This document shows, piece after piece, positions 1-64,000 of a stretch of 64,000 bases of DNA. A program made the translations under genes and the position numbers. Below the pieces are notes generated by a model. It had not been told where the DNA came from. It made no database searches and worked only from the letters and a program-made list of their open reading frames with translations. Numbering within the stretch: the first letter of the stretch is position 1; each line of letters opens with the position of its first letter. Source of the stretch: Methylocapsa sp. D3K7 (GTDB lineage Bacteria > Pseudomonadota > Alphaproteobacteria > Rhizobiales > Beijerinckiaceae); assembly GCF_029855125.1 (NCBI RefSeq), contig NZ_CP123229.1, positions 3,392,501-3,456,500 on the forward strand. The letters run 5' to 3'.

Positions 1-48
1 CTGCGTCAGCGCGGCGCCAAGACTGAGAACATAGACCGGGAGAGGACC

Positions 49-135
49 ATGAACGATCACACCATTTCCATCGTCAGCGCCATTCTGATTTTGACCGTCG
101 TTGTGCAGGTCATTTTGGTGAAGAGCTGGACCTAA
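49..135 (+). CDS. Small single-span membrane peptide (28 aa), unknown function
   Basis: A 28-codon frame opens with ATG eight bases after a GGGAGAGG ribosome-binding site and ends in TAA. The product has a short polar start (MNDHTIS), about 17 hydrophobic residues and a short basic tail (KSWT), the layout of a one-pass membrane peptide. A strong terminator follows about 120 bases later, which fits a short transcript. I do not recognise a family. The upstream context lies outside the window, so it could also be the last gene of an operon. Confidence 0.5.
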   Translation: MNDHTISIVSAILILTVVVQVILVKSWT

Positions 136-255
136 AGGTTCCGTTGCGTGCGCGGCTGCGGAAGCGGCCGCGCCACTCCAGCACGGGAAGATCGACAAAA
201 AATTCGACGTCGGCTGGAAAATGCAGGCTAAGTGCCAGTTATAAAATCCAGTTCG

Positions 256-291
256 CCCGGGAGAGCGGAGAAAGCTCCCTCCCGGGTTTTT
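256..291 (+). terminator. Rho-independent terminator
   Basis: An 8-bp perfect stem, CCCGGGAG (256-263) with CTCCCGGG (279-286), closes a 15-base loop and is followed by TTTTTGTT. It would end the transcript carrying the 28-residue peptide. Confidence 0.85.
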
Positions 292-745
292 GTTGTCCAG
301 GAACAGAATCCCACAATTAAACAATAACATGCCGTTTGGCTGCGGCTGCCTGTCCCGCCGCCGTAACTGTTCCGGCGCCCGGTCTCACACCGGGCTCGTG
401 CGGCGGAGAATCGTGCTTTTTAAAGCGCGGTGCAGAGAGCAGAAAGACACCCTATTCCAGATCTGGGCGGATGCATCCCGTGGCTTTCTTCATTCACGCC
501 TCGTCCCGCGAGGCCGTAGCGTGTGAGTTTCGACGTGCGGAACGAGGCTTGGGGGGTTGCAAGCGGGCCGTATTATGCTTACCGAGACGGTGAGACCAGG
601 GGGCGGGTGCGGCCATGACATTTGTCTGGTTTGGTTGGCAGTCCCGCGCGGGCGGGTTCGTAGGGATTCTAGCCACATGGATTGCTGTTGCTTTGCGGCC
701 GCGCGGCGGCGGTCTTGAATGGCCGATCATTGGAAAGGAAATTTG
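292..745. other. Intergenic region, no gene seen
   Basis: No frame here has a convincing start, ribosome-binding site or family resemblance; the open frames are in GC-rich sequence on both strands. The last 50 bases must hold the ribosome-binding site, and probably the promoter, of the IalB-family gene. Confidence 0.5.
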
Positions 746-1504
746 ATGTCCTTCACGTTGAAACATTTGGCTGCGGCGGGGTTGGCGAGCGTCTGCTTGG
801 CCGGTGGCCTCACTGCTAGTAGCGGGGTTTTCGCGCAAGCCACGAAACCGGCACAACAAGCGCCCGCCCAACCAGCTCCGGCACAGCCCGCACCAACCCA
901 ACCCGCCCAGGCGCAGCAGCAGCCGCAAGGACCGGTAAAGCTAAGTTTGGTTCCCACTCAAAATGACTGGACCAAGGTTTGCGGCAAGGATCCGGCGGCG
1001 GGCAAGGAGATTTGCTACACGACGCGGGATTTCAGCGCCCAGACCGGGCAGCCGCCGGTGCTGGCCCTCGCCGTCTATGACATCAAAGGCGACGAAACCC
1101 GCGTGATTCGTTTACTCGTGCCTGTGGGCCTGATGTTGCGCCCCGGTTTTCGTTTTGCCATCGACAAAGGCGCGACGCTCGACGGGAGTTTCGAGATTTG
1201 CTTCCCGAACGGCTGTTTCGCCGAGGCCAAGGTCAAGGGCCCGACGATTGACCAGCTGAAGAAGGGCAACCTTTTGACTGTCGCGGTCAAGAACCAGGCG
1301 AACAATGAAGTCACCTTCGAAATACCGGTTGCCGGTTTCGGACGGGCGTTCGATGGGCCGCCAATCGATCCGAAGGTTCTCGAAGAGCAGCAGAAGAAAC
1401 TGCAAGAGGAATTGCAAAAGCGCGCCGAAGATGAACGCAAGCGCCTCGAAACCGCTAAGCCCGGCCAAGCGGCGCCCGCCGCGCCAGCGCCAGCGCCAAA
1501 ATAA
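746..1504 (+). CDS. Invasion associated locus B (IalB) family protein
   Basis: Predicted periplasmic protein of 252 residues. A basic N-terminus and hydrophobic stretch (LAAAGLASVCLAGGL) end at a likely signal-peptidase site (GVFAQA). A Pro/Ala/Gln-rich linker (APAQPAPAQPAP) follows, then the globular IalB-type domain with paired cysteines (WTKVCGKD, KEICYTTRD, FEICFPNGCF). The C-terminus is a charged helical tail (EEQQKKLQEELQKRAEDERKR) ending in Ala/Pro repeats. I chose ATG 746 because GGAAAGGAAA lies just upstream and the signal peptide then starts cleanly; an in-frame ATG at 719 is less likely. IalB proteins were named for erythrocyte invasion in Bartonella, but they are common in free-living relatives, where their role is unclear. 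Confidence 0.85.
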   Translation: MSFTLKHLAAAGLASVCLAGGLTASSGVFAQATKPAQQAPAQPAPAQPAPTQPAQAQQQPQGPVKLSLVPTQNDWTKVCGKDPAAGKEICYTTRDFSAQTGQPPVLALAVYDIKGDETRVIRLLVPVGLMLRPGFRFAIDKGATLDGSFEICFPNGCFAEAKVKGPTIDQLKKGNLLTVAVKNQANNEVTFEIPVAGFGRAFDGPPIDPKVLEEQQKKLQEELQKRAEDERKRLETAKPGQAAPAAPAPAPK

Positions 1505-1605
1505 GCCAAAGCCCGCGTTGGTTCTCGGCCGCCGCTGGTCCTGTAAAGAGCAGGGTGCGGTGGCCGGGCGCCCAGTGGAGATCCGGCCGGTTCCGGAGTG
1601 AATAA

Positions 1606-2823
1606 GTGACATCGGCGCTGCTTCCCACCTATGCTCGTATAGACCTCGCTTTCGAGAGCGGGGAGGGAGCCTGGCTGACCGCGACTGACGATCGCCGGTA
1701 TCTCGACTTCGGCGGCGGCATTGCTGTGGCATCGCTCGGCTATGGGCATCCCCATCTCATCGAGGCGCTCAACGCGCAAGGCGCGAAACTCTGGCATACT
1801 TCCAACCTGTTCGAAATTCCGCAAGCCGAGCGATTGGCGCGGCGGCTCGTTGAGGTCAGCTTTGCCGATTTCGTGTTTTTTACCAATTCCGGAGCGGAGG
1901 CGGTAGAAGGCGCCATCAAGACCGCGCGCAAATTTCAATCGGCCCGCGGCCATCCAGAAAAATTCCGGATGATCACCTTTCAAGGGGCCTTTCATGGGCG
2001 CACCCTGGCGACAATCGCCGCCGCGGGAAATCCCAAATATCTTGAAGGTTTTGGCCCGCCGGTCGAGGGCTTCGACACGGTGCCCTTTGCTGACATCGAG
2101 GCGGTCAAATCCGCCATTGGTCCACAAACGGGGGCCATTTTGATTGAACCCATCCAAGGCGAAGGCGGCATCCGCGTGGCGCCGCCGCGCTTCTTGCGGG
2201 AGTTGCGCGAGCTTTGCGACGAACATGGCCTTCTTTTGCTGTTCGACGAAGTTCAGTCTGGCGTCGGCCGCACTGGCAAGCTGTTTGCCTATGAGCTTTC
2301 GGGTGTCATTCCTGACATCATGGCGATCGCCAAGGGCATCGGCGGCGGATTTCCGCTTGGCGCTTTTCTCTCGACCCGGGAGGCCGCGAAGGGGATGACC
2401 GCTGGCACGCATGGGACGACGTTTGGCGGCAATCCGCTGGCCGCGAGCATTGGCAACGCCGTGCTCGACGTTGTCCTCGCGCCGGGCTTTCTCGAGCATG
2501 TTCGGGTCATGGGGTTGCGGCTTAAGCAGGGTCTTGCTGGCTTGCCGGAGCGGCATCCCGGAATCATCGCCGGGATTCGCGGCGAAGGGCTGATGCAGGG
2601 GATCGCCTTGCATGTTCCGGTCAATGATTTCGCCGCCGCCGCGCGCGCCGAGGGCGTCCTCGTGATTCCCGCCGCTGAAAACGTCGCGCGGTTGCTGCCC
2701 CCGCTGATCATTGGGGAAGCGGAAATTTCCGAAGCCATCATGCGTATCGAGGCGGCTTGCTTGCGGCTGGAAGGCCGGGCACCGCTACCCGTCAGGGAAG
2801 ATTTGGGCGGGAAAGCGCGATGA
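1606..2823 (+). CDS. argD: Acetylornithine aminotransferase
   Basis: Class III PLP-dependent aminotransferase of 405 residues that converts N-acetylglutamate semialdehyde to N-acetylornithine in arginine synthesis; many homologues also act in lysine synthesis. Visible signatures are the N-terminal [19 protein letters not shown], the cofactor-binding [28 protein letters not shown], the [21 protein letters not shown] segment with the PLP Asp, and the Schiff-base lysine region [16 protein letters not shown]. It starts with GTG and is of normal family length. Its TGA stop overlaps the ATG of argF (ATGA at 2820-2823), so the two are translationally coupled. An argD-argF-hslO order is common in Hyphomicrobiales. 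Confidence 0.95.
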
Positions 2824-3773
2824 CCGCGCTCGATACTCAATGCACCTCGTCCGCGCGGCATTTTCTCGATCTTTCGGAAATTCCGGCGGCGGACCTGCGG
2901 CATATTCTCGATACCGCGATGCGGTTGAAGGCGGCCCGCCGCGACAAAACAAAACCACGGGACCGGCCGCTCGATGGCAAGGTCTTGGCGATGATCTTCG
3001 ACAAGCCGTCGACCCGCACGCGGGTCTCGTTCGACCTTGCGATGCGCGAGCTCGGCGGCGAAACAATCATGCTGACGGGTCAGGAAATGCAGCTCGGCCG
3101 GGGTGAGACCATCGCCGACACCGCGCGTGTCCTATCGCGCTTCGTCGATGCGATCGTGATTCGTATCCTCGATCATTCCGCCATGCTCGAACTCGCCCGG
3201 CACGCGACAGTGCCGGTCATCAATGGCTTGACGAAGCGCTCGCACCCTTGCCAAGTCATGGCGGACATCATGACGTTCGAGGAAAAGAAAGGCCCGGTCA
3301 AGGGCCGCACGGTCGCCTGGAGCGGCGATGCCAACAATGTCCTCGCGAGCTGGGTCCATGCGGCCGGGCGCTTCGATTTTAGGCTCAACATCGCAACCCC
3401 CAATGGACTCGATCCGCAAGCCGGGCTTCTCGAATGGGCAGAGCGATCCGGCGCCCATGTCACGCTGATCCGCGATCCATTTCAGGCGGTGAAGGGCGCC
3501 GACGCGATCATCTCGGATTGCTGGGTGTCGATGGGCGACGTCGACGAGGCTTTCCGCCGTGAAATGCTGGCGCCCTATCAAGTCAACGCCAAACTCATGG
3601 CGGCGGCCAACGGGGGTGCGATCTTCATGCATTGCCTGCCAGCGCATCGCGGCGAGGAGGTAACCGACGAGGTGATCGACGGCCCGCAATCGGTTGTGTT
3701 CGACGAGGCCGAGAACCGGTTGCATGCGCAAAAGGCTATTCTCGCCTGGTGCCTTGGAGCGATCGAAGATTGA
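2820..3773 (+). CDS. argF: Ornithine carbamoyltransferase
   Basis: Catalyses carbamoyl phosphate plus ornithine to citrulline in arginine synthesis; 317 residues, the usual length. The carbamoyl-phosphate motif [16 protein letters not shown] is near residue 60, followed by HPCQVMADI near residue 140 and the ornithine-binding [13 protein letters not shown] near residue 270. SDCWVSMGD is also present. The start is taken at the ATG that overlaps the argD stop; a longer frame from 2757 would run inside argD. Its stop overlaps a TTG that could open the next gene, so argD, argF and hslO probably form one transcript. Confidence 0.95.
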
Positions 3774-3844
3774 GCGGCCGAGAGCCTTCGCAAGGATCTC
3801 CTCAGCACCCGTCGCAGGCCGAAACGGGGAAACCGGTTGCCCGC

Positions 3845-4786
3845 ATGGTTTCCGACGAGGCACGCGACGATGCCGTGGTTCCCTTCGCGGTCGAGCCGCT
3901 CGATGTGCGCGGCCGCATCGTGCGCCTAGGCGCCTCGATCGACCATATCCTCACCAAACATAACTACCCAAAGCCGGTGGCGCGGCTCGTCGGTGAAGCC
4001 TGCGCGCTGACCGTGCTGCTGGCGACCTCGCTCAAGATCGATGGCCGCTTCCAGTTGCAAACGCGGAGCGACGGGCCGGTCGGGATGCTCGTCGTTGATT
4101 TCGACGCCCCGGACCGGCTGCGCGCGCTTGCTCGATTCGACGCGGAGAGGATAGACGTCCTGCCGCGCGCTGGCGATCTCATCGGCCGCGGCCATCTGGC
4201 TGTGACCGTCGAGCAAGCGGACGGCGCCTCGCGCTACCAGGGGATCGTCGCCTTGCAGGGGCAGGGGTTGGAGGGTGCGGCGCGGCAATATTTCGATCAG
4301 TCGGCCCAGATTCCAACGCGCGTGCGTCTCGCGGTCGCGGAGAGTGTGACGGGTGCTGGCGTCGCTTGGCGCGCGGGGGGCGTCATGACACAGTTTTTGC
4401 CCCGCTCGCCGGAGCGCTGGGTGCGCGCCGACCTTGATCCGGGTGATGCACCGGACGGGCGCAAACCCGAACCGCCTCGCCTGGATGAGGCCTGGCGCGA
4501 GGCCGAGGCGTTGCTCGCCACGATCGAGGATCATGAACTTGTCGATCCGGCATTGTCGAGCGAACGGCTGCTCTACCGTCTGTTTCACGAGCACGGAGTT
4601 AAGGTCTTCCCTCCGCAAGATGTTCAAGATGCCTGCCGCTGCTCGAACGAGCGGATCAAGGATATGCTCGACCGCTTCACGGTGCAGGAGCGCCGCGACA
4701 TGACCGGTGATGACGGATTGATCGGCGTGACCTGCGAGTTTTGTTCGACCTACCGTGCCTTCGACCCAACGGATTTCGAGAGCTAG
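3845..4786 (+). CDS. hslO: Redox-regulated chaperone Hsp33
   Basis: Cytosolic holdase activated by oxidation through release of a zinc bound by four C-terminal cysteines. All four are present: the CRC pair and, about 30 residues later, CEFC (CRCSNERIKDML ... GVTCEFCSTY). The N-terminal domain begins VVPFAVEPLDVRGRIVRLG and continues with LTVLLATSLK and FQLQTRSDGPV. The ATG at 3845 gives 313 residues. A TTG at 3770 that overlaps the argF stop would add 25 residues and is a real alternative given the tight packing. Confidence 0.93.
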   Translation: MVSDEARDDAVVPFAVEPLDVRGRIVRLGASIDHILTKHNYPKPVARLVGEACALTVLLATSLKIDGRFQLQTRSDGPVGMLVVDFDAPDRLRALARFDAERIDVLPRAGDLIGRGHLAVTVEQADGASRYQGIVALQGQGLEGAARQYFDQSAQIPTRVRLAVAESVTGAGVAWRAGGVMTQFLPRSPERWVRADLDPGDAPDGRKPEPPRLDEAWREAEALLATIEDHELVDPALSSERLLYRLFHEHGVKVFPPQDVQDACRCSNERIKDMLDRFTVQERRDMTGDDGLIGVTCEFCSTYRAFDPTDFES

Positions 4787-4955
4787 CAAACCCGCAAACG
4801 CATGCCGTTTTTCGGAGCGGAATGCGCAGCGCGGAGGCGTTCGTTGCGTTTCTGCAACGGTTATCCAAATATGATGGTGAAGAGAGCTAATTCGATTGAA
4901 GCTGCGTCGCAACAGCGTACCTTGATCGAAATTCAGCTGTTGATGGAGAAAGCCC

Positions 4956-5801
4956 ATGAGGCGTCAATTGTTCTTGGCATCCGCCGGCGCCCTCGCGCTT
5001 ACCGGAGCCGCCTTCGCTGCCGATCTTCCGATCGCACCGCCGCCGCCTCCGCCGGTCTTTACGTGGACGGGCATCTATATCGGCGGTTATGGTGGCGGTG
5101 AGATCACCCATACCTCTTACAACACGCTCGTTGGAGCGCCTTTGTCGCCCTTCTCCCATTTGACTCCCGTGGATATCGCGGGCGTCGATGCGGCGGGAAG
5201 CCAGACGCTCAGTCGAGGCGGCTTCACCATGGGCGGCGAGCTCGGTTACAATTGGCAAATTGGTTGGCTGGTGCTGGGTGTTGAAACCGATATCGGCGGT
5301 GTGACGGGCTCAACGCATTCCAACAGTCTTGGCCTCATCAACGGGACGAACAGCAGGCCTGGCGTGTTTTTTCCGTTTGCATTGACGCAGCGGGCTGACA
5401 ATGGCCTCTATGGAACCACGCGGGGCAGACTAGGCGTCGCGTTCGACCGGGTTCTCGTTTATGGAACAGGTGGCGTTGCTTATACGAGCGGACATTCTAT
5501 ATTCACTTATACCGACGGCCTCTTCCCTGCCGGAGGCACCAGTACAACGGCAAACAAAGTCGGCTATGTCGTCGGCGGCGGTATCGAATATGCGCTCAAC
5601 AACAATGTGAGCGTCAAGGGCGAGTTCCTTTATACGCAATACGGAAAGGTTACGACATCCGGCCTGATCGTCAATTCGTTCAATCCGGCATTTACCAATA
5701 CATATGTATCGTCAGCGCGGGTACAGGAGTACACGGCGCGGGTCGGAATCAACTACCGCTTCAACTGGTTCAATCAAGCACCCGTCGTCGCCAAATATTG
5801 A
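4956..5801 (+). CDS. Outer-membrane beta-barrel protein (Omp25/Omp31 type)
   Basis: A 281-residue protein with a clear signal peptide (FLASAGALALTGAAFAADL), a proline run (PIAPPPPPPVFTW) and the typical opening strand WTGIYIGGYGGG. Alternating strands continue throughout (GGELGYNWQIGWLVLGVETDIGG, YGTTRGRLGVAFDRVLVYGTGG), and it ends VGINYRFNWF. This is the layout of the small 8-stranded porin-like proteins abundant in Hyphomicrobiales. GGAGAAAG precedes the ATG. A strong terminator follows within 40 bases, so it is probably monocistronic. The family fills the outer membrane, but the specific role is unknown. Confidence 0.88.
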   Translation: MRRQLFLASAGALALTGAAFAADLPIAPPPPPPVFTWTGIYIGGYGGGEITHTSYNTLVGAPLSPFSHLTPVDIAGVDAAGSQTLSRGGFTMGGELGYNWQIGWLVLGVETDIGGVTGSTHSNSLGLINGTNSRPGVFFPFALTQRADNGLYGTTRGRLGVAFDRVLVYGTGGVAYTSGHSIFTYTDGLFPAGGTSTTANKVGYVVGGGIEYALNNNVSVKGEFLYTQYGKVTTSGLIVNSFNPAFTNTYVSSARVQEYTARVGINYRFNWFNQAPVVAKY

Positions 5802-5840
5802 TGTAGGCCGCCGGCCTCGTATTTTTCGAGATAAACTCCA

Positions 5841-5867
5841 ACCCGGCCTCGCGGCCGGGTTTTTTTA
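5841..5867 (+). terminator. Rho-independent terminator after the Omp gene
   Basis: An 8-bp GC-rich stem (ACCCGGCC 5841-5848 with GGCCGGGT 5853-5860) with a TCGC tetraloop is followed directly by seven T residues. Confidence 0.92.
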
Positions 5868-6062
5868 TGCAGCTATGGCATGAGCCTGGGCTGGGGCCGC
5901 GGCGGTGTTAAGAGGATATTGGCCAAATTATTTATGCCGCGCCTTTCGCGTTTGCGGCTGAGCATGATCCCAAAAAGTTGATGACCTTTTGTCAGATCAT
6001 GCGCTGGAACGAAGACAAGGAATCCTTGCGCTATTCATCTTGAAGCGATCATGGTCTCGCGT

Positions 6063-9000
6063 TCATGTGGCGAGCGATCGGACGAGCGCCCGTAACTCCG
6101 CCGAAGGTTTTGGAAGCCCAAGGAGGCTCGCCACCGCGCTGGAAATTTCCTTATCGTCCGGAGAGTTCTTGTGCTGGCGGGCGATCGAAATCGCGGCGCT
6201 TATCTCGGTCGTGGAGATCATGGCGATTCTGCGAAGGCTGGCTGGCGCCGCGGATCTGTCGCGGACGACGGGCAGGTTTTTTTGCTCCTGTGTGAACCAG
6301 AAGCCGGCCTCATGGCAGACATCCGGAGCGGTCTCAGGCAACAGTTCCAAGGCGTGCGCCACAGCCGCCGCGATGCGTGGGTTCGGGCGCTGCTTGCCCA
6401 AAAAGTGGCCAATCCGGCGGATGATTTCGTCGCGATAAATGGGGCCTTCCTTGATGATCACGGAGCGAATCGCCCGGCCGAGCGCTCCGGTTCCGTCTCC
6501 GTCTTCATCGAGACCTTTCAAACGATCGCAGGTGGCGAGCTCATAAGCCGCGTGGCGCAATTCCACCGTACAAGGATCCACTTGTTCCTGGTGATCGGCC
6601 GCAAGGTGAGGCGGAAGCGGTGGCGGCAGGTCCTGGGCACTCTGAGCGCGCGCGGCGTCCAATATCTGACGCAATTTCTCGAGCTGCTCACTGCGCCGGT
6701 AAAACCAATCCGTGCTCCAGATCCGGTGAAACCTCCAGCCGAGGTTTTCCAGAACTTGCTGGCGCAAGCGGTCGCGTTCCCTGGCCCAGAGCGCGGAATG
6801 GTAGGTTGCCCCATCGCATTCGATCGCGAGCATATAGCGGCCGGGCCGCAAAGGGTCGCGCACGGCCAGGTCGATCTTGAATCCCGCCGAACCGACTTGC
6901 GGTTCGACCTCGTAGCCGATGCTCTCGATCGCTTCAGCGACGGCGGCTTCGAAGGGCGAATCGAAATCCGCGCCCGTCTCGCGGCATTCTTCAAGGATCC
7001 CTGAAGCCGCATATTGAAGAAAGCGTTTGAGGACGCGCGGGCCTTCTCCGCTTGCCCGTTCAAGATTGATGCCGGCCGGTGCGAACGACACAAAGACCTC
7101 GCAACAGACTCGTGCTCGGGTGAAAAGCACATTCAGGCGCCGCTCGCCGCCCTCCGCCGATACGGGGCCAAAGGCCATGCTATCGAGCGGCTGGCCAGCC
7201 TCGCGCGGCCCATAACCGATGGATATCAAGATCACATCGCGTTCATCCCCCTGCACATTTTCAAGATTCTTGATAAACAAATCCTCGGAACCGCCAGCGG
7301 ACAGGCAGGCATCGAGCATGGAATCGTCGCGGCGCTTGGCTTCAAGAATATCGGCGATGAGATCGCGTTGCGCGGTCGAGAAGGTGACAATGCCGAGCGA
7401 CAGGCCGGCGTCGTTGCGGGCATGGCGAGCGACAGCCTCGGCAACGGCATGCGCTTCGATTTCGTTCGTGCGCTTGCCGCCACGGTCGTAAGCGCCCTCG
7501 ACGCGGCGGAGCTTGAGACCTTGTTCACCGCGTTCCGTGACAGGCGCTGGCGGCATGACCAGCCGGTGATAGAATTCGGCGTTGGAGACTTCGATGAGAG
7601 AGGGGTGACGCGAGCGGTAATGCCAGCGCAGCATCTGACTCTCGAGACCGCGCGCCTCGCACAACGACAAAATGCTTTCAAGATCGGTAATCGGAGCGGC
7701 GCCATCCGGATTGCGGATTGCCGCGTCGCTGTTATCGCTAGGGCTGGCATCGTCGGCGATCATGCGGTCGAAGAAATTCGTCGGGGGCAACTGTTTCTTA
7801 TCACCGACGACGACGATCCGCCGGCAGCGCGCGATGAGCCCCAAGGCATCTTCTGGGCGGACCTGGCTGGCTTCGTCGATGACGAGAAGATCGAAATCGA
7901 CCGAACCAGGTGGCAGGAATTGTGCCACCGTGACCGGGCTCATCAGGAACACCGGTTTGATCTTTTGGATCGTGTTTCCCGCGATCTTCATGAGTCTGCG
8001 CAGCGGCATGTGGCCGCGCTTGCGGCCGATCTCAGCGCGTACAACGCCCATGCCGCCCTGAGCGCCGCGTGGAATCGCGGACCAATGTTTCGCTCGGACG
8101 CTTCGCTTCGCGGTCTCGCGCGATTTCTCCTCGAGCTCCCGGAAGCGTCCGACGAGTGCGGCGTGGCTGTCACCGTCAAAGCTCGAAAGCTCAGGGTCGC
8201 CAGCGATTGCCTTTTTCCAACAGGCTTCCGCAAAAGCCGTCTCGATTTCCAAAATGGCGTTCTTTGGTTCGAGCCGCCCGGAGGCGAGCATGCTGGCAAT
8301 CCTAGCGGGTCCGCTGGCGCGCGCTTCCCGGTCGGCCGCGGCGAGCCTCGCCCATTCCTCGAAGCGGCCGGGGTTTGCGGCCCATTTTGCTGCCCGCTCG
8401 CTGACTTTGTTGAGGTCGATCGCGGCGGCCGAATTGGTTTGAAAAATCGCGGCGGCGTCGAGTTCAAGAAATTTCATGACCTCGGCGAGCAGCTTGGCGA
8501 CTTCGTCAAGGTCGGCTTCGAGATGGTCGCCATGCGCGGCGGCGCTGCCGTCACGGGCAATGCCCAAGACCCACTCGATATTGAGTCGCGGATCGAACGA
8601 GGTTAAGTCGCCGACGGTTCTTGCAACATCGTGGATCAGCCGGAAAACGGTCTTTTTCTCATGCCAGCCATCGCCGAACAGATTCGATAACAGTCCCGCC
8701 TCGGCGGCAAGTCTGGCGCGCAGGGTTTGGCTGGCGAGAAGGACGTCGATCAACACAAGGCGGTCGGCGGCCCGGTCTGGCAATGGCACCGACAAGAGGC
8801 TGGCCAGCGAACGCCCCGCTTCCCGATACGCTTCGCCCGCCCGGGCCGGCCAAAAAGCCGCGCCCTTGGCGATCGCCGCGCGGAGCTTTGTGACTGGCGC
8901 CGTCCACGCGGCCGGATGGAAAATTTGGAGATAAGGGGCTTGATGTTGCTGCCACTCGATGCCGAGCGCGGCAGCCTTGGCGATCCGGTGCGGCGAGGGC

Positions 9001-10332
9001 GACAGTGCGATCGCGGCAGCAATGTTTTCGCTCCCCGGAGGCAGACTCGCTACGCTTTTGAGAATCGCTGCAAGTGTTTTCACTCCAAGAAGGGACAGAT
9101 CGGGGACGACCCCAATATAATTGGCGATCATGCTGGCGTAGGCGGCTAGTGCCGAGGCTTTGCTCGCAAGCGCCCGCAGGCGCGGAATTTGCCGCTGGAA
9201 ATCGGCGGGCTGCAAAGCAATCCGGCGGACGCCAAAATAGATATGCTGATTCAGAGGTCCGAAGTTCCCGGTGAGGTCAGCGAGACGTTCGATCAGCCGC
9301 GCTTTCGCCGCGAAGTCCTTGCCCGTCCAATGCGCCGCTTCCTCGACCAGCCGCGCGTCGGGCGTAAACCCGCGTGCCGCCGCCGCGATTTGGATCGACA
9401 GCGCTTGATACGGCGTCATGCCAGTATCGTTGATGGGAGCGTGCAGGCGTTTGGCAATGACATTCAGACGGTCGCGCACCCCAGCCTGCTGCATCGCCGT
9501 ATCGTCCATTTGCGCGAAACAGGCCGCTCCTTGCAAGGTGCGATCCAGCCTTTCGGCAACGAGGCGCTTGCCGACCGATTGGCTGTGGAGTTCGAGGCAC
9601 ATATCGTCGAGGCCCGCCGCGCGCAGCCGTTCGTGAACCACGTTGAGGGCTGCCATTTTTTCGGCAACGAACAGAACCGATTGGCCATCGTGCACGGCAG
9701 CCGCGATGATGTTTGTGATTGTTTGCGATTTGCCGGTTCCTGGCGGCCCTTGAACGACAAGATTGCGTCCAGCACGGACCGTTTCGATAACCCGTGTTTG
9801 CGAAGAATCGGCATCGACGACATGGACGAGGTCGATCGGCGCCAATATGTCGTCGAGCTTTGCGGTCTCGGGCAGAAGTGGAGGCTCGGCCGCGAATCCC
9901 TCACATAAAAGACCGCGCAAAAGCGGATGCGAGACCAAAATATTGTCCGGCCAATTGCTCGGTTCGAGATCGCGCACCATCAAAAGCTTTGAAAAGGAAT
10001 AGAAGCCAAGCTCAATCGCATTGACATCGATCGACCACCGCCGGTTCGCCGCCACGGCGGTGATGGTCGCGTCGAAATAATCCGACGGCAGCCAATCATC
10101 AGTTTCCGGAATGTTAGGAAGAGCGATCCCGAAATCGCCACGCAGCCTCTCCTGCAGAGCCTGATTGGTCGCGATGTCGTCCTCACGGAGTTTCACATCG
10201 AAGGCCGACCGTTTGGCATCGCGGACAAGCGAGACGGGCAGCAAAATGAGCGGCGCCTCGCGCGGCACATCGGATCTGTCATCCTCGTACCAGCGCAAGA
10301 AGCCGAGGGCGAGATAGAGGATATTGATGCCG
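6063..10332 (-). pseudogene. C-terminal part of a DUF4011-type SF1 helicase-nuclease, split by the island
   Basis: About 1417 codons remain, beginning in the attL repeat (ILY-LALGFLRWYEDD). The fragment has Walker A GPPGTGKSQTITNII near residue 190, Walker B LLVIDEASQV with GDKKQLPPTNF, and SF1 motifs WHYRSRHPSL and NVQGDERDVILIS. A Vsr/MTES_1575-like nuclease region follows (FKIDLAVRDP, LAIECDGATYHS, RDRLRQQVLENLGWRFHRIWSTDW), and the C-terminus looks like a DUF3320-type domain. Codons for the first 154 residues are at 61463-61003. The join through the 19-bp repeat is exactly in frame, so the gene was intact before island insertion. A TTG at 10298 could allow reinitiation, but this piece lacks its native start. 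Such multidomain helicase-nucleases are often suspected of genome defence; that role is inference. Confidence 0.9.
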
Positions 10333-10333
10333 C
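10315..10333 (+). repeat. attL core, 19-bp direct repeat
   Basis: TAGAGGATATTGATGCCGC is repeated exactly and in the same orientation at 61003-61021. On the minus strand it encodes part of the helicase sequence RGINILY. It marks the left junction of the island. Confidence 0.93.
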
Positions 10334-10447
10334 CATCCCATTGTTTGCGGGTGACCGTAGGTGTCTAGAAAGCTGCTGTGAAAACAGTTTATTAACCCGA
10401 GATGCATCTGTACATGTTCGTAGTAATCCGCCACAATCCGCGTCAAA

Positions 10448-10469
10448 TTGTAAGACCAATTGTAAGACC
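10448..10469 (+). repeat. Putative integrase arm-type sites, left end
   Basis: TTGTAAGACC occurs twice (10448-10457 and 10460-10469), 12 bases apart, preceded by ATCCGCCACAATC. A matching pair with the same spacing to a similar leader (ATCCGCCGCAATC) is at 60928-60947. Paired direct repeats near both ends of an element are the usual form of tyrosine-integrase arm sites. They also lie just upstream of the integrase start, where binding could regulate it. Confidence 0.6.
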
Positions 10470-10480
10470 GGATGACGGAA

Positions 10481-11689
10481 ATGGCACGGAGACAAACAAA
10501 TAGATTGACGGCGCGATTTGTAGCCACTGCGCCGCCTGGTGTTCATTGCGATGGGCGCGGGCTTTATCTTATCGTTTCGGAGACACTCGCCGGCAAGTGG
10601 GTGGCCAATCATTCACATAACGGCAAGCGTTTCCCAGGAACCGGTCTAGGCAGCAGAGATTATGTTGGGCTGGCTGAAGCCCGTGAAAAAAACGAAGCGG
10701 TCCGCAAGCTGGTGAAAACCGGCGGCGTTCCTGCGGAAACAAAACGCGAAGCTAAACGTCTCGCAGCTGGCACCCCAACGTTCGGTCAATGCGCGGATGA
10801 GCTTCTTGTCGCAAAGGCCAGTGAGTGGCGCCACGCAAAAACCTCGGCTCAGTGGCGCATGACTCTTGAGCGTTACGCGAAGCCGTTGTGGGCCTTGCCC
10901 GTAGACGAGATCGATACGCGGGCCGTGCTTTCCGTGCTGCAGCCGCTTTGGGTTACCATCCCCGAGACAGCCGCGAGGCTTCGCAACCGTATAGAGGCGG
11001 TGCTAAATTTTGCAAAGGCGCATAAGCTGCGAGCGGGCGAGAACCCAGCCGCATGGCGTGGCCACCTCGCTCTGATCCTTCCTAAGCGGCAAAAACTTAC
11101 CCGCGGCCACCATGCGGCTTTGCCCTATCGTGATGTTCGGGAATTCATAGCCGCGCTTCGTGAAATTAAATCAATTCCGACGATCGCTTTTGAGTTTCTA
11201 ATATTGACGGCAGCGCGCAGCGGCACGGTGCTTGGAGCGCGTTGGTCGGAGATTGATCTCGTCACGCGGATCTGGGTTGTCCCGGCTGCCAGGATGAAAT
11301 CCGGTGTCGAGCATAGGACTCCGTTATCTGCACGCGCAACTGAGATTCTTGAGCAGATGGCCGAGATCCGAAGCGGAGATTTTGTATTTCCCGGCCAGCG
11401 GCGTGGCCGGGGACTGGGGCAAGCGTCTCTTTGGCGAGTTTGTTCCGGTGCGGGGACGCCCCACGGCTTTCGCAGCACCTTCAGGGATTGGTGCGGGGAA
11501 GAAACGAGCTTTCCCCGCGAGGTTGCCGAGGCCGCTCTCGCCCATGTAGCGGGAGATGCCACTGAGCGGGCCTATCGTCGCGGTGATGCCTTGGAGAAAC
11601 GGCGCGGGCTAATGGAAGCATGGGCGGCGTTCTGTGAGCCTAAGGTGGGCTCGAATGTGGTGTCGCTCAGCCGGTACCAAGGGGCCTGA
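10481..11689 (+). CDS. P4-type tyrosine integrase of the island
   Basis: A 402-residue integrase that would cut and join the 19-bp core sites. An N-terminal arm-binding domain of DUF4102 type (LTARFVATAPPGVHCDGRGLYL, ending GLAEAREKNEAVRK) is followed by a core-binding region (TFGQCADELLVAKASEWRH) and the catalytic domain. Catalytic residues seen are Arg in TAARSG, the HGFR box (TPHGFRSTFRDW), a His in ALAHV and the Tyr in ERAYRR. ATG 10481 fits homologous starts (MARRQTNRLTARF); ATG 10472 is possible. Its place next to attL is standard for this class. Unlike most relatives it has inserted in a protein gene rather than a tRNA gene. Confidence 0.93.
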   Translation: MARRQTNRLTARFVATAPPGVHCDGRGLYLIVSETLAGKWVANHSHNGKRFPGTGLGSRDYVGLAEAREKNEAVRKLVKTGGVPAETKREAKRLAAGTPTFGQCADELLVAKASEWRHAKTSAQWRMTLERYAKPLWALPVDEIDTRAVLSVLQPLWVTIPETAARLRNRIEAVLNFAKAHKLRAGENPAAWRGHLALILPKRQKLTRGHHAALPYRDVREFIAALREIKSIPTIAFEFLILTAARSGTVLGARWSEIDLVTRIWVVPAARMKSGVEHRTPLSARATEILEQMAEIRSGDFVFPGQRRGRGLGQASLWRVCSGAGTPHGFRSTFRDWCGEETSFPREVAEAALAHVAGDATERAYRRGDALEKRRGLMEAWAAFCEPKVGSNVVSLSRYQGA

Positions 11690-11853
11690 CGCAAACGGCG
11701 GAAGCGCTTTCTTGTGAATTTCCCCTGTTCGCTCGCAAAGAACCGTTGGAAAAGCGCCAGCTACGCGCAATCGTGGACGCGCACGGATAGGCCCGTTAAA
11801 CCAAGAGCACTCTTGGTTTTCACGAGTTCCCCAGGGGAAGAGGGAGCGTGGAT

Positions 11854-12327
11854 ATGGTTGACGAAGATGACGTTGATGCGCCTGAGTGGGACGAACTGAG
11901 CACCCTCGCCAAATTGTTGCGGGACAAAAACCCGAAACCCGAACGCTATAGAGGCGAAAAGGGCAACGCCCTATGCGAACTGGATAAGCTGGAAGAATTT
12001 ATCCAGCGGCGGGATGCAACGCCAGCCGAGCGGGTGCGGGTCGGCGTGCAGCTTTGGCAACTAAATAAGACAATACTCGGTGTTGGCCCATTTTGCTGGC
12101 GTGACAGACGCCGCCCGCGTGGCGCAAAGGGTAAGGCGACCTATACTGAGATTGACGATCAAATCCTTAAGCGCGCCATCAACTCCAAGCCCTTGAAAGG
12201 TTCGCTCGGCGCCGCGCTACGCCCGCTCGTGGAGGAGGTTATGGATAAGGGGAGTCTGCGGCGGCTCCCGGTGGAGAGTCATATCAAGCGCTTGCGCACG
12301 TTGGCAAAGCGAAGGGGACTGGCTTAG
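11854..12327 (+). CDS. Hypothetical island protein (157 aa)
   Basis: An acidic start (MVDEDDVDAPEWDELS) is followed by a mixed charged region and a basic C-terminus (ESHIKRLRTLAKRRGLA). GAGGGA lies nine bases before ATG 11854; a GTG at 11848 is the alternative. I recognise no family. It lies between the integrase and an excisionase-like gene, where phage-like islands often carry regulatory or accessory genes, but no function can be assigned. Confidence 0.6.
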   Translation: MVDEDDVDAPEWDELSTLAKLLRDKNPKPERYRGEKGNALCELDKLEEFIQRRDATPAERVRVGVQLWQLNKTILGVGPFCWRDRRRPRGAKGKATYTEIDDQILKRAINSKPLKGSLGAALRPLVEEVMDKGSLRRLPVESHIKRLRTLAKRRGLA

Positions 12328-12428
12328 CGCCGATTAAAAATCTCTCGCATCCCCGGGGAATGCTAGTAGTTAAAGTGTCCTCGTGCGTCCGTCATCGACG
12401 GGACGAACCCAAACCCGAGGACGACTAT

Positions 12429-12671
12429 ATGACCTCAGCTTCCCATATCGCTGTCCGCTCGCCGTTAGGCGATGCGCCAGTCGGCAAGAAATCGACTGCA
12501 CTCAATTACCCGCGCGCGCGCCGTATCAATGACGCCTGCGACGCGCTGCAAATATCTAGAAGCCATCTGTACGCGCTCGCGGCCGTCGGGAAGATCAAAC
12601 TCATTCGGATTGGTAGCCGTACCCTTGTGCCTGAAGCAGAGCTCGATAGGCTCGTCGAGCAAGGGACCTAA
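12429..12671 (+). CDS. Helix-turn-helix excisionase-like protein (80 aa)
   Basis: The C-terminal half matches the HTH_17/excisionase pattern: RINDACDALQISRSHLYALAAVGKIK, then IRIGSRTLVPEAELDRLVEQGT, a winged helix-turn-helix with the usual closing helix. GAGGACGAC precedes ATG 12429; an upstream in-frame ATG at 12360 would add an unlikely Cys/Arg-rich leader. Small proteins of this kind act as recombination directionality factors or repressors. Its position near the integrase fits excisionase, which is inference. Confidence 0.78.
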   Translation: MTSASHIAVRSPLGDAPVGKKSTALNYPRARRINDACDALQISRSHLYALAAVGKIKLIRIGSRTLVPEAELDRLVEQGT

Positions 12672-12674
12672 GCC

Positions 12675-13169
12675 ATGATCGAAACAACAAACCCGGTCTG
12701 CGCTGGTAACGCGGCCGGGCTCGTAAGTTCGTTATGTTTGGTGGTTGACGGTTCAAAAGTTACGCTAAATCCCCTGCTGTCGCAAGGCGAATCAAGCGAT
12801 GCGGATGGAGGTCAGTTATTTCTGTCTGGCGACGTGGCCGTAGGAGTCCGCCCACGCGACGACCACCAAAAGAAATCCCGCGGCAATCCGCACCGCAGCA
12901 AGAGTCAACCTCGGCGCCTGGCGTCGTTAATTCTCAGCGAAGTCCGGCGATTGGTGCCCATTTGCCTCGCATCGCGCGGATACCTGGAGCCGGTCGATTG
13001 GGCCTACGCGATCGCCTACATTCTTGACAGCGCTGAGCCAGACGTGCGCGGCAAGCTGGCTAGGAGTCACCATACCAACTGCCCAAGGTCAGTGCCACCA
13101 AATCGACGGGCGATTGCTGTGGACTGGTGCCGCGAACTTTTCTGCCTCTTGGCTGAAGCGGCAGGATAA
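12675..13169 (+). CDS. Hypothetical protein (164 aa) next to the excisionase-like gene
   Basis: Starts four bases after the stop of the helix-turn-helix gene, so it is probably co-transcribed. The N-terminal half is low in recognisable structure. The C-terminal half has a helical region (LASLILSEVRRLVPICLASRGYLEPVDWAYAIAYILDSAEP) and ends VDWCRELFCLLAEAAG. No family is recognised. Confidence 0.5.
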   Translation: MIETTNPVCAGNAAGLVSSLCLVVDGSKVTLNPLLSQGESSDADGGQLFLSGDVAVGVRPRDDHQKKSRGNPHRSKSQPRRLASLILSEVRRLVPICLASRGYLEPVDWAYAIAYILDSAEPDVRGKLARSHHTNCPRSVPPNRRAIAVDWCRELFCLLAEAAG

Positions 13170-13446
13170 TGATTTGATCATAATCGAGAGTGCGGGGGCT
13201 AGGGGCTTTCAAGCGTGCGTTTGATGCGCGGTTTACCAGCGGCTATCCGTTGCAAAAAAATCAATCAATAAAGGAAGAGCGCCTCTAGACAATCAGATGG
13301 AATTATTCGAATTCAGCCACGATAACGGCTTATTTTAATTATTTGTTAACGATCAACCCTGTGTCCGGCGTCAGCACCTGTGAGACAGATTTAGCGGGTT
13401 GAATAACGGAGGATTTCTGGCTCATCGTAACCATCGAGGAGTGGAG

Positions 13447-13821
13447 ATGAGCCAGAAATCCGGAACTGCCAAGTCGTCCTCCGAGCGGATCGTGAAGGAC
13501 ATTCGCCGAGCAACGCGCAAGCAATATTCGGCGGAGGAGAAGATCCGCATCGTGCTGGACGGCCTGCGCGGCGAGCATAGCATCGCGGAACTCTGCCGGC
13601 GCGAGGGCATCGCCGAGAGCCTGTATTACACCTGGTCGAAGGAGTTCCTGGAGGCTGGCAAGCGGCGCTTGGCGGGCGACACGGCGCGTGCGGCGACCAG
13701 CGGCGAGGTCAAGGACCTGCGCCGGGAAGCTCAGGCACTGAAGGAGGTCGTCGCCGAGCAGGCGCTGGAATTGCGCCTGCTCAAAAAAAGCATGATCGCG
13801 GATGGGGAAAGCGAGGAATGA
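13447..13821 (+). CDS. IS3-like transposase OrfA, copy 1
   Basis: A 124-residue DNA-binding subunit. The helix-turn-helix (YSAEEKIRIVLDGLRGEHSIAELCRREGIAESLYYTWSKEFL) is typical of IS3-group OrfA, followed by a leucine-zipper-like helix (VKDLRREAQALKEVVAEQALELRLLKK). ATG 13447 follows GAGGAGTGGAG. The stop overlaps the OrfB start (ATGA). Confidence 0.9.
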   Translation: MSQKSGTAKSSSERIVKDIRRATRKQYSAEEKIRIVLDGLRGEHSIAELCRREGIAESLYYTWSKEFLEAGKRRLAGDTARAATSGEVKDLRREAQALKEVVAEQALELRLLKKSMIADGESEE

Positions 13822-14798
13822 GATATCCGGCTTCCGAGAAACTGGAGATCATCCGGCTGGTCGAGCAATCCCATCTGCCGGCGCGCCGGACGCTGGAGAA
13901 ACTCGGCGTCTCTCGCGCCACCTTTTATCGATGGTGCGACCTTTGCCAGACTGGCGGGCCAGAGGCCCTGGAAGACCGATCTCCCAGGCCCGACCGCGTC
14001 TGGAACCGAATTCCTGACAATGTGCGGGGCCAGATCGTGCAACTGGCCCTGGACGAGCCGGAGCTGTCGCCACGGGAACTGGCGACACGCTTCACCGACA
14101 CAAAAAGCTATTTTGTTTCGGAAGCTTCGGTTTATCGCCTGCTGAAGGAGCACGACCTAATCGCCAGTCCCGCCTACATCGTCATGAAGGCCGCCGATGA
14201 GTTCAAGGACAAGACGACGGCGCCCAACCAGCTCTGGCAGACCGACTTCACTTATCTCAAGGTGATTGGTTGGGGTTGGTTCTACCTCAGCACGATATTG
14301 GACGACTTCTCGCGCTACATCATCGCCTGGAAGCTCTGTACGACGATGAAGGTCGGGGACGTCACGGAAACACTCGACCTGGCGTTGCAAGCCGCGGGGC
14401 TTGATCACGCCAAGGTCGTCCATCGTCCGCGATTGCTCTCGGACAATGGCCCTTCCTACATCTCGGCCAATCTGGCCGAATGGCTGGACAAACGCAACAT
14501 GGATCACGTGCGCGGCGCGCCCTGCCACCCGCAAACACAGGGCAAAATCGAGCGCTGGCATCAGACGCTCAAGAATCGCGTCTTGCTTGAGAACTATTAT
14601 CTGCCCGGCGACCTGGAAGCCAGGATCGACACCTTCGTCGATCACTACAATCATCGCCGCTATCACGAGAGCCTGGACAATCTCACGCCGGCTGACGTCT
14701 ACTTCGGCCGAGGACAAACCATTCTGCTGCAACGAGAAAGGATCAAACGAGCCACCATCCAAAATCGTCGCTTGCAACACCAATTGAACGCCGCATAA
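13818..14798 (+). CDS. IS3-like transposase OrfB (DDE integrase), copy 1
   Basis: A 326-residue rve-type transposase. The N-terminal helix-turn-helix (LEKLGVSRATFYRWCDLC) is followed by the DDE core: WQTDFTYLKV (first Asp), LSDNGPSYIS (second Asp) and GKIERWHQTLKNR (Glu). The C-terminus YNHRRYHESLDNLTPADVYFG is a family hallmark. The frame is intact, and the protein is the same as that of copy 2. Confidence 0.93.
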   Translation: MRYPASEKLEIIRLVEQSHLPARRTLEKLGVSRATFYRWCDLCQTGGPEALEDRSPRPDRVWNRIPDNVRGQIVQLALDEPELSPRELATRFTDTKSYFVSEASVYRLLKEHDLIASPAYIVMKAADEFKDKTTAPNQLWQTDFTYLKVIGWGWFYLSTILDDFSRYIIAWKLCTTMKVGDVTETLDLALQAAGLDHAKVVHRPRLLSDNGPSYISANLAEWLDKRNMDHVRGAPCHPQTQGKIERWHQTLKNRVLLENYYLPGDLEARIDTFVDHYNHRRYHESLDNLTPADVYFGRGQTILLQRERIKRATIQNRRLQHQLNAA

Positions 14799-14872
14799 AA
14801 TCAAACATCAGATGAGCCGCGTCCTCCATTAAATCACGCCGCCATCTGTCTCAAATTATCTGACGACGGACA

Positions 14873-15244
14873 ATCGAAAAGGGCGATGACCTTCCGCATC
14901 ATGGCATGCACGGGTTCCGTTTCGTTGCCGACGGGTTGGGTCATCGAAATGACCCTGACGCCATGTTTAGCGAGCTTTCGGAGATAGAACTCCTGCTCGA
15001 ACACCTCTCGGAAGAACCGGCTATAGCTGTGAACGACAATACAATCGAACGCCTGCCCGCCATCGCAGGAGCGTTCGATCATCTGTTGGAAGGCAGGCCG
15101 ACGATCATCAGCGGCGGATGCGACCGCTTCTACGAACTCGGCCGCAAGAGTGCAACTGTTGGCGCGGCACCACGCTGTCAACTCCCTGCGTTGATCGGGA
15201 ATCGAAAGGTCGTGCTCGGCCTGCCGGCCAGTCGAGACGCGCAT
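14873..15244 (-). pseudogene. Serine recombinase, N-terminal fragment cut by the IS3-like element
   Basis: The residues MRVSTGRQAEHDLSIPDQRREL form the start of a large serine recombinase catalytic domain, with the nucleophile Ser in RVSTGRQ. VVHSYSRFFRE and YLRKLAKHGVRVISMTQ follow, as in the resolvase fold. The frame then runs into the IS end at 14872 and stops inside it, so the rest of the catalytic domain and any DNA-binding region are missing. The fragment cannot be functional. It shows that another mobile element or resolvase module once stood here. Confidence 0.85.
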
Positions 15245-15879
15245 ATAGAGCGCCGCTCGGGGGAGGAGGCAGACGATTCGTCTCGAAAGTCTGGTTTCTG
15301 GCGTTGGCGGTTCATCTGCAGTGTCTCGCTTTTCACAATCCCTCTTCGCACTGGGACGAGTCTTTGCCTACTATGGTTCCGCACAATCGGAGCCACTCCT
15401 TGCGCTAGTCTTTGCCCAGTATCTCATCCAATAAAGCGCCGAGAAAGGTCTCGATGGCGCAAAGCTCGTGATCCAGTACAGCGGGGATTTCGGGGAAATC
15501 GTCGGTGACTCTCAGTGCGGTTGTCGCGGCGGCCCTGGCACCAACAGGTCCAGTGGATGAGGCTTTATCGGGGGAGTGGACTCGATGAGGACAAGCCGCG
15601 CGAGCCACACGTTGGAGGTCGGCGGTTTTCCCCCAGCGGGGGCTGCGGGCCAGCTTCTGCGCCATGACTGTTGAGCGTGATGGGGATTCCTACCCCATGA
15701 CCAGCACCGAGCTTCCGTTGAACGACGGTTGTCGTCGCGACGAACGCCGGCTCCGTCCTGGCTAGCAAGAGGCAGGGACCCCGACACGAGAAGGATGGAA
15801 AACTGGAGTAGTCTCGTGCACTGTTGTGCTCGCCTGCGAATCAGCATGCGCATTGCCAAATGAACTCCCCAGAGGTCCC
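15245..15879. other. Gene-free stretch between recombinase remnant and recombinase module
   Basis: Open frames here lack ribosome-binding sites and family resemblance, and none stands out on either strand. I read it as decayed DNA with, near its right end, the promoter for the 15880 gene. Confidence 0.4.
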
Positions 15880-16668
15880 ATGCGGTTCATGGATATCCCG
15901 CCGTTTGAGCGGAACATCGAGATCCTCGATTTCGAGTTCTTTATAAGGAGCCGGCTAAATCAGGCGATCGTCATCTGGCCCGAGCAGGCCCTTCTACTCA
16001 TTGGCTACATGGGCTGGCCGAACGATGCTCAAGCGCGTGCTGAAGCCATTGCGATCGTGCGAGGCTGGCCAAAGGGCTCCAAGAGCATGCCGCCGCGGCT
16101 GCGCCAAACTCAATTCGATTGCGCGGGAGTCGCTGATATTTTCACGCGGCATTACGATTTGACCGTAAGTGGCCACCAACTCCATCGCGGAGGCCCAAGC
16201 CTCGGGAAAGCCATAGAATTAGCCGCTGCTCTATCGAGAATCGCGGGGATGGGCAAAGCCAATCTCTGGAAGCGGTGGGCGGCCTATAAGGATGTCGCGC
16301 ACCTTGTTACAGCTGCAACGATCATTTGCGCAGAAGCCCACGCAATAGCAAAGGTCAAGCCGTTGGGAGAATTTGGCCTTCCGCGAGGTCAGATTCAACT
16401 CTTTAATGTCGCGATGCTGATGCCGGATTTTGTTCTTTCGCTTGCTCTCTTCCTGCAGAACTATGGATTAGCGCACCGCCCGCAGGCCCGCGACGAACTG
16501 ATGCTCGACCCGGAGACATTATGGCGCATTAGTCCAGACATGAATATTTCAGAAATTGCACCACCCGTCCGCAAAATCAACCAGCAATGCATCGCCATTC
16601 TCAATGCGCGGCGAGCCGGTAACCGCGGCAAAAGACAGCATCGCGAGACTACTCCAATTTCCGGCTAA
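15880..16668 (+). CDS. Conserved-looking hypothetical protein upstream of the recombinase pair
   Basis: A 262-residue frame with normal composition: MRFMDIPPFERNIEILDFEFF, LLLIGYMGWPNDAQARAEAIAIV, a central basic region and a helical C-terminal half (LFNVAMLMPDFVLSLALFLQ). I recognise no domain. ATG 15880 was preferred to the first in-frame start at 15826 because the added residues look non-coding. It precedes a helix-turn-helix gene and two tyrosine recombinases on the same strand, so it may belong to that module. Confidence 0.6.
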   Translation: MRFMDIPPFERNIEILDFEFFIRSRLNQAIVIWPEQALLLIGYMGWPNDAQARAEAIAIVRGWPKGSKSMPPRLRQTQFDCAGVADIFTRHYDLTVSGHQLHRGGPSLGKAIELAAALSRIAGMGKANLWKRWAAYKDVAHLVTAATIICAEAHAIAKVKPLGEFGLPRGQIQLFNVAMLMPDFVLSLALFLQNYGLAHRPQARDELMLDPETLWRISPDMNISEIAPPVRKINQQCIAILNARRAGNRGKRQHRETTPISG

Positions 16669-16804
16669 AGATCGCGAAACCCCGTTCAGACTCAGCAAAT
16701 CTCCCAGACGGTGGTTGGGAACAAGCAGGGTCGGGCCGTCCGGGTTCAATTCCGCGAGCGCTGTTTCGACCAATTTCGTGTTCCTCGAAGAAAGGGTCGA
16801 ACAG

Positions 16805-17164
16805 ATGAAACCGCAATTTTCCGGGATTGATGATGGTCCCATGCCCGATTCGACGCTGGTGCCCTCGCCTTCAGGAGCGAGCGCTGTCCCGTCGAAACGG
16901 ACCCGTGCCCGCCGCGCCAAGTCTCCTGCCAGGAAGACGGCCCTCGGCCACGCGCACGCGCTGAGCGACGATCAGCACGCGCATGGGTTGATGGCCGAAA
17001 AATATTACACGGTTGAGGAGGTGGCCGACATCCTCAACGTTTCCCCGCGCACCGTTCGTCGGTGGGTCAGGACCAAAGTGCTCAAGTCGTACAAATTCGG
17101 CGTCGCCCGCCGGATTGCTTCTTCCGGTCTCCAGGCCCTTATTGCGCGGTCTTGCGACATCTAG
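16805..17164 (+). CDS. Helix-turn-helix protein of the recombinase module
   Basis: A 119-residue frame. The N-terminal half is Ser/Pro/Lys-rich and basic (SKRTRARRAKSPARKTA). The C-terminal half is a MerR/excisionase-type domain: KYYTVEEVADILNVSPRTVRRWVR, then KSYKFGVARRI and a closing helix. A start at ATG 16991 would give only the domain. It probably acts as a directionality factor or repressor for the recombinases 190 bases downstream; that is inference from position and fold. Confidence 0.7.
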   Translation: MKPQFSGIDDGPMPDSTLVPSPSGASAVPSKRTRARRAKSPARKTALGHAHALSDDQHAHGLMAEKYYTVEEVADILNVSPRTVRRWVRTKVLKSYKFGVARRIASSGLQALIARSCDI

Positions 17165-17350
17165 CGGCTGTCCTACTCTGTCATAAATAGTCATGTAAAG
17201 ACAGTATGTTATGATATGTCGGGAATACTCTCATCAAGCAGACGTTCCAGTCTGATATGGTAGCCTTCCCGAATGTCACTCCTGGTCACCGCTGGTCCTC
17301 CCGAGACTGCGCCTGACCTCCCGAAACGGTCCCGAATCGAGGAAGATTGC

Positions 17351-19105
17351 ATGCGCCATTCCCCTCCGCCTAGTTCCGCCGACGCCAGCGGCCCCTCTCT
17401 GGCAAAACTCGAACAGGCCTTGCAGACGACCGGGCATTTATCGGCCGTACGGCGGCGCGACCTGCGCTCGGCAGTCGCGCGCGTGGCGGCCCTGCTCGGC
17501 GAGGCGCCGGCCCGAGTGACCCTCGATTTGGAGAGCATCGCCATCCGGCTGAGCGCAGTCAATCCGGTGGCGGCCGGCCTCTCAGCCAAGAGGCTCGCCA
17601 ATATCCGTTCGGACTTTTTAGCGGCTGTGCGGCAGAGTGGCCTTCACCCGGTGATGCCTTCCGCAAAATCGGAGCTGTCTCCCCACTGGCAAACGATGAT
17701 GGCGCGGCTGCCCTCCAAGCGCTACCGGCTTGGTCTCGCGCGGCTCGCCCGCTATGCCAGCGCCGCGCGGACGGACCCAGCCGAGATCGACGATGCCGCA
17801 CTGGAGCGGTTCATTGGCGAAGTTCGGTGCGGCTCCTTGCATCAGAACCCGAATGTCCTCCATCGCAACGTGGCAACCATCTGGAATGAGGTTGCCGCCG
17901 CGTTCCCGGACCTCGGGCTTGCGCCGGTCAGCAAGCCCTGGTTCCGCGCGCCTGCCAAGCGGATCGTTTGGGACACCACCGCGGAAGCCTTCCGCGTGGA
18001 CGTCGCCAAATACTTGGAGTGGAGCGTGGGGGCAGACCAGTTTGCCGAGGACGCGAGGCCCCGCCCCCTTGCCCCGCGCACGCTCAAGCTCCGCCACAAT
18101 CAAATCCATGCCGCGCTCACGGCGCTGGTCTGGAGCGGCGTCCCGGCGAATTCGACGGGCTGCCTCGGCGATCTGGTACGGCTCGATCACTTCCGCAGAA
18201 TCTTGCGTTACCGTTTTGAGGAGGCCGGTCGCAAGGCCAACAACTTCAATCGCGATCTGGCCGAGGCGCTGATCCAGATCGCCCGGGAATGGGTCAAGGT
18301 CGATGAGCTGCATCTAGCTGAGCTTAAGCGGCTCTCTGGGAAAATGCCGATGCTGCCGAAGGGGCTAACCCTCAAGAACAAGCGATCTATTGCCCAGTTC
18401 GATGACCCGGAGGTCGTCCGGCGCCTGCTTGATCTTCCCGCCCAGCTCTGGACAGAGGTGAGACGTGATCCAAAGCCAAATTTCCGCACGCTGGCGCGTG
18501 CTCAGGCGGCGCTTGCGATCGCCATGCTCACCTACGTGCCTTTACGTTCGCACAATCTACATGAGCTCATATTCGGCAGACACTTGTTTCTCCACGATGG
18601 AGCCCGTGCAACATCCAGTTTGGAAATCCCGGCTGACGAGGTGAAGAACAAGAGGACCGCTTTGAGTTTCGACATCCCGCCGAAGCTTGCGAAGATGCTG
18701 ATCGAGTACCGAGATCGCATTGCACCGAAAGTGATCGGCCGGCGCCCCGAGCGGGTCTTTGTCAACGCCGACGGCTCCCCCAAAAGTCAGGCCATGGTCG
18801 CAGTCCTGATCAAGACTTACCTCAGCAAGCGGGCGGGAATCGTAATGACACCGCATCAGTTTCGACATCTGGGGGCGAAAATTATTCTCGAAGACCAGCC
18901 TGGTGCACACGAACTCGTGCGCCAGTTCCTGGGTCATCAGAACCTCAAGACGACGACCGATTTCTACGCCGGTTTGAACACGCGCCGGGCTGGATTGCAT
19001 CACCAACGCCTGATTGAGGCGGCGATCGCACCGCGTCCAGCCGGGCAGAAGGCCCGCAAGAAGCAGCCTTCGTACTCCATCTCCAGCACGAACGGGGTGG
19101 ACTAA
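17351..19105 (+). CDS. Large tyrosine recombinase (first of a tandem pair)
   Basis: 584 residues, longer than phage-type integrases. The N-terminal 350 residues hold core-binding-like helices (PSLAKLEQALQTTGHLSAVRRRDLRSAV; SKRYRLGLARLARYASAARTDP). The catalytic domain shows Arg in YVPLRSHNLHEL, the box TPHQFRHLGAKI, His in FLGHQNLKTTTDF and the nucleophile Tyr in DFYAGLN. The start was taken at ATG 17351; an in-frame start at 17273 would add 26 residues. Its TAA shares its last base with the ATG of the next gene, so the two recombinases are translationally coupled and likely act together. Confidence 0.88.
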   Translation: MRHSPPPSSADASGPSLAKLEQALQTTGHLSAVRRRDLRSAVARVAALLGEAPARVTLDLESIAIRLSAVNPVAAGLSAKRLANIRSDFLAAVRQSGLHPVMPSAKSELSPHWQTMMARLPSKRYRLGLARLARYASAARTDPAEIDDAALERFIGEVRCGSLHQNPNVLHRNVATIWNEVAAAFPDLGLAPVSKPWFRAPAKRIVWDTTAEAFRVDVAKYLEWSVGADQFAEDARPRPLAPRTLKLRHNQIHAALTALVWSGVPANSTGCLGDLVRLDHFRRILRYRFEEAGRKANNFNRDLAEALIQIAREWVKVDELHLAELKRLSGKMPMLPKGLTLKNKRSIAQFDDPEVVRRLLDLPAQLWTEVRRDPKPNFRTLARAQAALAIAMLTYVPLRSHNLHELIFGRHLFLHDGARATSSLEIPADEVKNKRTALSFDIPPKLAKMLIEYRDRIAPKVIGRRPERVFVNADGSPKSQAMVAVLIKTYLSKRAGIVMTPHQFRHLGAKIILEDQPGAHELVRQFLGHQNLKTTTDFYAGLNTRRAGLHHQRLIEAAIAPRPAGQKARKKQPSYSISSTNGVD

Positions 19106-20208
19106 TGGCTGGAGAACTCAAACAGCTTCCGTTCCTCGAATGGCCGCCGGACATTCGCCGATGCTGGGAGACCGCTTTCGTGAACGGGGACTTCCTCGAC
19201 GAAAGCGGACCCGGTGCCCATCTGGCGGCCGCCACCCGTGCCTCACTGCAATTTGCCTGCGGGTGTTTCTTCCGGTATCTGCAGAATCAATGCCTGCACA
19301 TCGACGTTGATGCGCCCCAGAACGCGATCAATCCAAAGGTGATCGCAGCATTTGTGGACCATCGGCGCGAGAGCTGCTCGGAGAGTTCGATAGCCATTGA
19401 ACTGAACCACTTGCGTCTGGGTTTCCGATTAATTTTTCCTGAAATCGATTTGCGATGGCTGCTCGACGCCACCAAGCGCATTGCCTGCCAGGCGAAACCC
19501 AGGGCCAACAAACATCATCTCATCACCAGCGATCGTCTCTATACGCTCGGGCTCGAGTTGATGGATGCCGCAATTCAGACCGCAGCTGCGAACGAGACGA
19601 TCTCGAAGGACTGTGCCTTCCAATACCGCGATGGGCTAATCATATTCCTGCTGGCGCTCATTCCGTTGCGTCGAAGAACGCTCACGGCGCTGCGGATCGG
19701 CAAGCACCTCATGCGATCCGGAAAATCCTGGCTGCTCGAAATCCCGCCTTCGGATCTGAAATCCGTGGAGCCGATCGAATTCGTGCTTTCAATCAAACTG
19801 TGCGAGCGCATCGATCTTTACCTGGAGATGTTTCGGCCGCGAGTGCCGGGGGCGCCCACGCACAACGGTCTATGGGTTTCCAACAAAGGCGGCCCCATGG
19901 ACGACGGCGCGATCTATGACGCTGTCCAGCGGCGCACGCGTGCAGCGCTCGGATTTGGTGTGAACCTGCATCGATTCCGGCATGCCGCTTTGACCTTCTG
20001 GTCGATTCATGATCCGGAAAATATCCGAGGCGGAAAAGATCTACTCGGGCACCGCTCATTTGGCACAACGGAAAAGTACTACATCATGGCCCAATCCCGC
20101 TTGGCTGGTCGCGCGCTCGCCAATTCTTGGGACAAGCGTGAGGGCAGGCGAAGGCCGGTGCAAAGGAAAGCGGCTCCGAGTTCCGCTATGAACTCTTTGG
20201 CTGAGTGA
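19105..20208 (+). CDS. Second tyrosine recombinase of the tandem pair
   Basis: 367 residues. The catalytic region has Arg in LIPLRRRTLTALRIG, the box NLHRFRHAALTFW, His in LLGHRSFGTTEKYY and the Tyr pair in EKYYIMAQ. The N-terminus carries a helical core-binding region (AAATRASLQFACGCFFRYLQ). The start overlaps the upstream stop (TAATG). Overlapping tyrosine recombinases of different sizes resemble the RIT-type trios, but only two are present here. Confidence 0.88.
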   Translation: MAGELKQLPFLEWPPDIRRCWETAFVNGDFLDESGPGAHLAAATRASLQFACGCFFRYLQNQCLHIDVDAPQNAINPKVIAAFVDHRRESCSESSIAIELNHLRLGFRLIFPEIDLRWLLDATKRIACQAKPRANKHHLITSDRLYTLGLELMDAAIQTAAANETISKDCAFQYRDGLIIFLLALIPLRRRTLTALRIGKHLMRSGKSWLLEIPPSDLKSVEPIEFVLSIKLCERIDLYLEMFRPRVPGAPTHNGLWVSNKGGPMDDGAIYDAVQRRTRAALGFGVNLHRFRHAALTFWSIHDPENIRGGKDLLGHRSFGTTEKYYIMAQSRLAGRALANSWDKREGRRRPVQRKAAPSSAMNSLAE

Positions 20209-20374
20209 AAGCTTCGGAAATCAATTCTTGACTCCAGATTTTCGGTCACCGGCACAAACCATCCTGAACTGATTGGAGTCCAAAGCGGAATAAAGCTGCG
20301 CGAGCGTCCAGGAGCCGATTGGCAATTTATCAAGGGTTAAGCCCTTGGTGGTTCCCTAATAATAACTCAATGAA

Positions 20375-20656
20375 TTAATTTGCTACATGTTGCTTTTCAT
20401 AGGGTATTGTGATTGCCTCGACGCGATCCGCAACAAGGTTCACGTAGATTTTAACTAACCGCTTATATAGCGATCTTTCGGTTGGTTCTTTTAGATTCTG
20501 CCTTCCAGAACTCTCAATACACGACAGAATGAATAAAACGTCATCACTACTAAGTTCAATTGCGTCGCAAACGCATTGATTCTTCTGACGCATATCTTTC
20601 ATCCTGCGGTGAGTGGTTCGCCTGTGGAAGGTATGAGATAATTGCTCGGCAGACAT
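20375..20656 (-). CDS. Hypothetical small protein (93 aa)
   Basis: A basic start (HRRTTHRRMKDMRQKN) is followed by an acidic-helical segment (AIELSSDDVLFILSCIESSG) and a helical C-terminus (RSLYKRLVKIYVNLVADRVEAITIPYEKQ). The minus-strand upstream DNA is strongly AT-rich and contains TTATCATCATATATG, like other promoter regions in this island. No family recognised. Confidence 0.5.
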   Translation of the reverse strand: MSAEQLSHTFHRRTTHRRMKDMRQKNQCVCDAIELSSDDVLFILSCIESSGRQNLKEPTERSLYKRLVKIYVNLVADRVEAITIPYEKQHVAN

Positions 20657-20838
20657 AATGCATATATGATGATAAATATCAATTATTATTGGTTTGATAA
20701 CTTATCGTTTAGCTCATATGGGGGTTGCGCACGCTGCTAGCGCAAGGGAGCCTATAGAGGCCGGTAAACCATTTGGACGAAGCGCAAAGCCCGCAGTCTG
20801 ACCATAGCCAAGTTGATTTTCGGCAGGATGGTCAAGAT

Positions 20839-21423
20839 ATGGAACGAGAATCTAAAGACACTCATAAGCTGATTGTCGAGGTCGCGGAACGTTTGTTCCG
20901 TCAAATCGGATTTCAGAAAACGACTGTTGCGGATATTGCGCGCGAGCTGCATATGTCGCCGGCGAATGTCTATCGCTTTTTCACGACGAAATCGGCAATC
21001 AACGAGGCCGTCTGCCTGGACCTCCTCAGGAAGATCGAGGCCGACGCGGAAAAAATTGCCGCGTCGCGCGGCGGCGCCGCTCAGAAAATCCGCAATCTGT
21101 TCAGCTCCGTGGAAAAAACCCATCGCAAACTGTTTATGTACGACCGGAAGCTGCATGATTTGATCGATGCGGCGATCACCGAGAACTGGGCCATCATGCG
21201 GCGGCACGCGGAACGCATGGCGGCGATCTTGGAGCAGATCATCGCGAGCGGCATGGCCTCGAACGAGTTTCCGAAAGGAGACGCCGCGCTGGCCTCGCGC
21301 CTCGTCAACACCGCCTGCATAAGGTTTTGTCATCCGCGGCTGATCGTCGAATATGAACAGGAGCCAGAGCCGACCCTCGACCAAATGATCGGCTTTTGCC
21401 TATTTGCGATGACCCGAGTTTGA
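20839..21423 (+). CDS. TetR/AcrR family transcriptional regulator
   Basis: 194 residues. The N-terminal helix-turn-helix is typical: IVEVAERLFRQIGFQKTTVADIARELHMSPANVYRFFTTKSAIN. The C-terminal ligand and dimer domain (ENWAIMRRHAERMAAILEQIIASGMA) resembles TetR_C. ATG 20839 was chosen; the frame opens at a TTG at 20773, but the added residues do not resemble the family. Its target is unknown, and no adjacent transporter suggests one. Confidence 0.88.
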   Translation: MERESKDTHKLIVEVAERLFRQIGFQKTTVADIARELHMSPANVYRFFTTKSAINEAVCLDLLRKIEADAEKIAASRGGAAQKIRNLFSSVEKTHRKLFMYDRKLHDLIDAAITENWAIMRRHAERMAAILEQIIASGMASNEFPKGDAALASRLVNTACIRFCHPRLIVEYEQEPEPTLDQMIGFCLFAMTRV

Positions 21424-22193
21424 TCAAGCCATCGCGGACGAGACCAATGCTAAGAGCACGGCTCGCTCTCAGGATCGTCGCTTGAAAGCGAGCGCAAGCC
21501 GCGATAGAGGTGCATATTATGCAAAATATATCTCTATAATTGCGGATTTGATACGTGAGCTTTTTCCGCATGTCTTTGAAATACAAGGATAAACTAAGTA
21601 TCGAACCGTATCAAATAAACTGCCCGCCGCGACTAACGCCACACCGCCGGTCAGGCTTCATAAGTCATAGATAACACAGGAAATACTTCGCCCTAACTAT
21701 GCTCAAAAGCCTAGGCCCTGACAGTATTGGGCGCGCGGGGCTGTCCGATGCCGGCCAGACTTGGCGAGAACGGGGCGGCCAGACTAAGTCAGCTGGCCTG
21801 TCTCACCACAGTCAGGCTTAGGTTCGATTCCCATCGCACTCACCATAAAAATAAATCACTTAGCTGAAATTGATCGCAACTCAGCGGCGCGCTGCCACTC
21901 ATGGTAAGCACACAGCAAGCATGCCGGAGAAATTGGGTGGCGACCAGTTCAATAACAGCTGGTGTTCACACTGAATTCCCGATCGGCACATCCCATGCCG
22001 CCGCTCATAAGATCAGATCTTCAAGGGGTCACGGTAACGCTCTGGAACGCCGTGCCGACATTATTTCATGTCCATTGTCATTTCCCAGTTCGAACAGGAG
22101 AATTGAGACATAGGCGCCCGGTGAGACAGTGTCCTTGTCTCTACATAACCTGTTAGGGGTTTTCTCATCCGGCCGCGTTATGGCGAACACGCT
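21424..22193. other. Gene-free stretch with a tRNA-3'-like fragment
   Basis: No coding frame is convincing. The most notable content is a short sequence at 21811-21845 resembling a tRNA 3' end. The rest looks like decayed DNA between the TetR gene and the IS630 remnant. Confidence 0.4.
21811..21845 (+). other. Possible degenerate tRNA 3'-end fragment
   Basis: GGTTCGATTCCCATC matches the T-arm consensus, followed by seven bases, a discriminator and CCA (CGCACTCACCA). The 5-bp T-stem is imperfect (two mismatches by hand), and no D-arm or anticodon arm is visible upstream. It could be an old attachment site left by a tRNA-targeting integrase, or chance. Confidence 0.3.
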
Positions 22194-22469
22194 TCAATGT
22201 AAGGTCTTGCGGACTCTCTTGAGAACTATCGTGTAGAGCCTATCCAACAACTCATGGAGAGCGGCAAGCTCACCGTGAGTGTCAGGTGTCGCCTCCAAGC
22301 CATTAAGTTCCGCAATACGATTGCGAAGAGTTTCAATAAACCGCTTGGAAGATCTTGCAAACTTCGAGGGCAGCACTTCCTTACCTGTCTTAAAACCGGG
22401 TTCGGCCGCTAGATGTTTGCGGCACGTTTTGTTTAACGCATCAGACGAACGGCTGATTTGATTGCCCAT
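22194..22469 (-). CDS. Hypothetical small protein (91 aa)
   Basis: A mostly helical, basic product: ALNKTCRKHLAAEPGFKTGK, SSKRFIETLRNRIAELNGLEA and LAALHELLDRLYTIVLKRVRK, the last segment coiled-coil-like. No family recognised. It lies alone between decayed DNA and the IS630 remnant. Confidence 0.4.
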   Translation of the reverse strand: MGNQISRSSDALNKTCRKHLAAEPGFKTGKEVLPSKFARSSKRFIETLRNRIAELNGLEATPDTHGELAALHELLDRLYTIVLKRVRKTLH

Positions 22470-22829
22470 GTTTAAGCATAAGATCGCTGTCAGCCATGTC
22501 CTCTAATTTCCGGGGGTTCGACGTGGTTAGAGGCGGTCGAGCGACACGAGGGCGTACGGCCGTCTCGTCCTCGTAATGCTGTGATTGAGCTGGCATAATT
22601 CTTGCGATTCCGTTCGCAGCACTCGTCCTCCTGAGCTTGTGCCAACTCGCCCCTGATTTGGTCGAAGTCGAACCCCATTTATTCGGCCAGATCAGGGGCC
22701 TTTTTATTTACACTGCCCACCGTCAGAGAAGTCATCCTTGTCAAACTTTGGGCAAGCCCGACGTTCCACGATTCTCGACGCTGCCTGGCGGACAGCTTAC
22801 CGCTTTGGTTTCCCGTTGGCCCGCACCTA

Positions 22830-23829
22830 GTGGATCGAATCTAACACTTGGTGCCCTCGTCTGACAGCTGCGATGATTTTGTCTGGATCTGCGGTCCATG
22901 TGAAGGGCTTCGATTGCTGGTTGTGGTCGTCGAGGAAGCGATTGATGGCGGCTTGGAGATCGGCGACGGATCGGAACACGCCTCGTTTCAGCCGCCGCTT
23001 TGTGAGCGTCGTGAAAAATCCCTCGACGGCGTTGAGCCAGGACGCCGAAGTGGGAGTGAAGTGGAAAGTCCCAGCGGGGATGGCCGATCACCGTGCCGTC
23101 GAGCACGTTGAGTGCGGCAAATAGCGTCGTCGTGCCGTGTCGTTTGTAGTCGTGCGTCATGGTCCCGGCGCGACCCTTCTTCAGCGGCAGGCCTGGCTGG
23201 GTGCGGTCGAGCGCCTGAATCTGGCTCTTTTCGTCGACAGACAAGACGATGGCGTGTGCCCGCGGTTCGACATAAAGCCCGACCACGTCGCGCAATTTGT
23301 CGACGAAGTGTGGGTCGTTCGAGAGCTTGAACTGACGAATCCGGTGTGGCTGGAGACATGCGCCAGATTCGTTGGACAGAACTGACGCTGAGCCCCGATG
23401 CTTTCGCCATCAAGACGCCAGTCCAATGGGTCGTTTCGCCAGGCGGATCGCTGAGTGTCAAGGCGACGACGCGCTCGGCAGCCTCGCCCCCGAGCGGTTT
23501 GATACGTGGGGGCCGCGTCTTGTCACGAAGCAGGCCTTCGAACCCTTCCTCCATGAACCGTTCTTGCTAGCGCCAGACGCAAGTCTTGGATTTGCCGGTT
23601 CGCCGCATGATCTCGTTCGTGCCGACCCCATCGGCAGTGAACAGAACGATCTCAGCCCGCCAAACGTGTTTCTGCGCAGCGTTGCGATCTTTGATGAGAG
23701 CTTGGATTGGAGCCGCCGTCGATCAGTCGGCAAAACGGAAACGGATTTTCCTGTGCGCATCGCGTAGACTCGCACGCGCTGCAAAAGACGGGAATCCCTG
23801 AAGGGACTCAACCGTCAGATTTGATCCAC
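22830..23829 (-). mobile_element. Decayed IS630-family element (about 1.0 kb)
   Basis: The ends form an inverted repeat: GTGGATCGAATCTAAC at the left and, read inward from the right, GTGGATCAAATCTGAC. Each is flanked by TA, the usual IS630 target duplication. The enclosed minus-strand transposase is frameshifted. The element ends 56 bases before the second IS3-like copy. Confidence 0.8.
22850..23790 (-). pseudogene. IS630-family transposase, frameshifted
   Basis: The reading frame changes several times. One frame gives RDKTRPPRIKPLGGEAAERVV and SVQRIWR; another gives [20 protein letters not shown] (first catalytic Asp), [25 protein letters not shown] and VIGHP. The parts that would encode the remaining catalytic residues lie in other frames. 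The order and spacing match IS630 DDE transposases that normally run about 350 residues in one frame. It is not functional. Confidence 0.8.
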
Positions 23830-23970
23830 TAGATCATCTCCGGACGACTAATGTTGCCAGAGAAATTGCATGACATAGAGGCGCCTGTCCGGCGTCAGCA
23901 CCTGTGAGACAGATTTAGCGGGTTGAATAACGGAGGATTTCTGGCTCATCGTAACCATCGAGGAGTGGAG

Positions 23971-24345
23971 ATGAGCCAGAAATCCGGAACTGCCAAGTCG
24001 TCCTCCGAGCGGATCGTGAAGGACATTCGCCGAGCAACGCGCAAGCAATATTCGGCGGAGGAGAAGATCCGCATCGTGCTGGACGGCCTGCGCGGCGAGC
24101 ATAGCATCGCGGAACTCTGCCGGCGCGAGGGCATCGCCGAGAGCCTGTATTACACCTGGTCGAAGGAGTTCCTGGAGGCTGGCAAGCGGCGCTTGGCGGG
24201 CGACACGGCGCGTGCGGCGACCAGCGGCGAGGTCAAGGACCTGCGCCGGGAAGCTCAGGCACTGAAGGAGGTCGTCGCCGAGCAGGCGCTGGAATTGCGC
24301 CTGCTCAAAAAAAGCATGATCGCGGATGGGGAAAGCGAGGAATGA
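23971..24345 (+). CDS. IS3-like transposase OrfA, copy 2
   Basis: The 124-residue product is the same as that of copy 1: helix-turn-helix (KIRIVLDGLRGEHSIAELC) and zipper-like C-terminus. Overlaps OrfB by ATGA. Confidence 0.9.
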   Translation: MSQKSGTAKSSSERIVKDIRRATRKQYSAEEKIRIVLDGLRGEHSIAELCRREGIAESLYYTWSKEFLEAGKRRLAGDTARAATSGEVKDLRREAQALKEVVAEQALELRLLKKSMIADGESEE

Positions 24346-25322
24346 GATATCCGGCTTCCGAGAAACTGGAGATCATCCGGCTGGTCGAGCAATCCCATCT
24401 GCCGGCGCGCCGGACGCTGGAGAAACTCGGCGTCTCTCGCGCCACCTTTTATCGATGGTGCGACCTTTGCCAGACTGGCGGGCCAGAGGCCCTGGAAGAC
24501 CGATCTCCCAGGCCCGACCGCGTCTGGAACCGAATTCCTGACAATGTGCGGGGCCAGATCGTGCAACTGGCCCTGGACGAGCCGGAGCTGTCGCCACGGG
24601 AACTGGCGACACGCTTCACCGACACAAAAAGCTATTTTGTTTCGGAAGCTTCGGTTTATCGCCTGCTGAAGGAGCACGACCTAATCGCCAGTCCCGCCTA
24701 CATCGTCATGAAGGCCGCCGATGAGTTCAAGGACAAGACGACGGCGCCCAACCAGCTCTGGCAGACCGACTTCACTTATCTCAAGGTGATTGGTTGGGGT
24801 TGGTTCTACCTCAGCACGATATTGGACGACTTCTCGCGCTACATCATCGCCTGGAAGCTCTGTACGACGATGAAGGTCGGGGACGTCACGGAAACACTCG
24901 ACCTGGCGTTGCAAGCCGCGGGGCTTGATCACGCCAAGGTCGTCCATCGTCCGCGATTGCTCTCGGACAATGGCCCTTCCTACATCTCGGCCAATCTGGC
25001 CGAATGGCTGGACAAACGCAACATGGATCACGTGCGCGGCGCGCCCTGCCACCCGCAAACACAGGGCAAAATCGAGCGCTGGCATCAGACGCTCAAGAAT
25101 CGCGTCTTGCTTGAGAACTATTATCTGCCCGGCGACCTGGAAGCCAGGATCGACACCTTCGTCGATCACTACAATCATCGCCGCTATCACGAGAGCCTGG
25201 ACAATCTCACGCCGGCTGACGTCTACTTCGGCCGAGGACAAACCATTCTGCTGCAACGAGAAAGGATCAAACGAGCCACCATCCAAAATCGTCGCTTGCA
25301 ACACCAATTGAACGCCGCATAA
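24342..25322 (+). CDS. IS3-like transposase OrfB, copy 2
   Basis: The 326-residue DDE transposase is the same protein as in copy 1, with WQTDFTYL, LSDNGPSY and GKIERWHQ catalytic segments. Intact frame and intact ends, so this copy may be active. Confidence 0.93.
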   Translation: MRYPASEKLEIIRLVEQSHLPARRTLEKLGVSRATFYRWCDLCQTGGPEALEDRSPRPDRVWNRIPDNVRGQIVQLALDEPELSPRELATRFTDTKSYFVSEASVYRLLKEHDLIASPAYIVMKAADEFKDKTTAPNQLWQTDFTYLKVIGWGWFYLSTILDDFSRYIIAWKLCTTMKVGDVTETLDLALQAAGLDHAKVVHRPRLLSDNGPSYISANLAEWLDKRNMDHVRGAPCHPQTQGKIERWHQTLKNRVLLENYYLPGDLEARIDTFVDHYNHRRYHESLDNLTPADVYFGRGQTILLQRERIKRATIQNRRLQHQLNAA

Positions 25323-25396
25323 AATCAAACATCAGATGAGCCGCGTCCTCCATTAAATCACGCCGCCATCTGTCTCAAATTATCTGACGACGGACA

Positions 25397-25791
25397 GAGG
25401 CGCCGTCAACATTGGAAGTCAGCTTTTCAATTCCCGTTAATCTCCGGCCCCCAGTTGTAATATAGCTGATGACTGCCCTATTTGCGCGCCGTAACCTTAT
25501 TTGTTGACATAATGAAAATTAACAGTTATTATTTATCATATTCAGACTGATGTAAAAGGTTCTTATCAGCTTATAGGATATCAATTTCCTGGATACAGAA
25601 AACATATTAAGTTATAAATATAGATATAGTAATGCAAATTTATGTGTATAATACATTCGAATAACGCATATCCAAACTATAATTGGAGTGGTAAGTGTTA
25701 TTGTTGTCATTTTCTACACAGAAAAGATCAAATATATTGTCGAACAGGCCTTCGATAAGCTAATGCAATGCTTGTCGACTTCGGAAATGGT
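25397..25791 (+). promoter_or_regulatory. AT-rich promoter region of the first GH16 gene
   Basis: Contains TTGACA at 25504-25509 and, after a 17-base spacer, TATTAT at 25527-25532, a good sigma-70-type pair. The 18-base stretch from 25504 (TTGACATAATGAAAATTA) matches the one upstream of the priming transferase at 39996 in all but one base. The remaining region is very AT-rich and has no gene. The distance to the start codon leaves a leader of about 250 bases. Confidence 0.6.
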
Positions 25792-26955
25792 ATGGCTTTA
25801 AAGCTCGCTTATTTGTTTACGTCTTTTGTGACCGCTGGTGCAGGGGTAGCCCATGCCGCACCGCCTCTTTTGTCGGCATTGACGTTGACTTTCGAGGATG
25901 AATTTTCGGGGTCATCCCTTGATGCCGATCACTCGGCTGGTTGGGTGTCGAACTACACAATCCCCAGCACAATTAACAATGAACTGCAGGCTTACACTCC
26001 CGATGCGCTTGTCTTCGATACGACCAATGGAGTTTTAAGGCTGCGCGCAGACAAACGTAGTTATAGCGGTATGGGCTATACCTCGGGCGCGATCACGACG
26101 TTCGCCAAATTTCATCAGACCTACGGATACTTCATAATGCGTGCGAAATTGCCCGCTGGTCAAGGGCTTTGGCCTGCGTTCTGGCTACTGCCGAGTAACG
26201 GCAAATGGCCGCCCGAACTCGATGTTATGGAGAATCTCGGGAATGATCCGAGTTCTGTCTACCTGTCAAATATTTGGCCCGGAGGGCAATCGCAAACGAA
26301 GTTCACCGGGCCAAATTTCTCTGCAGGTTATCATTCATTTGCGTTGGAATGGCGCCCTGACGTTCTGATATGGTACGTCGATAACATCGAGCGCCGCCGA
26401 TATGCTGGTCCAGGCATACCGCAATCTCCGATGTATATGCTCGTTAACCTAGCTGTCGGGGGAAGCTGGCCAGGCGCGCCAACTCAAAGCACTATATTCC
26501 CTCAATCATTCGACCTCGATTATGTTAGGGCCTATCAGTTCAATCCGCCCTTAGCAGGAGCTATTCTCAGCGCCGTTACACTAAGTGGGATCTTTGTCTC
26601 AAAGCCGATAGCACAGGCTGGGGACACAGTGACTATTATTTCAAGTGCGAGGGTTGGCCCGAATGATCTCCCGGACGGAGTTTATGAGATCGGTGTGTGC
26701 GGCTATTGGGGTTCCCCTTGTTATGTATTTGATGTCGAATCAACTACTAAGCTCAAAGCAAATTCAGTAGCAAGCTTAACGTACAACTACAAAGTTCCTC
26801 CATTCTTGCCGGATGACTGGTACAACGTTTATGTTACGTTGATGGCAGGGGGCGCAGCTACTTCCAGCGCTGTCGCTACGAGGTTTGCCGTCCAAAATAG
26901 TCCAAACGGATTTATCGCCAACCCCCCCGCTCTCTCGCCGGCAATGGTGCCATAA
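25792..26955 (+). CDS. Secreted GH16 beta-glucanase-type glycanase (left copy)
   Basis: 387 residues. A signal peptide (LAYLFTSFVTAGAGVAHA) is followed by a GH16 catalytic domain from about residue 30: LTFEDEFSGSSLD, NNELQAYTPD, YGYFIMRAKLPAGQGLWPAFWLLP. The active-site motif is ELDVMENLG (nucleophile and acid/base Glu flanking Asp). A C-terminal beta-rich region (from about residue 250) contains two cysteines in GVCGYWGSPCYVFDV. GH16 enzymes of polysaccharide loci (ExoK/ExsH type) trim nascent chains. ATG 25792 follows GGAAA. A paralogue on the opposite strand at 53317-54498 shares both domains. Substrate unknown. Confidence 0.92.
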   Translation: MALKLAYLFTSFVTAGAGVAHAAPPLLSALTLTFEDEFSGSSLDADHSAGWVSNYTIPSTINNELQAYTPDALVFDTTNGVLRLRADKRSYSGMGYTSGAITTFAKFHQTYGYFIMRAKLPAGQGLWPAFWLLPSNGKWPPELDVMENLGNDPSSVYLSNIWPGGQSQTKFTGPNFSAGYHSFALEWRPDVLIWYVDNIERRRYAGPGIPQSPMYMLVNLAVGGSWPGAPTQSTIFPQSFDLDYVRAYQFNPPLAGAILSAVTLSGIFVSKPIAQAGDTVTIISSARVGPNDLPDGVYEIGVCGYWGSPCYVFDVESTTKLKANSVASLTYNYKVPPFLPDDWYNVYVTLMAGGAATSSAVATRFAVQNSPNGFIANPPALSPAMVP

Positions 26956-27213
26956 TTAGAAAGTGCCCTGAAAAACCCGAAGACGGTTCTCCAAGGCTCG
27001 GAGTTTTCGGCATAAGGCCGGTAACATCAATATTCCCAGCGCTCAGAAGAACAGAATTAAAAACGATTGGGCACACAGCTGTCACGGACACTGCCTTACG
27101 GCGGCAATCTGAAGCCGAAACGGGCTGCTGCCTCGCCGGGGATCGGATGATCCCTAACGTGCCTCCGGCTCGGTGCCCGGTCGCGAACATCTCGATTAGA
27201 CTCACCCCTTACG

Positions 27214-29193
27214 ATGAGGCTGGTATCGATGACGCACGGACGAACAATCGTAGCCGCTCCCAAGCGCATGTTTGAAAAGACTTGTGGTAGTGGCCCAGTA
27301 GTAAACGCCTATCGTCCCGATATTGACGGCCTGCGCGCAATTGCCGTTGGAGCTGTTATCCTATTTCATCTCGACGTCGGCATAATGAAGGGCGGGTTCA
27401 TCGGCGTCGACGTCTTCTTCGTAATTTCCGGCTATCTGATCACGGGACTATTGCAATCCGAAATCGATGCTGGGAAATTTTCGATACTGCGGTTCTATGA
27501 CCGCCGCATCAGGCGCATCCTGCCGGCACTCTTCGCTGTGATTCTCGCAGCTTCTGCAGCTGCCGTCTGCTTATTTTTTCCGCCGGAAATCCTCGACTTT
27601 GCCAATAGCGTCGTCGCGACAACGCTTTTTTCGTCCAATATCTATTTTATGATGGTGACGGACTATTTTGCCGCCACTTCCAACAGCAACCCATTACTCC
27701 ACACGTGGTCACTTGCGGTTGAAGAGCAATACTACATTGTATTTCCTTTTTTACTGTATGGATTGAGAACGCTGAGGCAAAAGAATGTCATTTTAGTCAT
27801 CAGCGGCTTGGCTATCGCCTCTTTTGTCGTCTCGATCAGACTCGTCATGACGGATCAGGTAGGGGCCTTTTATCTGGCGCCCTCTAGGGCTTGGGAGTTT
27901 TTTATTGGCGCGCTTTTGTCACTTAAGGCGCTTCCCGATGTGCAAAAAACCTGGCTACGCGAAGTCTCCGCGGCAATCGGCTTGGCGCTCATTGTTGCAG
28001 GGTGTCTAAAGTTCTACCGAAACATGCCGTTTCCGGGCGCTTTGGCGCTAGTACCATGCATCGGCGCGGCGCTCTTAATCCATGCAAATGCTGCGGGACG
28101 AACGCTCACCGGCCGACTTATCTCAGCGCGACCAATCGTTTTTATCGGCCTTATTTCATATTCGCTTTATCTGTGGCATTGGCCGATTATCGTCTTCTTC
28201 CAGCTTTGGTGGGTAAAGCCGATCGGCGGGGTTGGCGATTTAGGTCTCATCCTCGCAAGTGTCGTGATGGGAACACTTTCGTGGTACTTCATAGAACTTC
28301 CTTTCCGACAAAAAAGGCTCGCAGCTTCGCCGCTTGCCCTGCGGAGCGCCGCGCTAGCTAGCATGGCGGGATTTTGCGCGCTTGGGATCGCGCTCATCGT
28401 CTCCGACGGCATGGCCTTCGCTTTTCCCAAGGAGATTGTGACGCTTGCAAATTACATTCACTACCACGAACGTACGGCCTATAGACGCGGTACTTGCTTC
28501 ATCGATTCTCACACGAGCCCCTTGTCCGACTTCGCTGCAACAACCTGCCTCACCCGCTCCCATGTCAAGCCAAACCTGCTGGTTATTGGCGACAGCCATG
28601 CGGCACATCTCTGGAGCGGTTTGACAGACGCTTTACCGTCGGTACAGATTCTCCAGGCGACTGCCACAGGCTGCAAGCCGGTGTTTGGAACACGTGGTCA
28701 TCCGACTTGCGTCGCGCTGATCAATCGTGCCCTCGCAGACGAGATCGCTACCGGTACAGCAGATGCGGTACTTTTATCCGCCCGCTGGGAGAATGAGGAC
28801 ATCGCACAGCTTATTGCGACGGTTGATCGCCTTGCCCGGTATGTGGCACAAGTGTACGTCTCCGGTCCAATCGTCGAATATAGGGAAAACCTGCCGCGGC
28901 TCCTAGCGCGATCGGTTCAGCAAAAAGATCCGGAGTTGTTGATCACGGCGCGAGTGGACGCCCAGCGCCAAGTGGATGAGCGGTTGGCTATCGCTCTGGA
29001 AGGGCATCGAGCCGTATATTTGTCGGCTTATGGAACGCTTTGCGGTCGACGATCTGAGGCCTGTCGTACTTTGACCGATAACGGCATTCCGATGCAATGG
29101 GATTATGGACATTTGACTGCGGAAGGGTCGAAATATCTCGCGAAGGCGTGGCTAGCGGACGGACGCTTTGATCTCCGCCAAATGAGCCCGTGA
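27214..29193 (+). CDS. Membrane O-acyltransferase with C-terminal SGNH domain (OafA type)
   Basis: 659 residues. The N-terminal half is an acyltransferase-3 domain with about ten membrane spans: YRPDIDGLRAIAVGAVILFHLDVG (catalytic His), GGFIGVDVFFVISGYLITGLL, RRIRRILPALF, HTWSLAVEEQYYIVFPF and LYLWHWPIIVFF. The C-terminal half is an SGNH hydrolase-like domain with LLVIGDSHAAHLW (Ser of GDSH) and WDYGHLTAEG (Asp-His). Such proteins acetylate sugars of exported polysaccharides. The exact start is uncertain (ATG 27214, 27229 or 27268). Its place between the GH16 gene and a methyltransferase suggests it decorates the polymer made by this locus. Confidence 0.9.
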   Translation: MRLVSMTHGRTIVAAPKRMFEKTCGSGPVVNAYRPDIDGLRAIAVGAVILFHLDVGIMKGGFIGVDVFFVISGYLITGLLQSEIDAGKFSILRFYDRRIRRILPALFAVILAASAAAVCLFFPPEILDFANSVVATTLFSSNIYFMMVTDYFAATSNSNPLLHTWSLAVEEQYYIVFPFLLYGLRTLRQKNVILVISGLAIASFVVSIRLVMTDQVGAFYLAPSRAWEFFIGALLSLKALPDVQKTWLREVSAAIGLALIVAGCLKFYRNMPFPGALALVPCIGAALLIHANAAGRTLTGRLISARPIVFIGLISYSLYLWHWPIIVFFQLWWVKPIGGVGDLGLILASVVMGTLSWYFIELPFRQKRLAASPLALRSAALASMAGFCALGIALIVSDGMAFAFPKEIVTLANYIHYHERTAYRRGTCFIDSHTSPLSDFAATTCLTRSHVKPNLLVIGDSHAAHLWSGLTDALPSVQILQATATGCKPVFGTRGHPTCVALINRALADEIATGTADAVLLSARWENEDIAQLIATVDRLARYVAQVYVSGPIVEYRENLPRLLARSVQQKDPELLITARVDAQRQVDERLAIALEGHRAVYLSAYGTLCGRRSEACRTLTDNGIPMQWDYGHLTAEGSKYLAKAWLADGRFDLRQMSP

Positions 29194-29210
29194 AACACGA
29201 ATTTTCACGG
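29188..29210 (+). terminator. Hairpin at the end of the acyltransferase gene
   Basis: CCGTGAAA (29188-29195) pairs with TTTCACGG (29203-29210) over a 7-base loop; the stop codon is inside the stem. Only TTATT follows, so termination would be weak. Confidence 0.45.
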
Positions 29211-29496
29211 TTATTAGAAATGACCGCTGATCCCTCATAAGTTTTTGCGTGACGTTGTGTATCTGTTGCCCGAGTAACGGACAATAGTCATCTACGCGCC
29301 GGAGGATCGATCTGAACGATGGCGTCACAACCAGGCGGAGACTACGATCGTAAATCGACACAACGACAACGCATGCAGCGTTCTACAACCCGCCACCGCC
29401 CAAAGTGCATAATGAATATGTATTGACGATAATTATCATATAGCATAAAAGATAGAAAGCATAATTGAAGAGAAATTTGAACCTTAAGGTCAAACG
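29211..29496 (+). promoter_or_regulatory. AT-rich promoter region of the methyltransferase gene
   Basis: TTGACG at 29423-29428 is followed by ATAATTATCATATAG, similar to the TTGACA/TTATCAT boxes before other genes of the island. The rest of the gap has no gene. Confidence 0.5.
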
Positions 29497-30270
29497 ATGA
29501 TGCGTGGTTTGGCTCGAAACATTATTCGCAAGGCGCGCGTATCGGCGCTACGGATTGCTTATCAGCATATTCAGATTCAAGGATCAAAATTCCGGTGTCC
29601 AATTTGTCAATTTGAAGGTCCGTTCATGACTTCCGTCTTCGGTGAACGACGGCAGCATGCAATATGCCCCAGGTGCCTTTCGGTCGAGAGACATAGACTG
29701 CAGAGGCTCGTCTGTGACAAAGTTTTCGATGGACTGTGGGATCCGGACGAAAAAATTCTGCTCCAATTTGCGCCGGATCCCATGACCGGTTACTTGCGCA
29801 GCAAATTTGGCAGCGTGATCTGTGCGGACATCATTCCCGGTAAAAATCGCGTTGTCCTCGATATGCGAGATATCGACATGGAAGATGCGTCGGTGGATGC
29901 AGTTTACGCGTCTCATGTGCTGGAGCACATCCGAGAGGATATAAAGGCGTTGCAAGAGATCCATCGGGTGCTAAAGCCGGGTGGTATTGCTGTATTGCCG
30001 GTGCCAATCGTCAGTGATTCGACCATCGAGTATCCCGAAGCAGTCGCGACTGAGGAATATCATTGGCGGGCCCCTGGCTTTGATTATTTTGATCGCTATC
30101 GCGCGGTCTTTGGGTCAATTAGGATTTTTAGCTCGCGCGATTTTGACGAGATCTATCAGACCTACGACTACGGCGATCGAACGGCGATCAATCGAAAGCG
30201 GTACCCTTATCGGCGACCGATGGTCGGGAGGAAACACGCAGATTTTGTGCCGGTCTGCTTCAAGAACTGA
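29497..30270 (+). CDS. SAM-dependent methyltransferase with zinc-ribbon-like N-terminus
   Basis: 257 residues. Residues about 34-67 contain two cysteine pairs (FRCPICQFEG and AICPRCLSVERHR), probably a zinc ribbon. A class I methyltransferase core follows, with weak motif I (KILLQFAPDP), VICADIIPG, then VDAVYASHVLEHI and IHRVLKPGGIAVLPVPI, typical of Methyltransf_11. Its place in the polysaccharide locus suggests sugar methylation, but the substrate is unknown. ATG 29497 or 29500 may start it. Confidence 0.8.
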   Translation: MMRGLARNIIRKARVSALRIAYQHIQIQGSKFRCPICQFEGPFMTSVFGERRQHAICPRCLSVERHRLQRLVCDKVFDGLWDPDEKILLQFAPDPMTGYLRSKFGSVICADIIPGKNRVVLDMRDIDMEDASVDAVYASHVLEHIREDIKALQEIHRVLKPGGIAVLPVPIVSDSTIEYPEAVATEEYHWRAPGFDYFDRYRAVFGSIRIFSSRDFDEIYQTYDYGDRTAINRKRYPYRRPMVGRKHADFVPVCFKN

Positions 30271-30294
30271 CCTTCACTCTCCCCTTTTATTCAC

Positions 30295-30316
30295 TGTAGC
30301 GAAACGTTTCGCTACA
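30295..30316. promoter_or_regulatory. Perfect 22-bp palindrome
   Basis: The half-site TGTAGCGAAAC is followed directly by its reverse complement. It lies 25 bases after the methyltransferase stop and has no T-run, so a protein-binding site is at least as likely as a terminator. Confidence 0.5.
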
Positions 30317-30405
30317 TAAACTCCGCCTTGAAACCACATTGGCCTCATCGTCGTCGTTCCGGGAGATTGCCAGAACACTGAATTAGCGCTTCTTAATCTA
30401 CGTGG

Positions 30406-30651
30406 TTAGCCAGGCTCGATTGTGGAAGCGATTGTTTTGAGATGAGCTGCAAATCGCCTCGCTTCATCCGGCGTAAGCACAGTGTGAGCTCGATCCAGGT
30501 CTATATGGACTTGCTCATCGAACCCAAGAATCGCACCTCCCTTAACAAGAGCGACGCTTGGCTCAGTTTTCAAATCTGTGCTTGTCGCTAATTTAGTTAC
30601 AAGCACTTTTGGCGCCCGAAAAAACCCAGTAAGTCCCACAAATGTACTCAT
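30406..30651 (-). CDS. Small protein of the VHIDLDR family (81 aa), left copy
   Basis: Soluble small protein of unknown function. The conserved block is SVALVKGGAILGFDEQVHID, then LDRAHTVLTPDEARRFAAHL and KTIASTIEP. A clear paralogue of 80 residues is at 54766-55008, with the same block and a different N-terminus. The pattern (beta strands with GGAILGFD, then a helix from PDEARR) suggests a compact alpha-beta fold. AGGAGG occurs on the minus strand but about 36 bases before the ATG, so the true start or leader is uncertain. Both copies flank the polysaccharide core. Confidence 0.72.
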   Translation of the reverse strand: MSTFVGLTGFFRAPKVLVTKLATSTDLKTEPSVALVKGGAILGFDEQVHIDLDRAHTVLTPDEARRFAAHLKTIASTIEPG

Positions 30652-30766
30652 GTTCAGCTGCCAATCTGATTTATAGCATTTCCTCCTTACTTATCTTTTC
30701 TTTATACCCAATTTTTTCTGAAATAATTACGTTGGTAGGCATACAATCAGAGTGGATTTTCTATTT

Positions 30767-31054
30767 TCATTGCGGTTGATGCTTATCCGTTGCTACGGCT
30801 ACGGCCTTGCTAAACCAACGCCAGTGTGAGCCGGGAATTTGCCGCGACAAGGCTCCGGCAAAATATCCGATTTGAATACACACGCCGAACACGCTTAATT
30901 CTATGAGAAGCACCGTAAGATCCAAATGCTCCAGCCTGGAACGAACTAGCATCGAAACGGTAGCCAGTACATACACAGGAATCAAAATTGGAAATTTATA
31001 GAGCTTTCCTAAAATAGTCCCCAAAATGAGGCCCAGCAGGATTAAAATATACAT
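30767..31054 (-). CDS. Small membrane protein (95 aa), left copy
   Basis: Three probable membrane spans: YILILLGLILGTILG, ILIPVYVLATVSMLV and LTVLLIELSVFGVCIQIGYF, then a basic C-terminal tail. GAGGGTATGGC precedes the ATG. It resembles the 105-residue protein at 60103-60420 (shared ILG-IL, PV-V-A and LQIGY/IQIGY segments). Function unknown. The upstream DNA has TTGACGTCAA at 31116-31125 and short TACTG repeats. Confidence 0.65.
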   Translation of the reverse strand: MYILILLGLILGTILGKLYKFPILIPVYVLATVSMLVRSRLEHLDLTVLLIELSVFGVCIQIGYFAGALSRQIPGSHWRWFSKAVAVATDKHQPQ

Positions 31055-31168
31055 GCCATACCCTCAATGCCTGAGGTCGGGTCTGTTCTGTACTGTACTG
31101 TATATTCTATGATAATTGACGTCAATAAAATAAATTCATATATGATAATCCGACAGTTAACATAAGCT

Positions 31169-32479
31169 GGACACCTCCAATAACCGTGTTTTTGCGGACT
31201 GATTCTCGGTTGACACCCGTGCTCACGTGGGCCGCTGGATTGTCGCTGCTCCGCGGGCTGCTTTTGATGGCGTACGGCGCGCCGTTTGGCTGAGCCGGCC
31301 TCTCTGGCCTGTTTATGCCGTCACTGGCCGGGACGTCAGCCAGAGCATTCGTTTCATGTTGTAGGCGAGATTGGCGAGGCCTATTTTCATTGTTGCCCGA
31401 GTCAGCCCAATGGTGCGGATGACAAGCGCCATCGGCCCCTTCTGCCTGGCGAAGACATGTTCGACGAAGGCCCGAACCTTGGACTTCTTGCCGTTGGCTC
31501 TTGCGATGGCTTCCGGCATCGGCTTGCCCTTCGGCTTCTTGCGATGGATCTGACTGCGTAAGCCATTCCTGATCATATGCTCTTCGTTCTTCGCCGAACG
31601 GTAAGCGGTATCGGCCCAAACGTCGCTGGCGGTGTTCTGCTTATCGATCAGATTCGGCAACTGCGCCCCGTCATGGCGGGCCGCATCCGTCGTCCTCCAT
31701 GTGCGGATCAAGCCATGAGCGCGGTCGATGCCGATATGGTTCTTGTAGCCAAAGGCGGGGATCGCGATATCGACCCGCTTTGCGCCGTCCTCGGCAGGCT
31801 TGGCCTTCGTAAACTTGACCGCCCAACGCGCATCGCGGTCCTTCTGGCGCAATTTCGCGGGCTTGGTTTTCCAAGCCTCGGGGATGCAGCCTTCCTTGAT
31901 CGCCTTCTTCTCGGCCTCGGTGTTGCGCTGCCTTGGCGCGGCGACGATCGTGGCGTCGACGATCTGGCCGCCCATGGCGAGGAGTCCTGCTTCGGTCAGT
32001 GCCGCGTCAAAACGCTTGAACAGAACCTCGATCGCAGGCTTGCCATCAACGATCGTGCGCGTCAGCGACTCACGGAAGTTCCAGATCGAGTTCGCGTCGG
32101 GCACGCGGTCGGCGAGGGTCAGCCCCAGGAACCGCATGAACGATAAGCGGTCCTTGATCAGATATTCCGTCCGCTCATCTGAAAGCGAATGGCTCGCCTG
32201 AAGGATCAGGATCTTGAACATCAGGATGTGATCATAGGGCGGCCGCCCGCCCTTCGACCGATCGCTCCTGGGCGCGGCGCGCTCAAGATCAGCTCGAAAG
32301 ACTTCAAAATCAACGATTTGATTCAGCCGCTCGAGATCGTCGCCCTTCGCCGAAATGTCTTTCAGACGCTCGTCGAGATCAAAAAACCCTGGCTGTCCGA
32401 CCATCCAACGGATCCTCTCCCGAAACAGGCAAAGTGAATCACAAAATTACGCTAACCGCACCAGTTTTTGGAGGTCTCC
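31169..32479 (-). mobile_element. IS5-family insertion sequence, copy A (1311 bp)
   Basis: Inverted ends GGACACCTCCAATAAC and, inward from the right, GGAGACCTCCAAAAAC. Flanked by AGCT on both sides (31165-31168 and 32480-32483), a 4-bp target duplication. Same length and content as copy B at 35164-36474. Confidence 0.92.
31313..32404 (-). CDS. IS5-family transposase, copy A
   Basis: 363-residue DDE transposase. The N-terminal domain [22 protein letters not shown] and GGRPPYDHILMFKILILQ are typical. The catalytic core has GGQIVDATIVAAPRQRN (Asp), VWADTAYRS (Asp) and FVEHVFARQKGPM (Glu region). Intact frame. Confidence 0.93.
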   Translation of the reverse strand: MVGQPGFFDLDERLKDISAKGDDLERLNQIVDFEVFRADLERAAPRSDRSKGGRPPYDHILMFKILILQASHSLSDERTEYLIKDRLSFMRFLGLTLADRVPDANSIWNFRESLTRTIVDGKPAIEVLFKRFDAALTEAGLLAMGGQIVDATIVAAPRQRNTEAEKKAIKEGCIPEAWKTKPAKLRQKDRDARWAVKFTKAKPAEDGAKRVDIAIPAFGYKNHIGIDRAHGLIRTWRTTDAARHDGAQLPNLIDKQNTASDVWADTAYRSAKNEEHMIRNGLRSQIHRKKPKGKPMPEAIARANGKKSKVRAFVEHVFARQKGPMALVIRTIGLTRATMKIGLANLAYNMKRMLWLTSRPVTA

Positions 32480-32565
32480 AGCTTAGTGATAAATATAGCT
32501 GAAGCTTGGCTGGCATAATCGGAGCCCGGGCTCGAAGTTTTCACGCTCAAAAACAGAGGTTAATA

Positions 32566-33724
32566 CTAATGGCCCCGCGGGATGACTCATTGAGTGGATT
32601 CCCTTGGCGGCGGTTTTCTGATTCCCTTGGCGCGGAGGATTCGCGCCATGCCATCAGCGGTGAAATTGCGAGAGGACTATTTGGCCAAGGAGCTTCGGGT
32701 GTTGGCCCGGCGCTCAAAGAACGTCAACCAGAGTCGCCGGCTGTTATCGCTGGCGGCAGTGCGGGACGGGATGGATCGGAGGGCGGCGGCCAAGATCGGC
32801 GGGATGGATCGGCAGACGCTGCGCGACTGGGTCCATCGCTTCAACGCCACCGGGCCAGAGGGCCTCATCGACAACTGGACAGAGGGCCCCGCGCCGCGCC
32901 TGTCAGCCGCGCAGTTGGCCGAGTTCGCGACAATCGTCGAGGCCGGGCCGGATCGTGAGAAGGATGGCGTCGTGCGTTGGCGCCGGGTGGACCTCAGGCG
33001 CATCATCGCCGAGAGGTTCGGCGTCGACTTCCACGAGCGCTACGTTGGAAAGCTTTTGAAGAAGCTCGGCTTCTCGCACATCAGCGCAAGGCCGCGCCAT
33101 CCAGCCCAGGACGAACAGATCGTCGAGGCGTTCAAAAAAACTTCCCGCGCGCGCTGAAGGCTCATCTCGACAAACTGCCAGAGACGACGCCGGTCGAAGT
33201 CTGGTTCCAGGACGAAGCCCGGATCGGCCAGAAGAATGGCCTCGTCCGCCAGTGGGCCAGGCGTGGAACGAGGCCAAGGCAGCCCGCCGACCAGCGCTAC
33301 GACAACGCCTATCTGTTTGGCGCGATCTGCCCCGCCCGCGGCGTTGGGGCGGCCCTCGCGTTGCCTTATGCGGACACCGGCATGATGCAGCTCCATCTCG
33401 ACGAAATCTCGCACAACGTCGCCAAGGGTGCGCATGCCGTCCTGCTGCTCGACAGGGCCGGATGGCACACCACCAGCCAGCTCAACGTGCCCGAAAACAT
33501 CACGCCGATCTTCCTGCCTTCGCGCGCGCCGGAACTGAACCCGGTCGAGAACATCTGGCAGTATCTGCGTCAGAACTGGCTCTCAAACACCGTCTTCGAA
33601 AATTACGATGCCATCATCGACGCAGCCTGCGCCGCCTGGCGAAAGCTCATAGCCCAGCCTGAAACAATCACATCCATCGGGATGCGAGAATGGGCTCACG
33701 TCGGTCAGTCGCTATGACCTTTGG
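32566..33724 (+). mobile_element. IS630-family insertion sequence, copy 1 (1159 bp)
   Basis: Ends CTAATGGCC and, inward from the right, CCAAAGGTC, each flanked by TA (32564-32565 and 33725-33726). The same 1159-bp unit is at 57347-58505. Confidence 0.9.
32648..33717 (+). CDS. IS630-family transposase with programmed-type frameshift, copy 1
   Basis: Two overlapping frames encode one transposase. The first (32648-33157) has the helix-turn-helix DGMDRRAAAKIGGMDRQTLRDWV and ends just after TTCAAAAAAACTT. The second, in the -1 frame, continues with VEVWFQDEARIGQKNGLVRQW (first Asp), HAVLLLDRAGWHTT (second Asp) and ELNPVENIWQYLRQNWL (Glu). Seven A residues at 33134-33140 are a classic -1 slippery run. 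The same arrangement in the second copy argues that the shift is programmed rather than damage. Confidence 0.88.
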
Positions 33725-33906
33725 TATAAGTTGAGGGGTTTCCTACCCGGCAGATACTTTTGCCAAGTTTGTGCTCACTTATCAGTAAGTTTAAAGGCAC
33801 CGCGCAAATAGGATGGTTTTGAGGGCTCAGCCGGAAGGCCCTTGCAACTGTTTCCGCCCAGCTTCGCTGACGAAAAACATTTCGATGGCGTACCGCGAAC
33901 GGTGTA

Positions 33907-33943
33907 TTGACAATTAATTGATAATTATGATAATTTATCAATT
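33907..33943 (+). promoter_or_regulatory. Promoter with overlapping inverted repeat
   Basis: TTGACA (33907-33912) and GATAAT (33929-33934), 16 bases apart, make a good promoter. AATTGATAA (33916-33924) and TTATCAATT (33935-33943) form a perfect 9-bp inverted repeat around the -10 region, as an operator would. It precedes the 33993 small membrane gene. Confidence 0.6.
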
Positions 33944-33992
33944 AATCTATGGTTTGCCACAATAGCTCTTCTACACACCATGAGGTTGCGTT

Positions 33993-34223
33993 ATGGCTTA
34001 TGTGGGACATAAAGGCCGCGCTCCCAGAAGCGTAGGTTATAAATGGACAGATTTAAGAAATGATGCTTCGGATTTTATCAAATTATTCATAATTTGTTTT
34101 ATCGCATGCTGTTTCTGTTTCTATATAATAGTTTATAATTTCTTCATTTTTATCATATCAATGCTTTCAGCTTTGATTTACCGTACTGCACGGAACCGGT
34201 TGAAAACATCGTTCAGCAAATAA
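33993..34223 (+). CDS. Small membrane protein (76 aa)
   Basis: A basic N-terminus (AYVGHKGRAPRSVGYKW) precedes a long hydrophobic stretch (FIKLFIICFIACCFCFYIIVYNFFIFIISMLSALIY in two spans) and a basic tail (RTARNRLKTSFSK). The AT-rich codon use differs from the backbone. A strong promoter-operator region lies just upstream. No family recognised; it may belong with the other small membrane proteins of the island. Confidence 0.5.
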   Translation: MAYVGHKGRAPRSVGYKWTDLRNDASDFIKLFIICFIACCFCFYIIVYNFFIFIISMLSALIYRTARNRLKTSFSK

Positions 34224-35163
34224 ACTTCGTTTTTGTGAACGTGCGCCGCTGCTAGGTTTCATGCCCAAGTCTCTTTCTTTTGAAAACCTTCGCTCTCGTG
34301 TCACGGGATCGGGGGCCCCATTAGCAGCCATTTCGATTCCTTTTTTCTGTATTCGGGTAAAAAAACTTTCGAGACGCACAATCAGAGCTGGACACCTCCA
34401 AATACCTGACGATTTTGGATCATTAGGGCGGTGAGAGCTATATTGGGGCGTGCTCGAGCGCTGGTTTTGATGTCCGAGCTTCCATCATTGTTGGCGTCAG
34501 TTACGCTGGAACGGCGAAAGGTCTCGTTTCGAGCCAGACGAAGCGGCGCATGTTTTAAGTGAGGTTGGCGAGGATGATCTTGGTTTTCGTACGCATGATG
34601 CCGATTGTGCGCACGACCAGCCCCATCAAGTCCTTCTCGTGAGCGAAGAACAGGCTCGATCGCCGAGCGGACCGTGGATTTGCGGGAATTGGCTAGGCGT
34701 GTCTGCTTCGGCATCGGCCGGTTCTTCGGCTTCTTGACGTTAATGCGTGACATGAAGCCATGCTACTCCAGATGCGCCTCGTTGCGCTTCGAACGATAGG
34801 CCGTGTCGGCATAGACATCGCTCGCCATATTGTCGGCATCGAGATGACCGGTGAGCTGAGCCCGTCATGCGCAGCGGCGCTGGTTACCGGCCATGTCCGG
34901 ATCAGACCATGCCGACGGTCGATGTCGAAATGGTTCTTGTAGCCGAAGGCGGGGATCGCCACATCGACCATGGGTAGTAGACCGTCGTCTTGCGGTTTGG
35001 CCTTAGTGTATTTGACTGTCCAGCGGGCCGGTTTGTCCTTCCAATCGTCGGGAATGGGGGCTTCCTTGATCGCCTGCTTCACGTCCTTCGAGTTGCGCTG
35101 CTCGGGAGCGACGACAATTGTCGCATCGAGATACTGCCGGCACTCACGTCGGCATCGAATCGC

Positions 35164-36474
35164 GGACACCTCCAATAACCGTGTTTTTGCGGACTGATTC
35201 TCGGTTGACACCCGTGCTCACGTGGGCCGCTGGATTGTCGCTGCTCCGCGGGCTGCTTTTGATGGCGTACGGCGCGCCGTTTGGCTGAGCCGGCCTCTCT
35301 GGCCTGTTTATGCCGTCACTGGCCGGGACGTCAGCCAGAGCATTCGTTTCATGTTGTAGGCGAGATTGGCGAGGCCTATTTTCATTGTTGCCCGAGTCAG
35401 CCCAATGGTGCGGATGACAAGCGCCATCGGCCCCTTCTGCCTGGCGAAGACATGTTCGACGAAGGCCCGAACCTTGGACTTCTTGCCGTTGGCTCTTGCG
35501 ATGGCTTCCGGCATCGGCTTGCCCTTCGGCTTCTTGCGATGGATCTGACTGCGTAAGCCATTCCTGATCATATGCTCTTCGTTCTTCGCCGAACGGTAAG
35601 CGGTATCGGCCCAAACGTCGCTGGCGGTGTTCTGCTTATCGATCAGATTCGGCAACTGCGCCCCGTCATGGCGGGCCGCATCCGTCGTCCTCCATGTGCG
35701 GATCAAGCCATGAGCGCGGTCGATGCCGATATGGTTCTTGTAGCCAAAGGCGGGGATCGCGATATCGACCCGCTTTGCGCCGTCCTCGGCAGGCTTGGCC
35801 TTCGTAAACTTGACCGCCCAACGCGCATCGCGGTCCTTCTGGCGCAATTTCGCGGGCTTGGTTTTCCAAGCCTCGGGGATGCAGCCTTCCTTGATCGCCT
35901 TCTTCTCGGCCTCGGTGTTGCGCTGCCTTGGCGCGGCGACGATCGTGGCGTCGACGATCTGGCCGCCCATGGCGAGGAGTCCTGCTTCGGTCAGTGCCGC
36001 GTCAAAACGCTTGAACAGAACCTCGATCGCAGGCTTGCCATCAACGATCGTGCGCGTCAGCGACTCACGGAAGTTCCAGATCGAGTTCGCGTCGGGCACG
36101 CGGTCGGCGAGGGTCAGCCCCAGGAACCGCATGAACGATAAGCGGTCCTTGATCAGATATTCCGTCCGCTCATCTGAAAGCGAATGGCTCGCCTGAAGGA
36201 TCAGGATCTTGAACATCAGGATGTGATCATAGGGCGGCCGCCCGCCCTTCGACCGATCGCTCCTGGGCGCGGCGCGCTCAAGATCAGCTCGAAAGACTTC
36301 AAAATCAACGATTTGATTCAGCCGCTCGAGATCGTCGCCCTTCGCCGAAATGTCTTTCAGACGCTCGTCGAGATCAAAAAACCCTGGCTGTCCGACCATC
36401 CAACGGATCCTCTCCCGAAACAGGCAAAGTGAATCACAAAATTACGCTAACCGCACCAGTTTTTGGAGGTCTCC
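35164..36474 (-). mobile_element. IS5-family insertion sequence, copy B (1311 bp)
   Basis: Same ends and length as copy A. Flanked by TCGC at 35160-35163 and 36475-36478. Inserted into an older IS5 relative. Confidence 0.93.
35308..36399 (-). CDS. IS5-family transposase, copy B
   Basis: The 363-residue product is the same as that of copy A (GGQIVDATIVAAP, VWADTAYRS, FVEHVFARQKG). Intact frame. Confidence 0.93.
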   Translation of the reverse strand: MVGQPGFFDLDERLKDISAKGDDLERLNQIVDFEVFRADLERAAPRSDRSKGGRPPYDHILMFKILILQASHSLSDERTEYLIKDRLSFMRFLGLTLADRVPDANSIWNFRESLTRTIVDGKPAIEVLFKRFDAALTEAGLLAMGGQIVDATIVAAPRQRNTEAEKKAIKEGCIPEAWKTKPAKLRQKDRDARWAVKFTKAKPAEDGAKRVDIAIPAFGYKNHIGIDRAHGLIRTWRTTDAARHDGAQLPNLIDKQNTASDVWADTAYRSAKNEEHMIRNGLRSQIHRKKPKGKPMPEAIARANGKKSKVRAFVEHVFARQKGPMALVIRTIGLTRATMKIGLANLAYNMKRMLWLTSRPVTA

Positions 36475-36994
36475 TCGCTTGAAAAGGACGTCGAAATTGG
36501 CCACGCCGAGGCCGAGAAACCGCATGAATGACGGCCGATCCTTGATCAGATATTCGTAGCGCTCGTCCGACAACGAATGCCTGCACTGCAGGATCAGCAC
36601 CTTGAACATGAACGTGATCAAATGTGGGACGGCCTCCCTTGGCCCGATCGAATCTGGGAACGGTCCGCTCGAGGTCATCGCCCTTGGCGGACAGATCCTT
36701 CAGGCGCTCGTCGAAATCAAAGAACCCCGCCTGACCGCGCATGCCGATGCCCCCGAATCTGCTTCACTGACGGAATCATATCCGCCACGAAATCGCGAGG
36801 TTTTTGGAAGCGTCCAGCTTGCTGTCGATGTGTTCGACAGGATTTCCCACATCGATAGACGATCTGAATAACCGCAGGAACCATTGCGTGATCTCAAACT
36901 TCTGGCGCAGTTCATCGTAGCACGCCAGATTTTGCGCCAATTAAATAAAGAAGTCATGTGCAGTTAATGTTCGTTGGCTATTTGCTTCAGAGCG

Positions 36995-39310
36995 TCACTC
37001 TGCATAGTAACTTCTGAATTGCTTTCCCTTGTAAGCCTCAATGCTACGCAAGGCGGCAGGATCAGCCTTATTAAGTACGATACCGATGAGACGGTCGTGA
37101 ATGATCTCGCTATTTGAGAGGGCCTCCAGAACGAGACTTCGCTTGCTCCGACCCCACTCAACAACGAAAACAAAGCTATCGATGAATCGTGCTATCGCCT
37201 TCGCGTCGACTACAGGCACGATTGGCGCAATCTCGACTATAATAAAATCGTAGGAATCGCGGGCAGTGGTAAGCAGCTCCTCCATCTGACGCGAGCCGAG
37301 TAACTCAGCCGCGTTCGATATTGCCTTCCCGGAAACGCAAGGCAACACATCTAGCCGGGATTGCTTTCTATGGTAAACGAACGATGCAAGTCGCGATGGA
37401 TTCGCGAGTGCTTCGATTAGTCCTTCATGAGCATCTGGTGCCAATATACCAGTCAATGACCTTTGGCGAACATCGCAATCGATAACGAGCGTACGCACCC
37501 CCGGGGATGCGGCTAAGAGAGTTCCAAAATTCGCAGCAATGGTTGTTTTGCCTTCTCCGGCCACAGAAGACACAACACCGATGACCTTGACGTCGTGCTC
37601 GAGCCGAGCGGCATTAATCAATATTTTGATATTACGGAGCGTTTCCGCAAAACGTGAATTCGGCGATTTAAGAACAAATTCTGCGATATTTTCCGATAAG
37701 GCAGGACCGGGACTCCTCAACGGCGCAAGACGTCGCAACAAATTCCGATTTGGCCTGACGCTGGGTAAAATACCGAGACAAAGCTCACCGGTGATTTGCT
37801 CGACCTCCGTATGAGTTCGAAATTCTTCAGCGGTCCATTCCCGGGCTATGGCTGCCCCTCCGCCTAAGAATAGGCCAAGCAAGACCCCTCCCGCAAGTGC
37901 CAACGCAGACTTTGGCGCACTCTTTGACAACGCCGGCGTGGCTTTCGTGACGATACGAGTATCTGTGACCGGGATAGTCTGCGCTTGAATAGTTTCCTGG
38001 AATTTTTGCAAGAAGCTATTGTATAAATTTCGATAAGTATCGGCGGAACTTTCGAGGTCACGCATTGCGACCTGAGCTTGACTGCTCGTCCCCGCCTCGC
38101 CCACCAATTCGGACATGCTATCCGTTAAGGATTTTTCTCGCGCTTTGGCGATCTCATAGTCGCTCGAATAGGCATCCGCGATTCGCCTTTCTTCATTTCG
38201 AATTGATTTACGCAGCTCATCCATCTGGTCAGTGACCATGGCCACTGCTTTGTGTGCTTTTCCCACGCGAGAGGTTAGATCAGCTGCCCGCGCCGCCGCA
38301 TCCAAATATTGCGCGCGAAGCCGGGTAATCACACTGTTGTTTAGCGCGTCGGTCACCGTTGCATCTGGAATACCATCGGCGCTGATTTGTTGGATACGAT
38401 CTAACCGTGCTTTCGCTTCAGCGGTAGCTGTTCTAGCTGAAATTAACTGGGAGGTCAGATCTGATATCTGTTGTTGATCCAACAGGCCTCTGCCTGTTTC
38501 CACAATATTGTTAGCCGTTTTATAATTTTGTAGCGCTCTATCGGCATCAGTCGTTTGAACCTTCAATTCAATCAGCCGATCTTTAAGCCAATCGCTGGCT
38601 ATTTTTGTCGACGTGTACTTCGCCTCCAGTGAGGCAGCAACGTAGGTATCCGCGACCGCGTTGGCTATCCTCGCTGATTTGTTTGGATCCTCCGATTTGA
38701 AAGCTATGTCGATAACGTAGGTGAGTTCTTCCCGTTTTGGACTTAAGAGTTTGAGAAATGTTTCAACGGCGGTTCTTTCCAGGAGAGCGTCCGCATCGAC
38801 CACGGTGTCGTCTTTAAGAGCTAAATATTGTTTCAGTGTTGTAATTAAACCCTTTAGCCACCACAAAATCTGTTGACCAAGTGCATCTGGCGGACCCACA
38901 AATTCACTATCATGAGTTAAGTTCATTGACTTGATAACAGGAAGTATAATGCTTTCCGATGATAAGACTTGAACCTGGCTATCTACCAGCGATGTATCGA
39001 CAGGTGTGTCTTCTACGATTTTTTGAGTCTGTAAATTCTGATTCATTCGTGTATCAATCAAAATGCTCGCCGTACTCGTATAGAGGGGCGTTGCAAGTAG
39101 GATATAGGAGAGCGCCAGAGTAAGCCCAGAGATACATCCGACGATGAGCCACCGCCACCGTCGGTGCAGTATACCGAGAACGTCCAGCAATTTGAGGGGA
39201 GGGCCTTCACTGGATCCAAATGGGTTTTCCGATTGCAAGAATGGGTCATCGCGAGACTTTGCTGCCGTGTTGTGCGCCAACCGAATTCGAGACAATTGTT
39301 CGAAAGTCAT
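36995..39310 (-). CDS. Wzc/ExoP-type polysaccharide co-polymerase with BY-kinase domain
   Basis: 771 residues controlling chain length and export of a Wzy-dependent polysaccharide at the inner membrane. A Wzz domain starts near residue 40 (LKLLDVLGILHRRWRWLIVGCI, first membrane span, then LYTSTASILIDTR). A long coiled-coil periplasmic region follows, then the second span (ALALAGGVLLGLFLGGG, near 480). The cytoplasmic ATPase has Walker A SSVAGEGKTTIAAN near 585 and Walker A' LVIDCDVRQRS. The usual Walker B Asp is replaced (FIIVEIAPIVPVVDAKA). The C-terminal tail has only three Tyr (AYKGKQFRSYYAE). It follows the 39314 gene by three bases. Confidence 0.9.
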   Translation of the reverse strand: MTFEQLSRIRLAHNTAAKSRDDPFLQSENPFGSSEGPPLKLLDVLGILHRRWRWLIVGCISGLTLALSYILLATPLYTSTASILIDTRMNQNLQTQKIVEDTPVDTSLVDSQVQVLSSESIILPVIKSMNLTHDSEFVGPPDALGQQILWWLKGLITTLKQYLALKDDTVVDADALLERTAVETFLKLLSPKREELTYVIDIAFKSEDPNKSARIANAVADTYVAASLEAKYTSTKIASDWLKDRLIELKVQTTDADRALQNYKTANNIVETGRGLLDQQQISDLTSQLISARTATAEAKARLDRIQQISADGIPDATVTDALNNSVITRLRAQYLDAAARAADLTSRVGKAHKAVAMVTDQMDELRKSIRNEERRIADAYSSDYEIAKAREKSLTDSMSELVGEAGTSSQAQVAMRDLESSADTYRNLYNSFLQKFQETIQAQTIPVTDTRIVTKATPALSKSAPKSALALAGGVLLGLFLGGGAAIAREWTAEEFRTHTEVEQITGELCLGILPSVRPNRNLLRRLAPLRSPGPALSENIAEFVLKSPNSRFAETLRNIKILINAARLEHDVKVIGVVSSVAGEGKTTIAANFGTLLAASPGVRTLVIDCDVRQRSLTGILAPDAHEGLIEALANPSRLASFVYHRKQSRLDVLPCVSGKAISNAAELLGSRQMEELLTTARDSYDFIIVEIAPIVPVVDAKAIARFIDSFVFVVEWGRSKRSLVLEALSNSEIIHDRLIGIVLNKADPAALRSIEAYKGKQFRSYYAE

Positions 39311-39313
39311 GCA

Positions 39314-39895
39314 TCACCGCCAAATGTCAGGCGATCCGAATGGATCGGCCAGTTTGAGATTCCCAGGATTGGAGACGGTCGGCTCACCTATCAGCTGCCC
39401 CCCTCTCGCTTGAGGCTTCGTTGCCGCAGAAGGGATCAAATTTCCAATATGGGAAGTGTCCGCAAATAGCTCAGACAGAAGTGCTGCGCGCGCATAGGCG
39501 AGAGAGACATCTCTGTCGCCTATTGTTGGAATAGCGGTCTCTATGCGAGTGGCAGTCTGCGAATCGATCCGGAGACAATGGGTCATCGCATTATAAAAAC
39601 CCTCTCCAATTGCCTCTTTCTGCGGAAGTGATGCCCTCGGCAGAATAAGTTTAAAAGCTTGGACCACTGCCGGGCTCATGCCAGCTGCTACAATTTCGCT
39701 CACCGTGGTGCTCAATTCAAGGGCTTCGCGTTTGTTGCCGATTTGGCCAGCCAACATACTCTCCGGCTTTAGAAGAAATTCGTTCATGGCTGAAGGGTTA
39801 GTCGTAGGAGTGTCCAGTTTGCATGCGGCGAAGGCATTCGAATAGCAAGTAAACGCGCAGGCTACCCAAAATCCGGTTTTGAATTGCAATACCAT
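39314..39895 (-). CDS. Secreted protein paired with the Wzc/ExoP gene (193 aa)
   Basis: A signal peptide (LQFKTGFWVACAFTCYSNAFA) is followed by a mostly helical mature domain (LELSTTVSEIVAAGMSPAVVQAFKLIL; KEAIGEGFYNAMTHCLRID) and a polar C-terminus ending PDIWR. I start it at 39895, where the signal peptide begins; the frame extends to 39922. It lies three bases before the Wzc start and is probably in the same operon. No family is recognised with confidence; its location suggests a periplasmic partner in polymer export. Confidence 0.65.
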   Translation of the reverse strand: MVLQFKTGFWVACAFTCYSNAFAACKLDTPTTNPSAMNEFLLKPESMLAGQIGNKREALELSTTVSEIVAAGMSPAVVQAFKLILPRASLPQKEAIGEGFYNAMTHCLRIDSQTATRIETAIPTIGDRDVSLAYARAALLSELFADTSHIGNLIPSAATKPQARGGQLIGEPTVSNPGNLKLADPFGSPDIWR

Positions 39896-40231
39896 ATCGC
39901 AGAGGAAGCGGTGTTGATGCATAACGATTTATAACAGTTATTTATTTGCGATGCAACATGCAGACTCTACCTTGAGGGAAGATCGCAATTTAGTGTTGAC
40001 ATAATGAATATTATCATTCATTAATCATCACCAATGGGACCCTGAGGAACAGACCTCAGGATTGCCAACAGATAACAAACGAAGATGAGAAATATAATTT
40101 AGTACCGCTGTACTGATTAAAAAGGCTAACTTAAGTAATATTACAAGATATCTGCCGGCTAGATCCTTTTGATAACGATGTATATAGAGTTAAACTCCGG
40201 AAATAACAACATATCGCGCGAGGTTAGCCTA
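39896..40231. promoter_or_regulatory. Divergent promoter region between the Wzc operon and the priming transferase
   Basis: On the plus strand, TTGACATAATGAATATTA begins at 39996 and matches the box before the left GH16 gene in all but one base. It is followed by TCATTCATTAATCATCA, with two ATTCATTA-like units. The minus-strand side is also AT-rich (ATAACTGTTATAAAT near 39930). A shared regulator could set both directions. No gene lies here unless the transferase starts upstream (ATG 40178). Confidence 0.6.
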
Positions 40232-41698
40232 ATGTACCTTAGTCGATTTAACGATTTTACCCGCACAAACGTCGAAATCGATCGGCAAATGTCAACAACT
40301 AGGCATTTACCGTTGTCCTACCAAAATGTTGGTATAATGGCGGAGGTAGCTGACTTCTTTCTTGTGTTTGCTTCATATTCGATATGTCTTATTTATTACA
40401 CGTATATACATGATAAAATTATAACAAATAAGCAGTCCATCATTACGTTTGCAATTATAAATGGATTTATGCTTCATTATATAGCTTATAATAACGGGTT
40501 ATATCGGCCACAAGCGCTATCTAATAAATTAATATATGTAGTATGTATTTTAAAAGCGTGGGTTATTTCGTGTGTTCTAGTTTCTGTTGCATTCCTATCG
40601 CTTGATGGTGAAACTGAAGTATATTCGAAGTTAATTTTTTATAGCCTCCTTATACAACTAATTCTTTTGTACGTGGTCCATATCGTCGTTGAACGGGTCT
40701 TACGATTAATAATGGTTGAGGAAAGTGGAGTAGGACGACGCGTTGTCATCCTCGGCGAACCCACCGAACTCATTGGATTAAGTCGAACATTTTTAGCCCG
40801 CTATTTTGGAATGAGAGAAGTCTCGCGCATTTCAATTGGGGCAATTCATGCGTCCTGCTCAGATGAGGTGCGCATCAACGTCAATAAGGCGCTTCATGAA
40901 GCGCGGGAACACGGCGCCGAGGAATTTGTAATCGCTATGCGTTGGAGTAGCCGTGTGCTACTGCAAAGCGTGCGAGATCAATTGCGCGCATCTCCTTTGC
41001 CGGTCCGCTTGCTGCCGGACAGTAACATAAGATCGATGTTAGGACGTGATGCCTTATTGGCGGGGCAGCCGTCCCTCGCGGTAAAACTGCAACGCGAGCC
41101 GATAACGCTGTCCGAAAGAGTGCTTAAACGGGCACTCGACATTGTTTTGGCCACGACGGCGATCCTTATTTTGTCGCCGATTTTGGTCTGTACAGCGGCA
41201 GCAGTTAAGCTAGAAAGCCCTGGTCCGATTCTGTTCCGGCAGCGCCGGAACGGGTTCAACGCCAAACAATTCGTCATCTTGAAGTTTCGAACGATGAAGG
41301 TTCTCGAGGACGGGCCGAGGATAACTCAGGCATGCCGCGGTGACCATCGGGTAACCCGCGTTGGGCGATTTCTGCGGCGATGTAGTATGGATGAATTGCC
41401 CCAGCTTATAAATGTCATTATGGGAGACATGTCGTTGGTCGGACCCAGACCCCATGCGCTTGCCCACGACCATGAATATAAGTCTCTAATCGCAGAATAT
41501 GCCTTTCGCCACCATGTCAAACCCGGCATCACGGGGTGGGCGCAGGTAAATGGATTACGAGGCGAGACGAAGCGCGTTGAACAGATGGCCGAACGTGTCA
41601 AACTTGACCTTTGGTACATCGGTCACTGGTCGTTTTGGTTGGACATTAACATCATTGGGCGCACCTGCTTCGAAGTTCTACGCGGTCGCGCCTATTGA
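40232..41698 (+). CDS. Polyprenyl-phosphate sugar-1-phosphate transferase (priming enzyme)
   Basis: 488 residues starting polymer assembly by moving a sugar phosphate to undecaprenyl phosphate. The N-terminal half has about four membrane spans (VADFFLVFASYSICLIYYTY; LLIQLILLYVVHIVV). A CoA-binding-like fold follows (GRRVVILGEPTELIG). The C-terminal bacterial sugar transferase domain has KRALDIVLATTAILILSP, PGPILFRQRRNGFN, ILKFRTMKV, MDELPQLINVIMGDMSLVGPRP and KPGITGWAQVNGLRG. I chose ATG 40232, preceded by GAGG; ATG 40178 is possible. The first 500 bases are strikingly AT-rich compared with the rest, so the gene looks mosaic. Confidence 0.92.
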   Translation: MYLSRFNDFTRTNVEIDRQMSTTRHLPLSYQNVGIMAEVADFFLVFASYSICLIYYTYIHDKIITNKQSIITFAIINGFMLHYIAYNNGLYRPQALSNKLIYVVCILKAWVISCVLVSVAFLSLDGETEVYSKLIFYSLLIQLILLYVVHIVVERVLRLIMVEESGVGRRVVILGEPTELIGLSRTFLARYFGMREVSRISIGAIHASCSDEVRINVNKALHEAREHGAEEFVIAMRWSSRVLLQSVRDQLRASPLPVRLLPDSNIRSMLGRDALLAGQPSLAVKLQREPITLSERVLKRALDIVLATTAILILSPILVCTAAAVKLESPGPILFRQRRNGFNAKQFVILKFRTMKVLEDGPRITQACRGDHRVTRVGRFLRRCSMDELPQLINVIMGDMSLVGPRPHALAHDHEYKSLIAEYAFRHHVKPGITGWAQVNGLRGETKRVEQMAERVKLDLWYIGHWSFWLDINIIGRTCFEVLRGRAY

Positions 41699-41808
41699 GT
41701 TGCGTTAGGCGCCCGGTCATCGACCGAATGTATCTGTAGAGTGGTGTAATCGGGCTCGAGAAATCATCAAACACTAGGGAAGCCGAATTGTTTGTTCTTG
41801 TCGCGATA

Positions 41809-42590
41809 TTAGGCCGTGTTGACAATGTGACGTAGCCACCTCCTGATCGCGACGAGACGAACGAAACCGCCGAATGTCTCGGCGAGTTTGTAATAGTGGG
41901 TTGTGAAGCGGCGTGCGTTCTTGAGACGATTGAAGCAACGTTCGATGCGATTCCGCATAGCATAATTCGCTCTGTCGATCTCGATTTGAAAACACCCATT
42001 TTTCTTTGTGGGAATGACCGGCGCGCTGCCGCCGATGGGATCAGATGTTGCTTTACCCATCAACGCCTCGTAGCCATTTACGTCGTGCGTTTTGCCGAAC
42101 GAGACGCGGTTCCAATCGAAAGACCTTATGTGTTCCTTCGGAGGTTTATCTTGGTCGAGAAGCGACCGCACGAACGGCAAAGAGCGTTTCTCTGATTCCT
42201 CCCTTTCCGCGCGCTACGTGGTGATGCATGCGGACGATGGTTGTGTCGATCATTTGAACTGAGTCTGGAACGGCTTGGCTGTTTTTGCCAGGGCTTCGAT
42301 GACAACATCCCAAAGTCCGGCTCGCGTCCATCTGAGAAACTGCCGATAGACCGAGCCTCATTTGCCGAATTTATGGGCCAAATCTCGCTGGTTCGCGCGA
42401 TCCAGAAAATTCCATCGAAGACTCGTCTGTGATCCCAGGAGGGTGGCCGCGCTAACTCGACGGCAAGGCGCGAAATTTGATCGCATACCATCGCGAGCGC
42501 CCCGCCTAAGGAAGCCGACCAGATCCATGAGGACGATCCAGGCCTCGGCAGTCCAAGTTCTTTCTTTGCCCTTGAAGATGAGAGCCATTC
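41809..42590 (-). pseudogene. IS5-family transposase remnant
   Basis: Fragments in several frames: an N-terminal WIVLMDLVGFLRRGARDGMR segment, a central VQMIDTTIVRMHHHVARGKGG (catalytic Asp region) and a C-terminal ANYAMRNRIERCFNRLKNARR with FTTHYYKLAETFGGFVRLVAI. The order fits an IS5-family (IS1031-like) transposase with at least two frameshifts. I could not define element ends. It separates the priming transferase from the following genes. Confidence 0.75.
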
Positions 42591-42628
42591 CGCGTGCGGG
42601 ATGAAACGCTCCGCGTCGCTAATAACAT

Positions 42629-42680
42629 TTGACAAACTATTATTAACTGACATTATTTATAATTATTCATTCAATTCTGC
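42629..42680 (+). promoter_or_regulatory. AT-rich promoter region of the WecG/TagA gene
   Basis: TTGACA at 42629-42634 is followed by AT-rich sequence with CATTAT at 42651-42656, and the stretch ACTGACATTATTTATAATTA resembles the TTGACATAATGA box of the other units. The gene starts at 42693. Confidence 0.5.
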
Positions 42681-42692
42681 CCGGAGCGTACG

Positions 42693-43472
42693 ATGTCAGC
42701 TATCCAAACCGTGGTTGTCGGCGGTGTAAAAACAAAACGTTTGTCGCGGCAAGATATGATTCTATCGATGGCCGAAGATTGCGTGAAAGCGCGGGAAAAA
42801 AACGGTCCATGCAAACTTGTTTTCGATCTTAACGGACATGGGCTGGCCCTTTCTCGCTGGAATGATGCCTACCGTAGAGATCTTTCTGAAGCGGATATTA
42901 TCCATGCGGATGGGCAAGCAGTAGTGCTTGCATCCCGCCTTCTTACCCGTTCCCCTATACCTGAGAGAAGCGCAACATCTGATCTCTTCCATGATGCCGC
43001 GGCCTACGCGGCCAGAAATGGTTGTCGATTTTATCTTCTGGGCGGCACAGAGGAAGTGAACGCCCGTTGCGAGATAGTTATGAAGAAACTCTACCCGGAA
43101 CTTGAGATTGTGGGCCGCCGCGATGGCTTTTTTATCGAAGCCGACGAAGCGTGTCTCTGCGAAAACATTAATAGGCTAAATGTCGATGTTCTGTGGGTTG
43201 GCTTGGGGAAGCCCAAGGAGCAAGCCTTTTGTGTGCGCAATAAACATCGACTCAACGTCGGCTGGGCAGTGACCTGCGGTGGCTGTTTCAATTACGTCGT
43301 CGGTGAGTATCCTCGCGCTCCTCAATGGATGCAAAATGCCGGACTGGAATGGCTGCATAGGCTCGCAACACGTCCACGACAGATGTTGTGGCGATATCTC
43401 ACAACAAACCCAGTTGCCATGTACATGTTGCTAACCCGGACGAGAACAACGGTTATCGATGCCAATATCTGA
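42693..43472 (+). CDS. WecG/TagA/CpsF family glycosyltransferase
   Basis: 259 residues. Family signatures: VVVGGVKTKRLSRQDMI near the start, DIIHADGQAVVLASRLL (catalytic Asp region), GCRFYLLGGTEEVNARC, LNVDVLWVGLGKPKEQ and VTCGGCFNYVVGEYPRAPQWMQNAGLEW. GT26 enzymes add the second sugar to a lipid-linked intermediate, which fits the preceding priming enzyme. Normal family length. Confidence 0.93.
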   Translation: MSAIQTVVVGGVKTKRLSRQDMILSMAEDCVKAREKNGPCKLVFDLNGHGLALSRWNDAYRRDLSEADIIHADGQAVVLASRLLTRSPIPERSATSDLFHDAAAYAARNGCRFYLLGGTEEVNARCEIVMKKLYPELEIVGRRDGFFIEADEACLCENINRLNVDVLWVGLGKPKEQAFCVRNKHRLNVGWAVTCGGCFNYVVGEYPRAPQWMQNAGLEWLHRLATRPRQMLWRYLTTNPVAMYMLLTRTRTTVIDANI

Positions 43473-43601
43473 TTTCCTATACAGAGAGCGGACGTTCTTG
43501 CGTCGGCTATACAGGATAAAACGTCACGATAACGCGCTGCGGACCGTTTCATCGCATCGTAATGGAACGAGCAATTTCAGCAAAATTTATCAAGGACCCT
43601 T

Positions 43602-44897
43602 ATGCGAATCTTAGGTGCCTTCCTTCAAAGTCTGCATCGCTTTGGGTTGGCCGCACTCGGGCCGGTAGCTGTTTCTGCCACACAGTTTCTACTTCAAATG
43701 GATCTTTTGCGAACCTTGGAAACGACCGAGTTTGGATTGTTCGCATTCATAGTTGGATTTATCCAATTTGGGTTTGGATTGTCCAATGCGCTTGTTTGCA
43801 CGCCCTATACGGTTTGGATCAACAATACCCAGATGGGTGATAAGGACGCTCAAACGTACTTCAAAGTCAATCTTGCTCTATCCGCCATTTGGGCAGCTTT
43901 CTGCATCATAATTGTTATGACGCTTGGCCGTTCGGTCGAAGCGTGGTTTTTCGGTCTTTTTGGATTTCTAGCGATGATTCGCTGGTTCGGTCGAGCCCAC
44001 TTGTATGCGATTCATCGACCTACCACGGTCGTCATTTCAGACTTCATTTTTGCAGGGGTACTGCTGATGTGCATCTCATCCGTACCGTTCGCAAGCCTTT
44101 CGTTGTTGTCAGCTATCGCTATGTTGTGCGTGGCGACAACCGGCGGGGTGATCGCGATCGGTCTGGCATTCATCGAAATGCAATTCAGACGTGCCTGGGT
44201 AGGGTCATTTCGTGATTACGGTGATGTCTGGCGAGATCATGCCAGATGGACGCTTCTTGGCGTCGTTTCTTCAGAAGCCACAGCGAATGCACACTCGTAT
44301 GTCGTGACGCTACATGCGGGTCCAGCGGCCTTCGCCCCGATCGCTGCGGCTACGCTACTCGTCAAACCGATCTCGCTCATCATAACTTCGCTCACACAGC
44401 TCGAACGTCCGGTTATGGCACGACATTTGGCAAGCGGAGACATGACTGCGGCGCTTCAATCCGTTGCCTTCTTCCGTTTAGCGGTGATCTTGACTTGGAC
44501 GGGTACCATCAGCGCCGGAGTGGCTTGCCTCGTGTGGTTCCCGCGTCTCCTCTTCAGCCCTTCATACGATATAGGAACGCTTAAAATCGCTTTCTTTCTT
44601 TGGGCTTGGATTTCGTTGCTGCAGAGTTGGTCAACTCCGCCGAGCGTATTACTCCAGGCCGCGCAGTGGTTCAAACCCCTAGGGAGCACTGGCGTAGCGT
44701 CTGCCGTCGTTGCAGTCATCGCCGTGCTAGCATTCGCTCTGGTGCTTACGCCGGTCTATACTTTGATAGGTATTCTGATTGGCCAGGCCATAATGAACTG
44801 GGGTATCGCGATACTCAAAACCCGATGGATGGCTGGATGCGATGGCATCACTTTTCGACATTGGCATCTGCGCAAGCCGTCTGGAAGCATGGTCTAG
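43602..44897 (+). CDS. MOP-superfamily-like membrane protein of the polysaccharide locus
   Basis: 431 residues with about twelve hydrophobic spans, for example LLRTLETTEFGLFAFIVGFIQFG, WAAFCIIIVMTLG, LLSAIAMLCVATTGGVIAIGL and AVVAVIAVLAFALVLTPVYTLIGILIG. The pattern resembles Wzx/PST-type flippases, though weakly. A second, clearer candidate lies at 46704. Its TAG stop overlaps the GTG start of the next gene (TAGTG), so they are translationally coupled. Confidence 0.75.
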   Translation: MRILGAFLQSLHRFGLAALGPVAVSATQFLLQMDLLRTLETTEFGLFAFIVGFIQFGFGLSNALVCTPYTVWINNTQMGDKDAQTYFKVNLALSAIWAAFCIIIVMTLGRSVEAWFFGLFGFLAMIRWFGRAHLYAIHRPTTVVISDFIFAGVLLMCISSVPFASLSLLSAIAMLCVATTGGVIAIGLAFIEMQFRRAWVGSFRDYGDVWRDHARWTLLGVVSSEATANAHSYVVTLHAGPAAFAPIAAATLLVKPISLIITSLTQLERPVMARHLASGDMTAALQSVAFFRLAVILTWTGTISAGVACLVWFPRLLFSPSYDIGTLKIAFFLWAWISLLQSWSTPPSVLLQAAQWFKPLGSTGVASAVVAVIAVLAFALVLTPVYTLIGILIGQAIMNWGIAILKTRWMAGCDGITFRHWHLRKPSGSMV

Positions 44898-45808
44898 TGC
44901 CTCACGTCGCGATTATCATACCAACTTTTCGAAGGCCTCTGGGGCTCAATAAGGCTTTGACTCATATAGAGAAGTTGGACACCTCAGCTGAGGTAACCGT
45001 GTTGGTCGCCGATAATGATGTAGATTTCCGGGGGGGCGTCAAGGTGGTGCACCGCCTGATTTCTTCCGGATACCGTTTCCCAATCCGAAGCATAGTCGTC
45101 GCGGACCGAGGCGTATCCCATGTCCGGAATTCGCTAATAGCCTCCGCCCTTGAAATCCCCAACACCGAGTTCGTGGCCCTTCTCGACGACGACGAATGGC
45201 CAGAACCTCAATGGCTCGACGCGATGTTGAAAATGCAGCAGCAGACTGGCGCCGACGCAGTGGGCGGAACGGTTCTGCCGGTATTCATGGGCTCGCCCCC
45301 GTCTTGGATAGAGCGACTTTCTCTGTATCGCCAGGAGCAGGTCGACGGTCCGACAGAGATGTTGTGGGGAACGTGCAACGCAATTCTCACTCGTCAATTT
45401 CTCGAGAAATTTTCTCGACCTTGGTTCGATATGGAATTTAGCTTGACCGGCGGCGAGGATGTCGAATTTTTCACGCGGGCGAAGGCGCTAGGTGCCAATT
45501 TCGCGTGGGCCAGTAATGCGCGCGTTTTTGAGGACGTCCCTGTGAGCCGCATGACGCTTCGCTGGATCACCATGCGTTCCTTCCGCATTGGAAACACAAA
45601 TGCGCTTATCCAACTCCGCTGGCGCTACCTGCACCTCGGACACTTAGCTATCTTTGTGAAGTCGATAGGCCGTCTTATGACAACGATGATCGTGATTTTA
45701 CCAACAGCCAAACGAAAGGGTCAAATGATAGAGGCAATGTGTCTCACATCACGATCTCTGGGCGAAATCGCAGCGTTGTTGGGTATTCGGTATCGAGCAT
45801 ATAGATAA
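44897..45808 (+). CDS. Family 2 glycosyltransferase (ExoM-like)
   Basis: 303 residues. VPHVAIIIPTFRRPLGLNKAL opens the GT-A fold; VTVLVADND, ADRGVSHVRNSLIASA, the metal-binding FVALLDDDEWPEP, GGTVLPVF and FSLTGGEDVEFFTRAKA follow. The RGVSHVRN and DDDEWPEPQWL segments are like succinoglycan ExoM. The start is the GTG that overlaps the upstream stop; a longer frame would lie inside the previous gene. Acts on the cytoplasmic side of the inner membrane. Confidence 0.9.
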   Translation: MPHVAIIIPTFRRPLGLNKALTHIEKLDTSAEVTVLVADNDVDFRGGVKVVHRLISSGYRFPIRSIVVADRGVSHVRNSLIASALEIPNTEFVALLDDDEWPEPQWLDAMLKMQQQTGADAVGGTVLPVFMGSPPSWIERLSLYRQEQVDGPTEMLWGTCNAILTRQFLEKFSRPWFDMEFSLTGGEDVEFFTRAKALGANFAWASNARVFEDVPVSRMTLRWITMRSFRIGNTNALIQLRWRYLHLGHLAIFVKSIGRLMTTMIVILPTAKRKGQMIEAMCLTSRSLGEIAALLGIRYRAYR

Positions 45809-45816
45809 GCCTGGAA

Positions 45817-46707
45817 ATGTCACCAATGGTTACTAACGTTTCGACGAGATCCTGCCACGCCTTCAAGAGAATGTTCCGGGACCAGTTTGCCCAACTTACG
45901 GCTTCATGGATCGCATTGCGGTGGCTCGTTCACAACGCGCGTTTCTCAAAGCCTCACAACCTTGACACTCCATTGGTCGTGTCGCTCACGTCATATCCGC
46001 CTCGCTTCTCGGTGCTGCAGCGAACTCTTCAAAGTTTGCTGATGCAGACCATCAAGCCTGATCATCTAATTTTGTGGGTCGCTGACAAAGACGTCAGGAC
46101 GCTTCCTGTCACGATTTGGGCGCTCGTGGCGCATGGTTTGTCTATAAAGACTTGCTCTGACATAGGTTCCTACAAGAAGATCATACCGACACTGATCTCT
46201 TATCCGGATGCCGTCATCGTTACGGCGGATGACGACGTATATTATTGGCCGACTTGGCTTGAGGAACTCGTCAGTGCCTACAAACCGGGGGCAAAAGAAG
46301 TCCTGTGTCATCGCGCTCATCAAATCATATTTCGCGCTGATGGCAGGCCGGCTCCCTATCGCGATTGGAAATTCGAGACCGCAAACACGAATGCGTCAAA
46401 AGCGATTTTTCCGACGGGCCTTGGAGGTATTCTTTATCGACCAAGCATATTCACAACGGACGTCACGCAAAAGGAGCGTTTCCAGACATTTTGCCCCAGT
46501 GCCGACGATATCTGGCTTTTCTGGATGGCTTCGCTCAATGGCGCTCAGTTTCGTAAGGTCGGACCAGTGCGTCGGTTTGTACTCTGGAAGGGGGGGCAAG
46601 ACGTGGCTCTATACAACCATAACGTTCTCGGAACGGACGCCAATGACAAACAGATTGGCGCGATGATAGCGGCTTATGGTTTACCCGTGGCAGGCAAGAT
46701 GTCATGA
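45817..46707 (+). CDS. Putative glycosyltransferase
   Basis: 296 residues. Core segments are TPLVVSLTSYPPRFSVLQRTLQSLL, PDHLILWVADKD and the metal-binding VIVTADDDVYYWPTWLEEL, followed by LGGILYRPSIF and CPSADDIWLFWMA. This resembles GT-A glycosyltransferases of polysaccharide loci. Eight bases separate it from the preceding gene, and its stop overlaps the next start (ATGA). Confidence 0.8.
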   Translation: MSPMVTNVSTRSCHAFKRMFRDQFAQLTASWIALRWLVHNARFSKPHNLDTPLVVSLTSYPPRFSVLQRTLQSLLMQTIKPDHLILWVADKDVRTLPVTIWALVAHGLSIKTCSDIGSYKKIIPTLISYPDAVIVTADDDVYYWPTWLEELVSAYKPGAKEVLCHRAHQIIFRADGRPAPYRDWKFETANTNASKAIFPTGLGGILYRPSIFTTDVTQKERFQTFCPSADDIWLFWMASLNGAQFRKVGPVRRFVLWKGGQDVALYNHNVLGTDANDKQIGAMIAAYGLPVAGKMS

Positions 46708-48161
46708 CGACCCGAACTGCGGCTTTTGCCGCCATCCGTTGGACCAGCATGGCGATGATCGGACGCTCGGCCATAGCCCTCGCGCAAATTGTTGTCCTGT
46801 CCCGTTTGCTCGATCCAGCGGATTTCAAGTCTGTGGCCATCGCAGTCACGATCATCAATGTTGGCATTGTGTTCACAGACATGGGGCTTAGCAATGCCGT
46901 CATAAGGTTTCGTGATGTTACGTCGGACGAGCTGGTCAGCCTATTCTGGTTGAACCTCATGCTTGGTGGCGGTGTCACGTTTGCGGTTGCTGCTGCCAGT
47001 CCGCTTATCGCGTGGTTCTATGGTGATACCAGGTTGACGCCACTTATTCAGATGGCAAGTACCGTATTTTTCATCACGGCCTTTGGCCAACAGCAGCGTT
47101 CCCTCGCGGAGAAAAAACTGCAATTCAAGGGTTTGTTCAGGATCGAGATTCTCTCGGCGCTCCTTGGTTTCTGTGTTGCGGTCGTTATGGCACTGTTTGG
47201 ATTCGGTGCTTCGTCGATCGTGACCGGCAACATAGCCAATGCGATTGGTGTTTCAGGCCTATGCTGGGTAATGTTGGCGGATGGATTTCGGCCGAAATTG
47301 ACATTCCGCTTCGTAACAGCCAAGCGCTTCATGTCATTCGGCTTGAACGTTGTCGTCTTCCAATTTTTCAATGCACTTGCTCTAAATGGTGATGTAATCC
47401 TAGGTGGCCGACTCATCCCTGGATCGGCTCTCGGCTATTATTTCCAGCCGCGTGACCTCTGTTTACGAATTATGTTCGTGGTCAATACGATCGTAAACCG
47501 TGTCAGCTTTCCGTTGCTTGCCTCCGTCGCCCACGACAAGCCGAGAATTAAGTCCGTCTATCTTAAGGCGTTGAATATGACGTCTTCGGTTAACTTTCCA
47601 ATCTATGCATTTTTAGCTGTTTTCAGTTCGGACGCGATTGAGATTGTGATGGGACCAAAATGGGGTGACTCCATATCAGTCATGCGCGTGCTCGCGTTGT
47701 GGTGCGCGGTCCGGTCGATAGGAAATCCTGTCGGAATACTGCTCTTAGCAACCGGGGAAACCAGACTTGCAACGGTCTCGGCGATGACAGTCTCCATCTC
47801 CCTCTTTGTCTTTGTTGGTCTTGGAGCGCAGTTCGGCATTTTAGGAATTCCAATCGCTCTAACCATACTCTATGTTCTCTTGGTTCCCATCTTTTGGGCG
47901 ACTTTGGTGCGGCCAGTATGCGGAGCTGGATTCACCGAGTACCACCGCGTGCTTTTGTTGCCAGCCTTGAGCACAGCCTGTGCCGCCGCTGCCGAGATCG
48001 TGGTGCTCGAAGTCGTTGAAGGGGCGTTTGCGCGTCTCTCCCTTGGCGGCGCGGCTGGAGTCGTCGTCTATGTTGGCGCTAGCTGGTTCCTCAATCGAGG
48101 ATGGCTATTATCGATGACAGAATTATTGATGGTGGAACCGGTACGCCGCAGGCTCGCTTAA
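46704..48161 (+). CDS. Wzx-type polysaccharide flippase
   Basis: 485 residues with 12-14 membrane spans. The N-terminus resembles Polysacc_synt_3 proteins: RWTSMAMIGRSAIALAQIVVLSRLLDPADFKSVAIAVTI, FTDMGLSNAVIRF, SLFWLNLMLGGGVTF and ALGYYFQPRDLCLRIMFVVNTIVNRVSFPLLA. It would flip lipid-linked repeat units to the periplasm. Overlaps the upstream gene by ATGA. Confidence 0.9.
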   Translation: MTTRTAAFAAIRWTSMAMIGRSAIALAQIVVLSRLLDPADFKSVAIAVTIINVGIVFTDMGLSNAVIRFRDVTSDELVSLFWLNLMLGGGVTFAVAAASPLIAWFYGDTRLTPLIQMASTVFFITAFGQQQRSLAEKKLQFKGLFRIEILSALLGFCVAVVMALFGFGASSIVTGNIANAIGVSGLCWVMLADGFRPKLTFRFVTAKRFMSFGLNVVVFQFFNALALNGDVILGGRLIPGSALGYYFQPRDLCLRIMFVVNTIVNRVSFPLLASVAHDKPRIKSVYLKALNMTSSVNFPIYAFLAVFSSDAIEIVMGPKWGDSISVMRVLALWCAVRSIGNPVGILLLATGETRLATVSAMTVSISLFVFVGLGAQFGILGIPIALTILYVLLVPIFWATLVRPVCGAGFTEYHRVLLLPALSTACAAAAEIVVLEVVEGAFARLSLGGAAGVVVYVGASWFLNRGWLLSMTELLMVEPVRRRLA

Positions 48162-48215
48162 ATATTTGCGAGCCCGAGCAAGCGCGAATTATCCAGTAAC
48201 ATGGTAGGAGATCGG

Positions 48216-49646
48216 ATGCGCTGTAATCAAAGGTTGGCACCGGAGGCCCAGTCTTCGCAGCGTGGGCGCTTAGCTCATTATTTGCCCTTGCTCAATTCTA
48301 CTTTATTATGCTGCCTTTTATACACGGTCGTTGTGCGGATCAATTACGAAGCAGCAATGCCAAACGACGTGAAGGATTATATTGGGCAGTCAGTGACTAG
48401 TAATATGGATGGGAATACATTAAGGAGAGTGTCCTATTTAATAGTATTCTCAACTGTAATTACGACAGCTTTTATAAAAGACTTTAATGTGATTTTTAGA
48501 GCGATATCTGTGCCTTATATTATCGCATGTACGTGGTGTGTTGTTAGTTGTGTATGGGCAATTGATCCGAGTGCGTCTTTACGTAGGTCGATAAATACGA
48601 TTATAATACTAATTTCAGCTGCAGTATTAGTAAGATTTTTGGGCCAAAAACAGACTTTAAGAGTATTATATTATTTTCTAACGTTCACGCTTATTGCGTC
48701 AGTAGCTGCAGTAGTGCTTTCGTCAGTCCCCATATTCTCATTTGCTGTGCATCCTCCAAATGAATCTGATGCTACACTAGTAGGAAATTGGCGCGGCATT
48801 TTTTGGCACAAAAACGTCGCAGGACCGATGATGGTGATTTCAATGTTAGTGTTCTTACACTTTGCATTGAACAGAAAAAAAACTGTCGATTGGGTTCTTT
48901 TGGCTGGGTCGACGGTTTTTCTACTAGGGACCCGCTCCAAGACGGCGCTTGGATTGGCATTCGTCGTGATCGTCATAGGCATGCTCTATCGGAGCATGGC
49001 ATCGAAGCGATCAGGAAATACTCTTTTTGCTTTATTGTTTCTTTATTTTCTATTAACGATAATTGTACTTGGAATAGTGGACTATGAACAAATTTACACG
49101 TTTCTTACCAATCCTGAGAATCTGTCCGGGCGCGTTGCTATTTGGATTTCGCTTTGGAGCTACATCAAAGATCATATTTGGTTCGGTTCCGGGTACGGTT
49201 CATTTTGGGGTATTGGGTACCAATCGCCAATCTTTTCACTCGCTATATCGCAATTTGTGTTGGAAGTAACCCAATCTCATAATGGGTACTTGGAGGCTCT
49301 TACAACAACTGGCTTAATTGGACTTATGCTTGCTATTTTTTCCCTGGTCATTTTGCCATTTGTTAGAATCTTGAATGGACGACGCGAGGATTCTCCGCTG
49401 TATGCTCTGTGCCTATCGATATGGTTGTTTGGAGTTTTGCAAAATTTCACAGAGGCACAATTCTTTTCGCCGGACAGACAAGTCTGGATCTTTGTCGTAA
49501 TTGCGATAAGTATTGTTCACAATAACGAGATGTCTCGTCTTAGGAAGCGTGACGCTATGCGAAGCTTGTTGTTGAGAAAGCGGCCGTTTGTTCCTTTACT
49601 ATCGAAACGTAGCGGGGTCAGGCATGAGTTGTACCAAACCCCATAA
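48216..49646 (+). CDS. Wzy-type O-antigen/exopolysaccharide polymerase (ExoQ-like)
   Basis: 476 residues with about ten membrane spans. The Wzy_C (O-antigen ligase-like) features are NWRGIFWHKNVAGPMMVIS, LLGTRSKTALGLAF and the periplasmic loop FGSGYGSFWG with TQSHNGYLEALTTTGLIGL. It would join repeat units delivered by the flippase. AGGAG precedes ATG 48216; ATG 48201 is less likely. The sequence is more AT-rich than its neighbours. Confidence 0.88.
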   Translation: MRCNQRLAPEAQSSQRGRLAHYLPLLNSTLLCCLLYTVVVRINYEAAMPNDVKDYIGQSVTSNMDGNTLRRVSYLIVFSTVITTAFIKDFNVIFRAISVPYIIACTWCVVSCVWAIDPSASLRRSINTIIILISAAVLVRFLGQKQTLRVLYYFLTFTLIASVAAVVLSSVPIFSFAVHPPNESDATLVGNWRGIFWHKNVAGPMMVISMLVFLHFALNRKKTVDWVLLAGSTVFLLGTRSKTALGLAFVVIVIGMLYRSMASKRSGNTLFALLFLYFLLTIIVLGIVDYEQIYTFLTNPENLSGRVAIWISLWSYIKDHIWFGSGYGSFWGIGYQSPIFSLAISQFVLEVTQSHNGYLEALTTTGLIGLMLAIFSLVILPFVRILNGRREDSPLYALCLSIWLFGVLQNFTEAQFFSPDRQVWIFVVIAISIVHNNEMSRLRKRDAMRSLLLRKRPFVPLLSKRSGVRHELYQTP

Positions 49647-49679
49647 GACGATCCCGGCCGATGACGGGAGATTCCTTTG

Positions 49680-50777
49680 ATGCTGCTGGGTCGCCGCGAC
49701 TTTCTCCGATCGTGGGCCGCCTTGCCTATTTTAATTGGAAACTCGGCAAAGGCAGAAAGCAGTGAGCCGCTCCGAGTCCGAGCGTCCCGACATAATCGTA
49801 TTTACGGTGCGGCGGTTTGCACCGAGCAACTTTTGAGCAACGAGGAATACCGGAAAGTTATCGTACGGGAAGCCGGAATACTTGTTGCCGAGGGCGAAAC
49901 CAAACGGAATGTGCTCCAGCCACAGCGAAACGTATTCAATTTCTCAAAAACTGATGCCATCCTGAAATTTGCTCAGCACAATAGTCAGTTAATGCGAGGG
50001 CATACCCTCGTATGGCATCGTGCAAACCCGAAATGGCTCAGTGAAGAGATTGTTGTAACCAGAGACGAGAAATTATTGACTGGCTATATCGAAGCCATCG
50101 TCGGGCGCTATCGGAGTCAGCTCAATTCTTGGGACGTTGTTAATGAGGCTATCGAGCCTGATGACGGTCTTGTGAGTGGTTTGAGACAACAGTCTATTTG
50201 GTTTCGCGCGTTTGGCGAATCATATATCGAGACCGCATTTCATTGCGCGAGAGCTGCCGATCCGGATGCTTCCCTCTACTATAACGAAGCCAATTTGGAG
50301 GGCGATGTCGCTTGGAGTGAACGGCGACGCCGAGCGACACTCAAGCTGTTGGAACGCCTTATTTCAAAAAATGTCCCAATCGACGCACTTGGTATTCAAG
50401 GGCATCTTAAGGCTTATCGCGTGAAGTATTCAGATGAGGTCTTTTCAAGATTCTTGGATGACGTTGCATCACTGGGACTGCAGATCTTGATAACGGAGTT
50501 TGATGTGGCGGATGCTGGGGGTCCCGAAGACCATGTTCAACGCGATGCCGATGTGGCCTCCCTGACTCACAGGTTTTTGGATGTGGCGTTCTCCAAACCG
50601 TCCGTTATTGGCTGCCTTACGTGGGGGATCACGGACAAATATTCATGGCTTTCGCGGGACGAACATTACAGATGGCCCGACGGCCAGTCGTCGCGAGGAC
50701 TTCCTTTCGATCAAGAATTCAAGCAAAAGCCCATGTGGGACGCGATGGTATCCGCTTACGACAAAACACCCATTTGA
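49680..50777 (+). CDS. Exported GH10 glycoside hydrolase (endo-beta-1,4-xylanase family)
   Basis: 365 residues. It starts with a Tat-type signal (GRRDFLRSWAALPILIGNSAKA). The GH10 barrel shows GAAVCTEQL, MRGHTLVWHRANPKWL, the acid/base region SWDVVNEAIEPDDG, YYNEANLEG, ALGIQGHLKAY and the nucleophile region ILITEFDVADAG, then CLTWGITDKYSWL. All key residues are present and the length is normal for a single-domain enzyme. In this setting it may edit the polymer rather than digest plant xylan; the substrate is unknown. Confidence 0.93.
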   Translation: MLLGRRDFLRSWAALPILIGNSAKAESSEPLRVRASRHNRIYGAAVCTEQLLSNEEYRKVIVREAGILVAEGETKRNVLQPQRNVFNFSKTDAILKFAQHNSQLMRGHTLVWHRANPKWLSEEIVVTRDEKLLTGYIEAIVGRYRSQLNSWDVVNEAIEPDDGLVSGLRQQSIWFRAFGESYIETAFHCARAADPDASLYYNEANLEGDVAWSERRRRATLKLLERLISKNVPIDALGIQGHLKAYRVKYSDEVFSRFLDDVASLGLQILITEFDVADAGGPEDHVQRDADVASLTHRFLDVAFSKPSVIGCLTWGITDKYSWLSRDEHYRWPDGQSSRGLPFDQEFKQKPMWDAMVSAYDKTPI

Positions 50778-50928
50778 AAGTTTTCGGAAAAGTTTCACTT
50801 CCCCGAATTTGTCGACCTCGTGCCCTTAAAAAGGTATGGATTCCTTAGTATAAATCGATCTGGAATCAACAGTATTTTCGGGGGATTTAGACAGGGCTCG
50901 TGTTACCGAAGAAGCTCGGAGCTAGTGT

Positions 50929-51849
50929 GTGGCAAACGATATTCCGCTCTTTTCGATAGTCATACCAATTTTCAATCGCGCAGACATTATCCGCGCGACC
51001 CTGCGGTCGGTGATCGCACAGACAGTTTCGAATTTCGAAGTTATCGTCATAGACGACGGATCGTCGGACAATCCCGAGATCGCTGTTCAATCCCTGAACG
51101 ATCCCCGCATTCGGTATGTTCACCAGAGGAATGGCGGAGGTGGAGCAGCGAGAAATCGGGGAATTGAAGAAGCGCGAGGTCAATATATTGCTTTTTTAGA
51201 TTCGGATGACATGTTTCTTCCGAACAAGCTCGAAAGAGTGTCCGCAGAAATGCCGTTTCAGGACGACGAAGTTCTTTATTCGTCGATGAAAGTCGACAGA
51301 GGAGTTTCTCGGTACTGGGTACGGCCTGAACGGGGAATTCGCCAGAATGAGGACGTCGGGGAGTATCTATTCGTTCAAAATCAACTGATCCAAACGTCGA
51401 CAATCGTTTTACCAATCGCACTGGCCCGCAAGGTAAAATTCGATGGAAGTCTTCGTAAGGGCCAAGATCTTGACTTTTGTCTACGCCTGCAGAAAGCAGG
51501 CGCAAGGTTTCGCATGATCGACGAGCCACTTATCATCTGGACGGACACAACCGAAACGGGCCGTACCTCGCATTTGAATGGGTACCAACCCGTCCTGACA
51601 TGGCTCGATCATTGCGCACAACTTATGACCGAGAGAGCGAAGCTTGGTTACCGCGCTACAGTTCTTCCTTACTATATGGGAAGACACGAGCCATTGGTGG
51701 TAGCGCGAGACTTGTGGCTTGGATTGATGGTGGCCAGGGTTCCCTTAACGATTATCTTGAGGCAAACGCTTCGAGCATATCTTCCACAGCGATCATATCG
51801 TCGGATAGTCAACACCATTGTGAAGTGGGCCGGCGCACGTGCGGTCTAG
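50929..51849 (+). CDS. Family 2 glycosyltransferase
   Basis: 306 residues, GTG start. Motifs: PLFSIVIPIFNRADIIRATLRSV, EVIVIDDGSSDN, GGGGAARNRGIEEARGQYIAFLDSDD (DxD) and GQDLDFCLRLQKAG. Hydrophobic and basic C-terminal segments follow. It resembles the next glycosyltransferase at 52091, so one may have arisen by duplication. Confidence 0.9.
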   Translation: MANDIPLFSIVIPIFNRADIIRATLRSVIAQTVSNFEVIVIDDGSSDNPEIAVQSLNDPRIRYVHQRNGGGGAARNRGIEEARGQYIAFLDSDDMFLPNKLERVSAEMPFQDDEVLYSSMKVDRGVSRYWVRPERGIRQNEDVGEYLFVQNQLIQTSTIVLPIALARKVKFDGSLRKGQDLDFCLRLQKAGARFRMIDEPLIIWTDTTETGRTSHLNGYQPVLTWLDHCAQLMTERAKLGYRATVLPYYMGRHEPLVVARDLWLGLMVARVPLTIILRQTLRAYLPQRSYRRIVNTIVKWAGARAV

Positions 51850-52090
51850 TAGAAGTTCGTGGATTCTTTTAGCACATATTGTATAATGACACCATAGGAA
51901 AGGAATTCGTAACGGACATAAATGTCGGCTCTAGCCTTTTCGAGTGCCTTTTCGCTTCGTCGTTTTAATGGAATAGCGCGCAGCAACGGCGGCAGAAGTG
52001 AAAATAGATAGCCATAGAACGGACGCTAATTCTTTTCCCCTACTGAAAAGGCAATTACGCGACAAAAAGCTGTAATAGGCAGGTTATATT

Positions 52091-53071
52091 GTGAAACGCC
52101 CACCTGGCCATGAAACAGTAAAAGACGACGGGGCTCTACCAGAGCCACTTTTTTCTGTTGTTATTCCTATTTATAATAGAGCACATCTAGTTGGTCGGGC
52201 AATTTCATCTGTTCTGGCACAGTCATATCAAGAGTTTGAGATTATACTTGTCGATGACGGATCAACAGACAACTTGCGGTCAACTTTAAAGTTTATCGAG
52301 GATCCAAGAATACGGCTCATCTGCCAGCCCAACAGAGGTGCAAGCGCGGCCCGCAACCATGGAATTGATCTGGCGCGCGGTAAATTCGTTGCGTTTCTTG
52401 ACTCAGATGATGCCTTCTTGCCCCATCATCTTGGAGCGATGAAATTCCTGCTGTGGGATACTGACAATGTCGTCGCCTATTCACCCGTGTGTGCACAAAG
52501 GGGTAAAGATTTTGTCGTTAAACCACCCCGTGCGATTGCGCCCGGCGAACCGATGGCGAGTTATCTCGTGTCTGCGCGCGGATTTGTGCAAACGAGCGGT
52601 CTCGTTGTTCCGGTGAGGGGCGCCCGAAAGGTTCGTTATCGGAACGATGTCTCCTATGGTGATGATACGGATTTTGCAATTCGTCTTCAACTTGCCGGGT
52701 ATCGCTTCGTTATGACGGAGAAGCCGGGCGTCGACTGGTTTGATGGACCTGATCCAGGTAGGCTATCTAACGTACCGATCAGTGACTATCGACTCGCGTG
52801 GCTAGAGGATTTGAAGCCGAGTATTCCGCGCGCTGCTTATTACGGTTATCGCGGCTGGCATATCGCGAAAGGGATTTTCACGACACATCCTCTTAGGGCC
52901 ATAAGCCTCTACATTTCGGCGGTTATTAGCGGCGCCTATGGACCGAAGTTGGCGCTTCTTGTGCTGACGCAAATTGTTGTTCCACCGAGAACCTACCGCG
53001 TTTGTGCAAATTTTATCCTCCACCTCACCATCCGATATACGCGGACACCCAAATGTGTAAGCAACGCATGA
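52091..53071 (+). CDS. Family 2 glycosyltransferase
   Basis: 326 residues, GTG start. PLFSVVIPIYNRAHLVGRAISSVLAQSY, EIILVDDGSTDN, GASAARNHGIDLARGKFVAFLDSDD and YGDDTDFAIRLQLAGY follow the same plan as the preceding gene. The region 51850-52090 between them shows no gene. Confidence 0.9.
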   Translation: MKRPPGHETVKDDGALPEPLFSVVIPIYNRAHLVGRAISSVLAQSYQEFEIILVDDGSTDNLRSTLKFIEDPRIRLICQPNRGASAARNHGIDLARGKFVAFLDSDDAFLPHHLGAMKFLLWDTDNVVAYSPVCAQRGKDFVVKPPRAIAPGEPMASYLVSARGFVQTSGLVVPVRGARKVRYRNDVSYGDDTDFAIRLQLAGYRFVMTEKPGVDWFDGPDPGRLSNVPISDYRLAWLEDLKPSIPRAAYYGYRGWHIAKGIFTTHPLRAISLYISAVISGAYGPKLALLVLTQIVVPPRTYRVCANFILHLTIRYTRTPKCVSNA

Positions 53072-53316
53072 TTCGAGTAGCTCGGTCAGTGGCCAAATAG
53101 ATCACGTAACAAGTCTCCCAGAACGTAAGACTCTTGCCGCTGTGTCCAGCGTGAATTGCTTTGAAAATCCCTCTCGAACGAAGACAGTTCGAAGTGGAAG
53201 GTGCTCATGGTCGGAAATGCTCGGGGGTCGTGGAAAGATGGCTATCTCCCATATCGCGGTTCGCGTTCGAAGCGCAGATAGATTCGAAACTGGCGTCGCA
53301 GTTCTGATTGATCATT

Positions 53317-54498
53317 TCATGGATACAGCGCAGGCGGCAAGGCGGTAAGCGGTGCGATGAACGGCGTCGAATTGTTTCGTACGGCGAATCGCGTCGCGAC
53401 CTGACTGGTCACCGTAGCACCGGCAGTTAGGACGGTCACGTAAACATTGTACCATCCGTCGGCGAGGTTCGCCGGAACCACGTACTTATACGTGAGGCCA
53501 ATTTGGGAGGCGGCCGCGAGCGCACCTAGCGGCTGCACGTCGAAGGCATAGCATGGACTTCCAGAATAAGCGCAAATACCGATTTCATAGACGCCGCCGC
53601 TCGGGAGCGCGTTCGGGCCAACCAACGCTCCAGAATAAATGCTAAGCGTATCGCCCGCCTTCGCCGTGACCAGATACGGAACACTGGCGCCGTTCTGTCG
53701 GATCACGATGGAATTGAGCGAAATCGGGTTGGGCATTGCGCCTGCGGGTACCGGGTTAAACTGGTATGCCCTGATATAGTCGATGTCCATCGACTGCGGG
53801 AATGATGTGGACGAATTCGTGGATCCAGGCCATGTCCCGCCAACCGCCACATTGGCAAGGATATACATCGGGACATTTGGAATGTTCTGTCCAGTGTAAA
53901 CTTTCCTAGCTATACCGTCCACGAACCAAATGAGCTCGGTAGGCGTCCATTCCAGTGCGTAGGTGTGATAACCAGTGCTCAAGTCCATCGCCGAAGTGTA
54001 TTTGGTCTGATCCTGTGCGCCATTCCGGAAGTGCACTGTCATGTAGACGCTGGTCGTATCTTGCCCGTTGTTCTCCATAATATCGACTTCAGGTGGCCAC
54101 GCGCCGGAGCTCGGGAGCATCCAGAAACTCGGCCAAATTCCCTGGCCCTTCGGGATTCGCGCCCGCATGATGAAGTAGCCATAAGTCTGATCGAAATGCG
54201 CGAACGTCGTGATCGAGCAAGACGTATAGGCCATTCCGTTCCACATACGCCGATCTGCACGTAGGCGTCCCACGCTAGCTACATTGTCTCCCTGACAAGC
54301 GTCTGGAGTGTATGCTTGGAGCTCATTGTTTATGATGGTCGGGGTGGTGTAGTTATAGACCCAGAAGTTTGTTCCAATGCCACTCCATTGGAATTCGTAA
54401 TCGAACGTCTGGATCATAGTCGAGAGATCGGGCGGCACCTGAGCGAAAGCAGAGGTTGCACCGAGTAGGAAGATCGCGAAATTCAATCTAAGGAACAC
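53317..54498 (-). CDS. Secreted GH16 glycanase (right copy)
   Basis: 393 residues. Signal peptide (LRLNFAIFLLGATSAFAQV), GH16 domain with NNELQAYTPDAC, YGYFIMRARIPKGQGIWPSFW and active site EVDIMENNG, then YALEWTPTELIWFVDGI. The C-terminal domain with GICAYSGSPCYAFDVQ matches that of the left copy at 25792-26955. The two genes face each other across the polysaccharide core. It would cut beta-glucan-type linkages outside the cell; whether that is for release, trimming or remodelling is unknown. Confidence 0.92.
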   Translation of the reverse strand: MFLRLNFAIFLLGATSAFAQVPPDLSTMIQTFDYEFQWSGIGTNFWVYNYTTPTIINNELQAYTPDACQGDNVASVGRLRADRRMWNGMAYTSCSITTFAHFDQTYGYFIMRARIPKGQGIWPSFWMLPSSGAWPPEVDIMENNGQDTTSVYMTVHFRNGAQDQTKYTSAMDLSTGYHTYALEWTPTELIWFVDGIARKVYTGQNIPNVPMYILANVAVGGTWPGSTNSSTSFPQSMDIDYIRAYQFNPVPAGAMPNPISLNSIVIRQNGASVPYLVTAKAGDTLSIYSGALVGPNALPSGGVYEIGICAYSGSPCYAFDVQPLGALAAASQIGLTYKYVVPANLADGWYNVYVTVLTAGATVTSQVATRFAVRNNSTPFIAPLTALPPALYP

Positions 54499-54765
54499 GC
54501 TGCCTCACAGGGGATAGTGACCGGGATTTCCCAGGCATTTGGCCAAGATAAAGAGATGTCGCATTCCGCTATCTAACGGCGCCTCTTTGCGCGTCGGGGA
54601 AGCTTTTGGTTGTTCACTTTATAAGTGGCGGAAGAACTACCAATTGCTCCATAATTTGAGTTCGCCCGCGCGACGAGCGCCGCAGCCTATGCAGCCTGGC
54701 ATCAACGTAAAGGACTTTGGTTCACCAAGGATCCCGCCCAGCCTTCGGCCCTCGGATATCATCCG

Positions 54766-55008
54766 TTAGCCGAACCCAATCGGTGACAAAGGATCGATCG
54801 CATCGGCGATTTTTTTGAGCTCAAATGCCACTCTCCTGGCTTCGTCCGGGCAAAGCACAGTGTGAGAACGGTCGAGATCAATATGTACGTTGCCGTCAAA
54901 TCCGAGGATCGCGCCTCCGGAGACAAGGGCTACGGAATGATTAGGAATGTTTGTGCGCGTGCCGATAATCCGGTTGGTGAAGTGGGTAATGAACGTCAAT
55001 CTAGTCAA
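54766..55008 (-). CDS. Small protein of the VHIDLDR family (80 aa), right copy
   Basis: The block SVALVSGGAILGFDGNVHID, then LDRSHTVLCPDEARRVAFEL and KKIADAIDP, matches the left copy at 30406-30651. TTG start with GGAGG about eight bases before. The upstream minus-strand DNA is AT-rich (ATTTATATTATCAATC). Function unknown. Confidence 0.72.
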   Translation of the reverse strand: MTRLTFITHFTNRIIGTRTNIPNHSVALVSGGAILGFDGNVHIDLDRSHTVLCPDEARRVAFELKKIADAIDPLSPIGFG

Positions 55009-55286
55009 AACACTACCTCCGAAGTCCGCAAGACCGTCGGGTCGCCTTTGAATGATCTATGTATTATTAATATGTTGATTGATAATATAAATCACTAAAT
55101 ATAATAGCGATGCGACAATACGCCCTATCTAAGCCGCTTGAGAATTTGATTCACATAAAAAGAAAAAAAATACGAGCGCCACTTACGGCTCACGCGCTGC
55201 ATTATTGATTGGATATTGGCCTGCTCGGGAGGGCTAGTGTCCTGCGTCGAGGTGGCCGCACTACCGCGAGATTTATAGCGACGTCG

Positions 55287-55976
55287 TTACTCGACTTGTA
55301 AGAGCAGCGCGACGAGTTCGCTTTGCCGATGCGTATCGGTCTTGGCGAACACGGATTTCAATTGGTTGCGCGCCGTCTCGCGGGAAATTTTTAACTCGCG
55401 GGCGGCTATATCGGGAGGCGCGCCGCGCGCGATGATACAGGCTAGCTTGGCCTCTGCTGGTGTCAGACGGAACGTCTTGGCGATGATCGAAGCCGGCGGT
55501 CCGGGCTTTGGGCCCAAGGCATTCAATGTCAGGAGAGTGCGCACCGTCTGTGCCGCCTGATGTGGCGGCGACTCAAAGGGTATAATCCGCAGGATTACTG
55601 GTAATTTGTCGGCGCGGGGAACGATGACGGGCTCGAACGCCAAGGGATTCGGGCGGGGCGAACTGGTGAACTGGTCGATGACATGCTTCAGATGGGTTCG
55701 TGAGTCCAGATCACGAATGAACAGCCGCCGGTCTTTGATCCTGATATTTTCGTCGAAAACGATTTCGGCCGCAGCGTTCACTTCGACCACTAATCCCTGA
55801 TGGTCGAGGGTGATCGCGGGCAGGCGCATCGCGTTGAGCGCGGCGGTCGGAGAAGCCGCCGCTCCGCGTGCTCCAGAGACAGCCGCGATCTCCATCAAAC
55901 GGCGGCTGAAGGAAGCAAGGATGAGCTCTTCCTCGGCAGCCAAATTGCTGACTTCCGTCGTTGTGTCCAAATTCAT
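55287..55976 (-). CDS. LuxR-type regulator with PAS-like sensor region
   Basis: 229 residues. The middle part (LPAITLDHQGLVVEVNAAAEIVFDENIRIKDRRLFIRD) has a PAS-like pattern. The C-terminal LuxR helix-turn-helix is FRLTPAEAKLACIIARGAPP, then DIAARELKISRETARNQLKSVF and AKTDTHRQSELVALLLQV. There is no receiver domain or autoinducer domain. It is the only regulator near the right edge of the polysaccharide locus, so it might control that locus, without direct evidence. Confidence 0.85.
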   Translation of the reverse strand: MNLDTTTEVSNLAAEEELILASFSRRLMEIAAVSGARGAAASPTAALNAMRLPAITLDHQGLVVEVNAAAEIVFDENIRIKDRRLFIRDLDSRTHLKHVIDQFTSSPRPNPLAFEPVIVPRADKLPVILRIIPFESPPHQAAQTVRTLLTLNALGPKPGPPASIIAKTFRLTPAEAKLACIIARGAPPDIAARELKISRETARNQLKSVFAKTDTHRQSELVALLLQVE

Positions 55977-56087
55977 TCTTGATCCTAAACCACGATTAAT
56001 ATTTCGATGATTGATGAAATACGGAAATTGAGCATGTCTTGGGAACGAGGTGCCGTTGTCCCGCCTCGCCGGTCCAGCCCGCTAACT

Positions 56088-56426
56088 TCAATGCTTGGTT
56101 TGGAAGGGACTTTCGGCGGCCTCACGGATAATAACAGAGGCAATCTTATGCCACCGCGTGAGCAGGTCTTTAATCATCTCAATCCTTTGCTCATCGTCCG
56201 GTGAGTCAGCGTCAAGTGTGGTTATCTCTGTTAGTTCGGCAAGATGCCGCCGCAGCCGTCTGACATGGTTGCCGACCTTGGGGGCATCGAGCCCCTGCAA
56301 TGCAAGTATCTCCTCGCGGCCTCGTGCGCAGCCTGCGTCATAAGCTTCCTGCACAAGATTTCGAACTTCTTGGGTATTTGGTCGACGCTTCTCGTTCACG
56401 ATTCTCATAGCCCGCCTCAAATGCAT
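56088..56426 (-). CDS. Hypothetical protein (112 aa)
   Basis: Mostly helical and charged: RRAMRIVNEKRRPNTQEVRN, LVQEAYDAGCARGREEILAL, VRRLRRHLAELTEI and RIEMIKDLLTRWHKIASVI. The upstream minus-strand region contains TTATCATAAA. No family recognised. Confidence 0.5.
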   Translation of the reverse strand: MHLRRAMRIVNEKRRPNTQEVRNLVQEAYDAGCARGREEILALQGLDAPKVGNHVRRLRRHLAELTEITTLDADSPDDEQRIEMIKDLLTRWHKIASVIIREAAESPFQTKH

Positions 56427-56929
56427 GTATTTGAAACGTAATTGTAAGATTTATGATAACTGCGCACATTTAACATAACCCATTTAGGTTAATGTCAGAA
56501 GTTATTCATCGAAATTTGCCACATTTTGGTCTGGGGTGGATGTGCCGTTCGATAATGTGCCGGTTCCTCAATAAATGGGGCAGCGGCAGCTCCTCGGATT
56601 TGCACCCACCTGACGCCGCGCAAACTCCGCTACAATGCTCGACTTCTAACGAGACACCAAGCGCCTTGGCGCGCCTCAGGCCGAGGTTGTGAGTCTCTGG
56701 AAGGCGACCATTGTGATCGAGGGTCAGTAACCGGCGGACATATCGGACGAATTGCGACCCAAACTATAAACAACAAAACAGTTTAATATTAATAACTTAC
56801 ATGGCTACGGTGACAGGATTCGAACTATGACCTTCAGCCCTGTAGGTTCGTTCTCCTTTTGACCCGAGCCAAAAAATCACATAGCAATTTCAATGACATA
56901 GGTGTTCGCAGTTTTATCCTCACTGGCGC
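56427..56929. other. Gene-free stretch with a tRNA-3'-like fragment
   Basis: No convincing gene. Notable content is the tRNA-like sequence at 56802-56824, just left of the SRAP remnant. The left edge holds the promoter of the 56088 gene. Confidence 0.4.
56802..56824 (-). other. Possible tRNA 3'-end fragment
   Basis: Read on the minus strand it is GTTCGAATCCTGTCACCGTAG, then CCA: the T-loop consensus GTTCGAATCC followed by an acceptor-like end. The upstream T-stem half does not pair well and the rest of a tRNA is degenerate. It may be an old attachment site. Confidence 0.35.
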
Positions 56930-57286
56930 GCCTCGAGAAATTAAGCAGCCCTATTTCATCAGTGCTGCAAACGGTTCGGTATTATCGATTGCTGGCCTTT
57001 GGGATCGCTGGACAGACCCAGCAACCGGCGAGACGATTTCGAGTGCCACGTTAATCATCACCGCCGCAACGATTTCACGCACTGCATCCATGATCGAATG
57101 CCAGTCTTTCTCGACCAAGAGGATCATGACGCATGGCTAACGGGTAAGGCTGGCGTTGAAGTGTTGCGATTCGCGCCGAACGATCTATTGCGCCTGTGGC
57201 CGGTCTCGACACGGGTCAATAAGTCCGACCAAGGAGACGACGATCCAAGCTTGATTGAGGCCATCGAGGCCAGCAACATTGGCTAA
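56930..57286 (+). pseudogene. SRAP (YedK/HMCES-like) protein remnant
   Basis: The C-terminal half of an SOS-response-associated peptidase family protein. The first frame reads KQPYFISAANGSVLSIAGLW, then DRWTDPATGETISSATLIITAA. The frame then shifts by one base near 57070 and continues as DFTHCIHDRMPVFLDQEDHD, AWLTGKAGVEVLRFAPNDLL, WPVSTRVNK and DDDPSLIEAIE. The N-terminal catalytic Cys region is absent. SRAP proteins shield abasic sites in single-stranded DNA; this one cannot. Confidence 0.85.
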
Positions 57287-57346
57287 CTGGTTTTGGTCGC
57301 CGCCAATTTTTTCATCGCGGCGACGATCACAAGATCGCGAGTTATA

Positions 57347-58505
57347 CTAATGGCCCCGCGGGATGACTCATTGAGTGGATTCCCTTGGCGGCGGTTTTCT
57401 GATTCCCTTGGCGCGGAGGATTCGCGCCATGCCATCAGCGGTGAAATTGCGAGAGGACTATTTGGCCAAGGAGCTTCGGGTGTTGGCCCGGCGCTCAAAG
57501 AACGTCAACCAGAGTCGCCGGCTGTTATCGCTGGCGGCAGTGCGGGACGGGATGGATCGGAGGGCGGCGGCCAAGATCGGCGGGATGGATCGGCAGACGC
57601 TGCGCGACTGGGTCCATCGCTTCAACGCCACCGGGCCAGAGGGCCTCATCGACAACTGGACAGAGGGCCCCGCGCCGCGCCTGTCAGCCGCGCAGTTGGC
57701 CGAGTTCGCGACAATCGTCGAGGCCGGGCCGGATCGTGAGAAGGATGGCGTCGTGCGTTGGCGCCGGGTGGACCTCAGGCGCATCATCGCCGAGAGGTTC
57801 GGCGTCGACTTCCACGAGCGCTACGTTGGAAAGCTTTTGAAGAAGCTCGGCTTCTCGCACATCAGCGCAAGGCCGCGCCATCCAGCCCAGGACGAACAGA
57901 TCGTCGAGGCGTTCAAAAAAACTTCCCGCGCGCGCTGAAGGCTCATCTCGACAAACTGCCAGAGACGACGCCGGTCGAAGTCTGGTTCCAGGACGAAGCC
58001 CGGATCGGCCAGAAGAATGGCCTCGTCCGCCAGTGGGCCAGGCGTGGAACGAGGCCAAGGCAGCCCGCCGACCAGCGCTACGACAACGCCTATCTGTTTG
58101 GCGCGATCTGCCCCGCCCGCGGCGTTGGGGCGGCCCTCGCGTTGCCTTATGCGGACACCGGCATGATGCAGCTCCATCTCGACGAAATCTCGCACAACGT
58201 CGCCAAGGGTGCGCATGCCGTCCTGCTGCTCGACAGGGCCGGATGGCACACCACCAGCCAGCTCAACGTGCCCGAAAACATCACGCCGATCTTCCTGCCT
58301 TCGCGCGCGCCGGAACTGAACCCGGTCGAGAACATCTGGCAGTATCTGCGTCAGAACTGGCTCTCAAACACCGTCTTCGAAAATTACGATGCCATCATCG
58401 ACGCAGCCTGCGCCGCCTGGCGAAAGCTCATAGCCCAGCCTGAAACAATCACATCCATCGGGATGCGAGAATGGGCTCACGTCGGTCAGTCGCTATGACC
58501 TTTGG
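57347..58505 (+). mobile_element. IS630-family insertion sequence, copy 2 (1159 bp)
   Basis: Same ends and length as 32566-33724, flanked by TA (57345-57346 and 58506-58507). Inserted about 60 bases after the SRAP remnant. Confidence 0.9.
57429..58498 (+). CDS. IS630-family transposase with programmed-type frameshift, copy 2
   Basis: The products are the same as those of copy 1: helix-turn-helix in the first frame, A7 run, then the DDE core (VWFQDEARIG, LLLDRAGWHTT, ELNPVENIWQ) in the -1 frame. Confidence 0.88.
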
Positions 58506-58554
58506 TATTATAGGCTAGGGCTGGCCCCTAGCGGATGAGCTTTGTTTGGGGCGC

Positions 58555-58704
58555 TTATGGTCCCAAGCGATCAGACATGCAATCGGGTGCGGAGCAGGCG
58601 ATGGTCCGGGCTGGGTTTGAGAAATTCAGCGGTGATGTAGCTGTATAAATTGCGATGCCGACGGCAAGCGTGATTAGAAAAACGAGTAGTTCGCGGTCGA
58701 TCAT
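58555..58704 (-). CDS. Small membrane protein (49 aa)
   Basis: MIDRELLVFLITLAVGIAIY forms one membrane span, followed by a short polar tail (SPLNFSNPARTIACSAPD). GGGGGCTGGA lies directly before the ATG. The same frame could extend to 58788 but without a better ribosome-binding site. No family recognised. Confidence 0.45.
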   Translation of the reverse strand: MIDRELLVFLITLAVGIAIYTATSPLNFSNPARTIACSAPDCMSDRLGP

Positions 58705-58967
58705 TCCAGCCCCCGCCCATTGGTCGCAGAAGCCGGAACGTGACACCATTTGCGCAGCCTGAAAGAAGTGCACGGAAAAGTGCCGCAAAAATGACTTCTG
58801 TCAAAGTAACTTCAATTTATAATTAATTATTATCTTATATCACAACGTCCAACATGTTCCAAGCAAAAAGAAGCATAAATCGGCCACGATGACACTTTTA
58901 AACTTTCATCCTCCACGAAGCCTACGAAGCAATCAAGCAACAGGGAAACCATGGGAGAGGGGCGCAG

Positions 58968-59126
58968 ATGAATGTCCTCTACTGTATAATACTCTGGTGT
59001 GTGTTTAACCTGGCCCTGCTCTGTTTGCTGTTCATCCGCCACGTGATCCGCGATTGGTTACGGAATGGAAACCGCGAAGCGATTCTCCGACGTGATTTCC
59101 GTGCTGCAAGGAAAAACATAGCCTGA
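58968..59126 (+). CDS. Small membrane protein with basic tail (52 aa)
   Basis: NVLYCIILWCVFNLALLCLL is one membrane span; the tail FIRHVIRDWLRNGNREAILRR and RDFRAARKN is strongly basic. GGGAGAGGGGCG precedes the ATG. Shape alone suggests an inner-membrane anchor. Confidence 0.5.
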   Translation: MNVLYCIILWCVFNLALLCLLFIRHVIRDWLRNGNREAILRRDFRAARKNIA

Positions 59127-59278
59127 TCTTTCACAGTCGAGTCGATTCATCGCCGCGTTCCAAAAAATCGTCATCGTGTCCGCTGGCTTTCGCAGCACCA
59201 CCTAACACACGCTGATAATTCGCGACCGTGCATTCGGGCAGAGCGCCAATCTCGACTCCGGCATAGCGGCACCGCTTT

Positions 59279-59740
59279 TTAAAGTTGCAAGATGTCTTCG
59301 ACGATGCTGTCGGCGAGCTTGCCCTCCGTGGAGGCATATGACGCCTTCAGCTTGAGCCCGATGATCGACGTAGCCCGAGTGCTGGTCAGCCAGCGGACCT
59401 CCGCGTTCAGAATTTCCAGCGCGACTGCCTCGGCTGTTTTTGCGGCCTCGAGTGCCTCGCGTGTCATGATGCTTGGCTCGCGCAAATATGCTATCTGCGC
59501 CTCGTTGCGGCGCGCGATGGCATCGTGAAAAGCCTTCTCGGCTAAATCAACCTGTTCGGCTACGGCAAAAAGCTTGGCTTCTGGCTCTATTGCCTCAACC
59601 ATTCCGATCCCCGTGCTGCCATTTTTCGCAAACCACAAAATCGAACCTTTTCTGAAAGCCCATTCGACCTGCAACAAAGCGGTGCCGAGCGCCTTCGTCT
59701 TGGACGTCCCTTCCACGAGACGGAGGTTTGCTAGGGTCAT
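59279..59740 (-). CDS. Hypothetical protein (153 aa)
   Basis: A short beta-rich start (LRLVEGTSKTKALGTALLQV, FRKGSILWFAKNGS) is followed by a helical stretch (DLAEKAFHDAIARRNEAQIAYL, REALEAAKTAEAVALEILNA) with coiled-coil character. AGGAAG precedes the ATG at 59740, better than the first in-frame start at 59761. No family recognised. Confidence 0.6.
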   Translation of the reverse strand: MTLANLRLVEGTSKTKALGTALLQVEWAFRKGSILWFAKNGSTGIGMVEAIEPEAKLFAVAEQVDLAEKAFHDAIARRNEAQIAYLREPSIMTREALEAAKTAEAVALEILNAEVRWLTSTRATSIIGLKLKASYASTEGKLADSIVEDILQL

Positions 59741-60102
59741 GGCGATCTTCCTTTCTGGCATGAGCCGGCCGATGCGGAACGAGCCGCAAGGGGTAAATTG
59801 TACATGTTTTGTTCTAATCCTGAAGTTCTTTATTTGTTCTTAATGGAGCAATTCAAAACTGAGACGCGGTCCGACCGTGGAGACAACGCCCTAGCCTGAC
59901 CGAGCGCGCCGAGGATGCGGTCAATACGTTCGGTGTGCCCCGCGCAAGCGCAGCGGCATGCAGTGAGATCGACTACGCACCACGCTTGTCGGTGTGGCTA
60001 TTGGGTTGTTGCATTGTGCCGTAATGAATTTATAACAGAAATCACTATCATTCTATAGCTATACCTTTGCTGTAAAATCCTTATTTCAAAGGAGGGCCTG
60101 GA
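59741..60102. other. Intergenic region, no gene seen
   Basis: No convincing frame. The right end is AT-rich (GAATTTATAACAGAAATC) and ends with AAAGGAGGGC, so it probably holds the promoter and ribosome-binding site of the 60103 gene. Confidence 0.45.
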
Positions 60103-60420
60103 ATGGCCATTTTAATAGCGGGAGGCATCCTATTAGGGATGATTCTTTCGCAATTCCTCAAATGGTATGCTCTTTTTCCGGTTTGCGTGTTCGCCTTTGT
60201 GCTGGCTTTTGCCGACCCCGCTCATATGAACGGCTTTCTCGGCTGGTTTATTCAGTTCGTTGCGCTGACAACGAGCCTCCAAATCGGCTATGTCATTGGC
60301 TTGTTAACGGGCTACGTCCGTCAAGCCCCCGCGCGTTCGAGGAATCCCAGCGTCCACGATCTCGACGCTACTGCGTCAAGTGACGCTGAGATCCGTAAGA
60401 ATGGCAGGAGAGCGGCATAA
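60103..60420 (+). CDS. Small membrane protein (105 aa), right copy
   Basis: Membrane spans AILIAGGILLGMILSQFL, ALFPVCVFAFVLAFA and WFIQFVALTTSLQIGYVIGLL, then a polar basic tail. AAAGGAGGGCC precedes the ATG. Resembles the 95-residue protein at 30767-31054. Unknown function. Confidence 0.68.
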   Translation: MAILIAGGILLGMILSQFLKWYALFPVCVFAFVLAFADPAHMNGFLGWFIQFVALTTSLQIGYVIGLLTGYVRQAPARSRNPSVHDLDATASSDAEIRKNGRRAA

Positions 60421-60519
60421 TTTTAATTTGCCATCTGCCGCTTCACGCCAGACGACAGAATCTCGCTATTGGCAAATTGATCCTCGAGTGATTTTTTTTA
60501 AAAATTCATTTGGCCTACG

Positions 60520-60792
60520 ATGACTGATCACGACAAACTCAAAAAGGAATTGGCTGTGGCGAATGCCACGGCAATGTTTCAAAACCTGGCAATCGTCGGT
60601 GCACTGGCCGAGTGTCATCTTGTCGACCCAACCAATATAGCAGGATGGGCCGAATTCTTCGCCACGGGGATGGAAAATAGCGCGCTAGGCGGCTCCGCCC
60701 ATTTGCAGCGCCCGCGGAAAGTAGCAGCCCGACTGCGCAACTATGCCAGACAGCTCGTGAGCATTGTGAAGACGCAAGAAAATTCGAAGTAA
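60520..60792 (+). CDS. Hypothetical protein (90 aa)
   Basis: A helical product: HDKLKKELAVANATAMFQNL, AIVGALAECHLVDPTNIAGW and RPRKVAARLRNYARQLVSIV. Last gene before the right end of the island. No family recognised. Confidence 0.5.
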   Translation: MTDHDKLKKELAVANATAMFQNLAIVGALAECHLVDPTNIAGWAEFFATGMENSALGGSAHLQRPRKVAARLRNYARQLVSIVKTQENSK

Positions 60793-60927
60793 TGCGCCTT
60801 TTAAGCTTGCCGGATCGCGTTCCGCCACATTAGCAGGCGCTTTCCCATTTCCGATTTCTGCTTACCGGGCGCTGGGTTAAATTGTTCGCCGCTGTCCGCA
60901 TTTATCCGCCGCAATCACCGCTCAAAA

Positions 60928-60947
60928 GTAAGACTAATTGTAAGACT
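60928..60947 (+). repeat. Putative integrase arm-type sites, right end
   Basis: GTAAGACT at 60928-60935 and TTGTAAGACT at 60938-60947, 12 bases apart as at the left end and preceded by ATCCGCCGCAATC. Confidence 0.6.
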
Positions 60948-61002
60948 GCTGCTGGCAGGTGAAACAAAAAGTATTTAATATCAATATATTATGCCACGTG
61001 TG

Positions 61003-61021
61003 TAGAGGATATTGATGCCGC
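61003..61021 (+). repeat. attR core, 19-bp direct repeat
   Basis: Exact copy of 10315-10333. Marks the right junction of the island. Confidence 0.93.
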
Positions 61022-61463
61022 GCTCCTCTTCGGCGGTCTTCGCATCGCGATGGATTGCGTGCAGCCGCTTATGCAAAAGCTCGGGCGAGAGCGACGTTTG
61101 CAAACCGTTCCGGTAACAGGTTTTCGGCGTCACCAGCCGCGGCGTCTTCAGCCGCGCCGCTTCGCGCTGGATGTCGGCGACCTCTTGAGTTGCAAGAAAA
61201 CCCAGCCGCTTGTCTTCCCGGACAAGGTCGGTGAAGACCTGATCGGATATGTTGCCGGCGATAGAGAGCGCGCGGGACCGCTTGCCGCCGCGCGGTGTAT
61301 GAATGAGGCGGTTGCGATTTCCCGTTTCAATAAGTTTGAACCGGGCTTGGCCGAGCAATTTTTCGATCTCGGTTTCGGGCCGATCGTTGAGGGGCCGCCT
61401 CCGTGCTGTCCGGATTGACGTGACATCACCCATCTGCGCCCCCTGTTGCCCGAAGGCTGCCAT
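61003..61463 (-). pseudogene. N-terminal part of the DUF4011-type helicase, split by the island
   Basis: 154 codons of the original gene remain: KLLGQARFKLIETGNRNRLI, DLVREDKRLGFLATQ and AKTAEEERGINILY, the usual DUF4011 opening. Beyond the repeat the frame reads TRGIIY and stops in island DNA. The rest of the gene is at 10332-6063. Confidence 0.9.
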
Positions 61464-61783
61464 GAAGCAGCCGTAATATTGCCTTGTTATGATTACTGCA
61501 GCGCAACAGTGACGTAAAGAAAGAGAATAATTTTCAATTATAATATGATGAATTGCTTATTACCAAACGGCCCGGCACATGCGGGGCGGTCAATCACCCA
61601 AAAGCGTCTGGCCCGGCGCAAACGGCCGCTTGCGGGAAGCGGATATCCCGCCTAAATGGGATCCAGAGCGCGATCCGGGCCTGGAGCTTTGGCTCTTGTC
61701 GGCATTCATGCTGTCTTGCGTGGACGGGCAGGATCCCTCTTCATTATCGGCCGTATGCATCATCCAGGACTTAAGAGAACGCC
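61464..61783. other. Intergenic region between the helicase start and prfA
   Basis: Divergent gap. The AT-rich left part (AATTTTCAATTATAATATG) probably contains the helicase promoter. A frame from 61579 runs into prfA and is not convincing. Confidence 0.4.
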
Positions 61784-62875
61784 GTGTTATCGCAATTGCC
61801 GCAAGACCAGCTCGATCTCATCTTGCGGCGTCATGCGGAACTCGTGGCGCGCCTCGCCGGGGCTCCCGAGCCTGCCGCCTATGTCGCCTTGTCGCGGGAA
61901 CTCGCGGGCCTCGAGACTGTTACCAGGGCCATCCAGGATTTTCGCGGGCAAGCCGATGAAGCCAAGGAACTCGAAGCCATGCTGGCCAACCCTGCGACCG
62001 AGGCGGAGCTACGCGGCCTTGCCGAGGAGGAGCTGCGGACGGTCCGCGCCAGGCTTCTCGAACTCGAACAGGATCTGAAGGTTGCACTTCTGCCGAAGGA
62101 CGCCGCCGACGAGAAAAACGCCATTCTTGAGATACGCGCGGGTACCGGCGGCGACGAGGCGGCGATTTTTGCCGGCGATTTGTTCCGTATGTATCAGCGC
62201 TATGCCGAGCTGAAAGGCTGGCGCGTCGAGATTTTGTCGGCGAGCGAGGGAACATCGGGAGGCTACAAGGAGATCATCGCCGAGATCGCCGGACGCGGCG
62301 TCTTCGCGCGGTTGAAATTCGAGTCCGGAACGCATCGGGTGCAACGGGTGCCGGACACCGAGACCCAGGGCCGCATCCATACCTCGGCGGCGACGGTTGC
62401 GGTGCTGCCGGAAGCCGAGGATGTGGATGTCGACATCAATGACGCGGATCTGAAGATCGACACGATGCGCGCGCAGGGCGCTGGCGGCCAGCACGTCAAC
62501 AAGACCGAATCGGCGGTTCGCATCACCCATGTGCCAACGGGAACCATCGTCTTCGTGCAGGACGAGCGTTCGCAACACAAAAATCGTGCCCGCGCCATGA
62601 TGCTTCTGCGGTCGCGTATTTTCGAGGCGCAGCGCGAGAAGCTCGATGCCGAGCGTGCCGCCGACCGACGGGCGCAGGTAGGCTCGGGGGATCGTTCAGA
62701 GCGCATCCGCACCTATAATTTTCCACAAGGCCGGCTAACGGACCACCGAATCCATCTCACTCTCTACAAGCTCGAGAAGGTCATCGCCGGCGAAGCGCTG
62801 GATGAAGTGATCGATGCGCTTGTCACGCACCACCAGGCGGCTTTGCTGGCGGCTGCGGATGGCGCTGCGGCGTGA
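61784..62875 (+). CDS. prfA: Peptide chain release factor 1
   Basis: 363 residues, GTG start. Terminates translation at UAA and UAG. The GGQ motif lies in [20 protein letters not shown]; the [20 protein letters not shown] region holds the PxT codon-recognition motif of RF1. [20 protein letters not shown] is also diagnostic. Length is normal. The stop overlaps the GTG of the next gene. Confidence 0.95.
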
Positions 62876-63309
62876 GGGCGTGGGCCGGCTCCTGGGCATT
62901 TTGGGCGCTGCTGTCGGCGGGATTCGCCGCACTGACCGCGATTTTCGCCAAAATCGGTGTCGAGATGATCAACTCCGATCTCGCGACATTGATCCGCACG
63001 GTCATCGTCGCTGGCGTCCTTGCGGCAATCGTGGCGGTGACCCGGCAGTATCAGCCGCTTGCGGAAATTCCAGCACGTACTTACACTTTTCTGGCCTTGT
63101 CCGGCTTTGCGACAGGAGCGTCCTGGCTTTGCTATTTCCGGGCGCTGAAACTCGGGGATGCCGCCCGCGTTGCGCCTCTCGACAAGCTTTCAATCGTGCT
63201 TGTCGCGGTATTCGGCGTCGCGTTTCTGGGCGAGCGGCTCTCGGCGCTCAACTGGCTGGGAATCGTACTCATCGGCTGCGGCGCGCTGCTCGTCGCCCAC
63301 AAGGGTTGA
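62872..63309 (+). CDS. EamA/DMT-type half-size transporter
   Basis: 145 residues with five membrane spans: [71 protein letters not shown] and [16 protein letters not shown]. One EamA domain instead of the usual two, so it probably dimerises. GTG start overlapping the prfA stop (GTGA). Substrate unknown. prfA is more often followed by prmC. Confidence 0.85.
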
Positions 63310-63540
63310 TTAATTCCCAGGCACACGCAAGCAAATGAAGCAAACCCTAAGGGTTTCCCGGGTTATACGATCGGCGGGGTGATTTGCCGGAACCAACCAC
63401 GGCCCCGTGGGTTTGATTATCACGAAGCGGCGGCACGCTGCGCAAGACACGGCCGGCTCAGTCTTCATGCTTCAAGCTCTTCTACCGCTTAGCGTCCTTC
63501 GTGTCTCGCGGGGACTATATGCTCCGAATGGAATTCTCTC

Positions 63541-64000
63541 ATGCTCATTCGATTTGGCTATGAATTGACATTCAATTGCGTGAAGCCGACCCTGATGGTC
63601 TGTCTGCTCGACGCGCATCATGATCATGCACAAAGCATCCGCTTCGAGACGCCCTTCAAAACCTCGCCGGTCATTCCGACCGAGGTTTATGTCGATACAT
63701 TTGGCAATGGTGTCCGCCGGTTCGTGGCGCCGCCGGGCGACCTGACCGTTTGCCGTGATTCGATCATCGAGGTCAGCGGCCAGCCGGACCCCGTCAAACT
63801 CGATGCCGAGGAGATCGCGGTCGAGCGGCTGCCGAGCGACACCCTCGTTTATATGCTTGGCAGCCGTTATTGCGAAACCGACAAGCTCATGGACATTGCT
63901 TGGCAATTGTTCGGAACAACGCCGCCTGGCTGGCGCAGGGTCCAGGCAATTTGCGATTTTGTCTGCAATCATCTGACCTTTGGCTATCAATATGCCCGGG
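63541..64000 (+). CDS. Transglutaminase-like protein, cut by the window end
   Basis: The first 153 codons are present. LIRFGYELTFNCVKPTLMVC and the RFVAPPGDLTVCRDSIIEVS region match the N-terminal domain of bacterial transglutaminase-like proteins; QAICDFVCNHLTFGYQYAR is the start of the core domain before the catalytic Cys, which lies beyond the window. Substrate unknown. Confidence 0.8.
   Translation, partial: MLIRFGYELTFNCVKPTLMVCLLDAHHDHAQSIRFETPFKTSPVIPTEVYVDTFGNGVRRFVAPPGDLTVCRDSIIEVSGQPDPVKLDAEEIAVERLPSDTLVYMLGSRYCETDKLMDIAWQLFGTTPPGWRRVQAICDFVCNHLTFGYQYAR

Follow-up and report, generated by a model that had tools for sequence, protein, structure and literature searches.

A polysaccharide island with a tRNA-type integrase splits a PDC-S37-type helicase-nuclease gene, probably after retargeting from tRNA-Ser

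Introduction

Integration into protein-coding genes has been described for several kinds of mobile element. In helper-embedded PICIs (PMC10111431), the integrase clade, which lies within the PICI and satellite P4 integrases, repeatedly disrupts protein genes with an attP that carries no replacement sequence, much as we describe here, and a tRNA gene is the site of one group whose integrase is very similar. Their targets, however, are prophage late genes and their attP motif is a different one, whereas the integrases described here address other genes of Beijerinckiaceae-type genomes through a core of the form TGGCGGA-N7-TCCGCCA. A host gene is likewise split, in a way that exact excision would undo, by regulated gene integrity elements (Mageeney et al. 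2020, cited in PMC12424338 and PMC10111431); those elements are defined by regulated excision, while the present island is known from sequence alone. Prophage phiSa3 in hlb (PMC6597384) also inactivates a coding gene upon integration, but the case reported here combines a sugar-coat island, a tRNA-type integrase and a putative defence gene. Further counterparts are islands at tRNA-Ser whose integrases belong to this family and which share the core layout and its distance to int; in the present island, by contrast, a protein gene supplies the overlap and is broken.

How site-specific integrases change target is an old question, and answering it takes integrases that are close relatives but have been mapped to different sites. 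The family examined here supplies related members at different mapped sites, and the determinants of target choice are therefore directly testable. What is new is an account of why the island sits at a helicase-gene site. The locus also shows, in nature, how a mobile island can break a candidate anti-phage gene on arrival.

Results and discussion

The window, by which we mean the whole 64-kb stretch of DNA analyzed, contains a perfect 19-bp direct repeat, TAGAGGATATTGATGCCGC, on the plus strand at 10315–10333 (attL) and, as located by repeat search, at 61003–61021 (attR). The two copies bound a 50.7-kb island, which spans 10334–61021 with one copy included, as delimited by the repeats, the joining of reading frames and comparison with relatives. 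With up to three mismatches allowed, the window holds two such sites against 0.03 expected from shuffles, and with up to two mismatches there are just two copies in the 4,151,390-base single-contig genome (reversed-pattern control, 0). On these counts we reject a chance origin of the repeat. No tRNA gene was found in the 64-kb window, and the attachment site lies inside a coding gene rather than at a tRNA 3' end. Direct repeats, an integrase gene beside one of them and an empty site in relatives (see below) mark the locus as an integrated genomic island.

Both the coordinates and the minus-strand reading of the repeat, which supplies codons of RGINILY, confirm its placement in a DUF4011-type helicase gene. 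The island splits a single gene with DUF4011, helicase, MTES_1575-nuclease and DUF3320 domains, corresponding to PADLOC PDC-S37. Its C-terminal part lies on the minus strand at 6063–10333 (open frame 6063–10298, 1411 aa, continuing in frame through the repeat), and its N-terminal part lies on the same strand at 61003–61463, where the frame 60981–61463 ends in foreign codons to yield a 160-aa piece terminating in RGINILYTRGIIY-stop. When the flanks were joined by script over one repeat without the island, a single stop-to-stop frame of 1601 codons was obtained, with no other stop, containing ...EEERGINILYLALGFLRWYED...; the predicted restoration of the frame was thus borne out in silico, and exact excision would restore a gene that is now disrupted. 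In Pfam, DUF4011 is divided between the halves (profile positions 1–101 in the right, 108–158 in the left), and the left half also carries AAA_11/12/19/30, MTES_1575 and DUF3320. Searching the organism's own genome with the left half revealed no further copy of the gene.

The two parts together match PDC-S37 over its full length, with 1530 bits for the C-terminal part (profile 132–1527) and 77 bits for the N-terminal part (4–126), compared to 1617–1674 bits for three intact congeners; PADLOC itself grades PDC-S37 as a candidate only. The layout of DUF4011, helicase and nuclease domains is shared with PDC-S37 and with the Hhe and ProA anti-phage proteins of NCBIfam, but the gene falls under both NCBIfam cut-offs: the C-terminal part scored 886 bits for Hhe (NF042953, cut-off 2000; three intact congeners 931–954) and 1207 bits for ProA (NF058533, cut-off 1500; congeners 1280–1321). 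The putative defence function is read from profile matches, and the gene may be regarded as an anti-phage candidate, whose function the insertion would presumably abolish.

An empty site had been proposed as a check in related genomes, with the opposing outcome that all close relatives carry the same split. The search found the junction uninterrupted in 10 of 14 congeneric genomes, and we therefore reject a naturally split gene; prfA occupies the same place in the relative L007. The view that the insertion struck a conserved motif holds for the protein but not for the DNA, as the 7-bp overlap is exact in only 1 of 12 distinct aligned relatives. Across the order, 75 of 397 genomes matched PDC-S37 at 1e-10, with two candidates scored per genome and many matches being more distant Hhe-like genes or fragments; a split at the motif was seen only in the window's gene and in none of the other 74 matching genomes. 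With 1 of 75 split, the data do not support the gene as a favoured target of many islands. In congener G003 (L022) the N-terminal part is absent, which at first suggested a second insertion; this was rejected, with no integrase or core seen at the junction.

The gene is damaged or missing in congeners G003, G004, G006, G008 and G012, as might be expected had it already been broken or decaying, so that the insertion was neutral in a dead gene. The 1601-codon frame and the low Ka/Ks values (0.109 and 0.129 for the two halves versus L007) argue against this explanation, which we consider unlikely. The same values, together with the lack of stops in either half, the split without replacement and the exact in silico restoration, would suit an insertion that is kept while regulated excision toggles the helicase-nuclease in a way that favours the island or the host. 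Such regulated gene integrity would extend our preferred explanation and is compatible with it, but a recent insertion accounts equally well for intact halves, and the branch counts (112:163 vs 69:125) do not decide; we regard it as possible but doubtful, and the split gene as a candidate for it. Relaxed selection on the gene was likewise not supported by these counts, taken without a significance test.

Adjacent to attL lies the gene for a 405-aa tyrosine integrase (10472–11689, plus strand), in which Arm-DNA-bind_3, Phage_int_M and Phage_integrase all exceed the Pfam cut-off, in agreement with its assignment to the P4-like, tRNA-targeting type. A 103-aa HTH_17 protein (12360–12671, plus strand) may act as recombination directionality factor. 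By repeat comparison, we propose arm-type sites in a stretch on the int side (10415–10468, plus strand) with two ATTGTAAGAC repeats, and in a similar stretch near the far end (60893–60946, plus strand; score 63, against a maximum of 40 among 200 shuffles).

We defined an integrase family in this analysis by the attachment core TGGCGGA-N7-TCCGCCA, located 138–186 bp upstream of int. A tally of 72 distinct integrase loci, comprising the fetched loci and including the window, placed 15 directly at tRNA-Ser, 5 at tRNA-Pro and 33 with TGGCGGA at the core; the rest were 6 with a tRNA-Pro 3' fragment, 11 others, 1 with too little upstream sequence and the window itself. Five integrase relatives derive from viral contigs, one of which (L059) is included in this tally. 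In all 10 cores tested (10 of the 33, from 9 genomes), N7 was present at the 3' end of a tRNA-Ser of the same genome; in five cases the matching gene was on the same contig, 8–63 kb downstream, in three it was on another contig, and for both G008 cores the nearest downstream tRNA-Ser differed by one base. Integrases approximately 50–62% identical to that of the window sit at tRNA-Ser, at tRNA-Pro or at an apparently intergenic site, with int close to the core in all cases.

The 19-bp repeat overlies this core as TAGAGGA-TATTGAT-GCCGC, such that attL comprises the left half-site, the overlap and five bases from the start of the right half-site; the proposed overlap (10322–10328, plus strand) is assigned by its position in the family core. 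Within 60–260 bases upstream of int, the best core match begins exactly at the first base of the repeat (−157) and agrees with the consensus in 11 of 14 positions, a level reached by 9.4e-5 of window positions, with imperfect half-sites. The host attB agrees in 9 of 14. No match to TATTGAT was found in the tRNA-Ser genes identified in the genome, and the element therefore seems to have exchanged a tRNA-Ser target for a protein gene.

We thus favor, with a probability of roughly 0.87, a mobile polysaccharide island whose integrase was retargeted from tRNA-Ser and which split the PDC-S37-type gene by site-specific recombination. The integrase lineage uses a pair of inverted half-sites, TGGCGGA...TCCGCCA, which flank a 7-bp overlap that the tRNA-Ser 3' end normally supplies. 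The attP of this element carries a different overlap and partly changed half-sites that match the RGINILY codons of the host gene, so that the element would have moved from tRNA-Ser to a protein gene. As attP holds no replacement for its remainder, the gene is broken by integration; Int, possibly aided by the HTH_17 protein as directionality factor, would restore it by excising the island exactly. The repeats, the split gene, the restored frame, the uninterrupted genes of relatives, the family core and the similar arm-type stretches at the two ends are seen in the sequence, while the history of retargeting, a present ability to excise and the loss of anti-phage function are inferred.

Alternatively, an island normally resident at tRNA-Ser could have landed once at a secondary site in the helicase gene with an unadapted attP. 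The predominance of tRNA-Ser and tRNA-Pro sites in the family, the 9/14 fit of attB and the lack of a second case at the helicase-nuclease gene in the sampled order genomes are consistent with such an event. However, the 19 bp that the host has in common with each end of the island take in the complete left half-site TAGAGGA, at which TGGCGGA would be expected on the attR side had attP not changed, and no homologue of the window integrase was found at four tRNA-Ser-like sites located by pattern in the genome. We consider an off-target landing quite improbable. An occupied tRNA-Ser forcing the use of a secondary site was also unsupported, in a search limited to homologues of the window integrase.

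Among the 7999 best candidates scored, no integrase was more than 66% identical to that of the window and none lay at the same site, so that no intermediates bracket the proposed retargeting; the tree branch joining the window integrase to its neighbours has support of 91/71 and is not starred. Also counting against the retargeting account, 74 of the 75 matching order genomes show no split at the motif, and agreement with the family consensus is limited to 11 of 14 positions for the window's core and 9 of 14 for the host attB. Two relatives with the same anatomy were found in other protein genes. In another genus, integrase relatives split yifB/comM and an SNase-like gene, with both halves seen, and adjoin broken motA and flgF, with one half seen; two integrases that are 73% identical occupy different protein genes. 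The search for the far half of motA (G693) was unsuccessful: its contig stops 8.7 kb beyond the start of int, and the second match there, of 13 bp, led into another gene. The only second match at flgF (G703) is 11 bp long and 14.9 kb away, and L102 (G031) appears to be intergenic, with a 16-bp repeat. Because relatives of the window integrase occupy other protein genes too, it seems that the family can change targets, and we view the clade as one that does so. Among 1,757,053 mapped islands, 43.4% are in coding genes versus 33.8% in tRNA or tmRNA genes (PMC12424338); a protein-coding site, described as unusual in the sequence-only reading, is therefore not so for islands in general, but is so within this tRNA-Ser integrase family, though not unique there.

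A broader proposal, which we advance only speculatively, is that a modular core of conserved half-sites and a free 7-bp overlap allows repeated re-aiming, including at codons of genes that serve defence, DNA uptake and motility (PDC-S37, yifB/comM, motA, flgF, SNase-like), and that the split of an anti-phage candidate in a Methylocapsa-like bacterium acts as a reversible off-switch, so that foreign DNA meets a lower barrier for as long as the island stays in place.

The domain content of the cargo upholds the polysaccharide label. Domain searches identified a Wzz/GNVR/AAA_31 protein resembling the Wzc kinase (36995–39310, minus strand) and, on the plus strand, a WcaJ-type undecaprenyl-phosphate glucose phosphotransferase (40169–41698), a WecG/TagA/CpsF glycosyltransferase (42693–43472), a Wzx-type flippase with Polysacc_synt_3 (46704–48161) and a Wzy_C polymerase/ligase (48201–49646). 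PF04932 (Wzy_C) is the basis of the polymerase call; the match to Wzy in NCBIfam is far under its cut-off. No plasmid DNA resembling the WcaJ gene at high identity was found. Initiating transferase, Wzc-like kinase, flippase and polymerase together make up a Wzx/Wzy-type exopolysaccharide cluster, beside which the same searches placed a GH10 glycosidase (49677–50777, plus strand).

Repeats, split gene and empty sites

The island is flanked by a 19-bp repeat, TAGAGGATATTGATGCCGC, at 10315-10333 and 61003-61021, of which no further copy occurs in the window at up to three mismatches or in the 4.15-Mb single-contig genome at up to two. Read on the minus strand, the split gene's right half ends ...EEERGINILYTRGIIY-stop and its left half resumes ...GGINILYLALGFLRWYED...; the junction divides the Pfam domain DUF4011, and the left half also carries helicase, MTES_1575 and DUF3320 domains. 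PADLOC assigned both halves to its candidate defence profile PDC-S37 (1530 bits over profile 132-1527 for the left half, 77 bits over 4-126 for the right). The unique pair and the divided DUF4011 confirm the proposal of the sequence-only reading that the island lies between repeats in codons of a DUF4011-type helicase. Its further claim, that removing the island and one repeat restores the frame, is borne out by the 1601-codon stop-to-stop frame obtained when the halves are fused over a single repeat copy.

An empty site was sought in relatives, and both parts of the gene adjoined without interruption in 10 of 14 congeneric genomes (G001, G002, G004, G005, G007, G009, G010, G011, G013 and G014). 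Some of these genes show damage or loss further downstream, with one stop in G004 and a partial match in G002, G007 and G011, while that of G005 reaches the contig end. The G003 gene lacks its N-terminal part, G006 retains only a 55-residue fragment, and the search of the 14 genomes returned no match to the split gene in G008 and G012. In Methylocapsa sp. bog_942 (81% identity), the uninterrupted gene adjoins prfA, as does the window's right half (prfA 93% identical), and this common neighbour identifies the two as the same locus. Across an order sample, 75 of 397 genomes matched PDC-S37 at 1e-10 or better, with two candidates scored per genome and many matches being more distant genes; among these 75, a split at this motif was found only in the window's own gene. 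The site DNA is not conserved, the window's 7-bp overlap being present in 1 of 12 distinct aligned relatives (L011). In G003 (L022; G003:C327, about 650-700), the N-terminal loss falls at another position in the gene, and prfA lies upstream.

The integrase family and its core

The integrase gene (int, 10472-11689) starts 138 bp past attL and encodes three P4-like integrase domains; the nearest other protein among the best 7999 candidates scored is 66% identical. Relatives were drawn from three overlapping samples (99, 397 and 397 genomes, with differing E-value limits) and from 39 genomes of the genus of G631, and a subset of the matches was retrieved as loci. Sorting 72 distinct loci, window included, by the sequence upstream of int (L002-L004 and L060-L063 were excluded from the tally) placed 15 directly at a tRNA-Ser 3' end and 5 at tRNA-Pro; 33 carry TGGCGGA in the core, 6 a tRNA-Pro 3' fragment and 11 other sequence, and the last two are one with too little upstream sequence and the window itself. 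The family core, TGGCGGA-N7-TCCGCCA, lies 138-186 bp upstream of int, and a narrow literature search returned no earlier description of it.

For 10 of the 33 cores (9 genomes), we compared N7 with the 3' ends of tRNA-Ser genes that a pattern search had found in the respective genome. N7 was present among them in 10/10 cases, and the family therefore typically targets tRNA-Ser. For five loci (L030, L101, L094, L036 and L100), the matching tRNA-Ser shares contig and strand with int and lies 8-63 kb further downstream, where the element's far end would be expected; for L095, L096 and L097 it lies on another contig. Both elements of G008 have a nearest downstream tRNA-Ser one base off N7. Their overlaps (G008:C1; L032, GACGGAG; L120, GAGGGAG) each equal the tRNA-Ser nearest the other element, as if exchanged. 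In a 59-row tree, the window integrase groups with L033 (tRNA-Ser), L112 and L115 (tRNA-Pro), L102 and L105 (support 91/71, not starred), on an end branch of 0.63 vs a median of 0.29.

The attachment site of the window

We scored the region between 60 and 260 bases upstream of int in the window against TGGCGGA and TCCGCCA, separated by seven bases. The best-scoring position, at -157, is the first base of the repeat and reads TAGAGGA-TATTGAT-GCCGCCA (5 + 6 of 14). Scores of at least 11 occur at 9.4e-5 of window positions, or about 2% over the whole scanned stretch; the coincidence of the best core position with the repeat is a stronger argument than the score. Seven of the 19 bp are the left half-site and seven the overlap, and the remaining five belong to the right half-site; the repeat is followed by CA at the int-side copy and GC at the far copy, which gives attP as TAGAGGA-TATTGAT-GCCGCCA and attB as TAGAGGA-TATTGAT-GCCGCGC, the latter matching the core at 9/14. 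Tyrosine integrases tend to require identity at about 7 bp, according to a study of HE-PICIs (PMC10111431).

A 54-bp stretch adjoining int, with two ATTGTAAGAC repeats, aligned with a stretch beside attR (score 63 vs 40 for the best of 200 shuffles), as would be expected for arm-type sites flanking one attP. End-to-end similarity was likewise seen in G606 (44 vs 38), and none was detected in G631 (22 vs a shuffle median of 24). A pattern search, which would miss a tRNA-Ser with another 3' end, gave four tRNA-Ser-like overlaps in the genome (AGAGGTG, GGGAGCG, GAGGGGG and GACGAGG), and TATTGAT is not among them; a fifth match was dismissed as not resembling a tRNA. The genome's other homologues of int adjoin tRNA-Asn, tRNA-Met and tRNA-Thr. 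On its island side, attR reads TAGAGGA, the same as the host; by the accepted mechanism, an unadapted attP should show TGGCGGA there.

Sister cases in other protein genes

In another genus, at L122 (G631:C58:66000-85999), a YifB/ComM-type gene is interrupted within RAPHHSAS, and its first half adjoins a related int. CCACCATTCCGCCTC occurs at 5907 and again at 15267, 9.36 kb on, after which the second half continues in frame; the halves match TIGR00368 over profile 5-276 and 271-499. At L123 (G606:C21), a 17-bp repeat at 3046 and 12513, 9.47 kb apart, splits a gene at MAELRA, its second half giving a below-threshold SNase match (17.6 bits vs cut-off 21). The two integrases are 73% identical and tree sisters. 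At L154 (G693:C98, near 1510), int abuts MotA (TIGR03818), of which about 151 N-terminal residues are present and the far side was not found, and at L155 (G703:C2, near 1262), it abuts FlgF without its first residues, with a second copy of 11 bp; the far half of FlgF was not found. Both gene halves are seen in two of these cases and one half in two, and together they indicate that target change, protein genes included, recurs in the family. The site of L102 (G031) is apparently intergenic.

The sequence-only reading was right in the main and overstated the rarity of such a site, as 43.4% of 1,757,053 islands lie in coding genes, where sites are common (PMC12424338). What is added here is a mechanism for site choice and the sister cases. 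The HE-PICI study also describes a clade of integrases that have targeted protein genes again and again, with no replacement sequence in attP (PMC10111431).

Effect on the gene and relation to known systems

The window's attP brings no replacement sequence for the split gene. Six foreign residues close the N-terminal piece. From its upstream stop to a TTG at 10298, the C-terminal piece offers no in-frame ATG, GTG or TTG; judged from these features, the gene is expected to be inactive as long as the island is resident. Ka/Ks against bog_942 was 0.109 (928 codons) and 0.129 (147 codons). With G010 as outgroup, non-synonymous to synonymous changes numbered 112:163 on the window branch and 69:125 on the bog_942 branch (N part alone, 9:23 and 6:14), counts that suggest no clear decay and would fit a recent insertion or an often-restored gene alike. 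A 103-aa HTH_17 protein (12360-12671) is a candidate that may act as directionality factor.

Three intact congeners scored 1617-1674 bits against PDC-S37, but missed the NCBIfam cut-offs of the anti-phage proteins ProA (1280-1321 vs 1500) and Hhe (931-954 vs 2000), and the gene was therefore filed as neither. In P. aeruginosa, a DUF4011 gene is a core gene flanking a defence hotspot (PMC10250203). No earlier description of an island within a PDC-S37/Hhe-type gene was found in a narrow literature search.

Island cargo

The cargo includes a Wzx/Wzy-type exopolysaccharide cluster with WcaJ, a Wzc-like kinase, glycosyltransferases, an acyltransferase and enzymes of GH10 and GH16. G+C within the island is about 45-60%, vs about 59-63% to its left. 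Same-length frame pairs occur at 13818-14798 and 24342-25322, at 31313-32404 and 35308-36399 (in both pairs the first was scanned and is a transposase), and at 32977-33717 and 57758-58498 (both scanned, both transposases); the island has therefore gathered insertion sequences. Two weak PADLOC matches, CARF-like at 55287-55976 (minus strand, 21.7 bits) and mad1-like in the HTH part at 16556-17164 (plus strand, 27.2 bits), were not taken as defence genes. Two large tyrosine recombinases (610 and 367 aa) stand in a row with an HTH_17 protein at 16556-20208 and may form a separate recombinase-based element inside the island.
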